DNA of 41,276 bases from Alphaproteobacteria bacterium MedPE-SWcel (GTDB taxonomy: Bacteria > Pseudomonadota > Alphaproteobacteria > Rhodobacterales > Rhodobacteraceae). Under the pieces are notes generated by a model that had not been told where the DNA came from, did not search any database, and was given only the letters and a program-made list of their open reading frames with translations. The stretch lies in the NCBI GenBank assembly GCA_001874255.1, contig MPDC01000031.1, positions 1 through 41,276 on the forward strand. Direction: 5' to 3'. The position numbers and the translations under genes were made by a program. Of the stretch, positions 1-41,276 are shown piece after piece (position 1 is the stretch's first letter; every line of letters begins with the position of its first letter).

Positions 1-27
1 GCCCCGCAGGGGCGCGCGCCGCGCCGG

Positions 28-52
28 TCGCTTCGGGCAAAGCCCGAAGCGA
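28..52. terminator. Perfect hairpin at window edge, possible terminator
   Basis: An 11-bp perfect inverted repeat (28-38 with 42-52) closes a three-base loop. No T-run follows on either strand, so it may be a REP-type hairpin or a Rho-assisted terminator of a gene outside the window. It lies in the left flank of the insertion sequence; 53-184 shows nothing convincing. Confidence 0.4.
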
Positions 53-200
53 AACACCTCATTCACCGGGCCTCATTCTCCGGGCCTCAGTCCTGAAAAA
101 CCGCTTTCCCGGGTAGCTTTCGGGAACGCAGAGGCAATCACCGTATGCAAGCGCTCTGAATAGGGGGGCGAACACCAGCCCAATGTATGTACCGGCTGCT

Positions 201-420
201 GTTCGCAAGTGATTTTCTGGCATGCTTTCGGAAGTCGCAGATATGTATCCGGCCTATTGATCGACACGTGGGTCGTGGCCTTTTTGGGGTTACGCTCGCA
301 CTGTGATCTCATTAGCGGACAGGTCAATTGTGACCATTCGGGCTGTCAGATTTTGGGGACGTAATATTTCCGTTCCATGCCTTTGATCTGTCGCGAACTC
401 CTTTAGATCGCTTCGGTGCC
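201..420 (-). ncRNA. Non-coding right end of IS, candidate bridge RNA region
   Basis: IS110-family recombinases are guided by a bridge RNA made from a non-coding end of the element; in IS1111-type members it comes from the end downstream of the transposase, which is this interval. No convincing ORF fits. On the minus strand it can form short stems, for example GGTCA-CAAT-TGACC at about 324-337. A 14-mer at 306-319 resembles the opposite IS end with its flank at 1542-1555 (12 of 14 identical). RNA boundaries and fold are not established. Confidence 0.4.
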
Positions 421-1479
421 TTAGATACCGATTGCAACCTCGTATCTCGGGGCGTCAAACGCCGTGTTGTGTCTCAAAATACTCCACGCCATCCGTGCCA
501 GCTTATTGGCGAGCGCGACTGCGACCTTGTTGCGATGCATGCGCTCGGATGCACGGGTCAACCACTCACCAAAACTGAAGTCAGGCCACCGATGTGGCCG
601 CATCATGATGATTTTCGCGGCCTGAACGAATAACATTCTGAGATAGCGGCTACCGCGCTTGGATATCCGTCCCAGCACGGTTCGACCGCCGGTGCTGTAT
701 TGCTTGGGCACAAGTCCAACCCAAGCTGCGAAGTCGCGTCCACGATCAAAGGCCTCACCTTCACCGACGGCCGCGACCAGCGCTGTCGAGATCATTGGCC
801 CGATCCCCGGCACTGTCATGACATTGACGCAATTCTCGTCGGTGCGGCTGATCTCTTCGATCTCGTCGGATACGGTATCGATGCGCTCATCCATCCACAG
901 CCAATCGCCGTAAAGACCGATCAAGATGCATTTCATTCGCCGCGATATCTCGTCTTTTCGGTCTTCCAAAATTGCGTGGAAAGAGGCCTTCAACGCCCGC
1001 AAGCCTTTGCGCACCGTAATCCCCTGTTCAATCAAGAAAGCGCGGATCTGATTGATTGTTGCTGTCCGCCGCGACACCAGTCGTGATCGCACCCGATGCA
1101 AGGCCTGCAGATCAAGCTGATCCTGGCTTTTCTCAGAGACGATCTTCAAGTTCGGACGCAGGGCTGCCTCGGCAATCGCCTCTGCGTCATTGTAGTCGTT
1201 CTTTTGCCCTTTATTGAACGGCTCCACATAGATCGCGGGGATGATCCGCGGTTCGAACCCAAGCTTCCGTAATGTCCGGCTGACAAAATGGGCGCTCAGG
1301 CATGCTTCCATGCCTACAATACAACGAGGCAATTTCTCGAATGTAGAGACCAACGCCAGTCGCTTGATCTGCTTTCGCAGAACACGCTGTCCCGAACGGT
1401 CGAACCCCACCAAATGGAATGTATCTTTACCGATATCGATCCCGATCGACATCAGTTCATCAAACTCGTGCTTCGCCAT
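421..1479 (-). CDS. IS110/IS1111-family transposase (DEDD recombinase)
   Basis: A 352-aa recombinase that would excise and insert the surrounding element. The N-terminal RuvC-like domain shows the DEDD set: D15 (IGIDIGKD), E58 (GMEAC), D95 and D98 (NDYNDAEAI). The C-terminal domain has the helix-hairpin-like VPGIGPMIST and the conserved serine segment YSTGGRT near residue 262. Length is normal for the family and there is no frameshift, so it may be active. The frame stays open upstream to 1875 inside the MFS gene, but the start at 1479 is chosen because AAGGAG lies just before it and the family N-terminus begins there. Confidence 0.93.
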   Translation of the reverse strand: MAKHEFDELMSIGIDIGKDTFHLVGFDRSGQRVLRKQIKRLALVSTFEKLPRCIVGMEACLSAHFVSRTLRKLGFEPRIIPAIYVEPFNKGQKNDYNDAEAIAEAALRPNLKIVSEKSQDQLDLQALHRVRSRLVSRRTATINQIRAFLIEQGITVRKGLRALKASFHAILEDRKDEISRRMKCILIGLYGDWLWMDERIDTVSDEIEEISRTDENCVNVMTVPGIGPMISTALVAAVGEGEAFDRGRDFAAWVGLVPKQYSTGGRTVLGRISKRGSRYLRMLFVQAAKIIMMRPHRWPDFSFGEWLTRASERMHRNKVAVALANKLARMAWSILRHNTAFDAPRYEVAIGI

Positions 1480-1601
1480 GCTACTTCTCCTTTTTTGCAG
1501 AAATAGGCTCAGCCTAACCTGCTGGGTGAAGCAGCCGGTACATCCCATTAACGGAGACCCAACCTTGGGCCCATAGGCGGACGGAGGCCGACCGTTTGTG
1601 G

Positions 1602-2828
1602 TCAAATCGCCAGCCCCAATCGCCGTTCCCGGCGCATCACGAACAGAATGGCCAGCATGCCGGTGGCGCCGCTGCCGACCATGATCTCCAGCAGTGGCAC
1701 GGCATTCGATCCCGGCACCAGCAGCCAGCCTGCGGCCGCGCTGAGCGCCGCGCCGGCCCCGATCATGATCGCCGAGGACAAGCCGGCCGCCGTGCCTGCC
1801 AGATGCGGACGGACGCTGATCGCCCCGGTGGTGCCATTGGGGATGGCCATGCCATTGCCGAGACCGACGAAACACATGAACCCGAAGAAGGTCCAGACCG
1901 TGTCGAGCCCCGCCAGAGTGATCACCAACGACAGTCCGACCCCGAATATATTCACCACCGCGCCCCAGAACACCATGATATTGATGCCAAACCGCTCCGA
2001 GTAGCGCCCGGACAGAAAATTCCCGAGGAAATACCCAAGGGCCGGCGCCGAGAGGTAGAACCCCAGCTCGGCGCTGTTCAGCCCGTAGACATTGGTCCCG
2101 ACAAAGGGGCTGCCGCCGAGATAGGCAAAGAAACTGCCGGCGCTGAGACCTGCGGCAAGCGAATAGCCCCAGAACCGGGGCGAGCGCAAAAGCTCCGGAT
2201 ACTCGCGGAACTGGTTCAGCAGCGTCTTGCCGCTCACCGTCGCGGTCTCGCCGAAATCGGCGTAGAAAATCACCAGCGTCGCAGCCGCCGCCGCAAACAA
2301 CAGCCAGAAGCTGGCGTGCCAGCCAAAGCTCTGATCCAGCACGCCCCCCAGCGCCGGACCGATCATCGGCACCACCGTCATGCCCATGGTCACATAACCG
2401 ATCATGCTGGCGGCCTTGGGGCCCTCATACATGTCGCGTACCGCGGCGCGGCTCAGGACCATACAGGTGGCGACGACCGCCTGGGCCATGCGAAAGGCCA
2501 GAAACACACCCGCGCTCTGGGCAAAGATACAGCCCAGCGTCGCCAGCAGGAATAGCACCAGAGAGGCCATCATCACCGGGCGTCGTCCCATTTGGTCCGA
2601 AATCGGCCCGACGACAATCTGTACCACCGTGCTCGCGGCCAGATAGAACGGCACCGAAAGCGCGATCAGCCGGTACTCCACCCCGAAATAGCTGGCCATG
2701 CTGGGCAGCGACGGTTGAAAGATGTTCATGCCAAGGGCCGACAGGCCGGAGAGCAGGATCAGGGTCCAGATGGTCGGGGGGGATGTGCGGGTCACTATAC
2801 GTCTCGGTTTAGTTTGCGTGTTAATCAT
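1602..2828 (-). CDS. Bcr/CflA-type MFS multidrug exporter
   Basis: A 408-aa inner-membrane protein of the major facilitator superfamily, drug:H+ antiporter-1 type, with about 12 hydrophobic segments starting near residue 19. The cytoplasmic loop 2-3 signature appears as GPISDQMGRRPVM, and the first helix ends in the Bcr/CflA-like NIFQPSLPSMA. Known members export chloramphenicol, bicyclomycin, sulfonamides or small peptides; the substrate here cannot be read from sequence. The ribosome site before the ATG is weak. It is divergent from pccB, where some relatives keep the propionate regulator gene pccR, and its 3' end lies close to the insertion sequence. Confidence 0.85.
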   Translation of the reverse strand: MINTQTKPRRIVTRTSPPTIWTLILLSGLSALGMNIFQPSLPSMASYFGVEYRLIALSVPFYLAASTVVQIVVGPISDQMGRRPVMMASLVLFLLATLGCIFAQSAGVFLAFRMAQAVVATCMVLSRAAVRDMYEGPKAASMIGYVTMGMTVVPMIGPALGGVLDQSFGWHASFWLLFAAAAATLVIFYADFGETATVSGKTLLNQFREYPELLRSPRFWGYSLAAGLSAGSFFAYLGGSPFVGTNVYGLNSAELGFYLSAPALGYFLGNFLSGRYSERFGINIMVFWGAVVNIFGVGLSLVITLAGLDTVWTFFGFMCFVGLGNGMAIPNGTTGAISVRPHLAGTAAGLSSAIMIGAGAALSAAAGWLLVPGSNAVPLLEIMVGSGATGMLAILFVMRRERRLGLAI

Positions 2829-3060
2829 CTAGGGCCTGACCCGGGCAAAGTCCACGGCGCGGCTCACCTCGGGTACAATTTTAGTGAGACATTGCCGGAT
2901 ATGGTGCCCCGCATATGGTGCCCCGCGCGTAGGCTCAACGCATTGGCCCCCGCGTCGCCCCACCCGGTACTCTGGTCAGCGGTCCCCCCGCGCGCCTGGC
3001 GCCGGGCAGGCCACCGGTCGGCTCCCCCGTGTCGAGGCCGCGATTGCCCGGCCGCCCACC

Positions 3061-3255
3061 GCGAACAGACACCGCGAACAGACACCGCGAACAGACAGGG
3101 CGAACAGACAGGGCGAACAGGCAGGGCGAACAGACAGGGCGAACAGGCAGGGCGAACAGGCAGGGCGAACAGACGGAGCACACAGAAGGAGCGAACAGAC
3201 GGAGCGAACAGACGGAGCGAACAGACGGAGCGAACAGACGGAGCGAACAGACAGG
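3061..3255. repeat. 15-copy, 13-bp minisatellite upstream of pccB
   Basis: Fifteen head-to-tail 13-bp units of consensus GCGAACAGACNGG start at 3061, 3074, 3087 and so on to 3243 without phase slips; only the unit at 3178 is degenerate. Both strands are free of stops, giving long low-complexity reading frames that I regard as spurious because 13 is not divisible by three. The array ends about 165 bp before the pccB start and about 35 bp before its probable promoter. In the rest of 2829-3421 I see only the TTTGC sites and the pccB leader. Confidence 0.95.
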
Positions 3256-3256
3256 G

Positions 3257-3312
3257 TTTGCTGATTTGCTGATTTGCGACCTGCCTCTGCATTGACTTTG
3301 CAAATTTGCCAC
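3257..3312. promoter_or_regulatory. Candidate PccR-type operator and -35 region of pccB
   Basis: The palindrome TTTGCAAA lies at 3297-3304, followed directly by TTTGCCAC. Further TTTGC half-sites begin at 3257, 3265 and 3273, so all five sit on an 8-bp grid. In Rhodobacter sphaeroides the short-chain fatty acyl-CoA regulator PccR binds paired TTTGCAAA sequences at pccB (family knowledge from memory). A -35-like TTGACT (3292-3297) overlaps the site; the -10 is not obvious. The regulator gene is not in the window. Confidence 0.5.
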
Positions 3313-3421
3313 AATTGCCTTGGGGCCCGGACTGGCGCAGGCTAGGGTCAGCCACAACATCGGGACCGGACCTCCGGCGACCCGGACCATTGGGGCCCAA
3401 ACTGATCAGGGGGCATTTGCC

Positions 3422-4954
3422 ATGAAGGATATCCTTGCCGAACTCGAGGGGCGTCGCGAAACCGCGCGGCTCGGCGGCGGACAGAAACGCATCGATGCGC
3501 AGCATGCGCGCGGCAAGCTGACCGCCCGCGAGCGGGTGGAGCTCCTGCTGGACGAGGACAGCTTCGAAGAATTCGACATGTTCATCAGCCACCGCTGCAC
3601 CGATTTCGGCATGGAGAACAACAAACCCGCAGGCGATGGTGTCATCACCGGCTGGGGCACCATCAATGGCCGTCAGGTCTATCTGTTCAGCCAGGACTTC
3701 ACCGTGCTGGGCGGCTCGGTCTCGGCGACCCATGCGCAAAAGATCTGCAAGATCATGGATATGGCGATGCAGAACGGCGCCCCGGTGATCGGTCTCAACG
3801 ATTCCGGCGGCGCCCGCATCCAGGAAGGCGTCGACGCGCTGGCAGGCTACGCCGAGATCTTTCAGCGCAACGTGATGGCCTCGGGCGTGATCCCGCAGAT
3901 TTCCGTCATCATGGGCCCCTGCGCCGGTGGCGCGGTCTACAGCCCGGCGATGACCGATTTCATCTTCATGGTCAAAGACAGCTCCTACATGTTTGTCACC
4001 GGGCCGGATGTGGTGAAAACCGTGACCAATGAACAGGTCACCGCCGAGGAACTGGGCGGCGCCACCACCCATACCCGGAAATCCTCCGTCGCCGATGGCG
4101 CCTTTGAAAACGATGTCGAGGCCCTGGCCGAGGTGCGCCGCCTGATCGATTTCCTGCCGCTCAACAACCGTGAAAAACCGCCGGTGCGCCCCTTCTTTGA
4201 CAACCCCGCCCGGATCGAGACCAGCCTCGACACGCTGGTGCCGGAAAACGCCAACACCCCCTACGACATGAAAGAGCTGATCACCAAGACCGCGGATGAG
4301 GGCGACTTCTACGAAATTCAGGAGGAGTTCGCCAAGAATATCATCACCGGCTTCATCCGGCTTGAGGGGCAGACGGTGGGCGTGGTCGCCAACCAGCCAA
4401 TGGTGCTGGCGGGCTGTCTCGATATCGACAGCAGCCGCAAGGCCGCGCGTTTCGTGCGCTTCTGCGATGCCTTCGAGATCCCGATCCTGACCTTCGTGGA
4501 TGTGCCGGGTTTCTTGCCGGGCACCTCGCAGGAATTTGGCGGCGTCATCAAACACGGGGCCAAACTGCTGTTCGCCTATGGCGAGGCGACGGTGCCGAAG
4601 GTCACGGTGATCACCCGCAAGGCCTATGGCGGCGCCTATGACGTGATGGCCTCCAAACACCTGCGTGGCGATTTCAACTATGCCTGGCCCACGGCCGAAA
4701 TCGCGGTGATGGGCGCCAAGGGCGCGACCGAGATCATCCACCGCGCCGACCTCAACGACCCGGAGAAAATCGCCGCCCATGCCAAGGATTACGAGGACCG
4801 CTTCGCCAATCCCTTTGTCGCCGCCGAGCGGGGCTTTATCGACGAGGTGATCCAGCCGCATTCGACCCGCCGCCGGGTGGCCCGGGCCTTTGCCTCTCTG
4901 CGCAACAAGAAGCTGCAGAACCCGTGGAAGAAACACGACAACATCCCGCTGTGA
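3422..4954 (+). CDS. pccB: Propionyl-CoA carboxylase beta subunit (carboxyltransferase)
   Basis: The 510-aa beta subunit transfers the carboxyl group from carboxybiotin to propionyl-CoA to give (S)-methylmalonyl-CoA. It forms a cytoplasmic alpha6-beta6 complex with PccA, encoded 3.1 kb downstream. Glycine-rich oxyanion and CoA-site segments are visible: [23 protein letters not shown] and, near the C-terminus, AYGGAYDVM. The N-terminus [12 protein letters not shown] is typical of the family and follows AGGGGG, so this start is preferred over an in-frame extension to 3320. Length is normal. A TTTGCAAA site upstream suggests induction by propionyl-CoA metabolism. Confidence 0.96.
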
Positions 4955-4957
4955 TCG

Positions 4958-5305
4958 ATGGCGTCGCGTTGGCATATCACCCGCACTGAGGGCGAGCTGG
5001 TGCTTTGTCGCCAGCGGCCCGCCCGGTTCGATGTGCTGGCGGTCACAACTCTCCCTATGGGCGATCCGCTGCGGCTGGCCCATCAGATCCGGCAGGACCT
5101 CTGGCGGGCCTTGCAGCGGGTGCGGGGCTTCTCTCCGGTGGTGCGTCTGACCCGTCAGGGCGAGGCGATTCGCGTCGAGGCCGGAGGGCGGGTGGCGCGC
5201 CCTGTGTCCCCAGGGCTCGCGGCCCGGATTTCCGAGGTTCTGGAGCATCCGGCCACACGCCGCCGGTGGGTGGCTCAGGCAAAGCGCAATGCAAAAGGTC
5301 TCTGA
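4958..5305 (+). CDS. Conserved small protein of the pcc locus, function unknown
   Basis: A 115-aa basic, soluble protein (start MASRWHITRTEGELVLC) beginning 3 bp after the pccB stop, so almost certainly co-transcribed and translationally coupled. I recognise no domain or catalytic motif. It has several Arg-rich stretches and ends in TRRRWVAQAKRNAKGL. Genes of this size beside pccB are familiar in Rhodobacteraceae, but no role is known to me. Codon use matches the neighbours, which supports a real gene. Confidence 0.65.
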   Translation: MASRWHITRTEGELVLCRQRPARFDVLAVTTLPMGDPLRLAHQIRQDLWRALQRVRGFSPVVRLTRQGEAIRVEAGGRVARPVSPGLAARISEVLEHPATRRRWVAQAKRNAKGL

Positions 5306-5392
5306 ATGACCCAAGGTCATGTTCAAATCAGCGCAAAATTGATGCAGCTCTTGCGCCGAAATGACGGGGTGACCCGGCGTTTTTGTAACGGC

Positions 5393-5459
5393 TTTGCAAA
5401 ACGCCCGAGTGCTGTGCGGCTCGAAGTATTTCTGCACAAATTTGTAACAGTGTTTGACA
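5393..5459 (+). promoter_or_regulatory. Candidate promoter with TTTGCAAA and ACAAATTTGT palindromes
   Basis: A second TTTGCAAA lies at 5393-5400, a perfect ACAAATTTGT palindrome at 5436-5445 and a consensus -35 TTGACA at 5454-5459. A -10 would fall near TTGCAT (5475-5480), with a short spacer and weak match. The arrangement suggests a regulated internal promoter of the propionate locus, just upstream of a structured RNA. Confidence 0.45.
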
Positions 5460-5484
5460 CAGAGGCCGAATCGGTTGCATGCTC

Positions 5485-5583
5485 TGTTTCAGCCGAAGCG
5501 AGTTCAGCGCGCGCCCTTGGCGCAGCGCCCGCAGCCCCGGCAGGAGGAGCTCGATTGTATCGAGGTCGGGGCTGCGGTTCTTT
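5485..5583 (+). ncRNA. Candidate structured small RNA or leader with terminal hairpin
   Basis: Downstream of the TTGACA box lies a strong composite hairpin. An 11-bp perfect outer stem (5529-5539 with 5567-5577) encloses a 6-bp perfect inner stem CTCGAT-TGT-ATCGAG (5550-5564) and is followed by TTCTTT. A weaker GCGC pairing lies around 5508-5526. This fits a short regulated transcript ending in a Rho-independent-like terminator, or an attenuator ahead of the next gene. The start near 5485 is a guess from promoter spacing, and I match it to no known RNA family. Confidence 0.35.
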
Positions 5584-5644
5584 GGCATCTTGCCACGCAT
5601 CAGTGACATCGCACTCAGAGGTTGAATTCGGACTGTCAGATCCG

Positions 5645-6310
5645 ATGTTCAGCTCGGTTTCCCATTCCCTGTCTCGTGTCTTTTGCGATCCGGTTTTCGG
5701 GCCAACCACAGGGCCAACCACAGGGCCAATCACAGGGCCGATCACAGGGCCAAAATTCCGGCCAAAATCCGGGCCAGCATTCCGATCTCTCTCCGCCCCG
5801 CGGACGCAGCCCTCTCGCAGCTACGGCCAGCGGGGGGAGCGCATCGGCCTGTCGCTGCTGGTCCTGTCTGCAGTCTGGCTCCTGCTGAGTGCCCCGTATG
5901 CCCAGTCTGGCCTGTCTGGCCTGTCTGCCCCTGCGGCCTCCGGTCAGCCGGGCAATGGTCAGCCGGGCACTGGTCAGTCAGGCAATGGTCTGGCAGTTCC
6001 CTCCGGTCAGCCGATGACCCTCTCCGAGGTTCTTCTGGACGAAACGCCCGGCGCGCTGTGGGCGCGGTTCCGCTTTGTGGCACCGCAGATTGCAGGCACC
6101 GACGCCGCCGCGCAGAGTGCCGCCGATATCGATCATCTCTGCGCGGCCTTGGTGGTGCCCTATCTGGCCCATCACGCGATCACGCCGGAGCGGGTGGTGA
6201 TCTCGCTCTCGGACCGCAGCCTGCCCTTTGGCAGCACCGCACCGGAGGCCACGCAATTCTTTGAAACCTACCGGCTGGAGGCCGGGACTTGCATCTGGGA
6301 GGGGTTCTGA
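5645..6310 (+). CDS. DUF6497-like exported protein with low-complexity N-terminus
   Basis: From this ATG the product is 221 aa. The last 105 or so residues form a compact conserved domain (from GQPMTLSEVLLDETPGALW to FFETYRLEAGTCIWEGF) that I recall as DUF6497, found beside pcc genes in Rhodobacteraceae; function unknown. Before it come a hydrophobic segment (LSLLVLSAVWLLLSAPYAQ), probably a signal peptide or anchor, and two tandem-repeat tracts: GPTT/GPIT from 12-bp units and GQPGN from 15-bp units. The start is uncertain: no clear ribosome site precedes 5645, and the frame stays open upstream to 5306 through an interval that looks regulatory. The domain is much surer than the N-terminus. 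Confidence 0.6.
   Translation: MFSSVSHSLSRVFCDPVFGPTTGPTTGPITGPITGPKFRPKSGPAFRSLSAPRTQPSRSYGQRGERIGLSLLVLSAVWLLLSAPYAQSGLSGLSAPAASGQPGNGQPGTGQSGNGLAVPSGQPMTLSEVLLDETPGALWARFRFVAPQIAGTDAAAQSAADIDHLCAALVVPYLAHHAITPERVVISLSDRSLPFGSTAPEATQFFETYRLEAGTCIWEGF
5699..5746. repeat. Four 12-bp tandem units in the DUF6497-like gene
   Basis: Units of consensus GGGCCAACCACA start at 5699, 5711, 5723 and 5735, encoding GPTT, GPTT, GPIT, GPIT. The array runs into a GGCCAAAATTCC sequence that recurs upstream of pccA. Confidence 0.9.
5942..5986. repeat. Three 15-bp tandem units in the DUF6497-like gene
   Basis: Units at 5942, 5957 and 5972 with consensus GGTCAGCCGGGCAAT encode GQPGN, GQPGT and GQSGN (frame offset by one base), a flexible linker between the hydrophobic segment and the conserved domain. 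Confidence 0.85.
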
Positions 6311-6524
6311 TGGGGCGGGCTGCGATCTCTCGGCATGTTTTTGCGGTTTTCGCGTCACAAGCCCGCGCCGCGGCGGAATTGTCATATGTTCCGCAAACCA
6401 ATGCCGCTATACTGCGCGCAGGACGCAAATATGCGCCTCGATCCATTGGGGATTATCCCTTTGGGTTGCCCGAGGTGCGGGTTTCGGCCCGCGCAGGTTT
6501 CATCAATGATCTTAGGAGACTGAC

Positions 6525-6668
6525 ATGTCCAAGAGCATCAAGCTTCTCACCCTCGCAGGTCTCGTGGCGGCCGTGTCCGCATGCGCGGGTCCGCGCGAAG
6601 AGGAATTCGTCGTGGTCGAGCCCGAGCCGATCTCGCAAGAGCCGGTCTACACCGGCAAATACAAGTAA
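6525..6668 (+). CDS. Very small lipoprotein, 47 aa
   Basis: A tiny exported lipoprotein. The start MSKSIKLLTLAGLVAAVSAC has a basic n-region, a hydrophobic core and a lipobox VSAC with Cys20 as the lipidation site. The 27-residue mature peptide is acidic and Pro-rich (REEEFVVVEPEPISQEP) and ends in TGKYK. TAGGAG lies 7 bp before the ATG. No function is known to me; its place between pccB and pccA with two other lipoprotein genes is a recurrent Rhodobacteraceae arrangement as I recall it. Confidence 0.75.
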   Translation: MSKSIKLLTLAGLVAAVSACAGPREEEFVVVEPEPISQEPVYTGKYK

Positions 6669-6738
6669 CAACTTCAGGGGTCCGGCCCTGTGGCCGGCCC
6701 CGTCCGACCTGCGGGGTGCCGGACCGGAGGCCCCCACC

Positions 6739-7086
6739 ATGTTGAAACACCGCGGCTTTCCCGGCCGTCTTCCGGGTACAGATTTTCAGTTCATCATCCG
6801 TCGCGCCAGCACCAAGGGCATCACGCCCCTGATCGCGCGTGAACGCTTTCGCGACCGCAGGCCGCCGGATCGCCGCGCCGATGCCGGCTTCATGAAGGCC
6901 CTGTGGGAGCATTTCGGCGACCAGCCCTTCGAGCGGGGCAATCTCGATGCCGGGCGGCTCAGCTGGCTGTTCGGGCGCGAGGTCGTGGCCGTGGACGACC
7001 CGTTCGATCCCGAAAGCTACGAGTCGTTGCTGGTGATCGACGTCGACGTGGCGCGCCGCTCCTTTCCTGAGGCCTTCGAGGGCTGA
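6739..7086 (+). CDS. Conserved hypothetical protein, 115 aa
   Basis: A soluble protein starting MLKHRGFPGRLPGTDFQF, with CCGGAGG upstream as ribosome site. The N-terminal half is basic (RERFRDRRPPDRRADAG) and the C-terminal half acidic (DDPFDPESYESLLVIDVDVARRSF). There is no signal peptide, membrane segment or recognisable domain. It starts 70 bp after the 47-aa lipoprotein and is probably in the same transcript. Codon use is native; function unknown. Confidence 0.6.
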   Translation: MLKHRGFPGRLPGTDFQFIIRRASTKGITPLIARERFRDRRPPDRRADAGFMKALWEHFGDQPFERGNLDAGRLSWLFGREVVAVDDPFDPESYESLLVIDVDVARRSFPEAFEG

Positions 7087-7713
7087 CCGGATGCGGGCAG
7101 GGGATCATATCCGCCAATTTGGCACTCTGCGTCAGCGAGAAATCGCTCATGCAAATACACGTCCAGCGTGTATCGGCGTTTTCCCGCCGGTCGAGCGTCG
7201 ATTTGCGCGGCCTCTCGCCAGAACCCGCCTGCGGGCGACACATCCGTTTGCGCAGCGGCGCTGCCGTGTCAGGGTGATGCAGCCGACACAGCCTTTTCGT
7301 CCCTTCTGGCTGTTTGTCCGGCCCCAATACCCCACTGGGCAGATGTGCATGTTTGTGTGCCATCTGCCCGCTTTTGGCACCAGCCCTGTCGGGGCCCGTT
7401 TGGTCACACTCACAGCACTCCGATTCCCGCCTCGATCCGGGTCCCGACCACTGTTTCAATCCCAACCGCCATCGGGGCCTCTGTGCCTGATGCTGACATG
7501 GCCGCGCACCCCTTCCCTCGCAGGGTTGCGGCGCCCGTCTCGGACCTGCGCGCGCAGTTGGGCGAAACCCCGCCCGGCAGGCCGCGCCCCCGCGCAAACC
7601 TCCGCCGATTGCGAGGCCCGGCCGGGAACATCTCTGGACGCCCGACGTTATCAGATCAAACTGACGGTCAATCGTGCCGTCACTCGGACTGGTCGATCAA
7701 AAGGAGCATCCCG
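7087..7713. other. 627-bp interval without a convincing gene
   Basis: Frames open here on both strands, as GC-rich DNA allows, but none has a ribosome site or a product resembling a protein. A 7-bp hairpin ATACACG-TCCAG-CGTGTAT (7155-7173) follows the 115-aa gene and is trailed a few bases later by TTTT, so it may be a weak terminator. Nothing else is apparent. Confidence 0.5.
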
Positions 7714-7917
7714 ATGCGAAAATCCATTCTTGCAGCCCTGCTGTCCGCCACTGCCGGTCTCGCGGCCTGTGGCGATACCACCGGCGAGCAGGCGCTTTAC
7801 GGGGCAGGGGCCGGTGCGGCCGGCGCGGCCTTGCTCAAGGGCAACCTGGTCACCGGCGCAGCCGTCGGCGCGGCCGGCAACCTCATCTATTGTCAGGAAA
7901 ATCCGGGCCGCTGCTAA
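7714..7917 (+). CDS. Small glycine-zipper-like lipoprotein, 67 aa
   Basis: The product starts MRKSILAALLSATAGLAACG: a signal peptide ending in lipobox LAAC with Cys19 lipidated. The mature part has a Gly/Ala-rich stretch (GAGAGAAGAALLKG and VTGAAVGAAGN) like the glycine-zipper segments of small outer-membrane lipoproteins, then two cysteines near the end (YCQENPGRC) that could pair. AAGGAG precedes the ATG by 8 bp. The frame is open further upstream to 7168, but the signal peptide and ribosome site fix this start. A strong terminator follows. Role unknown. Confidence 0.75.
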   Translation: MRKSILAALLSATAGLAACGDTTGEQALYGAGAGAAGAALLKGNLVTGAAVGAAGNLIYCQENPGRC

Positions 7918-7970
7918 AGGCGGAACCGGCCAGGGCCCGCGCCCTGCGCCTGCCGGAACAGACAGACGAA

Positions 7971-8009
7971 CCGCCGCCACGGGATCACGCCCCGTGTGCG
8001 GCGGTTTTT
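7971..8009 (+). terminator. Strong Rho-independent terminator before pccA
   Basis: Arms at 7971-7983 and 7991-8004 pair over 13 bp with one bulged T, a seven-base loop and a TTTTT tail (8005-8009). It ends the transcript of the small lipoprotein gene, so pccA probably has its own promoter. Confidence 0.85.
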
Positions 8010-8048
8010 CATGCGCCGGTCTGACGCCGCATCACCGAACAAATATAC

Positions 8049-8067
8049 GGCCAAAATTCCGGCCAAA
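8049..8067. repeat. 19-bp sequence shared with 5748-5766
   Basis: The 19 bases starting GGCCAAAATTCCGG are identical at 5748-5766 (inside the DUF6497-like gene) and at 8049-8067 (36 bp before pccA). Here they are followed by two 12-bp TTCTCGACCACA units. The meaning is unclear: shared minisatellite seed or shared regulatory site. Confidence 0.7.
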
Positions 8068-8102
8068 TTCTCGACCACATTCTCGACCACAAGGGACAGC
8101 AC

Positions 8103-10187
8103 ATGTTTGACAAGATCCTGATCGCCAACCGGGGGGAAATCGCCTGTCGCGTCATCAAGACCGCGCGCAAGATGGGGATCAAGACGGTAGCGATATATTC
8201 CGATGCCGACCGGCAGGCCCTGCATGTGCAGATGGCGGATGAAGCCGTTCACGTCGGCCCGCCCCCCGCCAACCAATCCTATATCGTGATCGACAAGGTC
8301 ATGGCCGCCATCCGCGAAAGCGGCGCGCAGGCGGTGCATCCGGGCTATGGTTTCCTCTCCGAGAATTCCAAATTCGCCGCCGCTCTGGCCGCCGAGGGGG
8401 TCGCCTTTGTCGGCCCGCCCGTCGGCGCCATCGAGAAGATGGGCGACAAGATCACCTCCAAGAAGATCGCCCAGGAGGCGGGCGTGTCGACGGTGCCCGG
8501 CTATATGGGCCTGATTGCCGATGCCGACGAGGCGGTGAAAATCTCGGGCGAGGTGGGCTATCCGGTGATGATCAAGGCCTCGGCGGGCGGCGGCGGCAAG
8601 GGCATGCGCATCGCCTGGAATGACGAGGAAGCCCGCGAAGGGTTCCAGTCCTCCAAGAACGAGGCCGCCAGCTCCTTTGGCGATGACCGGATCTTCATCG
8701 AGAAATTCGTCACCCAGCCGCGCCACATCGAAATTCAGGTGCTCTGCGACGCCCATGGCAACGGGATCTATCTGGGCGAGCGGGAATGCTCGATCCAGCG
8801 CCGCAACCAGAAGGTGGTCGAGGAAGCGCCCAGCCCGTTCCTGGACGAAGCCACCCGCAAGGCGATGGGCGAACAGGCCGTCGCCCTGGCCAAGGCCGTG
8901 GGCTATGCCTCTGCCGGCACGGTGGAATTCATCGTCGACGGCGACAAGAATTTCTACTTCCTCGAGATGAACACCCGCCTGCAGGTGGAACATCCCGTGA
9001 CCGAGTTGATCACCGGCGTCGATCTGGTGGAACAGATGATCCGCGTCGCCGCCGGCCAGCCGCTGAGCATCGCCCAGGACGACGTCAAACTCACCGGCTG
9101 GGCGATCGAGAACCGGCTCTATGCCGAAGACCCCTATCGTGGCTTCCTGCCCTCCATCGGCCGTCTGACCCGCTATCGCCCTCCGGCAGAGGTTGCGGCT
9201 GGTCCGATGCTGGATGCGGGCACCTGGAACTTTGCCGAGGATGCTCGCACCGATGGCTGGGAATTGCGTGGCCCCAGCGCCGAGACGGCGGCGGTGCGCA
9301 ATGACACCGGCGTCTTCGAGGGCGGTGAGATTTCAATGTATTACGACCCGATGATCGCCAAGCTCTGCACCTGGGCCCCGACCCGCGCGGCGGCAATCGA
9401 GGCGATGCGGGTGGCGCTGGACAGTTTCGAGGTCGAAGGCATCGGTCACAACCTGCCGTTCCTGTCGGCGGTGATGGATCACCCGAAATTCATCTCCGGC
9501 GATATCACCACCGCCTTCATTGCCGAGGAATACCCCGAGGGTTTTGACGGCGCCACGCTGCCGGTGGCTGAATTGCGCCGCATTGCCGCCGCCTGTGCCG
9601 CCATGCACCGGATTGCCGAAATCCGCCGCACGCAGGTCTCGGGCCGGATGGACAACCACGAGCGCCGGGTCGGCAATCACTGGGTCGTCGATCTCGGCGG
9701 CCAGAGCTTCAAGACCGTGATTGCGGCCGATCCGGCGGGCGCCACGGTCACCTTCCAGGAGGATGACTCCGTGATCCGCGTGACCTCCGACTGGACGCCG
9801 GGCGACATGATCGCCCATATCGAGACCGAGGGCGCGCCCTTGGTGCTGAAGGTCGACAAGATCACCCAGGGGTTCCGCATCCGCAACCGGGGCGCGGATC
9901 TGAAGGTCCATGTGCGCCGTCCGCGTCAGGCGGAACTGGCCGCCCTGATGCCGGAGAAACTGCCGCCGGATACCTCCAAGATGCTGCTCTGTCCGATGCC
10001 CGGGCTGGTGGTCAAGGTCGATGTGGCGGTGGGTGACGAGGTCCACGAGGGTCAGGCGCTCTGCACCATCGAGGCGATGAAGATGGAAAACATCCTGCGC
10101 GCCGAGAAAAAAGCGGTGGTCACCAAGGTCAATGCCGGCGCGGGCGACAGTCTCGCGGTGGACGATGTGATCATGGAATTCGAGTGA
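8103..10187 (+). CDS. pccA: Propionyl-CoA carboxylase alpha subunit (biotin carboxylase + BCCP)
   Basis: A 694-aa cytoplasmic subunit that carboxylates its own biotin with ATP and bicarbonate. It opens with the biotin carboxylase domain (FDKILIANRGEIACRVI). The ATP-grasp loop KASAGGGGKGMRI, the catalytic ECSIQRRNQKVVEE and EMNTRLQVEHPVTE are all present. A linker/BT domain occupies roughly 460-610, and a C-terminal biotin carrier domain carries EAMKM with Lys660 as the biotinylation site. AAGGGA precedes the ATG. Its partner PccB is at 3422-4954; the wide separation by small genes is usual in this family of bacteria. Confidence 0.96.
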   Translation: MFDKILIANRGEIACRVIKTARKMGIKTVAIYSDADRQALHVQMADEAVHVGPPPANQSYIVIDKVMAAIRESGAQAVHPGYGFLSENSKFAAALAAEGVAFVGPPVGAIEKMGDKITSKKIAQEAGVSTVPGYMGLIADADEAVKISGEVGYPVMIKASAGGGGKGMRIAWNDEEAREGFQSSKNEAASSFGDDRIFIEKFVTQPRHIEIQVLCDAHGNGIYLGERECSIQRRNQKVVEEAPSPFLDEATRKAMGEQAVALAKAVGYASAGTVEFIVDGDKNFYFLEMNTRLQVEHPVTELITGVDLVEQMIRVAAGQPLSIAQDDVKLTGWAIENRLYAEDPYRGFLPSIGRLTRYRPPAEVAAGPMLDAGTWNFAEDARTDGWELRGPSAETAAVRNDTGVFEGGEISMYYDPMIAKLCTWAPTRAAAIEAMRVALDSFEVEGIGHNLPFLSAVMDHPKFISGDITTAFIAEEYPEGFDGATLPVAELRRIAAACAAMHRIAEIRRTQVSGRMDNHERRVGNHWVVDLGGQSFKTVIAADPAGATVTFQEDDSVIRVTSDWTPGDMIAHIETEGAPLVLKVDKITQGFRIRNRGADLKVHVRRPRQAELAALMPEKLPPDTSKMLLCPMPGLVVKVDVAVGDEVHEGQALCTIEAMKMENILRAEKKAVVTKVNAGAGDSLAVDDVIMEFE

Positions 10188-10425
10188 TCCGGTGATCTGC
10201 GCCGCTCCCATATCGCCGCAGCTGCTCGTGCCCTGTCTGCCGCCACATCGCGGGCGGCGGCGCGGGGCCATTGGCTGCGGGCGGGCGGCGCAAAATTCCG
10301 CGCGAATCCGGGGGGTGTTAAGGCTTTCTGAAGCCCCCGCCAGTAGCATGTGCGGACGCGTCGCGCCGTCCCTGTCTCCGGGGTGGCGGATCAGGCGCGC
10401 GCCTGTGTTGCCGGAGGATCAATTC

Positions 10426-10959
10426 GTGCCCATTACCCGCTCCCGTCGCCGCCTGCGCACTGCCACTTTGGGGTTGGCCACGGCGGCCGGGGTCTTGCTG
10501 TCGGCCTGCAGTCTCGATCAGGAAACCGAGATCCGCTCCAAGCTGCAGAGCTGGGTCAAGCTGGGAGAGACCTTCTATTTCTACTCCCGGGTCAACTGCA
10601 CCGCGGCGCTGTTTGATGTCAAAGCCGACCGGATCAGTTCGCTGATCAAGAAAGCGGGCTCGATCGAGGCCGGCATGCGCGCCATCGTCGAGCAAAAAGT
10701 GGTGGCTTTTCAGATCGCCGCGCTGTCGCCAACCCAGGTGACCGAACAGATCATGACCCTCGATCTGCCGCTGGGGCTTGGGGTCTTGTCCTCGGGCACG
10801 GGCGGCAAGGACTGTATGGCGCGGGAAATGGAAGTGGCCTATTTCAACGCGCTGCTCGACCCGACCTCGGTGCTGATCTACGATCCGGTGGCGAAATCCA
10901 TGGCCGTCTTTGACCTGCGCAACCGGCGGCTGTTCTTCTCACGTGGCCGGCCCTCATGA
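10426..10959 (+). CDS. Lipoprotein of the pcc locus, function unknown
   Basis: A 177-aa product starting at GTG, chosen because GGAGGATCAATTC lies directly before it and the encoded VPITRSRRRLRTATLGLAT begins a clear signal peptide ending in lipobox LSAC, with Cys28 lipidated. The mature part starts SLDQETEIRSKLQSWVKLG and has two further cysteines. No known domain; not enzymatic by any motif I can see. The frame is open to 10192 but that stretch lacks coding character. Its 3' end meets the convergent DUF4174 gene with one base between stops. Confidence 0.7.
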   Translation: MPITRSRRRLRTATLGLATAAGVLLSACSLDQETEIRSKLQSWVKLGETFYFYSRVNCTAALFDVKADRISSLIKKAGSIEAGMRAIVEQKVVAFQIAALSPTQVTEQIMTLDLPLGLGVLSSGTGGKDCMAREMEVAYFNALLDPTSVLIYDPVAKSMAVFDLRNRRLFFSRGRPS

Positions 10960-10960
10960 C

Positions 10961-11521
10961 TCAGCCGCCCCGCCGCTCCTCGACCTCGCGCAGGCGCATC
11001 GGCATCTTGTCGATGGTCCGCGACAGTTCCCGGACACTCCACGGCAGGGGCTTGCGCAGTTTGACACCGCCATCCTTGCCGATCAGCACCAGCATGAAGC
11101 CGCGCGGACGCAGTTTTGTACGCAGGGCCGATTGCCGGTCCGGCTCCGTGTCGACAAAGACGATCACATCGCGCGTCATCAGCGCCGGAACATCCTTCAG
11201 CAATTCATCGATCTGCTCCTGGAACCTCGGGTCCGCCGGGCTGTCGGCAAAGACCACCACCGGGCGATGGGTCCAGCGATACGCGTCGAGGTCCACGTCA
11301 TACCCGTCGTGGATGGCAAAAACGGGCGCGGCGGGGGCCTGCGCCTCGGGGGCAGGCGGATCGGCCATGACCTCGGCCTCCTGCGCGCCCACTGCGGCGG
11401 CGCTCAGCGTCAGGGCGACGATCTGGGCGACGATCAGGGCCAGGGTTGACAGGGTTGGCGCAAACCGGGCCAGCGATGACAGGGTCGGCGCAAACCGGGC
11501 CAGACGGATCAGGTTTTTCAT
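10961..11521 (-). CDS. DUF4174 family exported protein
   Basis: A 186-aa protein. The C-terminal 110 residues match DUF4174 as I know it (thioredoxin-like fold, no CxxC): HRPVVVFADSPADPRFQEQ, then RGFMLVLIGKDGGVKLRKP and DKMPMRLREVEERRGG. The N-terminus is a long signal peptide with an internal duplication, LARFAPTLSS then LARFAPTLST, cleaved probably after AVGAQ. The start has AGAGGAG upstream. The family is periplasmic and of unknown role. Divergent from the sulfotransferase-like gene across 171 bp, convergent with the lipoprotein gene. Confidence 0.8.
   Translation of the reverse strand: MKNLIRLARFAPTLSSLARFAPTLSTLALIVAQIVALTLSAAAVGAQEAEVMADPPAPEAQAPAAPVFAIHDGYDVDLDAYRWTHRPVVVFADSPADPRFQEQIDELLKDVPALMTRDVIVFVDTEPDRQSALRTKLRPRGFMLVLIGKDGGVKLRKPLPWSVRELSRTIDKMPMRLREVEERRGG
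11448..11507. repeat. 30-bp tandem duplication in a signal peptide
   Basis: Units at 11448-11477 and 11478-11507 differ at only a few bases and encode the repeated decapeptide LARFAPTLS(S/T) in the DUF4174 signal sequence, lengthening the n-region without a frameshift. Confidence 0.85.
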
Positions 11522-12614
11522 AGGTACTCCTCTGTGCGGGAATATATGCACCCCGACCGTAAAAGCGATGGGCGAAACCGCTGATTGCACAAAAAAAACA
11601 CCTTTGGTTAAGCTTGATGGAACACCACAGGCCGCATGCTTTCCCCGTCCGGCCGCCGCCGTAGCCGGGCCCCTGCACGAGGAACCCATGCCATGAAAGT
11701 GATCCTGCACATTGGTGCCCACCGCTGCGCGACACGCAGTTTCCAGAACTACATGAGCCGCAAACAGGACCATCTGGCGCAATATGGTCTGACCGTCATG
11801 GGGCCGGAGCGCACCCGCAAGGGGCTGCTGCACGGGGTGCAACCGGGGGCGCCGGCGATCAGCGGGCGGGACCCGGTCCAGCGCGCCCGCGGGCGGATTG
11901 CGTTGCAGCTGACCACCCTGCGCGAGGCGGGCACGGCCGCCTTGGTCCTCAGCGACGCCAATCTGCTTGGATCCCTCGACCAAAGCCTGGCGCTGGGGCA
12001 GCTCTATCCGGGGGCGGGCGAACATCTGTCCCGGCTCGATCATGCCTTTGCCGGCGCGGTGACCGATGTGATGCTCAACATTCGCAGCCCGGAGGTGTTC
12101 TGGGCCTCGGCCCTGTCGGTGCGGCTGGAGCATTCGTTGCGGATGGCCAATGGCCGGGTTCTGTCCCGGATCGCCTCCGGCCCCCGCAGCTGGCGCGATG
12201 TGATCCAGGACATCTATTGTGCGGTGCCGGGCGCCCGCATCCGGGTCTTTGCGCATGAGGTCTTTGCCGCCCGCCCCGAGGCGCAGCTCTCAGCGATGAC
12301 CGGGGTGGACTGCCCGGCGGTCCGGGGCAGTTTCCGCCTCAACGCCTGTGCCAGGCTGCCTGCCCTGCGGGCGGATCTGCCGGAGCGGCTTGCGGCGCTC
12401 TTGCCCGAGGGCGATGGCCGCTGGATGCCCTTCTCCGAGGCGGAGGCCGCGCGCCTTCGCGAGAGCTACTATGATGACATGATGTGGCTGGTGGGGGGCG
12501 CCGACGGGCTCGCCGAACTGGTCGAAGACCCGAACAAATCGGGCGCACGCGACGACACCAACAATGCGGCAGCAGAACGCATGCCGCAGCACGACCTGAC
12601 AAGAGGACCAACCC

Positions 12615-14762
<2,148 letters not shown>

Positions 14763-14808
14763 CCTCCACGTGCATTGGGGGCCTGAGCGGTGGCGCAGGG
14801 GGGGAGGG

Positions 14809-14961
14809 GCTCCCGCCCCGCCGTGTGCCCTGACTGCGTCAGACCCCTTTGGCGGCTTGGGCATGGCAGTCGACCCCTTTGGGGTCGACTGCGCGCCGCG
14901 CGCGCCCCTAATCCCAACCGGTTCGGTTGCGCCACTGGCGCAGCCGCGGACGGGCGGGAGC
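14809..14961. repeat. MITE/REP-like element, copy 1 (after mcm)
   Basis: Terminal inverted repeats GCTCCCGCCCC (14809-14819) and GGGCGGGAGC (14952-14961) enclose a central perfect 12-bp hairpin, GCAGTCGACCCC-TTT-GGGGTCGACTGC (14866-14892). A second palindrome TGCGCCA-C-TGGCGCA lies at 14928-14942. The ends match three other sites in the window, while the central arms are unrelated in sequence. It begins 46 bp after the mutase stop and could end its transcript. The rest of 14763-15139 holds three GGATTTTT motifs about 13 bp apart (15046-15080) and no gene. Confidence 0.7.
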
Positions 14962-15139
14962 TCGCCGGACGTGGTCCGGACACTGACAGGGGACCGATAC
15001 GCCCGGACCTTATATGCCAGGTTTTTCCGCGCCGGGTTTTGTCTTGGATTTTTGCTCTGGGATTTTTGCCAGGGATTTTTCGTTGCCTCGGTCGCTCAGC
15101 CGGTTAACTTGACCCGGTCAAACGCCGCAGGAGACCGCA

Positions 15140-15745
15140 ATGATCGCACTCGACCATTTTGCCGTGGCCGGCACCTCGCTCGAGGAGGCCAGCGCCCATG
15201 TCGAGGCGGCGCTCGGCGTGCCCCTGCAACCGGGCGGCCCGCATCAGGTCTTTGGCACGCACAATCGTCTCCTCGGTCTGGCGGAGGGGCTCTATCTGGA
15301 AGCCATCGCCATCGACCCGGCGGCAACGCCCGAACGCAGGCCGCGTTGGTTCGACCTCGACCGGTTCACCGGCGCCCCCCGCATCAGCAACTGGATCTGT
15401 CGCTGCGAGGATCTTGAAACCACGCTGGCGGGGCTGCGCCTCGATGCAGGGCAGCCGGTCGCGCTCGCCCGCGGGGATCTGCGCTGGCAGATGGCGGTTC
15501 CGGCCAGCGGGACCTTGCCGTTCGACAATTGCTGTCCCGCCCTGATGCAATGGCAAGGGCCGCATCCGGCTCCGGGACTGGCTCAGCAGGGCTGCACGTT
15601 GCGACGGCTGGTGGTTGCCCATCCCGAGGCGCTGGCCCTGCGGGATCTGCTCGCGCTGAACGAGGCCCGCGTGGTGTTTGAACCCGGCCCCGCAGCTCTG
15701 CTGGCCGAGATCGAGACGCCGCATGGGCTGCGCCACCTGACATGA
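15140..15745 (+). CDS. VOC-superfamily (glyoxalase-like) protein
   Basis: A 201-aa protein starting MIALDHFAVAGTSLEEASAH, the usual opening of the glyoxalase-like VOC family: first beta strand with LDHF, then a helix. The later FGTHNRLLGL and YLEAIAIDP segments fit the second half of the first module, and the protein continues into a second related module. Such proteins bind a metal and act on small substrates; no specific reaction can be assigned. GCAGGAG precedes the ATG. Its stop overlaps the start of the acetyltransferase gene (ATGA), inside a 15-bp repeat. Confidence 0.75.
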   Translation: MIALDHFAVAGTSLEEASAHVEAALGVPLQPGGPHQVFGTHNRLLGLAEGLYLEAIAIDPAATPERRPRWFDLDRFTGAPRISNWICRCEDLETTLAGLRLDAGQPVALARGDLRWQMAVPASGTLPFDNCCPALMQWQGPHPAPGLAQQGCTLRRLVVAHPEALALRDLLALNEARVVFEPGPAALLAEIETPHGLRHLT

Positions 15746-15805
15746 CGCCACCTGACATGACGCCGCCCGATGTGACGCTGCCCGATGTGGCGCCGCCTGA
15801 CACGT
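15731..15805. repeat. Five 15-bp units spanning a stop/start junction
   Basis: Units start at 15731, 15746, 15761, 15776 and 15791; the first two are identical (CGCCACCTGACATGA). Unit 1 holds both the stop of the VOC gene and the ATG of the acetyltransferase; unit 2 recreates an in-frame ATG at 15757. The array encodes TPPDM, TPPDV, TLPDV, APPDT, SLPEH. Confidence 0.9.
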
Positions 15806-16368
15806 CTCTGCCCGAGCACACGCCGCACAGGACAGGGCGCCCGCGCATTCGTCCGGCCCGTTCCGGCGATGCCGAGGCGATTGCGGCGCTGCATGCTGAC
15901 GGCGTGCGACATAGCCTCGCCACCTTCACCACCGTGGTGCGCACCGCCCCTGACTGGGGCGAGGACATCGGGTCCGGCCTGCCGATACTGGTCGCCGAGG
16001 ACAGCGCGTCCGGCGCATTTCTGGGCTTTGCCGCTCTCGGCGCGTTTCGCAGCGGGCCGGGCTATGCGCATACGGCAGAGCATTCGATCTACCTGACGGA
16101 GGCCGCACGGGGCCACGGCGTGGGGCGGAGCCTGTTGATCGCACTGGAAAATCTGGCCGGGTCGCGGGACATTCACGTGCTGGTGGCCGCCATCAGCGGC
16201 GCTAACCCCTCGGCGCAGGCCTTTCACGCTGCCTGTGGCTATCGCGAGGTCGCGCGGCTGCCGGAGGTCGGCTATAAATGGGGGCAGTGGCTGGATCTTG
16301 TGCTGATGCAGAAAATTCTGCGTGAGGAGGAAACAGGACGACCTGACAGCCGACCGGATCCCGGCTAA
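15742..16368 (+). CDS. GNAT family N-acetyltransferase
   Basis: A 208-aa protein whose residues from about 33 on form a GNAT fold of the phosphinothricin-acetyltransferase-like type: RIRPARSGDAEAIAALHADGV at the start (21 residues across strand 1 and helix 1, shown here only in part elsewhere), the acetyl-CoA loop RGHGVGRSLLIAL, then VAAISGANPSAQAFHAACGY. The acceptor is unknown. The first 30 residues are a Pro/Asp-rich repeat tail made by the 15-bp array, absent from typical relatives. The start overlaps the VOC stop; an equivalent ATG exists at 15757. Likely co-transcribed with the VOC gene. Confidence 0.8.
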   Translation: MTPPDMTPPDVTLPDVAPPDTSLPEHTPHRTGRPRIRPARSGDAEAIAALHADGVRHSLATFTTVVRTAPDWGEDIGSGLPILVAEDSASGAFLGFAALGAFRSGPGYAHTAEHSIYLTEAARGHGVGRSLLIALENLAGSRDIHVLVAAISGANPSAQAFHAACGYREVARLPEVGYKWGQWLDLVLMQKILREEETGRPDSRPDPG

Positions 16369-16377
16369 GATCGCCCC

Positions 16378-17085
16378 ATGTCACTCTGGTCCCGCATCAC
16401 CGAGGCGCTGTCGGCGCTGGCCACGGGCGAAAGCCTTGCGTCGGTTTTCGACCGCCTGCGCACGCCGCCCGAACGCTCCGTGGCGTTCACCATCGCGGTG
16501 ATTGCGCTGGGGGCAAAGATGGCCAAGGCCGACGGCCAGGTGACCCGCGACGAGGTGGCGGCCTTTCGCGAGGTGTTCCACATCGCCGCCGAGGATGAAC
16601 AGCAGGCCGCGCGCGTCTTTGATCTGGCCCGTCAGGACATCGCAGGCTACCGCGAATATGCCCGCCGCATCAGCACCATGTTCCGGGACGATCCGGGCAC
16701 GCTCTGCGATCTGATGGAGGGGCTGTTTCATATCGCCCTGGCGGATGGGTTCTACCACCCCAATGAAAACGCCTTCCTCGAGGAGGTCAGCCGCATGTTC
16801 GGCCAGTCCGAAGCGCAGTTCCGGTCCTTGCGCGCCCGTTTTGTCGAGGGCGCGCCGCGCGATCCCTATGAGGTGCTGGGGGTGGCGCCGGGCACGCCGC
16901 TGGAAGAGGTCCGCCGGATCTGGCGAAAGCTGGTGCGCGACAACCACCCTGACGCGATGATCGCGCGGGGGGTGCCGACCGAAGCGATCCGTCTGGCCGA
17001 AAAGCGCCTGGCGGATATCAACCGGGCCTGGGACGACATCCGCGGCGCCGCACAGGCCCGAGAACATGCGCCTGAGCACGTATAA
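16378..17085 (+). CDS. TerB-DnaJ (DjlA-like) co-chaperone
   Basis: A 235-aa soluble protein. Residues 33-150 form a TerB-type helical domain with paired acidic motifs (AKADGQVTRDEV and ALADGFYHPNEN). Residues 162-230 form a J domain, DPYEVLGVAP to the end, with the essential HPD at 190-192, so it should stimulate a DnaK-type Hsp70. It resembles E. coli DjlA but lacks its N-terminal membrane anchor, which is usual in alphaproteobacteria. It starts 9 bp after the acetyltransferase stop and overlaps the next gene by 20 bp. Confidence 0.85.
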   Translation: MSLWSRITEALSALATGESLASVFDRLRTPPERSVAFTIAVIALGAKMAKADGQVTRDEVAAFREVFHIAAEDEQQAARVFDLARQDIAGYREYARRISTMFRDDPGTLCDLMEGLFHIALADGFYHPNENAFLEEVSRMFGQSEAQFRSLRARFVEGAPRDPYEVLGVAPGTPLEEVRRIWRKLVRDNHPDAMIARGVPTEAIRLAEKRLADINRAWDDIRGAAQAREHAPEHV

Positions 17086-18148
17086 TATCGAATGGTTCGC
17101 CAATCTGTTTGATGCCCGCGACCGGCTCTTTCTCGACGGGCGGCGGTCCGGGCGTCACGGGATCAGCTGTGCCGCCCAGACCGAGGCGATCGCAACGGTG
17201 CTGCGACGGGTGGATGCCGATGCGGTCGTGGTGATCGAGGCCCCGAACACCGGCCGCCGACAGAGCACCCTGCGGGCGCTGGCGGAATTTGCCGAATGGG
17301 CGGGGCTGCGCAGCCGAGCGGCGGTGATGGGGTTTTCCAACGAGACCCAGCAGGAAATCGCCCTGCTCTACGATCCTGATGTGCTGCGTGCCGCCCATGC
17401 GCCGGTTGCCTCGTCCCGGGTGCCTGCCTTCGACGGCTGCTTTTCCATCGATCTCGACGTGGACGCGCAGGCCGACAGCGTGCGCTTTTCCAAACCGCCG
17501 ATGGAGATCAAGGTCACCCCGCACTCCGGCACCCCCTTTCGCCTGATTGGCGCGCATCTGAAATCCAAGGCGCCCCATGGCGCCCGCAGCCCGGAAGAGG
17601 CGCGGGCGCTGTCCATCTCCAACCGGCGCAAGCAGCTGGCGCAGGCGATCTGGCTGCGGGCCCGGATGTCCGAGCATCTGAGCGCGGCAGAGCCGCTGGT
17701 GGTGATGGGGGATTTGAACGACGGGCCGGGGCTCGACGAATACGAGGCGCTGTTTGGCCGCTCCTCGGTCGAGATCATTCTCGGGGCGGAGATGGCCGAC
17801 CCCCATGCGCGCTGCCTGCTGCGCCCGAACCGACAGGGGCTGCCGACCTCGGCCCGGTTTTACAACCAGATCGAAAAGCGCTATTTTCAGGCGCTTCTGG
17901 ACTATGCGATGATCTCGCCGGATCTGGCAGGCTGCGCCCCCCGCTGGCGCATCTGGCACCCGTTCGAGGACGCGGAATGCTATGGTGATCCGGACCTGCG
18001 CCGCGCGCTTCTGGAGGCGTCGGACCATTTTCCGGTCAGCCTCGATCTGGATCTCGACCTGTATCCTGGCCGCCAGTCGGAGCCGGAGGGGACCTCTCCC
18101 GGAGCGCAACCCGATGGCGCCGCCGTGGGATCTTCCGGTCGGCCCTGA
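17066..18148 (+). CDS. Endonuclease/exonuclease/phosphatase family protein
   Basis: A 360-aa metal-dependent hydrolase of the EEP fold (DNase I/sphingomyelinase-like). The active-site set is visible: Asn7 (STYNIEWF), Glu58 (VVVIEAP), His164 (IGAHLKSK), Asp216 and Asn218 (GDLND), and Asp320-His321 (SDHFPV). No signal peptide, so cytoplasmic. The substrate could be nucleic acid or a phosphoester; sequence does not decide. The start overlaps the TerB-DnaJ gene by 20 bp, suggesting translational coupling. The last 30 residues (from about 330) are low-complexity and family-atypical. Confidence 0.82.
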   Translation: MRLSTYNIEWFANLFDARDRLFLDGRRSGRHGISCAAQTEAIATVLRRVDADAVVVIEAPNTGRRQSTLRALAEFAEWAGLRSRAAVMGFSNETQQEIALLYDPDVLRAAHAPVASSRVPAFDGCFSIDLDVDAQADSVRFSKPPMEIKVTPHSGTPFRLIGAHLKSKAPHGARSPEEARALSISNRRKQLAQAIWLRARMSEHLSAAEPLVVMGDLNDGPGLDEYEALFGRSSVEIILGAEMADPHARCLLRPNRQGLPTSARFYNQIEKRYFQALLDYAMISPDLAGCAPRWRIWHPFEDAECYGDPDLRRALLEASDHFPVSLDLDLDLYPGRQSEPEGTSPGAQPDGAAVGSSGRP

Positions 18149-18242
18149 TCACGGCGCGGGCCAATGTGGCAGGGGATTGCCCCACCGGGGGCGGGCGCTA
18201 TCGTCTGTTCCAGAGATGAGCCAGAAGAGGTACACTCCGCCC

Positions 18243-18734
18243 ATGATGCAGATCTTTCGCCCTCCGTTCCGAGCCTTCGCAAAGGCGCCGCTGATTGCCG
18301 CTCTCGGTGTGCTGGGCCTCTGCGTTCTGGTGACATTCGGCTCTGCCACCGGTCTTGAGGCCGAGGGTGCGGACGACGGGTTTGAGGGCGAACCGGAGGG
18401 CAAAAGCCTGATGGAGCGCGGCGCGGATCTGTTTCTCGAAGGGCTGCGCCGCGAAATGGAGCCCGCATTGGACGAAGCGGCGCGGCTGTTGGCCGAGATC
18501 GGGCCCTCCATGCGTCGTTTTCTGGCCGAGATGGGGCCTGCCCTGGCCGAGATCGCGGAGCAGGTCGAGGACTGGAGCCTCTACGAGCGGCCCGAGGTCC
18601 TGGACAGTGGCGATATCATCATACGCCGCAAGGTCCCGGTGCCGGACGAGCATCCTCCGGGCGACATCCCTCCGGGCGAGCTGCGGGAACAGGGGGAGGG
18701 GGACGCCCCGGATGACGGCAGCATCGAACTCTGA
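18243..18734 (+). CDS. Small exported Rhodobacterales protein, function unknown
   Basis: A 163-aa protein with a signal peptide (MMQIFRPPFRAFAKAPLIAA, then a hydrophobic core ending about residue 40). The mature part is acidic and helical (SLMERGADLFLEGLRREME, LAEIGPSMRRFLAEMGP), followed by a conserved YERPEVLDSGDIIIRRK and a Pro/Glu/Asp-rich tail ending SIEL. I recall relatives in Rhodobacteraceae often mislabelled as AAA+ ATPases; there is no P-loop. The start is uncertain: ATGs at 18243, 18246 and 18216 are all in frame, with AGAGG upstream of 18243. It ends before a MITE-like repeat. Confidence 0.65.
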   Translation: MMQIFRPPFRAFAKAPLIAALGVLGLCVLVTFGSATGLEAEGADDGFEGEPEGKSLMERGADLFLEGLRREMEPALDEAARLLAEIGPSMRRFLAEMGPALAEIAEQVEDWSLYERPEVLDSGDIIIRRKVPVPDEHPPGDIPPGELREQGEGDAPDDGSIEL

Positions 18735-18824
18735 CCCGCTGACGGATCGGCAGGTCTTGCTGTAGACCTTCGGCTGCGGGACCATGGAGCTTTTGAACTC
18801 CGGCTGTCTTAGGGAGGACGGTGG

Positions 18825-18958
18825 CCCTCCCGCCCGCGCGCGGCCCTTTAAAAAGGACCTTGCGCCGTTGGGCGTGGCGCCGGACTTCGTCCGGCGCCAC
18901 GCCCAACGCTTCTGATGGTGCTCTGCGTTAGCAGAGGGCAGGAGGAAGGGGCGGGAGC
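18825..18958. repeat. MITE/REP-like element, copy 2
   Basis: Ends CTCCCGCCC (18827-18835) and GGGGCGGGAGC (18948-18958) flank a perfect 20-bp stem with a TTC loop (18866-18908, arm starting CGTTGGGCGTGGCG). A small hairpin CTCTGC-GTTA-GCAGAG follows at 18921-18936. It fills the space between the convergent exported-protein and exopolyphosphatase genes, where it could stop transcription both ways. Confidence 0.85.
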
Positions 18959-18972
18959 CTCCCCCTCCTGGC

Positions 18973-20676
18973 TCAGCCCTCGGCCATCAGGTCGCCGCGT
19001 TTGCCCTCGACCGTGACCCGGACATCTGCATCCAGCGCGTTGACAAGCGACATCAGCCGCGCCCGCGCCACCTCGCCAAACAGCGCGGTGCCGGATGTCG
19101 GCAGCTCCACATGCAGCAGCCGTTTGCGCGGTTGCCAGCGCAATGTCCCGATGTCGCGGTCCTCTCCGACCATCAGCATGGCGCCGAACCGCATGGCCTT
19201 GCCGAGGATTTCCGCCTCCTTTTGCTGTTCGGGGTCCAGCAGATCGTAGAGATGTTCGAAATGGGTGCCCTGGCGTTTGTTGCGGTAGCGATGCAGCAGC
19301 GCCAGACCGAGGAAAATACGCTCCGAATGTTTCAGCCCGCCCAGATTGGCGCGGGTGGCATTGTCGAAACAGACCTCGGCGCGGTAGTCGGGATGGGCCC
19401 GCCAGCTGACATCATGCAAAAGGCTCGCGGCCTTCACCAGCCGCATCTTGGCGTAGGGGCTGCCGGAAAACAGAGGTTTCACAAAGGCATAGAGCGTCTT
19501 GCCAAAGCCCGGCACCCGCGCGTCCTTGGCCTCGGCAAAGCGCGCGGCCTCGATCAGCGGATCCCGTTCGCGCAGCCGGTCGGGCATCTGTTCATACAGC
19601 AGCCCCTCGCGCAGACCATAGCTGGAGATGGCAATATCCTTGGGGCGAAAGGTCTTGACCAGCCGCGACAGCACATCGATCGCATAGGGCACCAAGGCCA
19701 TCCGGGTCGAGGATATCCCGCAGTCGCCGCGCAGCTTGTCGAGGTCGTTCTTCTCGATGAATTTCGCGGTTTCGCGCACGTCTTTTGCCGTCATGCGGTA
19801 TTCATGCTGCACCGTCAGCGGGTAGCTGCGCCGCAACATGTCGAGGCGCGCAATCGCCCGCCAGCTGCCACCGACCAGAAACAGCCGGTCGCGCTGATCG
19901 CCCATCTGGTCGCGCAGGGACAGCATGACCTCGTCGATGTGCTTCTTGCGACCCTGACGGCCGCCCTTGATATCCTTGAGCTTCAGCGGGCCGAGGTGCG
20001 AGGTGACGCATTTGCCGACGGTGCCGCCCTGGATCTCTGCCAGCTCCATGGACGAGCCGCCGATGTCGCAGATCAGCCCATAGGCACCGGGCCAGCCCAG
20101 CAGGACGCCCTGCGCCGACAGGCGAGCCTCTTCCTCGCCGGTGATGACCCGGATGCGCAGCCCGGTGGCCGCCTCGACCTCAGTGCAGAACTCCGGCCCG
20201 TCACTGGCATCGCGCACCGCAGCCGTGGCCACCACATGCAGCTTGTCCGGCAGGAGCCCGGCTGCGAGGGCCTGAAACCGCTGCAACGCGGCGAGGGCGC
20301 GGGCGCGCCCCTTGGGATTGAGCTTGCCGGTCTCGGACAGTCCGGCACCGAGGGCGCACATGATCTTTTCGTTGTAGAAATAGGCCGGGCTGCGCGCCGC
20401 GCCGTCAAAGATCACCAGCCGCACCGAGTTCGAGCCCACATCCACCACGCCGATCCGCTCCAGCGCGCGGGCGTCGGGGTCGTTGAACAACGGGTGGCCG
20501 AAGGGGCCCCAATCCTCTGCCGGGGCGGCGGGCTCTGTCGCGGCTGGTTGGCGGTCGGCGGGTCGGTCGGCGGGTCGGTCGGCGGGGCGGGCGGCGGCGC
20601 GGCCCTCCGCCGGATCGCTGCCGGAACTGGGGCTGCCCGGGGTGGGCTCGGTCGGGGCTTCTGGCAGGATCGTCAT
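18973..20676 (-). CDS. ppx: Exopolyphosphatase / pppGpp phosphohydrolase (Ppx/GppA)
   Basis: A 567-aa cytoplasmic phosphatase of the actin-like ASKHA superfamily that releases phosphate from polyphosphate and may also act on pppGpp. Phosphate-1 motif VDVGSNSVRLVIFD, phosphate-2 motif CDIGGSSMEL and the GLREGLLYEQ segment are present. The C-terminal half has the HD-like helical domain (ASLLHDVSW). The first 55 residues are a poorly conserved Pro/Ala/Asp-rich tail that includes three RPAD repeats from a 12-bp DNA array (20553-20588). It runs leftward and ends 14 bp from a MITE-like element. Confidence 0.92.
   Translation of the reverse strand: MTILPEAPTEPTPGSPSSGSDPAEGRAAARPADRPADRPADRQPAATEPAAPAEDWGPFGHPLFNDPDARALERIGVVDVGSNSVRLVIFDGAARSPAYFYNEKIMCALGAGLSETGKLNPKGRARALAALQRFQALAAGLLPDKLHVVATAAVRDASDGPEFCTEVEAATGLRIRVITGEEEARLSAQGVLLGWPGAYGLICDIGGSSMELAEIQGGTVGKCVTSHLGPLKLKDIKGGRQGRKKHIDEVMLSLRDQMGDQRDRLFLVGGSWRAIARLDMLRRSYPLTVQHEYRMTAKDVRETAKFIEKNDLDKLRGDCGISSTRMALVPYAIDVLSRLVKTFRPKDIAISSYGLREGLLYEQMPDRLRERDPLIEAARFAEAKDARVPGFGKTLYAFVKPLFSGSPYAKMRLVKAASLLHDVSWRAHPDYRAEVCFDNATRANLGGLKHSERIFLGLALLHRYRNKRQGTHFEHLYDLLDPEQQKEAEILGKAMRFGAMLMVGEDRDIGTLRWQPRKRLLHVELPTSGTALFGEVARARLMSLVNALDADVRVTVEGKRGDLMAEG
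20553..20588. repeat. Three 12-bp tandem units in ppx
   Basis: Units GGTCGGCGGGTC at 20553, 20565 and 20577 encode RPAD repeats (minus strand) in the disordered N-terminal tail of Ppx. Confidence 0.85.
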
Positions 20677-20789
20677 ACGGGCTCCGGACGTTTTGGCTTT
20701 GGAAAGAATGATCTATTGGCTCCGTCAGGTCAATTCAGCAGACGTGACGCCAGGCGAGGGAGGAGGGCGAGGGAGGCGCGCGCTGTGGA

Positions 20790-21557
20790 TCAGGCCTCCC
20801 GGCTCTTGGGGGTGCTGTCATCGGGGGCGCGCCCTTTGGGGGTCCGGTCTTCGGGTCTGTCGCCTTCGGATTTGCGGTCTTCGCTCTTGCGATCTTCGGC
20901 CATCATCTGGATCGCCAGCGCCCGCGACAGGGTCCGGTGCTCTGCCAGCGCCAAGCGGTCCAGCCGGTCCACCACCGCCTGTGCGGCGGCAAAGGACCGG
21001 TCCATCCGCCCCACCAGATAGGGGATCACATCGGGCTTTGGCGTGATCTGGCGGTCATTGAACAGTTTCGCCAGCACCACAGCCAGCAGCGCATCATCGG
21101 GAGGATCGAGGGCCGCATGGGTGGCCGCCTGCACCCGGCTTTGCAGATCGGCAAGCCCCAGCCCCCAGAGATTCGGCGCAGGCCGGCCGGTCATCATCAA
21201 CCGGTGGCCATGGGTCAGAACCATGTTGTGAAGGTGAAACAAGGCCTTTTGCGCGGGGCCGTCCTCGGCGATCTCGGGCACATCCTCGACCACCACCGGC
21301 CCTTTGGCCAGATCGGGCACATCCGCCTCGGTCAGGGTCTGCGCGGGGATCACCCGTGCGCCGCTGTCGCGGGCCCAGACATGCGCCAGATGGGTCTTGC
21401 CCGACCCCTTCGGACCGGTCAGTACCAGTTTCCCCGAAGGCCAGGCGAAATTCATGTCGATCAGCGCCACCGCCATGGCGTTCGACGGCGCGACAAAAAA
21501 GTCATCCCGCCCCAGCGCGGGTTTCGCCGGGAGATCAAAGCTCAGCTGTTCGGACAT
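20790..21557 (-). CDS. hdaA: DnaA-related regulator HdaA (RIDA)
   Basis: A 255-aa DnaA/Hda-family protein. The N-terminus MSEQLSFDLP holds a beta-clamp-binding motif, as in Hda, which with the clamp promotes ATP hydrolysis by DnaA and limits re-initiation. A P-loop GPKGSGKT lies at 48-55 and VVVEDVPE is the Walker B-like segment. There is no DnaA DNA-binding domain. The last 35 residues are a charged repeat tail (EDRKSEDRKSEGDRPEDR) not found in typical homologues, partly from 15-bp DNA units. It starts 11 bp after the transporter gene, so the two form an operon. Confidence 0.85.
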   Translation of the reverse strand: MSEQLSFDLPAKPALGRDDFFVAPSNAMAVALIDMNFAWPSGKLVLTGPKGSGKTHLAHVWARDSGARVIPAQTLTEADVPDLAKGPVVVEDVPEIAEDGPAQKALFHLHNMVLTHGHRLMMTGRPAPNLWGLGLADLQSRVQAATHAALDPPDDALLAVVLAKLFNDRQITPKPDVIPYLVGRMDRSFAAAQAVVDRLDRLALAEHRTLSRALAIQMMAEDRKSEDRKSEGDRPEDRTPKGRAPDDSTPKSREA

Positions 21558-21568
21558 CGTCGGTCTGC

Positions 21569-22696
21569 TTATTCCACATCTGCGCGGGACGCCGCGTCCC
21601 GGTGTGTCTGCCCCTGATAGAGACGACTGTCCAGATACTGGTCCACGGCAAAACGTGCAACCACTCCGATCGCCGCCGCCACCGGCACCGCGACCAGCAT
21701 GCCGACAAATCCGAACAGCGCGCCAAAGACCGACAGCGCCAGCAACAGCCAGACCGGATGCAGTCCGACGGAATCGCCCACCAGCTTGGGGGTGAGGAAA
21801 TTGCCTTCGACAAACTGGCCGAGAAAGAAGATCCCCGCCACCAGCGCGATGCGAATCCAGTCGGTGCCCTGGCGGATCGTCTCGCCGTCGGCGCCTTCCA
21901 GCGCGCCCCAGAACTGAAACAGCGCCAGCCCGATGGCCAGGACGCCGCCGATGATCGACCCGAGATAGGGGATGAAGGTCACCAGCCCGGCGACAAATCC
22001 GACGGCGAGGCCGAAGTTCAGCCCGACCGCCATCAGCGCCACCGCGTAATAGGTGCCGAGGATGACGCAGACCGTGCCCATGCCGCGAATGAAGGAGGAC
22101 AGCACATCGTCGATCTCGCGCGCCAGCCGCCGGATGACCGGAGCATGATCGCGCGGCAGCAACCCATCGATCCGGGCCACCATCCGGTCCCAGTCGACCA
22201 GCAGATAGACCGACACCACCGGCACGATCACGATCAGTACCACGACATTCAGCAGCGACAGGGCCGAGCCGACAAACCCCTGCAACAGGGTCACGCTCTT
22301 GTCCTGCAGCATCGTCCACAGGCCGGACAACGCCTCGTTGATCTGGCTGCGTTCCTCAAACAGCGACGGGAACCGGTCATTGGCAAAGGCGCGCAGGTTC
22401 GCCCAGGCCTGCGGCAGGGTCTGCACCAGATCGATCAGCTGATCGACCAGCATCGGAATGATCAGGAGCAGGAACAGCAGGAACATCAGCACGGCCGCGA
22501 CGGTGATCACGGCGGTCGCGCCCTCGCGGCTCAGCCCCATGCGTTCCAGCCGGTCGGCCAGCGGGTCGATCATATAGGCAATCGCGCCCCCCAGAATGAA
22601 CGGCAGCAGCACATTGCCGAGCGCCCACATCACCACGGAGAATATCACCAGGGCGAGGCCCCAGTATGTCATTTGCTTGCTGGCAGGCAGGGCCAT
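21569..22696 (-). CDS. AI-2E family transporter (PerM-like)
   Basis: A 375-aa inner-membrane protein with paired hydrophobic segments at both ends and a long central amphipathic region, the layout of the AI-2E/PerM family. Conserved features include LPFILGGAIAYMIDPLADRLER near the start (two adjoining pieces) and GLVTFIPYLGSIIGG. Members export small molecules, autoinducer-2 or act in Na+/H+ exchange; the substrate is not predictable. It lies directly upstream of hdaA in the same direction, an order I recall as common in Rhodobacteraceae. Confidence 0.85.
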   Translation of the reverse strand: MALPASKQMTYWGLALVIFSVVMWALGNVLLPFILGGAIAYMIDPLADRLERMGLSREGATAVITVAAVLMFLLFLLLIIPMLVDQLIDLVQTLPQAWANLRAFANDRFPSLFEERSQINEALSGLWTMLQDKSVTLLQGFVGSALSLLNVVVLIVIVPVVSVYLLVDWDRMVARIDGLLPRDHAPVIRRLAREIDDVLSSFIRGMGTVCVILGTYYAVALMAVGLNFGLAVGFVAGLVTFIPYLGSIIGGVLAIGLALFQFWGALEGADGETIRQGTDWIRIALVAGIFFLGQFVEGNFLTPKLVGDSVGLHPVWLLLALSVFGALFGFVGMLVAVPVAAAIGVVARFAVDQYLDSRLYQGQTHRDAASRADVE

Positions 22697-22806
22697 GAGA
22701 CAGCGACCTCGCGATGTTGCGCAGGCCGTGGGCCTGCAGGGGTGCCCCTGTGATCGCCCAAAGGTCCTTGAGTTGCAAGAGAGAGTTGCGCCGCCCCGCG
22801 GTGCGG

Positions 22807-24543
22807 CTAGCGGCGCCCGGCGGTGAGGAGCGGCGTCAGCACCCGCAGCAGATCCGGTTGACGCAGCGGTTTGGCCAGCCAGCCATCAAAGCCGGCTTCG
22901 CAGTATTCACCGGTCTGCCCGGCAAAGGTGTTGCCGGTCACCGCCAGACAGAGCGCATCCCCGGCCGTCTTGCCGCCAGACGGGGTGCCGCCGAAGTATT
23001 TTCGCAGTTTTCCAAGCACCTGGGTGCCGCTGAGCACCGGCATCTGGATATCCAGCAACAGCACATCATAGCCGGTCGCCACGGCGCGCTCATAGGCCTC
23101 GTGGCCATCCGCAGCGGCATCGACACTGGCCCCCAACTGCTCCAGCATCTTTGTCAGCACCATCCGGTTGGCGGCGCTGTCATCGGCAACCAGCACCCGC
23201 TTTCCGCGCAGCACCTGCCGCGGCGCGCTGTGGCTGCCGGGGGGGGCGGTTTCGCAGGCCTCGGTGATCGGCATCGGCAGGGTCACATGCACCGAGGTGC
23301 CCTCGCCATAGCTGCTCTCGGCGCGAATACGGCCCTGCATCAGCTCCACGATCTGCTGCACGATCGCCATCCCGAGACCGGTGCCGCCCTTGTCGCGAGC
23401 GCTGGCGACATCGGCCTGGACGAAGGGTTTGAACAGATGTTCCATCTCGCCGGGGGAAATGCCGCAGCCGCTGTCGCGGATATGGATCTGCAGCCCCTGC
23501 GCAGTGCCGCGCAGACACAGGCGGACAGAGCCCGCATCGGTGAATTTCACCGCGTTGCTCAACAGGTTGCCAATGATCTGCGCGAGGCGGAAACTGTCCC
23601 CGAGGCGCATTTCCCCCTCGGGCACATTCACGAATTTGACGTTCAGATCGACATTCTTGGCGGCGGCAGTGGCAGAGAACAGCTTGGCCATGTCATGGAT
23701 CATGTCGCGCAGATCAAAGGGGGCCGGGACCAGTTCCAGCTTGCCCGCATCGATCTTGGCAATCTCCAGCGCGTCATTGAGCAGCCGGTGAAGGTTCTGC
23801 GCAGAGCGGCTCACCGCCCGCAGCAGCTTGGCCTGTTCCTGCGGCGCGACCACTGGTGTCGGCCCCCCCTGCATCAGCAGGTCGACGGACCCGATGATGG
23901 CGTTCAGCGGCGTGCGGATTTCATGGCTCATATGGGCGAGACAGGATTTGCGCGCCTCCGCGTCCTGGCGGGCCTGCGCCTCGTCCATGCGGGCCTTGCG
24001 GATGGCATGTTTGGAGAGAATGCGGTGGTCCACACAACAGGCGATCTGGCGCAGGGTCTGCAGATCGTCATCGCTCCATTCGCGGGGGCTTTGGTCGAGA
24101 ACACAGAAGGCGCCGATGGCGGTGCCGTCGGGCAAATGCACCGGCACGCCGAGGCAGGCCGGGGCGGCGCCAGTACCCGTATCTGTATCTGTTCCAGTAC
24201 CGGCTGCGCTCTGTGCCGCAAGCAGGCTCGGCAGCAGAGCCGAGACGTGAGGCTGGGTGATCCGGACTGCGTCGCCGGTGGCCTGGATATGGGCGCAGAC
24301 AACCTGCATCAGGGCCATATTCTGCAGGTCTGGGTCCCCTGCGGCGGTGCCGGTTCTGCTCTTGCAGGCCATGCCGCCCTCGCTGCGCGACGCGAAGGAC
24401 AGGATTGCCGCCTCAGCCCGTAAAACGCGGGCTGCGAGGTCGGTCAATGTGTCAAATGCCGGCTCGGCGTCCGCCTCCAGGAGCCCAAGCTCCCGGGTCT
24501 GAACATCAATAGCATCTGGTTTCAGCGTGACTGCATGGTTCAT
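22807..24543 (-). CDS. Hybrid sensor histidine kinase with GAF-like domain
   Basis: A 578-aa soluble hybrid kinase. Residues 25-165 look like a GAF sensor domain (CLGVPVHLPDGTAIGAFCVLD) with a Thr/Asp/Gly microsatellite insertion at about 115-127. The HisKA domain has His207 (LAHMSHEIRTPLNAI). The ATPase domain has the N box (GNLLSNAVKFTD) and G boxes (DSGCGISPGEM, GGTGLGMAIV). The C-terminal receiver has acceptor Asp498 (LLLDIQMPVLSG). There is no membrane segment, so the signal is probably cytoplasmic. No response regulator lies nearby. An in-frame TTG at 24570 is possible, but ATG 24543 is preferred; neither has a good ribosome site. Confidence 0.88.
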   Translation of the reverse strand: MNHAVTLKPDAIDVQTRELGLLEADAEPAFDTLTDLAARVLRAEAAILSFASRSEGGMACKSRTGTAAGDPDLQNMALMQVVCAHIQATGDAVRITQPHVSALLPSLLAAQSAAGTGTDTDTGTGAAPACLGVPVHLPDGTAIGAFCVLDQSPREWSDDDLQTLRQIACCVDHRILSKHAIRKARMDEAQARQDAEARKSCLAHMSHEIRTPLNAIIGSVDLLMQGGPTPVVAPQEQAKLLRAVSRSAQNLHRLLNDALEIAKIDAGKLELVPAPFDLRDMIHDMAKLFSATAAAKNVDLNVKFVNVPEGEMRLGDSFRLAQIIGNLLSNAVKFTDAGSVRLCLRGTAQGLQIHIRDSGCGISPGEMEHLFKPFVQADVASARDKGGTGLGMAIVQQIVELMQGRIRAESSYGEGTSVHVTLPMPITEACETAPPGSHSAPRQVLRGKRVLVADDSAANRMVLTKMLEQLGASVDAAADGHEAYERAVATGYDVLLLDIQMPVLSGTQVLGKLRKYFGGTPSGGKTAGDALCLAVTGNTFAGQTGEYCEAGFDGWLAKPLRQPDLLRVLTPLLTAGRR

Positions 24544-24916
24544 GGGACAACTGGATCTATGAAAGTTCAAAAAGGGTCGAATTAAGGTCGTATCGGCTTA
24601 TGTTTGCATCGGCTCATGATCGCATCGGCATATGGTTGCGTTGGTATAGTCATGGCTGCGCGACACCTGTGCCGCGCTGGCTTCATTCCATTCATTGAAT
24701 ACTCAAATTTCCAGCCAATGTGTCAAAAAACTGTGTTGAATTTAAGGCAGTTTGAGAGTGCTTTGCGGAGCTTTATTGCCTGCTTTGCGGGTGTAACCCG
24801 CCGGGGCGGACCAAGGCTATGGGATAGACCGCCTTTTTCCTATTTCCCGCCAATCGGCCCGGCCAGACGCCTGAAAACGCCGGTTTCCTGATGAGAAATT
24901 GGGCAGGCGGGATGGC
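24544..24916. other. 373-bp intergenic region with 16-bp repeats
   Basis: Between the oxidoreductase stop and the kinase start. It holds three 16-bp tandem units (24590-24637, pattern GCATCGGCNNATGNTT) and an AT-richer stretch around 24690-24780, a plausible place for the kinase promoter. No gene or RNA is evident. Confidence 0.55.
24590..24637. repeat. Three 16-bp tandem units upstream of the histidine kinase
   Basis: Units at 24590, 24606 and 24622 share GCATCGGC then ATG; a weak fourth follows at 24638. They lie 47-95 bp upstream of the kinase ATG, within a likely leader or promoter. Confidence 0.8.
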
Positions 24917-26281
24917 TCAGGTGAACCGCACGCCCTGTCGTTTCAGTTCGTCCTGCACCTGCGAGATCGCCACCGCATCAAGCGCACATCCCGCCTTGAC
25001 CGAGAGCGCCGCCGCAATGCCCGCGCCCTGGCCCGCGACGGCGCAGCAGGCCATGTTCCGGGTTGCCGCATGGGCGATCCGGTCGCCGCCGATGGCCCGG
25101 CCGGTGACCAGCAGACCCTCGATTTGTTGCGGCAGCATGGCGCGATATGGGATCTGCATGTAGCGCCCGGTGGTTGGCAGGATCAGCACGCCGTAGCCGT
25201 CGATGAACTCCGGGTAGATGCCGATGCTGTCCTCGAAGCGGCCCTGCTCGCGGGCATCCGCCTCGGTCATGTTGTACTGCGCATCGAGCTTGCGGGTGTC
25301 GCGGATGCCGATGGTCATGCCGAAGTTGCGCAGCCGGGCGCCATCGCAGCCGGGGGTATAAGCCTTGAGCGCGTTGATCGCATGCATCGCCTGTTTGCGG
25401 CCCTCGATTTCAAAGCGGGTCATGCTGTCCGGGTCGGTGCCGTCGCAGCCCGCCAGATGCACCAGGTTCATATAGGTCATCTCGCCCGAGTCGTGCACCG
25501 CGCCCCAGGTGCCGCCGATGGTGTTGAGATGCGCCGGGATCAGCCCGTCCTTCAGCGCCTGCGCAAAGGGTTTGGCAAGGAAGGGCGAGAACATGTCGTC
25601 CTCCTTGCCCGAGGTCTCCACCTGCCATTCGCCCGTCGACCAGTCCTTGTAGGTCTGGGGGTCGGCCTTGACGCCCTCCATGAACCGCTGCTTGTCGACG
25701 CCTGCGATGTGGAACATGACGCTGGCGGCCTGCATCTCCTCGACCGGAGTCTTGATCGTCGGCGCGCCCATCATCCGGGCAATGTCCGCGTCGCCGGTGG
25801 CGTCGATCACCCGTTTCGCCAGGATCGCCTCGCGGCCCGCCTTTGATTCCACGATCACCCCGGTGATCCGGTTGCCCTCGCGGATCGGGGCCACATACAT
25901 GCGGTGCAGCATCGGGTGGATGCCTGCCTCCTCAACCAGCGTGTCGGCCACCAGTTTGAACCCTTCGGCGTCCAGCTCGTAGGACAGCGACTGGCTTTCG
26001 GGCGTGGCCGCGTCCATCGCCCTGGCGCGCTCCTCGAATTCCCAGCCGATGCCGCCGGCCTCGACCGTTTCCTCATGGCGATACCAGGCAAAGCCCTCGA
26101 CGCCGACGGTGGTGATATTGCCGCCGAAACAGCCGAACCGCTCCAGCAGTGTCACCCCGACGCCGCTGCGGGCCGCCGCCAGCGCCGCAGCCAGCCCGCC
26201 GGGGCCGGAGCCGACCACCAGCACGTCGGTTTGGTGAATGACGTCAATGTCACGCGCGGGTTCGGTGATCGTGTGGCTCAT
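24917..26281 (-). CDS. FAD-dependent oxidoreductase
   Basis: A 454-aa flavoprotein with an N-terminal Rossmann dinucleotide-binding motif GSGPGG at 24-29, then GVTLLERFGCFGGNITTVG, typical of the FAD_oxidored family (PF12831-type). Further conserved pieces are VIDATGDADIARM and, at the C-terminus, LLVTGRAIGGDRIAHAATRNM, which closes the FAD site. Members oxidise diverse small substrates; none can be named. No signal peptide. CGGAG lies upstream of the ATG and a TGAACC-GT-GGTTCA palindrome 44 bp further on. It stands alone as a transcript, divergent from proS. Confidence 0.85.
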   Translation of the reverse strand: MSHTITEPARDIDVIHQTDVLVVGSGPGGLAAALAAARSGVGVTLLERFGCFGGNITTVGVEGFAWYRHEETVEAGGIGWEFEERARAMDAATPESQSLSYELDAEGFKLVADTLVEEAGIHPMLHRMYVAPIREGNRITGVIVESKAGREAILAKRVIDATGDADIARMMGAPTIKTPVEEMQAASVMFHIAGVDKQRFMEGVKADPQTYKDWSTGEWQVETSGKEDDMFSPFLAKPFAQALKDGLIPAHLNTIGGTWGAVHDSGEMTYMNLVHLAGCDGTDPDSMTRFEIEGRKQAMHAINALKAYTPGCDGARLRNFGMTIGIRDTRKLDAQYNMTEADAREQGRFEDSIGIYPEFIDGYGVLILPTTGRYMQIPYRAMLPQQIEGLLVTGRAIGGDRIAHAATRNMACCAVAGQGAGIAAALSVKAGCALDAVAISQVQDELKRQGVRFT

Positions 26282-26324
26282 CTGCGCTGGCTCCGAAGCA
26301 AATTTGAGCCACGATGCGAAATCC

Positions 26325-26338
26325 TGAACCGTGGTTCA
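26325..26338. promoter_or_regulatory. Palindrome between FAD oxidoreductase and proS
   Basis: A perfect TGAACC-GT-GGTTCA dyad lies 44 bp upstream of the oxidoreductase start and about 200 bp upstream of proS. Size and place suit a repressor operator for the leftward gene; no regulator is adjacent. Confidence 0.35.
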
Positions 26339-26544
26339 AGTCTTGAATGAGGCGACGGCGATTGCGGGGACCCTGGCTGGCTGGGGGCGTGGTGGGGGCA
26401 AGGCGGGGGCGATGGGGGCGAGGTGGTAAGCTGGTGGGGCCTTGGGCGGGACGGGAGGCCATGGCGGAACGGATCTCGGCTCTTGTCTGACCCAGCCACA
26501 CCTTCTACACCGGGCCAAACCGAATTTTACCGCACGGAGCCAAA

Positions 26545-27900
26545 ATGCGCCTGTCCCGCTATTTCCTGCCTGTCCTCAAGGAAACCCCTTCCGAGGCTCA
26601 GGTCGTCAGCCACCGCTACATGCTGCGCGCCGGCATGATCAAACAATCCGCCGCCGGGATCTATTCCTGGCTGCCGCTGGGGTTTCGGGTGCTGAAAAAG
26701 ATCGAAGGCATCGTGCATGAGGAACAGATGCGCGCGGGTCATATCCCGATGCTGATGCCGACCATCCAGTCGGCGGATCTGTGGCGCGAGTCCGGGCGCT
26801 ATGACGCCTATGGCGAGGAAATGCTGCGCATCACGGACCGCCACGACCGCGACATGCTGTTCACCCCCACCGCCGAAGAGCTGATCACGGATGTGTTCCG
26901 CGCCAATGTCAGCAGCTACAAGGACCTGCCGCTGACCATGTATCAGATCCAGTGGAAGTTCCGCGACGAGATCCGCCCACGCTTTGGCGTGATGCGGGGG
27001 CGGGAATTCTACATGAAGGACGGCTATAATTTCGACCTCAGCAAAGAAGACGCGCTGCATGCCTACAACCGCCATCTGGTGAGCTATCTGCGCACCTATG
27101 AACGCATGGGCCTGCAGGCGATCCCGATGCGTGCGGACGGTGGTCCGATCGGCGGCGACTACACCCATGAATTCCTGGTGCTGGCCGAAACCGGCGAGTC
27201 GGAGGTGTTTTATGACAGCGCCGTCACCGACCTGACCTTTGGCGACCGCGACATCGATTACGACGATGTGGCGCAGTGTCAGGCGATCCTGGAGGAGTTC
27301 ACCTCGAAATATGCCCGCACCGACGAGACCCATGATGCGGCTCTGTTCGAGGCGGTGCCCGAGGATCGCCGCCGGGTGGCGCGCGGCATCGAGGTGGGGC
27401 AGATCTTCTATTTCGGAACCAAGTATTCCGAGGCACTGAACGCCACCGTGCAGACCGGCGATGGCGCGTCGGTACCGGTGCATATGGGCTCGCACGGGAT
27501 TGGCGTATCGCGTCTTCTGGGTGCCATCATCGAGGCCAGTCATGACGACAAGGGCATCATCTGGCCCGAGGGGGTCACGCCGTTCCATTGCGGGATCGTC
27601 AATCTGAAGCAGGGCGACGATGAGGCTGATGCCGCCTGCGAGCAGCTCTATGCTGCGCTCACCGCGATCGGGCTGGAGCCGCTCTATGATGACCGCAAGG
27701 AGCGGGCCGGTGCCAAGTTTGCGGGCATGGATCTGATCGGTCTGCCCTGGCGGATCACGGTGGGGCCGCGGGGGTTGAAGAATGGCGTGGTCGAACTGAC
27801 CTCGCGCCGGACGGGAGAGAGCGAAGAGCTGAGCCCGGAAGAGGCGGTGAAGAAGATCGCCGCCATATACGCCGCACATCCGACGCCGCGCGGGTTCTGA
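26545..27900 (+). CDS. proS: Prolyl-tRNA synthetase, short alphaproteobacterial form
   Basis: A 451-aa class II aminoacyl-tRNA synthetase that charges tRNA-Pro. Motif 2 is seen as [20 protein letters not shown] and motif 3 as [14 protein letters not shown]. The anticodon-binding domain occupies the last 100 residues ([20 protein letters not shown]). It lacks the 180-residue editing insertion of E. coli ProS, as expected for alphaproteobacteria. ACGGAG precedes the ATG. A MITE-like element begins 39 bp after the stop and may end the transcript. Confidence 0.95.
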
Positions 27901-27938
27901 GCGCCCGGGGAAGGCGATGGGGTTCGGCGATGGGGGCT

Positions 27939-28083
27939 GCTCCCGCCGGTCCTGCGGGCACAGGGTGCCCTGGTCCCGTTGGGCCTTGCGGGTTGGGGGT
28001 GGCGCCGGGCCTATGGCCCGGCGCCACCCCCAACGCCTTTTCGGCGTTTTGCCTTCGGCAAAACACCAAAAGGGGGCGGGAGC
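27939..28083. repeat. MITE/REP-like element, copy 3 (after proS)
   Basis: Ends GCTCCCGCC (27939-27947) and GGGGCGGGAGC (28073-28083) flank a perfect 20-bp stem with a TAT loop (27992-28034, arm starting GTTGGGGGTGGCG). Its arms differ from copy 2 by paired, compensating changes. Two more hairpins follow, AACGCC-TTTTC-GGCGTT (28032-28048) and GTTTTGCC-TTC-GGCAAAAC (28046-28064), which overlap and are mutually exclusive. Confidence 0.85.
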
Positions 28084-28288
28084 GCACCGCTGTGCCCCGT
28101 GCACGCGGGTCGGGCGGAAGCTTTGGGTCGGGGGATATCGGACCTCCGGGAACAGACGTCGGGCAGGTTGCCGTTTGGGATCACAGATGTTGGGTCAGAA
28201 CGGGCGGGGGCGCGGACGTGGGGGCGGGAACGTCTCGATTGGGACCGCATCCTGCTGTGTCCCGGGACTGGGTTGAAGGAGCAGAGCC

Positions 28289-28810
28289 ATGATATCGCGC
28301 GTGATCTCTCTCTTGGCTGGGCTCTGCACCGGCGCGGGTCTGTCCCAGTTTCCCGCCTATGCGCAGGCCTATTTGCAGCGGTTGGGCGGTCATGTGGATG
28401 CGCTGCGCCGCGTCGTGGCGGCGTTCGACGCGGATGCCGCCGCAGTGGGGCTGGAGCGCCATTCGGCCCTGGTGCAACTGGCCCGCTCGGGCGAAATCGG
28501 CGCAGAGCGGGCCGCGACCATGGCCGCCACCATCGACCGCTACGAACGGCTTGCCGCGGATCTGCACCAGCTGGCGGCGCTGTCTCCGGTGGAGCGCGCC
28601 CTGCATCTGCACCGTTTTGCAGAAACTGACATCGCTGCGGCCACCCTCCGGGCGTTTGAGCCTGCGGTTCCGGTCACGGCCGATGCGCTGCTGTTGACCG
28701 GAGCGGGGATGATCCTGGGCGCCGGGGTGATCCGGGGCCTGGTTGGATTGCTCCGGCGCGGTTCTGCCCGTATCCGCCGCCGTCGCAGCCGCCGCGACCG
28801 GCTTGCTTGA
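28289..28810 (+). CDS. DUF2937 family membrane protein
   Basis: A 173-aa protein that fits DUF2937 as I know it: an N-terminal hydrophobic stretch with GAGLSQFPAYAQAYLQRLGG, a helical soluble middle (FDADAAAVGLERHSALVQL), and a second hydrophobic segment near the end (LLLTGAGMILGAGVIRGLV) followed by a very basic tail. Inner-membrane hairpin topology with the middle in the periplasm is likely. AAGGAG precedes the ATG by 8 bp. Function unknown; it lies 90 bp upstream of lolC. Confidence 0.78.
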   Translation: MISRVISLLAGLCTGAGLSQFPAYAQAYLQRLGGHVDALRRVVAAFDADAAAVGLERHSALVQLARSGEIGAERAATMAATIDRYERLAADLHQLAALSPVERALHLHRFAETDIAAATLRAFEPAVPVTADALLLTGAGMILGAGVIRGLVGLLRRGSARIRRRRSRRDRLA

Positions 28811-28900
28811 CCGCCTCGTCGCCCGCGCCTAGGGTCCGCCCGATGCCTCGCTCCTCCCGCGCCGGATCGGTTCCGCGCTCCGCATAGAAAGAACACCTGC

Positions 28901-30184
28901 ATGGCCGGACCTGCGCCCTTTTCCCGTTTCGAATGGATGATCGCCTGGCGCTACCTGCGGGCCCGCCGCAGCGAAGGCGGCGTGTCGGTGATGACCTGGA
29001 TTTCGCTGATCGGCATCACCCTGGCGGTGTTTGCGCTGATCGCGACGCTGGCGGTGCGCTCCGGCTTTCGGTCGGAATTTGTCGGCACCATTCTGGGGGC
29101 CAATGCCCATGCCACGCTCTATGCCCATGGCGAGGTGACGGCGGGTGGCAGGCTGGACCGCACCATCGCCGATTATGCGGCGCTGTCCGAGGCGGCGGGG
29201 CAGGTGCCGGGGGTGCTGCAGGCGGCGCCATTGATCAAGGGGCAGGTGATGGCCAGCCGTGGCGACCGCAACGCGGGGGTGCAGGTCTATGGCATCGCGG
29301 CGGCGGATCTGGCGCGGATTCCGGGCGTGGCCCACAGTGCCGAGGCCTATGGCGATCTGGCGCGTTTTGAGGCGGGGATCGCCATCGGGTCCGGGGTGGC
29401 GCGCAGCCTCGGGGTGCGGGTCGGCGACACGATCAAGCTGATCTCGCCCAATGGGATCAAGACCGCCTTTGGCACCTCGCCCCGGGTCAATGCCTATGAG
29501 GTGGTCTATGTCTTCACCGCCGGGCGCTATGATATCGACAACACCCGTGCCTATCTGCCCTTTGCCGAGGCGCAGAGCTATTTCAATCGCGAAGGCGTCG
29601 CTGATGAGATCGAGGTGATGGTCGCCAATCCCGAAGCGGTGGATCAATATATGCTGCCGCTGCTACAGGCGGCGGGCGCGGGCTATGGTGTCTGGAGCTG
29701 GCGTGACGCCTCGGGGGGCTTTCTGCGGGCGCTGGAGGTCGAGGACAACGTGATGTTCGTGATCCTGTCGATCCTGGTGCTGATTGCGACGATGAATATC
29801 GTCTCCGGCCTGATCATGCTGGTGAAGAACAAGGGGCGCGACATTGGCATCCTGCGCACCATCGGGCTGAGTGAGGGGTCGATCCTGCGGGTGTTCTTCA
29901 TCTGCGGCTCGATCACGGGGGTGATCGGTACCGTGATGGGGGTGGTGCTGGGCTGTCTGTTCGCGCTTTATATCGACCCGATTTTCTCCTTTGTGAACTA
30001 TGCGATGGGCGGCGGTGTCTGGGATCCGTCGATCCGCGGGATCTATGCGCTGCCCGCAGAACTGCGGCTGGGAGATGTGCTGTCGGCGGTTGGCCTGTCG
30101 CTGGGGCTGTCGTTCCTGGTGACGATCTTTCCCGCCCGCCGTGCGGCGCGGATGAACCCGGTGGAGGCGCTGCGCTATGAGTGA
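28901..30184 (+). CDS. lolC: Lipoprotein-releasing ABC transporter permease (LolC/LolE)
   Basis: A 427-aa inner-membrane permease with the LolC/E layout: an N-terminal cytoplasmic stretch FEWMIAWRYLRARRSEGG, one helix (about 28-50), a large periplasmic domain, then three helices from about 280 (FVILSILVLIATMNIVSGL; SITGVIGTVMGVVLGCLFA). It ends RRAARMNPVEALRYE, typical for the family. With LolD it lifts mature lipoproteins from the inner membrane for delivery to the outer membrane. Alphaproteobacteria usually carry one such permease, so it probably forms a homodimer. It overlaps lolD by 8 bp. Confidence 0.93.
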   Translation: MAGPAPFSRFEWMIAWRYLRARRSEGGVSVMTWISLIGITLAVFALIATLAVRSGFRSEFVGTILGANAHATLYAHGEVTAGGRLDRTIADYAALSEAAGQVPGVLQAAPLIKGQVMASRGDRNAGVQVYGIAAADLARIPGVAHSAEAYGDLARFEAGIAIGSGVARSLGVRVGDTIKLISPNGIKTAFGTSPRVNAYEVVYVFTAGRYDIDNTRAYLPFAEAQSYFNREGVADEIEVMVANPEAVDQYMLPLLQAAGAGYGVWSWRDASGGFLRALEVEDNVMFVILSILVLIATMNIVSGLIMLVKNKGRDIGILRTIGLSEGSILRVFFICGSITGVIGTVMGVVLGCLFALYIDPIFSFVNYAMGGGVWDPSIRGIYALPAELRLGDVLSAVGLSLGLSFLVTIFPARRAARMNPVEALRYE

Positions 30185-30863
30185 GATCACATTGCAGCTG
30201 GAGGGGCTGAAGAAGACCTATCTGCCGGGCACGCCGGGAGAGGTGCAGGTGTTGCGCGGCGCGGATCTGAGCCTGCATGCGGGCGAAGTGGTGGCGCTGG
30301 TGGCGCCGTCGGGGGCGGGCAAATCGACCCTGCTGCAGATCGCGGGTCTGCTGGATACGGCGGATGCGGGCGCAGTGCGGATCGGCGGGCAGGACATGAG
30401 CGGCGCGAGCGAGCGCAGGCGCACCCGGGTCCGGCGCCAGGACGTGGGCTTTGTCTATCAGTTTCACCATCTGCTGCCGGAATTCACCGCGCTGGAGAAC
30501 ATCGTGTTGCCGCAGCTGGCCGATGGCGTGTCGCAGCGGGCGGCAGAGGCGCGCGGCGCCGAGCTGTTGGCGCTGGTGGGGCTGGAGCGCCGCGCCGCGC
30601 ATCGTCCGGCGGCGCTTTCTGGCGGGGAGCAGCAGCGGGTGGCGGTCTGTCGGGCCCTCGCCAACCGGCCGCGCATTCTGCTGGCGGATGAGCCGACCGG
30701 GAACCTGGATCCTGCCACCTCGGATCAGGTGTTTGACGTGCTGATGCGGCTGGTGGCCGAAACCGGCCTGTCGGCGCTGATCGCGACCCATAACCTCGAC
30801 CTGGCGTCCCGGATGGACCGGATGGTGCGGCTCGACGCGGGCGTGCTCTGCGCGGGGGACTGA
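30177..30863 (+). CDS. lolD: Lipoprotein-releasing ABC transporter ATPase LolD
   Basis: A 228-aa cytoplasmic ATPase that powers lipoprotein release. Walker A at 43-51 reads APSGAGKST, with Ala for the usual first Gly, a variant I recall in relatives. The signature LSGGEQQRVAVCRAL, Walker B ILLADEPTGNLDP and switch IATHN are all present; the Q-loop is FVYQFHHLLPEFTALEN. The gene overlaps lolC, so the two are translated together. Confidence 0.94.
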   Translation: MSEITLQLEGLKKTYLPGTPGEVQVLRGADLSLHAGEVVALVAPSGAGKSTLLQIAGLLDTADAGAVRIGGQDMSGASERRRTRVRRQDVGFVYQFHHLLPEFTALENIVLPQLADGVSQRAAEARGAELLALVGLERRAAHRPAALSGGEQQRVAVCRALANRPRILLADEPTGNLDPATSDQVFDVLMRLVAETGLSALIATHNLDLASRMDRMVRLDAGVLCAGD

Positions 30864-30985
30864 GCACCGAAGGAGCGGTCAGGACGCGGCGTGGGGCCGG
30901 CGCCGGACAGCGCGCGACTGCCGCGTGCGGGCGGCGGGACCGCGGGTGGCAGGCAGGTGTTGATCAGACGGTGGCCAGGTCGCAG

Positions 30986-31423
30986 TCAGGCGGCGATCTG
31001 GGTGATCCAGACGCCGCAGGCCATGACGGAAATTCCCAGCAGGCGCATGGCGGTCAGCGGGTTGACCTGAGCTCCGAAGAGGCCGAAGTGGTCGATCGCG
31101 GCGGCGGAGACGAGCTGTCCGAGCAGGACGAAGAACACCGCATTGCCGACGCCGAAATGGGGCGCGACATGGGTGATCGACAGCACGTAGAAGGCCACCA
31201 GAAACCCGCCCAGCAGCAGATGTTTCGGAGCGCTTGCCGCCTGCGTCAGCGTCTTTGGCCCGACCAGCGCGTAAAAGGCCAGCGCCGTCAGGAAGGCCAC
31301 CGCGAACAGCACCACACTGGCCGCCCCCGGTGCGCCGAGAAACTGCCCCAACCGCGCATTGAGCGCCGCCAGCAGCGGAATGCCGATCCCGGCCGCCAGC
31401 ATCATCAGCGCATATTGGGTCAT
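30986..31423 (-). CDS. YdcZ/DUF606-type DMT transporter
   Basis: A 145-aa inner-membrane protein with about five hydrophobic helices, matching the small single-repeat YdcZ (DUF606) branch of the drug/metabolite transporter superfamily: AALNARLGQFLGAPGAASVV near the start and GQLVSAAAIDHFGLFG in the second half are typical. It probably works as a dimer; substrate unknown. AGAGGA lies 6 bp before this ATG, which is preferred over an in-frame ATG at 31477. The adjacent 31424-31558 shows nothing. Confidence 0.85.
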   Translation of the reverse strand: MTQYALMMLAAGIGIPLLAALNARLGQFLGAPGAASVVLFAVAFLTALAFYALVGPKTLTQAASAPKHLLLGGFLVAFYVLSITHVAPHFGVGNAVFFVLLGQLVSAAAIDHFGLFGAQVNPLTAMRLLGISVMACGVWITQIAA

Positions 31424-31558
31424 GTCGCGTCCTCTTCCCATCGGCCTCATCCGGTGCGTCTCACCTGCGGGCACCATGGCTGCAAGTCGGCGGGCTCACA
31501 AGGCCTGTTGCGACCGGAGCGGGTGTTTCCTGCAACCTGCGTGTCAGCATGGGATTTC

Positions 31559-32242
31559 TCAATCGCAGATGCCCTCGATCCGGGCCCCTTTCCAGGGCAG
31601 GTAGACGTCGCTCTGGCGGCGTTGCGGCAGGGCGGAGACCGGCATGGCGGCTGCCAGCATGGCATGCAGGCGCCGGGTGCGAGGGGCCTGTGGCGCCAGG
31701 GCGCGGCAGCAGACGTATTCCTCGACGATGGTGCCCTGTTGTTCGTAGCCGTAGGAGAGAAACTCTGCAGGTCCATCGGGATCAAAGAGATAGGGGTCGG
31801 GCGAGGCCCCGTGTTCGCGCAGCGCCTTCAGCGGCGTGTAGCCGGTGCGCGCGCGGTTTTGCCATTGCCAGACGTGGGTGGCCTCATGGGCGAGCAGCAT
31901 TGCCTCGACCAGCGGCAGCGCCTCGGGGAATTCGGGCAGGTAGTCCTCGAGGAACCAGTCGCGGGTGAAAAAGATGCGGTTGAAGAGGGCCACGGCGGCC
32001 GGCGAGGCGGTGACCTCTTCGCCGGCCGGGCGCGGCGGCAGGATGCGTTCGCGGCAGGTGACGCGCGGGCGCTGCGGGCGGCGGAAGGTGACGGGGCGCA
32101 GGGGGGCGCCCTCGACCAGCCGCAGGCGATCCAGATCGAGGCTGGCGCCGTAGATCTGACCGAGGAACGCCCGCTCGCGTTCTGTTGGCAAACGACCGCA
32201 GGCGGCGAGCAGGATCAGCAGGCAGAACAGAAGTCTAGTCAC
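31559..32242 (-). CDS. Lipoprotein with HExxH zincin-like motif
   Basis: A 227-aa lipoprotein starting at GTG: VTRLLFCLLILLAACGRLPT (lipobox LAAC, Cys15). The mature part holds LLAHEATHVWQWQ, an HExxH motif at 119-123 resembling DUF4157-type sequences, so a metal-binding or peptidase-like role is possible but unproven. Cysteines around residues 63, 192-193 and the C-terminal EGICD may form disulfides. The GTG has little of a ribosome site of its own; a 16-codon reading frame with a good one overlaps it (32235-32285). A longer in-frame ATG at 32350 would put the signal peptide internally and is rejected. Confidence 0.7.
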   Translation of the reverse strand: MTRLLFCLLILLAACGRLPTERERAFLGQIYGASLDLDRLRLVEGAPLRPVTFRRPQRPRVTCRERILPPRPAGEEVTASPAAVALFNRIFFTRDWFLEDYLPEFPEALPLVEAMLLAHEATHVWQWQNRARTGYTPLKALREHGASPDPYLFDPDGPAEFLSYGYEQQGTIVEEYVCCRALAPQAPRTRRLHAMLAAAMPVSALPQRRQSDVYLPWKGARIEGICD

Positions 32243-32285
32243 GGTCGCGCGGCACCCGGCTGATATTGTCAAAGGCAGGAAGCAT
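32235..32285 (-). CDS. Candidate 16-aa leader peptide coupled to lipoprotein gene
   Basis: The reading frame MLPAFDNISRVPRDRD has GAGGAT about 7 bp upstream of its ATG and stops 8 bp inside the lipoprotein gene, overlapping its GTG in another frame. Ribosomes ending here could re-initiate at the GTG, which lacks a strong site. It may be a real translational coupler or chance. Confidence 0.35.
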   Translation of the reverse strand: MLPAFDNISRVPRDRD

Positions 32286-32673
32286 GGTGGGATCCTCGTG
32301 GCTGGGGGCGGGTGGCGTGGCCTGTCTGCGGGCGGTATCTGCGCAGGCAAAAGACCCTCTCTGCCGGGCCGGGAGACCGGCTGGCGGGAGAAGTGTAGGC
32401 GGGAGAGGTCCGCGGGATCAACCTCGGGAGAGGGCGACCGGATGGGATCGAGGCGAAAGAGCGTCGATGAGAGGCGGCGCCGCCCCGTGGGTTTGAATCC
32501 CCGGGGGGCGGAGAGGGGGCGCGGGGTGGCCGCGTCTCGCTGAGATCCCCTGCACCCGGGTGAGGGTGGTCTGAGGGGGCCTGTTCTCCTGTGTGGGGCG
32601 GGATGTCAGCCCGCCTCCGATGTCGCGACCGCGCCAGAATGACAGGGCGCGGTTAAAATCGCCGCAGCCGGGC

Positions 32674-32817
32674 GGGCGGCGGGGTCGCAACACTGACGGG
32701 CGGCGGGGTCGCAACACTGACGGGCGGCGGGGTCGCAACACTGACGGGTGGCGGGGGCGCAACGCTGGCGGGCGGCGGGGGCGCGACGCTGACGGGCGGT
32801 GGGGTCGCGACCCTAGC
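32674..32817. repeat. Six 24-bp tandem units
   Basis: Units start every 24 bp from 32674; the first three are identical (GGGCGGCGGGGTCGCAACAC, then TGAC) and the last three diverged, with a partial seventh. Both strands are open: VATPPPVS repeats leftward and GRRGRNTD rightward. Neither frame has a convincing start, so I treat it as an intergenic minisatellite. The rest of 32286-32956 shows only a small GCGGG-ATGTCA hairpin near 32608. Confidence 0.9.
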
Positions 32818-32956
32818 GGGGTCGCAACAGGCTTGGGCCGCCGGGGAGCGCGGCCGGGGAGGGAGCGCTGAGGGGTGGCGGGCAGGCAACAGGGGCCTGC
32901 ACAGAGGTCCCGCCCGTCCGCCAGCCAGTCCGCCCGCCCGCCAGCCTTCTGGTCGC

Positions 32957-33556
32957 TCAGGCGCGGCCGTGTTTGATCTGCCGGATCAGGGAGGCTTCCT
33001 GATCCTTGCTGAGTTTTTCCTTCTTCACCAGGGCCTTGGCCTGTTTGATGGCCTCGTCCTTGCGGTCGCTGTTGGTGAGGATCATGATCTCGAACAGGGC
33101 CTTGTCGTCCTTGATGCCCTGGGCCTTTGCCTCTTTCTTGGCATCGGTCTGGCCGATCAGCTTGATCACCAGATCGCGAAAGGTCTTGGACTCGAAGAAC
33201 TCTGGCCGGTAGTGGTCGAGCGGCCCGAGGGTGAATTTCTTCGCCTTGCTCAGCAGCGCCTTGAAGGCCGCGGCGCGGGGGGTGGCGCTTTTGTCTTCCC
33301 GATCGAGAAGGCTGTAGATGTTGACCGGCAGATCGATGCGGTCCTTTTCGGGCAGATCTTCCGAGATATAGGTCTGAAACAGATGACGGCCATCGGCGCT
33401 GTTCATCTGTGCAATCGCGTATTTGATGTGCGGCAGCAGCACTTTTTTCTCGCGGGCAATCCAGTTGCCGAAGGTGTTGCGCATGGTGTTGTGCTTGAGC
33501 ATGCCCGCGAGGTCGGCGGGATAGGCTTTGCCTGCAATCTTGATGGTCTCGGCCAT
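32957..33556 (-). CDS. Unrecognised 199-aa soluble protein
   Basis: A Lys-rich cytoplasmic protein (MAETIKIAGKAYPADLAGML) with no signal peptide or membrane segment. It is helical throughout and ends in a charged stretch, KKEKLSKDQEASLIRQIKHG. The middle has DLPVNIYSLLDREDKSATPR and FFESKTFRDLVIKLIGQTDAKK. I recognise no family or catalytic motif. AAGGAA precedes the ATG. Its Lys content is high for this GC-rich genome, hinting at abundant expression or a nucleic-acid-associated role, but that is speculation. Confidence 0.7.
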   Translation of the reverse strand: MAETIKIAGKAYPADLAGMLKHNTMRNTFGNWIAREKKVLLPHIKYAIAQMNSADGRHLFQTYISEDLPEKDRIDLPVNIYSLLDREDKSATPRAAAFKALLSKAKKFTLGPLDHYRPEFFESKTFRDLVIKLIGQTDAKKEAKAQGIKDDKALFEIMILTNSDRKDEAIKQAKALVKKEKLSKDQEASLIRQIKHGRA

Positions 33557-33872
33557 GATGTGTTCCTTTGTCTGAAGTCATCCTGTGATGCTAGGGAAAC
33601 ACGGGGGGCGCGGAGATTATTCGCGGGCTGGGTGAATTTTTTCAGGAATGCCGATTTTTTGGGGGTGGCCGGGGTGGCTTGCGTGCGGCGCGGGGCTGTT
33701 GCGCCAGCGCCGGGGGGTGAAGGAGGGACTTGAGCAGGAGGGCTTGCACCGGGTCGCCATCGTTGGACATTCGCGCGTCCTCGCCGAACTCAGGCTGAGT
33801 CCGGCGACGTGATCTTTCCGCCACCAGCGTGATTTCAGCGCGAAGGCCGGTTTTGGGGCCGGCGCGCGCGCC
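33557..33872. other. 316-bp interval between parE and the 199-aa gene
   Basis: No gene seen. On the minus strand a weak GCCGG-CCCCAAAA-CCGGC hairpin lies just past the parE stop (about 33846-33864). Two T-runs near 33638 and 33655 make an AT-rich patch suitable for the promoter of the leftward 199-aa gene. Confidence 0.4.
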
Positions 33873-35831
33873 TCAGACGTCCAGCTCTTCGACGAATTTG
33901 GCGTTTTCCTGGATGTACTGGTAGCGCAGCTCGGGTTTCTTGCCCATCAGACGCTCGACCAGATCGCCGGTTTCGCCGGGCTCGTCCTCGTCGATGGTGA
34001 CGCGGATCAGCTTGCGGGTCTTGGGGTCCATGGTGGTCTCTTTCAGATCCTTGGCATCCATCTCGCCAAGCCCCTTGAAGCGGGAGACGTCGATCTTGCC
34101 CTTGCCGCCCAGGCCTTTTTCCAGCCATTTGTCGCGCTCGGCCTCGTCGAGGCAATAGACCCGGCGCGGCCCTTGGGTCAGGCGAAACAGCGGCGGGCAG
34201 GCGAGGTAGAGGTGGCCACCGTCGATCAGCGGCCGCATCTGGGTGAAGAAGAAGGTCATCAGCAGCGAGGCGATATGGGCGCCGTCGACATCCGCATCGG
34301 TCATGATGATGATCTTGTCATAGCGCAGATCGTCGAGGTTGAAGCGGGTGCCGAGGCCGACGCCAAGCGCCTCGCAGAGATCGCGGATCTCGGCGTTTGA
34401 TGTCAGTTTGCCGGAGGCCGCGCCAAGCACGTTCAGGATCTTGCCCTTGAGCGGCAGCAGCGCCTGATATTCCCGGTGCCGCGCGCCCTTGCCGGAGCCG
34501 CCGGCGCTGTCGCCCTCGACGATGAACAATTCGGTGCCGGAGCGGTCCTTGGAGGTGCAGTCGGTGAGCTTGCCGGGCAGGCGGAGTTTCTTGGTGGCGG
34601 ATTTGCGCTGGGTCTCTTTTTCCTGTTTGCGGCGCAGCCGTTCCTCGGAGCGCAGGATCAGGAAATCGAGGATGGCGCCGGCGGATTTGGTATCGGCCGC
34701 CAGCCAGTTGTCGAAATGGTCACGGACCGAGTTCTCCACCATGCGGGCCGCGCCTTCGGTCGACAGGCGGTCCTTGGTCTGGCCGACAAAGGCCGGGTCG
34801 GCGATGAAGCAGGACACCAGCCCGCAGCCCCCCGCCATCAGGTCGTCGCGGGTGATCTGGGCGGCCTTCTTGTTGCCGACCAGCTCGCCATAGGCTTTGA
34901 TCCCCTTGAGGATGGCGGCCCAGAACCCGGCCACATGGGTGCCGCCCTCGGGCGTGGGGACGGTGTTGCAGTAGCTCTGGGTGAAGCCGTCGCGCGAGGG
35001 GGTCCAGTTGATCGCCCACTCCACATAGCCGGGCTCTCCGAATTTCTCGCGGAACTCCACCTTGCCTGCGAAAGGCGCGTCGGCGTAGGTGGTGGATTTG
35101 CCCAGTACCTCGGTCAGGTAGTCCTTGAGGCCGCCGGGGAAATGGAAGGTGGCCTCGGTCGGGGTTTCGCCGTCGTCGATGGCGCTCTTCCAGCGGATCT
35201 CGACACCGGAGAACAGATAGGCCTTGGAGCGGGCGAGGGTGAAGAGCCGTTTGGGTTTGAACCGATGCGAGCCGAAGATCTGTTCATCCGCGTGAAAGGT
35301 GACGAAAGTGCCGCGTTTGTTGGGGGCGGCGCCGATCTTTGCGACCGGACCGAGGGGGATGCCGCGCGAAAACCGTTGTTCGAACAGCTCCTTGTTCTTG
35401 GCCACCTGCACAATGAGGCTGTCGGACAGGGCGTTGACCACCGAGGAGCCGACGCCGTGCAGACCGCCGGAGGTCTGATAGGCCTTGCCGGAGAATTTGC
35501 CGCCCGCGTGCAGGGTGCAGAGGATCACCTCGAGCGCGGATTTCTCGGGGAACTTCGGATGCGGGTCGATCGGGATGCCGCGGCCATTGTCGGTGATGGT
35601 GACGGAATAGTCTTCGTTCAGGGTGACTTCGATCCGGCTGGCGTGGCCTGCGACGGCCTCGTCCATGGAGTTGTCGAGGATCTCGGCCACCATGTGATGC
35701 AGGGCGCGTTCGTCGGTGCCGCCGATATACATGCCCGGACGTTGGCGCACCGGTTCCAGCCCTTCGAGCACTTCGATGGAGGAGGCGTCATAGGTTTCGG
35801 ACATGTTGGGGCTGAGAAGATCGTCGGCCAT
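33873..35831 (-). CDS. parE: DNA topoisomerase IV subunit B
   Basis: A 652-aa ATPase subunit of the type IIA enzyme that decatenates daughter chromosomes with ParC. The GHKL ATPase domain shows EILDNSMDEAV, TDNGRGIPIDPHP and GLHGVGSSVVNALS. The TOPRIM domain shows LFIVEGDSAGGSGKGARHRE and the metal-binding DADVDGAHI. C-terminal RFKGLGEMDAKDL is typical. The length and the lack of the GyrB insertion point to ParE rather than GyrB. A CATAAT -10-like box lies about 37 bp upstream of the ATG on the minus strand. Confidence 0.95.
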   Translation of the reverse strand: MADDLLSPNMSETYDASSIEVLEGLEPVRQRPGMYIGGTDERALHHMVAEILDNSMDEAVAGHASRIEVTLNEDYSVTITDNGRGIPIDPHPKFPEKSALEVILCTLHAGGKFSGKAYQTSGGLHGVGSSVVNALSDSLIVQVAKNKELFEQRFSRGIPLGPVAKIGAAPNKRGTFVTFHADEQIFGSHRFKPKRLFTLARSKAYLFSGVEIRWKSAIDDGETPTEATFHFPGGLKDYLTEVLGKSTTYADAPFAGKVEFREKFGEPGYVEWAINWTPSRDGFTQSYCNTVPTPEGGTHVAGFWAAILKGIKAYGELVGNKKAAQITRDDLMAGGCGLVSCFIADPAFVGQTKDRLSTEGAARMVENSVRDHFDNWLAADTKSAGAILDFLILRSEERLRRKQEKETQRKSATKKLRLPGKLTDCTSKDRSGTELFIVEGDSAGGSGKGARHREYQALLPLKGKILNVLGAASGKLTSNAEIRDLCEALGVGLGTRFNLDDLRYDKIIIMTDADVDGAHIASLLMTFFFTQMRPLIDGGHLYLACPPLFRLTQGPRRVYCLDEAERDKWLEKGLGGKGKIDVSRFKGLGEMDAKDLKETTMDPKTRKLIRVTIDEDEPGETGDLVERLMGKKPELRYQYIQENAKFVEELDV

Positions 35832-36112
35832 GTGTCGCGCTGCTCATTTGTTGCTATTGGTTGCGGCCATTATGGCGCATGTCGCAGGGCGGGGGAAGGG
35901 GCGCAGTGCGGCGCTTTGTAGGCGGTCTGGAGATGCGCATGGGGAGAGGCGCGGGCAGGCCACCCGTGACGGCGGGGGCGCGGGTGTTGCCGCAGAGCCG
36001 CAGGCGCTGCCGGAATATGCCAATCCGCGTGACATATTCTCCGGCGGCTGCCCATGCGGCTTGAATAATACGCGGTACAGCTTACCCTAGGGCGATGTTT
36101 GTTATGAGTAGG

Positions 36113-36222
36113 CCAGCGATCTGCCAGTGATCTGCAAGCGATAGGGCAGTGATCTGCAAGCGATCGGGCAGTGATCCGCCAGTGATCCGACAGAAATCTG
36201 CCAGCGATCCACCGGTGAATGG
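36113..36222. repeat. Ten-copy, 11-bp tandem array upstream of the AhpD-like gene
   Basis: Ten exact-phase 11-bp units of consensus CCAGTGATCTG start at 36113, 36124 and so on to 36212, with a partial eleventh running into TTTTT. The array ends 24 bp before the next ATG. At 11 bp each unit falls on nearly the same face of the helix. In the rest of 35832-36246 I see only the parE promoter side. Confidence 0.92.
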
Positions 36223-36246
36223 CCAGTGTTTTTTAGGGGGTCGTCA

Positions 36247-36855
36247 ATGCCGTGGATAGAGGTGATTCCGTTTCGCAGTGCGACGGGCAAGCTGCGCGAG
36301 ATTTATGAACGGATGACGGGCCCCGATGGTGGGGTCGACAACATCATGCAGCTGCACTCGCTGCGGCCGCATTCGATGGAAGGCCATATGGCGCTCTACA
36401 AGAACGTGCTGCATCACACCAGCAACGAGCGGCCCAAGTGGTTTCTGGAATTGCTGGGCATCTGGGTGTCGGCGTTGAACGACTGCGCCTATTGTCGGCT
36501 CCACCATGAGGTCGGGCTGAAACGGCTGATGCATGACGGCGAGCGGGTGGACGCCATGCTGGCCGCCGTCACCGCGCGCGATATCGACAGCATGCCGGTG
36601 CGGCAGGCCGAACGGGCGGCCTTGCGCTATGCGCGCAAGCTGACAGAGCGACCGGCGGAATTGACATCGCAGGACGTCTGGCCTCTGCGCGAGGCCGGGC
36701 TGAGCGATGGCGAGATCCTCGAGATCAATCAGGTGGTGGCCTATTTCGCCTATGCCAACCGCACGGTGCTGGGGCTTGGCTGCTCGACCGAGGGCGATGT
36801 GCTGGGTCTCAGTCCCGGAAATCTCGACGATCCGCAGGACTGGAGCCACAGCTGA
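36247..36855 (+). CDS. AhpD-like peroxidase-related protein (CMD family)
   Basis: A 202-aa cytoplasmic protein of the carboxymuconolactone decarboxylase/AhpD superfamily, in the peroxidase-related branch. The redox motif is Cys80-x-x-Cys83 with histidines following (NDCAYCRLHHEVGLKRL), and the flanking LELLGIWVSALN and LSDGEILEINQVVAYFAYAN helices are typical. It may act as an alkylhydroperoxidase with a thiol donor. AGGGGG lies 6 bp before the ATG. It stands alone, behind the 11-bp repeat array, which may affect its expression. Confidence 0.85.
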   Translation: MPWIEVIPFRSATGKLREIYERMTGPDGGVDNIMQLHSLRPHSMEGHMALYKNVLHHTSNERPKWFLELLGIWVSALNDCAYCRLHHEVGLKRLMHDGERVDAMLAAVTARDIDSMPVRQAERAALRYARKLTERPAELTSQDVWPLREAGLSDGEILEINQVVAYFAYANRTVLGLGCSTEGDVLGLSPGNLDDPQDWSHS

Positions 36856-37041
36856 GGTCAGTTGAGGCCAGTTGTGGCCTGTGTGGGGGGGGCGTGGCCT
36901 GTGTGGAAGAGCTGTGTCCGCAGGGGTGTGGCCTGCAGCGGGATGGCCCCTCTGCCGGGGATCGGCGTCAGGCTGCCGGGGGCGCTGCGCGTCGATATGG
37001 AGACTTGAGAGGCGGCGGCTGTCGCAGTAGGAGTCAGAGCC

Positions 37042-37701
37042 ATGATGAAACCTGTCTGTCTCGGCCTGTGGCTGCTGTTGCCTGCTCCGCTTGCGGCGCA
37101 TCCTCATATTTTTGTCGACACCGGGCTGGCGCTGGAGGTGGATGACGCGGGCATGCTGCGCGCGGTCGAGATCACCTGGGCCTATGACGATTTCTACTCC
37201 TTGCTGATTTTCGAGGATCTCGCGCTGGATGCGGATCTCGACGGGCAGCTGACGGAGGCGGAGCTGCAGAGGCTGCAGGGGTTTGACCTGAACTGGTCGC
37301 CGGGCTTTGCGGGCGATCTCTATGTGTCTGCCGGGGCGCAGGGGCTGGGGCTGGGCGCGCCGCAGCATCTGAGCACCGAAGTGGTGGATGGGGTCATCAC
37401 CACCCGGCATCGGCGGGTCTTGACCGCCGCCGCGCCTGTGCCTGCCGCCGCCGCGCCTGTGCCTGCCGCCGGGGTGACGCTGCGGGCCTATGATCCCACC
37501 TATTATACCGCCTATGAGGTCAGCGGCGGGGTGACGGTCAGCGGCCCCTGCACCGCCACGGTGACGGCTCCGGATCTGGACCGGGCCTATACGCTGGTCG
37601 AAGAGCTGCTCTATGCGATGCCCGCCGATCAGGCCGAGGACGCCTATCCGGAGGTCGGCCGCGCCTTTGCCACCACCGTGATGCTGGAGTGTGACGCCTG
37701 A
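37042..37701 (+). CDS. DUF1007 exported metal-uptake accessory protein
   Basis: A 219-aa periplasmic protein: signal peptide MMKPVCLGLWLLLPAPLAAH, then the conserved HPHIFVDTGLALEVD that marks DUF1007, where the paired histidines at the mature N-terminus probably bind metal. TWAYDDFYSLLIFEDLALD is also typical. Residues about 129-142 are a duplicated AAAPVPA from a 21-bp DNA repeat (37426-37467). TAGGAG precedes the ATG. It directly precedes and overlaps or abuts the NicO transporter gene, the usual pairing, so both likely serve nickel or cobalt (or zinc) movement. Confidence 0.87.
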   Translation: MMKPVCLGLWLLLPAPLAAHPHIFVDTGLALEVDDAGMLRAVEITWAYDDFYSLLIFEDLALDADLDGQLTEAELQRLQGFDLNWSPGFAGDLYVSAGAQGLGLGAPQHLSTEVVDGVITTRHRRVLTAAAPVPAAAAPVPAAGVTLRAYDPTYYTAYEVSGGVTVSGPCTATVTAPDLDRAYTLVEELLYAMPADQAEDAYPEVGRAFATTVMLECDA

Positions 37702-37702
37702 G

Positions 37703-38824
37703 ATGGCGCGGACTGTCCTGACGACACTGGGGATGCTGTTTCTGCTGAGCGTGGGCGCGGCGGCGCTCTGGCTCTGGGTCTTTGGCGGCGCGGATCAGCT
37801 GTTGCACGCGGCATCAGAGGCGCAGCGCGCGGCGCAGAACGCCATGGCGCGGGGGCTGCGGGGGCTGAAATCCGGAGCCCCCGGCGCCTGGTGGAGCCTG
37901 ATGGGCGTGTGTTTTGCCTATGGGTTCTTTCATGCGGCCGGGCCGGGTCATGGCAAGATGGTCATTGGCGGCTACGGGTTGGGCCGGTCGGTGCCGCTGT
38001 GGCGCCTGTCGGGGCTGGCGGTGGTCTCCTCGCTGGCGCAGGCCGCCACGGCGGTGCTTTTGGTGCTGGCGGGGGTGTGGCTGTTTGACTGGGGGCGCGT
38101 GCGGCTGACCGAGACCGCAGAGCATCTGCTGGCGCCGGTCTCCTACGGGTTGATGGCCCTGCTGGGGCTCTATCTGATGCTGCGGGGGCTGCGGCGGGGC
38201 TGGCCGCTGTGGCGCCGGGCGGCGGTGTCGGTTTTGGGTCAGGGGGGGCATGGCGGTCACGGCGATCATGGTGGACCCGCTGGTCACGCCGGTCAAATGG
38301 GGCACGCCGGTCATACAGGTCATACAGGTCACTATGGACACGCGGAGCACAGTGGAAACGCGGAGCACAATGGGCATGGCGGTCACGGCGACGCGGCGGA
38401 TCACGACCACCCGCATGTCGGCGCGGTGGGTGAGGTCTGCGCCAGTTGCGGCCATCGCCACGGCCCCACCCCGCAGGAGGCCGAAGGGCTGAGCTCGCTG
38501 CGGGAAGCGTTGGCGATTGTTCTGGCCATTGCGGCACGTCCCTGCACCGGCGCGGTGTTCCTGTTATTGCTGACCTGGCGGCTGGGGGTCCTTGGGGCCG
38601 GGGTTGCGGGGACCTTTGTCATGGGGCTCGGCACCGCCAGTGTCACCCTTGCGGTCGCGCTGGTCGCCGCCGGGGTGCGCAGCGGGCTGCTGGCGCGCGG
38701 CGCGGGGCCGGGGCGGCCAGCCGGAACCGGTACCGGCGGAGCCCGGCTGGCGGCTCTGCTTGAGATCTGTGCCGGGGCCATGGTGCTGATCTTCTGTCTG
38801 CAACTTCTGCTGCGCAGCCTCTGA
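37703..38824 (+). CDS. NicO/RcnA-type nickel/cobalt transporter
   Basis: A 373-aa inner-membrane protein with about six helices in two blocks. The family motif HAAGPGHGKMVIGGYGL (helix 2) and the late REALAIVLAIAARPCTGAVF are present. Between them, residues about 190-260 form a very His-rich cytoplasmic or periplasmic loop (repeats of GHTG, GHAE, GHGG, then DHDHPHVG and CASCGHRHG), expected to bind Ni/Co. The ATG at 37703 follows the DUF1007 stop by one base; a GTG at 37691 is also in frame and would overlap it. Export or uptake cannot be told from sequence. Confidence 0.85.
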   Translation: MARTVLTTLGMLFLLSVGAAALWLWVFGGADQLLHAASEAQRAAQNAMARGLRGLKSGAPGAWWSLMGVCFAYGFFHAAGPGHGKMVIGGYGLGRSVPLWRLSGLAVVSSLAQAATAVLLVLAGVWLFDWGRVRLTETAEHLLAPVSYGLMALLGLYLMLRGLRRGWPLWRRAAVSVLGQGGHGGHGDHGGPAGHAGQMGHAGHTGHTGHYGHAEHSGNAEHNGHGGHGDAADHDHPHVGAVGEVCASCGHRHGPTPQEAEGLSSLREALAIVLAIAARPCTGAVFLLLLTWRLGVLGAGVAGTFVMGLGTASVTLAVALVAAGVRSGLLARGAGPGRPAGTGTGGARLAALLEICAGAMVLIFCLQLLLRSL

Positions 38825-38842
38825 CGGGCCTGCGGGATCGCC

Positions 38843-38955
38843 GTCAGGCCGCAGGGTCGGGGGGGCAGGGTCGGGGGGCTGAGTCAGGCCGCAGGGACAG
38901 GGGTCAGGCCGCAGGAACAGGGGTCAGGGTCAGGGGGCTCGCTCAGGGGGCTCGC
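38843..38955. repeat. Degenerate GTCAGG-rich tandem repeats before the MATE gene
   Basis: GTCAGGCCGCAGGG occurs at 38843 and 38883, and in modified form at 38903, with a clear 20-bp period in 38883-38922; two GGGGGCTCGC(T/A) units follow. Intergenic between the NicO and MATE genes. Confidence 0.65.
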
Positions 38956-39082
38956 AATGTCCGATCTTGCCAAATTGACGATTCATTTCTGCTGAAACCT
39001 TGTGCAATTGTATCGGTACGCAAAGCCGACTTGTCGCCACCTGCAACGCGGCCTAAGGGCTTTGGGACAAGGAGACCGTGTG

Positions 39083-40504
39083 ATGGTGAGCCCCGAAACA
39101 ACCCAAATGACCTATGGCGGCCATGTGCGCGCCCTGTCGATACTCGGCCTGCCGCTGATCGGGGGGCATCTGGCGCAATTCGCCATCGGCATGACCGATA
39201 CGGTGATGCTCGGCTGGTATGGGATTGCCGAGCTGGCGGCGGTGACGCTGGGGCAGTCGTTCTTTTTCGTGTGGTTCATTCTGGGGGCGGGCTTCGCATT
39301 TGCGGTGATGCCTGTGGTGGCCTCGGCGGCGGCGACCGGGGATCACCGACGGATCAGGCGGGCGACCCGGATGGGGCTGTGGCTGTCGGTGGTCTACGGG
39401 CTGCTGGCGATGCCGATGATGTGGTATTCCGAAGCCATCCTGCTGGCCGCCGGACAGGAGGCCCAGGTGGCGGCCGATGCGGGGGCCTACTTGCGGATCG
39501 CGGGCTGGGGGATTTTTCCGGCCCTGCTGGTGATGGTGCTGAAATCCTACCTTGCCGGGCTGGAGCGCACGCAGGCCGTTTTGTGGATCACCGTGGTCGC
39601 AACGCTGGTGAATGCGGCGGCCAATTATGTGCTGATCTTCGGCAATTTCGGCGCGCCCGAGATGGGGCTTCGCGGCGCGGCGCTGGCGTCTCTGGCGACC
39701 CAGGCGGTGTCCGTCGTGGCCGTGATCGCCTACAGCCTGTGGCGGCTGCCGGAGCATGACCTGCTGCGCAACCTGCATCATCCAGATTGGGAGATGCTGC
39801 GCGAGATCTTTCGCCATGGGCTGCCGATCGGCCTGACCACACTGTGCGAGGTCAGCCTGTTCACGGCCTCGTCCCTGATGATGGGGTGGCTGGGCACGGT
39901 GGCGCTGGCGGCGCATGGCATCGCGATGACGGTGACGGGGCTGACGTTCATGATGCATCTGGGGTTGTCGAATGCGGCCACGATCCGGGTCGGCACCGCG
40001 CTGGGCCGCGGCGACAAGGATCATATGGTCCGCGGCGCGGTGGTGGTCACGGTGGCGTCTTTCCTGATCGCGGTGGCAACGGCGCTGGTGTTTTTCCTGA
40101 CGCCCGAGCCGCTGATCCTGATGTTCCTCGATCCGGGCGACCCGCAGAAACAGGATATTCTGGCGATCGGCATTGCGCTGCTGGCGATGGCGGGGCTGTT
40201 CCAGCTGATGGATGGCATGCAGGCGATTGCGCTGGGGCTGTTGCGGGGCTTGCTTGACACTGGCGTGCCGATGGTGATGGCCGCGCTCAGCTACTGGGTG
40301 GTGGGGGTACCGGCCTCCTATGTGCTGGGGTTCCGGCTTGGCATGGGCGGGGTCGGGGTCTGGACCGGGCTGATCCTCGGGCTCAGCGCGGCGGCGGTGT
40401 TGTTGCTGCTCCGGTTCTGGCTGCATACGCTGGGGCGGGTGGAGCTGCCGTCGGCGGCGCGCGCGCCTCTTTCAGCGGATCGGGATGCGGATCCGGCCAC
40501 CTGA
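39083..40504 (+). CDS. MATE family multidrug/Na+ exporter
   Basis: A 473-aa inner-membrane protein with about 12 helices in two homologous halves. Family marks are GLPLIGGHLAQFAIGMTDTV (helix 1) and, in the second half, FRHGLPIGLTTLCEVSLF and AAHGIAMTVTGLTFM. It resembles the NorM-type bacterial branch that expels cationic drugs with Na+ or H+. AAGGAG lies 8 bp before this ATG, so the open frame back to 39002 is not used. The last 20 residues are poorly conserved. A TTGACG box at 38975 may belong to its promoter. Confidence 0.9.
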   Translation: MVSPETTQMTYGGHVRALSILGLPLIGGHLAQFAIGMTDTVMLGWYGIAELAAVTLGQSFFFVWFILGAGFAFAVMPVVASAAATGDHRRIRRATRMGLWLSVVYGLLAMPMMWYSEAILLAAGQEAQVAADAGAYLRIAGWGIFPALLVMVLKSYLAGLERTQAVLWITVVATLVNAAANYVLIFGNFGAPEMGLRGAALASLATQAVSVVAVIAYSLWRLPEHDLLRNLHHPDWEMLREIFRHGLPIGLTTLCEVSLFTASSLMMGWLGTVALAAHGIAMTVTGLTFMMHLGLSNAATIRVGTALGRGDKDHMVRGAVVVTVASFLIAVATALVFFLTPEPLILMFLDPGDPQKQDILAIGIALLAMAGLFQLMDGMQAIALGLLRGLLDTGVPMVMAALSYWVVGVPASYVLGFRLGMGGVGVWTGLILGLSAAAVLLLLRFWLHTLGRVELPSAARAPLSADRDADPAT

Positions 40505-40614
40505 GGCTGTGGGCGCGCCCGGTTGGGGACGGGATGTTGGGGGCGCCCGGTTGAGTGCGCCAGATTGGGGCGAGAGCTCGCCTGGGCCAGACTGGGCGCG
40601 CGAGGGGGGCGGGG

Positions 40615-41019
40615 TCAGTTGCCTTTGGTCAGCCGGTCGGCCTTTTTGCGCACCAGCACATTGCGCAGATCATGCATCGCCAGCAGCAGCGCGTCTGTCA
40701 CATCGTCAAGCTGCGCGTCGGTGGCGCGGGATTGGGCCCACTGCGTGGTGAGGTTCAGGTGATCCACCGTGCGCAGGATATCGTCGACCTCTCGGTGGGC
40801 CAGCAGGTCGGAACGGTCCGCCATCCAGCGGTCGATGGCTGCCCGGTCCTCCGCGCTGAGCAGCCGGTCGCCATGGGGTTTGACCTCTCCTTTGCGCAGG
40901 TTGATGATCGCGATCTGGTCCATCTCGATGCGGCGGTTGCGGTTTTCGCTGTCGATCCGAAACACCAGCGCGCCGTTCTCGCGGATGCGGAAGTAGTAGT
41001 CTGGCAGGGTGGTGGTCAT
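40615..41019 (-). CDS. Conserved hypothetical protein, 134 aa
   Basis: A soluble protein starting MTTTLPDYYFRIRENGALVF, chosen because AGGATT lies just upstream; an in-frame ATG at 41217 lacks support. The N-terminal half looks like beta strands (FRIDSENRNRRIEMDQIAII) and the C-terminal half is helical (DAQLDDVTDALLLAMHDLR). No named domain known to me; similar small genes occur in Roseobacter genomes. Convergent with the MATE gene across 110 bp of GGCGC-rich DNA. Confidence 0.7.
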   Translation of the reverse strand: MTTTLPDYYFRIRENGALVFRIDSENRNRRIEMDQIAIINLRKGEVKPHGDRLLSAEDRAAIDRWMADRSDLLAHREVDDILRTVDHLNLTTQWAQSRATDAQLDDVTDALLLAMHDLRNVLVRKKADRLTKGN

Positions 41020-41199
41020 GGAAATCCTATTCAGATCAGGTGTTTGAAATGGGGGGTGATCGGGTGCGGGATCACAGGTGCGATCAGAGGCCGGATCACA
41101 GTCTGGATTTCGGGCAGGGTAGCAGGCTGAAGGCCGGTGGCAAGAATTATAGAAGTGCAGGGCGCGGGCGGCAGAGGGAAGTCTCGACGTTCCGGTGGT

Positions 41200-41276
41200 G
41201 CTCCCGCCCATTTGCACCGCCCGCCTTTGGCGCGCATCACAAATTGGTTGGGCCGGGCGGGGGCCGCGCCTGAAAG
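41200..41276. repeat. MITE/REP-like element, copy 4, cut by window edge
   Basis: GCTCCCGCCC at 41200-41209 is followed 38 bp later by GTTGGGCCGGGCGGGGGCC (41247 on), the same end-to-hairpin spacing and arm start as copies 2 and 3. The second arm lies outside the window. Confidence 0.6.

Follow-up and report, generated by a model that had tools for sequence, protein, structure and literature searches.

A structured repeat family at gene 3' ends in a group of Roseobacteraceae genera, a candidate two-way gene-end signal

The stretch of DNA analyzed here (the window, which is the whole of contig C25, 41,276 bp) carries members of a repeat family that recurs across the genome, lies at the 3' ends of genes, keeps its structure through paired changes and is shared at orthologous sites. 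In the pairs compared with the nearest relative, the elements were constrained on par with coding DNA. We consider this a family of structured 3'-end elements, found in a group of Roseobacteraceae genera, that may act in the transcript as a two-way gene-end signal, and we put the chance that this reading is right at about even (roughly 0.5). Judging from the sequence, the elements may have a role in termination or RNA processing.

The element sites were read directly from the letters of the window. The initial annotation had described a repeat family of four sites; these sites are real, as shown by the reading itself and by an excess of GCTCCCGCCCC, but the family is far larger, with at least 73 half-element matches genome-wide. 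With at most one mismatch allowed, the window contains 13 occurrences of GCTCCCGCCCC; shuffled sequence gave 4.57 ± 2.17, and 0 of 100 shuffles reached 13. Of the 13 places, five were described element ends and eight lay elsewhere in the window. The copies and their neighbours were:

12615..14762, + strand, methylmalonyl-CoA mutase gene (PF01642), upstream neighbour of copy 1
14809..14961, no strand assigned, copy 1, complete, downstream of the methylmalonyl-CoA mutase gene
14866..14892, no strand assigned, central hairpin of copy 1, AGTCGACCCC-TTT-GGGGTCGACT
18826..18958, no strand assigned, copy 2, complete, between convergent genes (an ORF ending at 18734 and ppx, ending at 18973)
18866..18908, no strand assigned, central perfect 20-bp hairpin of copy 2
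18973..20676, - strand, exopolyphosphatase gene (Ppx-GppA), convergent neighbour of copy 2
26545..27900, + strand, class II aminoacyl-tRNA synthetase gene (PF00587, PF03129), named proS by our own reading, upstream neighbour of copy 3
27939..28083, no strand assigned, copy 3, complete, between proS and a DUF2937 gene, with same-site orthologues in relatives
27992..28034, no strand assigned, central perfect 20-bp hairpin of copy 3
28289..28810, + strand, DUF2937 gene, downstream neighbour of copy 3
41200..41276, - strand, copy 4, one half-element, severed inside hairpin A by the contig end

The terminal inverted repeats of the three complete copies form an outer stem, CTCCCGCC/GGCGGGAG, which single halves lack. 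The right end of copy 1 has one mismatch against the terminal repeat first quoted, the left end of copy 2 is CCTCCCGCCC, an inexact match to the repeat, and that of copy 3 is GCTCCCGCCGG. All sites had been placed between genes, three of them directly after stop codons. Members of the family do sit behind genes, whichever strand these are on, and the distances to the stop codon for copies 1 to 3 were 14 to 91 bp (46 bp for copy 1, 91 bp and 14 bp for copy 2, and 38 bp for copy 3).

A complete copy consists of two related half-elements of about 80 nt placed head to head. Each half-element comprises, in order, hairpin A, a CC(A/C)(C/G)GCCCAAC strand, hairpin B and the end GGGCGGGAGC, and GCCC and GGGC can pair around hairpin B. 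The half-element model gave seven matches in the window (E 1.3e-8 to 0.083), six of which paired up, one match per strand, as the two halves of copies 1 to 3, while the seventh was the cut copy. Complete elements were 124 to 227 bp long among 33 full-length matches, and many half-elements were solitary and asymmetric. Our alignment contained 34 half-element rows, 33 of which were gathered by a pattern demanding GCCCAAC and GGGCGGGAG, so the invariance of these two motifs is partly by construction. The two-ended pattern first suggested for a genome search gave three matches per strand in the own genome, all of them in the window, against one per strand for the reversed control; as an exact definition of the family it was too strict. 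The single end GGGCGGGAGC occurred at 51 places in the genome against 36 for its reversed control, a weak signal alone. Rfam gave no match above the gathering cut-off in the window or in eight element-bearing loci.

Both strands of all three complete copies folded better than 200 shuffles, with RNA z-scores of -5.3/-3.8 for copy 1 (14811-14959 folded), -9.2/-9.4 for copy 2 and -7.9/-10.0 for copy 3; folding as single-stranded DNA gave -4.8, -9.2 and -8.0. Copies 2 and 3 were predicted to form a closed cloverleaf with a long central arm on either strand. The central 20-bp arms of these two copies differ by paired changes and are perfect in both, as the initial annotation had stated, and its proposal that structure is kept above arm sequence in a dispersed intergenic palindromic family is supported. 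The arm of copy 1 had been called unrelated, but its orthologue in G009, the nearest relative found (ppx identity 96%), has a two-hairpin form. Copy 1 belongs to this subtype, and hence to the family, and has lost one arm through deletion of the 3' arm of its second hairpin. The central hairpin differs between the two orthologues by a paired change and a loop swap (AAA in G009, TTT here).

Covariation was counted over the 34 halves on the RNAalifold structure, itself predicted from the same alignment. On this structure 85.5% of cells were paired against 71.2% in shuffles, and 95 cells were changed on both sides against 34.1; none of 500 shuffles was as high for either count. A weak measure on the same alignment, the number of pairs with a both-side change, gave 12 against 10.3, with 41 of 500 shuffles as high, and the covariation term of RNAalifold was small (-0.46 kcal/mol).

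The distribution of the family was examined with the covariance model, and all match numbers are lower bounds, with at most 150 candidates per genome scored in the own genome and the genus, 31 in the family and 24 in the class. The own genome (4.08 Mb) contained at least 73 half-elements at E ≤ 1, at least 58 at E ≤ 0.01 and at least 52 at E ≤ 0.001, so the lack of further genomic copies that had been named as telling against the family was not what was found. All 18 genomes of the genus, the own genome included, gave between at least 7 and at least 75 matches. Under stricter filters, half-elements were found in at least 19 of 149 genera of the family (in one genome, all 31 candidates scored were matches), and among 190 genomes of the class matches were seen in the own genome only. 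Presence of the element varied somewhat between near relatives. At the mutase site it was present in 8 of the 13 same-genus relatives whose two flanking genes were located, and a ninth was weak (E 0.3). The other observation named in advance as contrary, the same hairpins at orthologous sites in all relatives as ordinary terminators, was found in part: many relatives share the sites, but not all do, and the hairpins have no U-run.

Conservation was measured against G009, where 24 of the 30 best matches lay on DNA orthologous to an element locus of the own genome. The identity comparison took 19 of these 24 loci, and the comparison of stem and unpaired bases took 20; a pair entered only if the element had been found in each genome, so the sample leans towards conserved copies. 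Over the 19 pairs the element was 91.0% identical with 0.3% gaps, while the remaining intergenic DNA was 68.4% identical with 9.2% gaps and coding DNA was 88.9% identical. Element identity exceeded that of its own intergenic surroundings in all 19 pairs, and identity stood at 78.0% in a further 6863 bases that lay outside both the genes and the intergenic region of the element. On the predicted fold of the own-genome sequence, changes in the 20 pairs affected 44 of 1010 stem sites (4.4%) and 93 of 571 unpaired bases (16.3%). Both sides had changed in 10 of 505 stem pairs against 1.0 expected, and 7 of the 10 still pair; one side only had changed in 24, and 13 of these changes break pairing. 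The best reading of these data is that the family is kept by selection with slow turnover. Since the sites are mostly shared and change is about as low as in genes in the nearest relative, a working gene-end signal is likelier than a jumping element.

The position of the element relative to genes was analyzed for 49 matches, those left of the 58 at E ≤ 0.01 once nine second or contig-end halves had been dropped; one two-half element (contig C6) is counted twice. Gene calls came from a codon-usage script for which 14 genes of the window served as the training set. Twenty-four matches were convergent, 22 tandem and none divergent, one overlapped a predicted ORF and two were unassignable. With the background taken from the same loci, as the fraction of their intergenic bases that lie between divergent genes, the probability of 0 of 46 divergent is 1.6e-4; this avoidance could reflect only harm to promoters. 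The GGGCGGGAGC end of single halves at tandem sites faced the stop of the upstream gene in 11 of 15 cases by our reading, which are too few to show orientation, and half orientation at convergent sites was mixed.

The "two-way terminator" reading of the elements is plausible but unproven. In a scan of 14000-29000, copies 1 to 3 had no U-run after their hairpins and no terminator-like site inside; two terminator-like sites, at 15032 and 15055 on the + strand, lay downstream of copy 1. The mutase ends of some relatives bear U-tailed hairpins, and single sites of this kind looked persuasive for substitution, but a count over 221 regions showed no exclusion. At three sites across 80 named loci, T-tailed hairpins were present in 2 of 10 regions with an element and in 40 of 211 without one; the hairpins are as frequent with an element as without, which gives no indication of elements taking the place of ordinary terminators. 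A strict scan for T-tailed hairpins in the own genome found 0 in 43 element-bearing intergenic regions and 0 in 87 others, and could not discriminate.

The initial annotation had suggested that the elements spread as non-autonomous elements of the MITE type, which here would mean a DNA transposon mobilized in trans, its GCTCCCGCCC/GGGCGGGAGC ends being the substrate of a DDE-type transposase. Terminal inverted repeats and a fitting size agree with this, as do the tens of copies scattered between genes, some differences among near relatives in which sites are occupied, and the near-identical copies in one genome (G211), which look recently multiplied. No clear target duplication was seen, however, in the 33 full-length matches. 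These came from the own genome (9), G009 (9), G211 (1), named relatives (5) and other genomes of the genus (9), and represent 32 elements, one being listed twice; copies 2 and 3 were among them and copy 1 was unmatched by the pattern. The longest word shared by the two flanks averaged 4.12-4.27 against 3.98-4.00 with shuffled partners (sd 0.15-0.17), an excess that amounts to 1.9 sd for the largest offset. One widely spaced head-to-head pair in the own genome (contig C29) was examined as a possible autonomous copy and rejected, only ordinary genes, by our reading of the ORFs elongation-factor-P-like and cobyric-acid-synthase-like, lying between or beside its ends, with no transposase. Many halves are solitary, and most copies compared were orthologous and constrained, so the transposon explanation is improbable. 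Multiplication of REP/REPIN-type elements by a RAYT (Y1 tyrosine) transposase is more improbable still. Palindromic units that stand in inverted pairs behind genes do resemble REPIN/BIME, CGTC (on the other strand) adjoins hairpin B in 15 of 34 halves by our count, and Y1_Tnp was detected in G009 (one gene) and G008 (four matches). But Y1_Tnp was absent from the own genome and from 16 of the 18 genus genomes, including two with at least 74 and at least 75 matches, the consensus has no GTAG, and the units are two-hairpin structures of about 80 nt, not of 20-40 bp. An ancestral RAYT, since lost, may nevertheless have multiplied the elements. Carriage by plasmids or phages was also rejected: copy 2 with its flanks had no match among plasmids and the half-element none among phage sequences, although the half-element matched 10 plasmid records, all from Leisingera, Tritonibacter or Ruegeria, and no annotated feature lay beneath the element in the eight of these that were annotated.

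Two explanations do without movement. The element could be a DNA-level site, a cruciform or core between converging genes to which a chromosome protein binds (a topoisomerase, a nucleoid protein or a specific factor), one conceivable role being to absorb supercoiling. The strand symmetry of complete copies, the preference for convergent gene ends, the conserved core and the folding as single-stranded DNA all fit such a site, but many halves are single and asymmetric and about half of the elements lie between tandem genes (22 of 46). The observations fit action as DNA and action as RNA alike, and we regard the DNA-level site as a doubtful alternative. There is little chance that the elements are neutral remnants of hairpins in which template switching at replication, and not selection, preserves the perfect arms. 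The perfect arms and the swapped loop of copy 1 would be expected from this process, and template-switch correction does yield paired changes, but without slowing change, whereas the elements match coding DNA in conservation and nearby intergenic DNA has diverged, a contrast somewhat inflated by the selection of detected pairs.

If the elements do form a two-way gene-end signal, they would act within the transcript: RNA entering from either side would fold up, and the fold would limit read-through, fix and protect the mRNA 3' end, or both. This might occur through pausing or a Rho-dependent stop, through cleavage of the long arms by RNase III or through a block to 3' exonucleases. That the core is conserved hints at a specific partner that would bind it, and new copies would arise rarely. 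A bolder form, which we think doubtful, is that a dedicated factor recognizes the GCCCAAC/GGGCGGGAGC core of the cloverleaf RNA and determines where each of two converging transcripts ends, replacing U-tailed terminators at many genes in a lineage-specific manner in these Roseobacteraceae. Intergenic palindromic repeats are usually viewed as selfish or as passive protectors of 3' ends. This family has gene-like constraint in the compared pairs, positions held between species and arms that change in pairs; together, these properties open its function to tests at dozens of naturally occurring sites, some of them occupied in one near relative and empty in another.

Several known systems resemble the family. 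The Nemis/Correia elements of Neisseria, of about 100-160 bp, have terminal inverted repeats, are co-transcribed with genes, processed by RNase III and flanked by TA target duplications; size class and terminal repeats are alike here, but the sequence differs, the TA duplications are theirs, and RNase III processing of our elements is a proposal. RIME/mosaic elements of rhizobia and ERIC/RU are intergenic palindromic mosaics of roughly 100-200 bp, similar by description in kind and size. The core motifs of integron attC sites are GTTRRRY/RYYYAAC; GTTGGGC...GCCCAAC resembles them, but in the opposite order, and the attC reading was set aside. REP/BIME of enterics and REPINs of Pseudomonas are dispersed intergenic palindromic units, often in inverted pairs, at gene 3' ends and in tens or more per genome, as are the elements described here, which differ in the linking strand between their two hairpins, in the lack of a Y1 gene in most genus genomes and in a constraint measured at shared orthologous positions. 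Background on REPs, including the CGTC-tagged alphaproteobacterial ones, is given in PMC3733652; the latter are described there as short single hairpins of 20-40 bp with AT-start stems and mostly a CCA tail, and the main text does not contain the words Roseobacter, Rhodobacter, Ruegeria or Silicibacter. Like the present family, they are alphaproteobacterial, form dimers and have no dedicated transposase, but CGTC is not invariant here and the architecture is different; neither an AT start nor a CCA tail was seen by eye in the 34-half alignment. The family thus appears to be REP/BIME-like yet distinct, an apparently undescribed group of two-way 3'-end elements of Roseobacteraceae. Its copies also coincide with assembly breaks, at least 12 of the 108 contig ends of the own genome falling in an element.

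The repeats in the window were analyzed using the covariance model R1, which was made from 34 half-elements, units of about 80 nt with hairpin A, a GCCCAAC strand, hairpin B and an end motif. R1 gave seven matches in the window (E 1.3e-8 to 0.083), of which six were the opposite-strand halves, two per complete copy, and one was the cut copy:

Copy 1, 14809-14961, complete, downstream of the methylmalonyl-CoA mutase gene
Copy 2, 18826-18958, complete, between a convergent ORF and the exopolyphosphatase gene
Copy 3, 27939-28083, complete, between proS and a DUF2937 gene
Copy 4, 41200 to the contig end, cut

Because both halves of every complete copy were matched on opposite strands, the complete element consists of two related half-elements placed head to head; elsewhere in the genome many half-elements stand alone, unpaired. 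The initial annotation was right about the four window sites, three complete and one cut, but the ends are not as exact as it claimed. The end motif occurs 13 times in the window (4.57 by chance; 0 of 100 shuffles as many), and five of these occurrences are element ends.

The family is far larger than the four copies originally proposed. In the own genome (4.08 Mb in 54 contigs, the window being the entire 41,276-bp contig C25), R1 gave at least 73 matches at E ≤ 1 and at least 58 at E ≤ 0.01. The search of relatives that had been suggested also found further copies, in all 18 genomes of the genus (own included; from at least 7 to at least 75 each at E ≤ 0.001), in at least 19 of 149 genera of the family (own included; E ≤ 1e-4) and in at least one of 190 genomes of the class, that one being the own genome; filters for the family and class searches were stricter than for the others, and all these counts are lower bounds. 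The 10 matches in plasmid records were only from Leisingera, Tritonibacter or Ruegeria, and the one on a plasmid of Ruegeria sp. TM1040 sits between two tandem genes, where no feature is annotated. Among the matches listed, the best for the exopolyphosphatase of the window were from Tritonibacter, Phaeobacter and Leisingera, and the host is therefore a Roseobacter-group bacterium. The window, within 1% of the genome, holds 6 of the 73 matches (7 when searched alone), a local excess that may be just why it drew notice.

The structure was examined in the alignment of the 34 half-elements. With the predicted structure, 85.5% of the cells were found to be paired. The data also showed that 95 cells were changed on both sides (34.1 in shuffles) and that the covariation score was 0.379 (0.146 in shuffles), values that 0 of 500 shuffles reached in each case. 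Counting the pairs in which both sides had changed gave a weaker signal (12 vs 10.3; 41 of 500 shuffles as high), and when the pairing partner was displaced by one, two or three columns, at most 47.8% of the cells were paired. Copies 2 and 3 were predicted to fold on either strand into a closed cloverleaf (RNA z -7.9 to -10.0; single-stranded DNA z -9.2 and -8.0), in which an outer stem around CTCCCGCC/GGCGGGAG encloses three arms: one on the left, one in the centre that is perfect over 20 bp, and one on the right. The fold of copy 1 was less regular (RNA z -5.3 and -3.8; DNA z -4.8); its orthologue in the sister genome has one more intact hairpin, one arm of which is missing from the window copy (22-nt gap). 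The hairpin loop at window 14866-14892 and that of a near relative (L207) read TTT in one and AAA in the other with the arms still paired, the pattern that an inversion of the hairpin would leave.

Orthologous elements were compared between the own genome and the nearest relative found (G009). Changes occurred at 44 of 1010 stem sites and 93 of 571 unpaired bases. Both sides were changed in 10 of 505 stem pairs (1.0 expected), with pairing kept in 7, and one side in 24, with pairing broken in 13. Identity was 91.0% over 1507 bases in the elements (gaps 0.3%), 68.4% over 5544 remaining intergenic bases (gaps 9.2%) and 88.9% over 44,593 coding bases; the element was more similar than its own intergenic surroundings in 19 of 19 pairs, a sample biased towards conserved copies, as both members were detected by the model. 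Copy 3, whose pair was set by synteny, gave the same contrast, with almost no change inside and scrambled sequence outside.

Of 49 own matches, 24 lay between convergent and 22 between tandem genes, none between divergent genes, one overlapped a predicted ORF and two were at contig ends. The results support an element that sits at gene ends, can be used from either side and is maintained for its fold and a short core. It most likely acts in RNA, where it would stop or trim transcripts and shield their 3' ends. A role as a substitute for U-tailed terminators was unsupported, T-tailed hairpins being found in 2 of 10 regions with an element vs 40 of 211 without.

Mobility was also investigated. 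The target duplications that the initial annotation proposed to look for were absent from 33 full-length matches, in which the mean shared flanking word was 4.12, 4.18 and 4.27 at three offsets, compared with 3.98-4.00 for shuffled partners (sd 0.15-0.17). No Y1 transposase gene was found in the own genome or in 16 of the 18 genus genomes; such genes occurred only in G009 (C44:2881-3240) and at four places in the genus genome G008. Copying is possible, since in another genome, G211, an 86-bp form is present in many almost identical copies, frequently joined to a second repeat. Read by eye, this second dispersed repeat consists of a GGGGGCGCTGCCCCC hairpin and, after it, CACCCCCGGAGTATTT..AAGAGATGAA, and it often directly abuts a half-element; it lies immediately upstream in most of L175-L189 (G211 loci), and in the own genome near C17:41605, C5:48671 and C52:19457. 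The composite seems to have multiplied recently in G211.

At least 12 of 108 own contig ends (C3, C16, C25, C27, C30, C32, both ends of C40, C39, C42, C45 and C47) had a half-element match no more than about 15 bp away, and a 13th was C23; 0.16 were expected by chance (P for 10 or more = 1.4e-15). Contigs end inside hairpin A, several with a common GCGCGGCCCCCGCC core. The real copy number therefore exceeds the counts, and assemblies hide or cut many copies.

Among the 30 best G009 matches, 24 were on DNA orthologous to an own element locus and four (three elements) had no counterpart in the own DNA compared. One more had its flank at the start of own contig C37, where GGGCGGGAGC occurs. The remaining match, G009 C54:38270, is on DNA that also occurs in the own genome, but there without the element. 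Conversely, the degenerate half at own C6:23173 is absent from G009, and at own C37:19588 just something resembling the left end is left there. The copy 1 site, between mutase and glyoxalase genes, was occupied at 7 of 70 mutase ends examined among named loci (L064, L065, L070, L072, L081, L089 and L109). Of the 13 relatives in the genus for which both flanking genes were found, 8 had an element there; two of the 13 are apparently the genomes to which L064 and L065 belong. Among the named loci, the copy 3 site was occupied, with the same central hairpin, in L064, L065 and L084; in Tritonibacter mobilis this hairpin has a paired G-C to A-T change. At the copy 2 site G009 has only a remnant and the Tritonibacter relatives read there have no element; L094 and L098 carry elements at this gene pair. 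Individual sites thus win and lose elements, and the family endures.

Rfam gave no matches in the window or in eight loci with elements. GTAG and CGTC REPs have been described (PMC3733652), but the half-element family lacks their defining features; PMC2864571 and PMC8632094 describe Rhodobacterales RNA motifs of other kinds. No description of the family was recognised in a literature search with most subscription papers outside its coverage, and one may be in print elsewhere. We file the family among intergenic palindromic repeats, as neither REP nor MITE.

Two loci showed further peculiarities. In L109 (19047-19547, Ruegeria), two nearly identical complete elements stand in tandem about 420 bp apart 3' of the mutase gene, which is a local duplication. 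L077, a record titled Nocardioides marinus, has its genes in a Roseobacter-type order, with an exopolyphosphatase at 77% identity; the organism name looks wrong.
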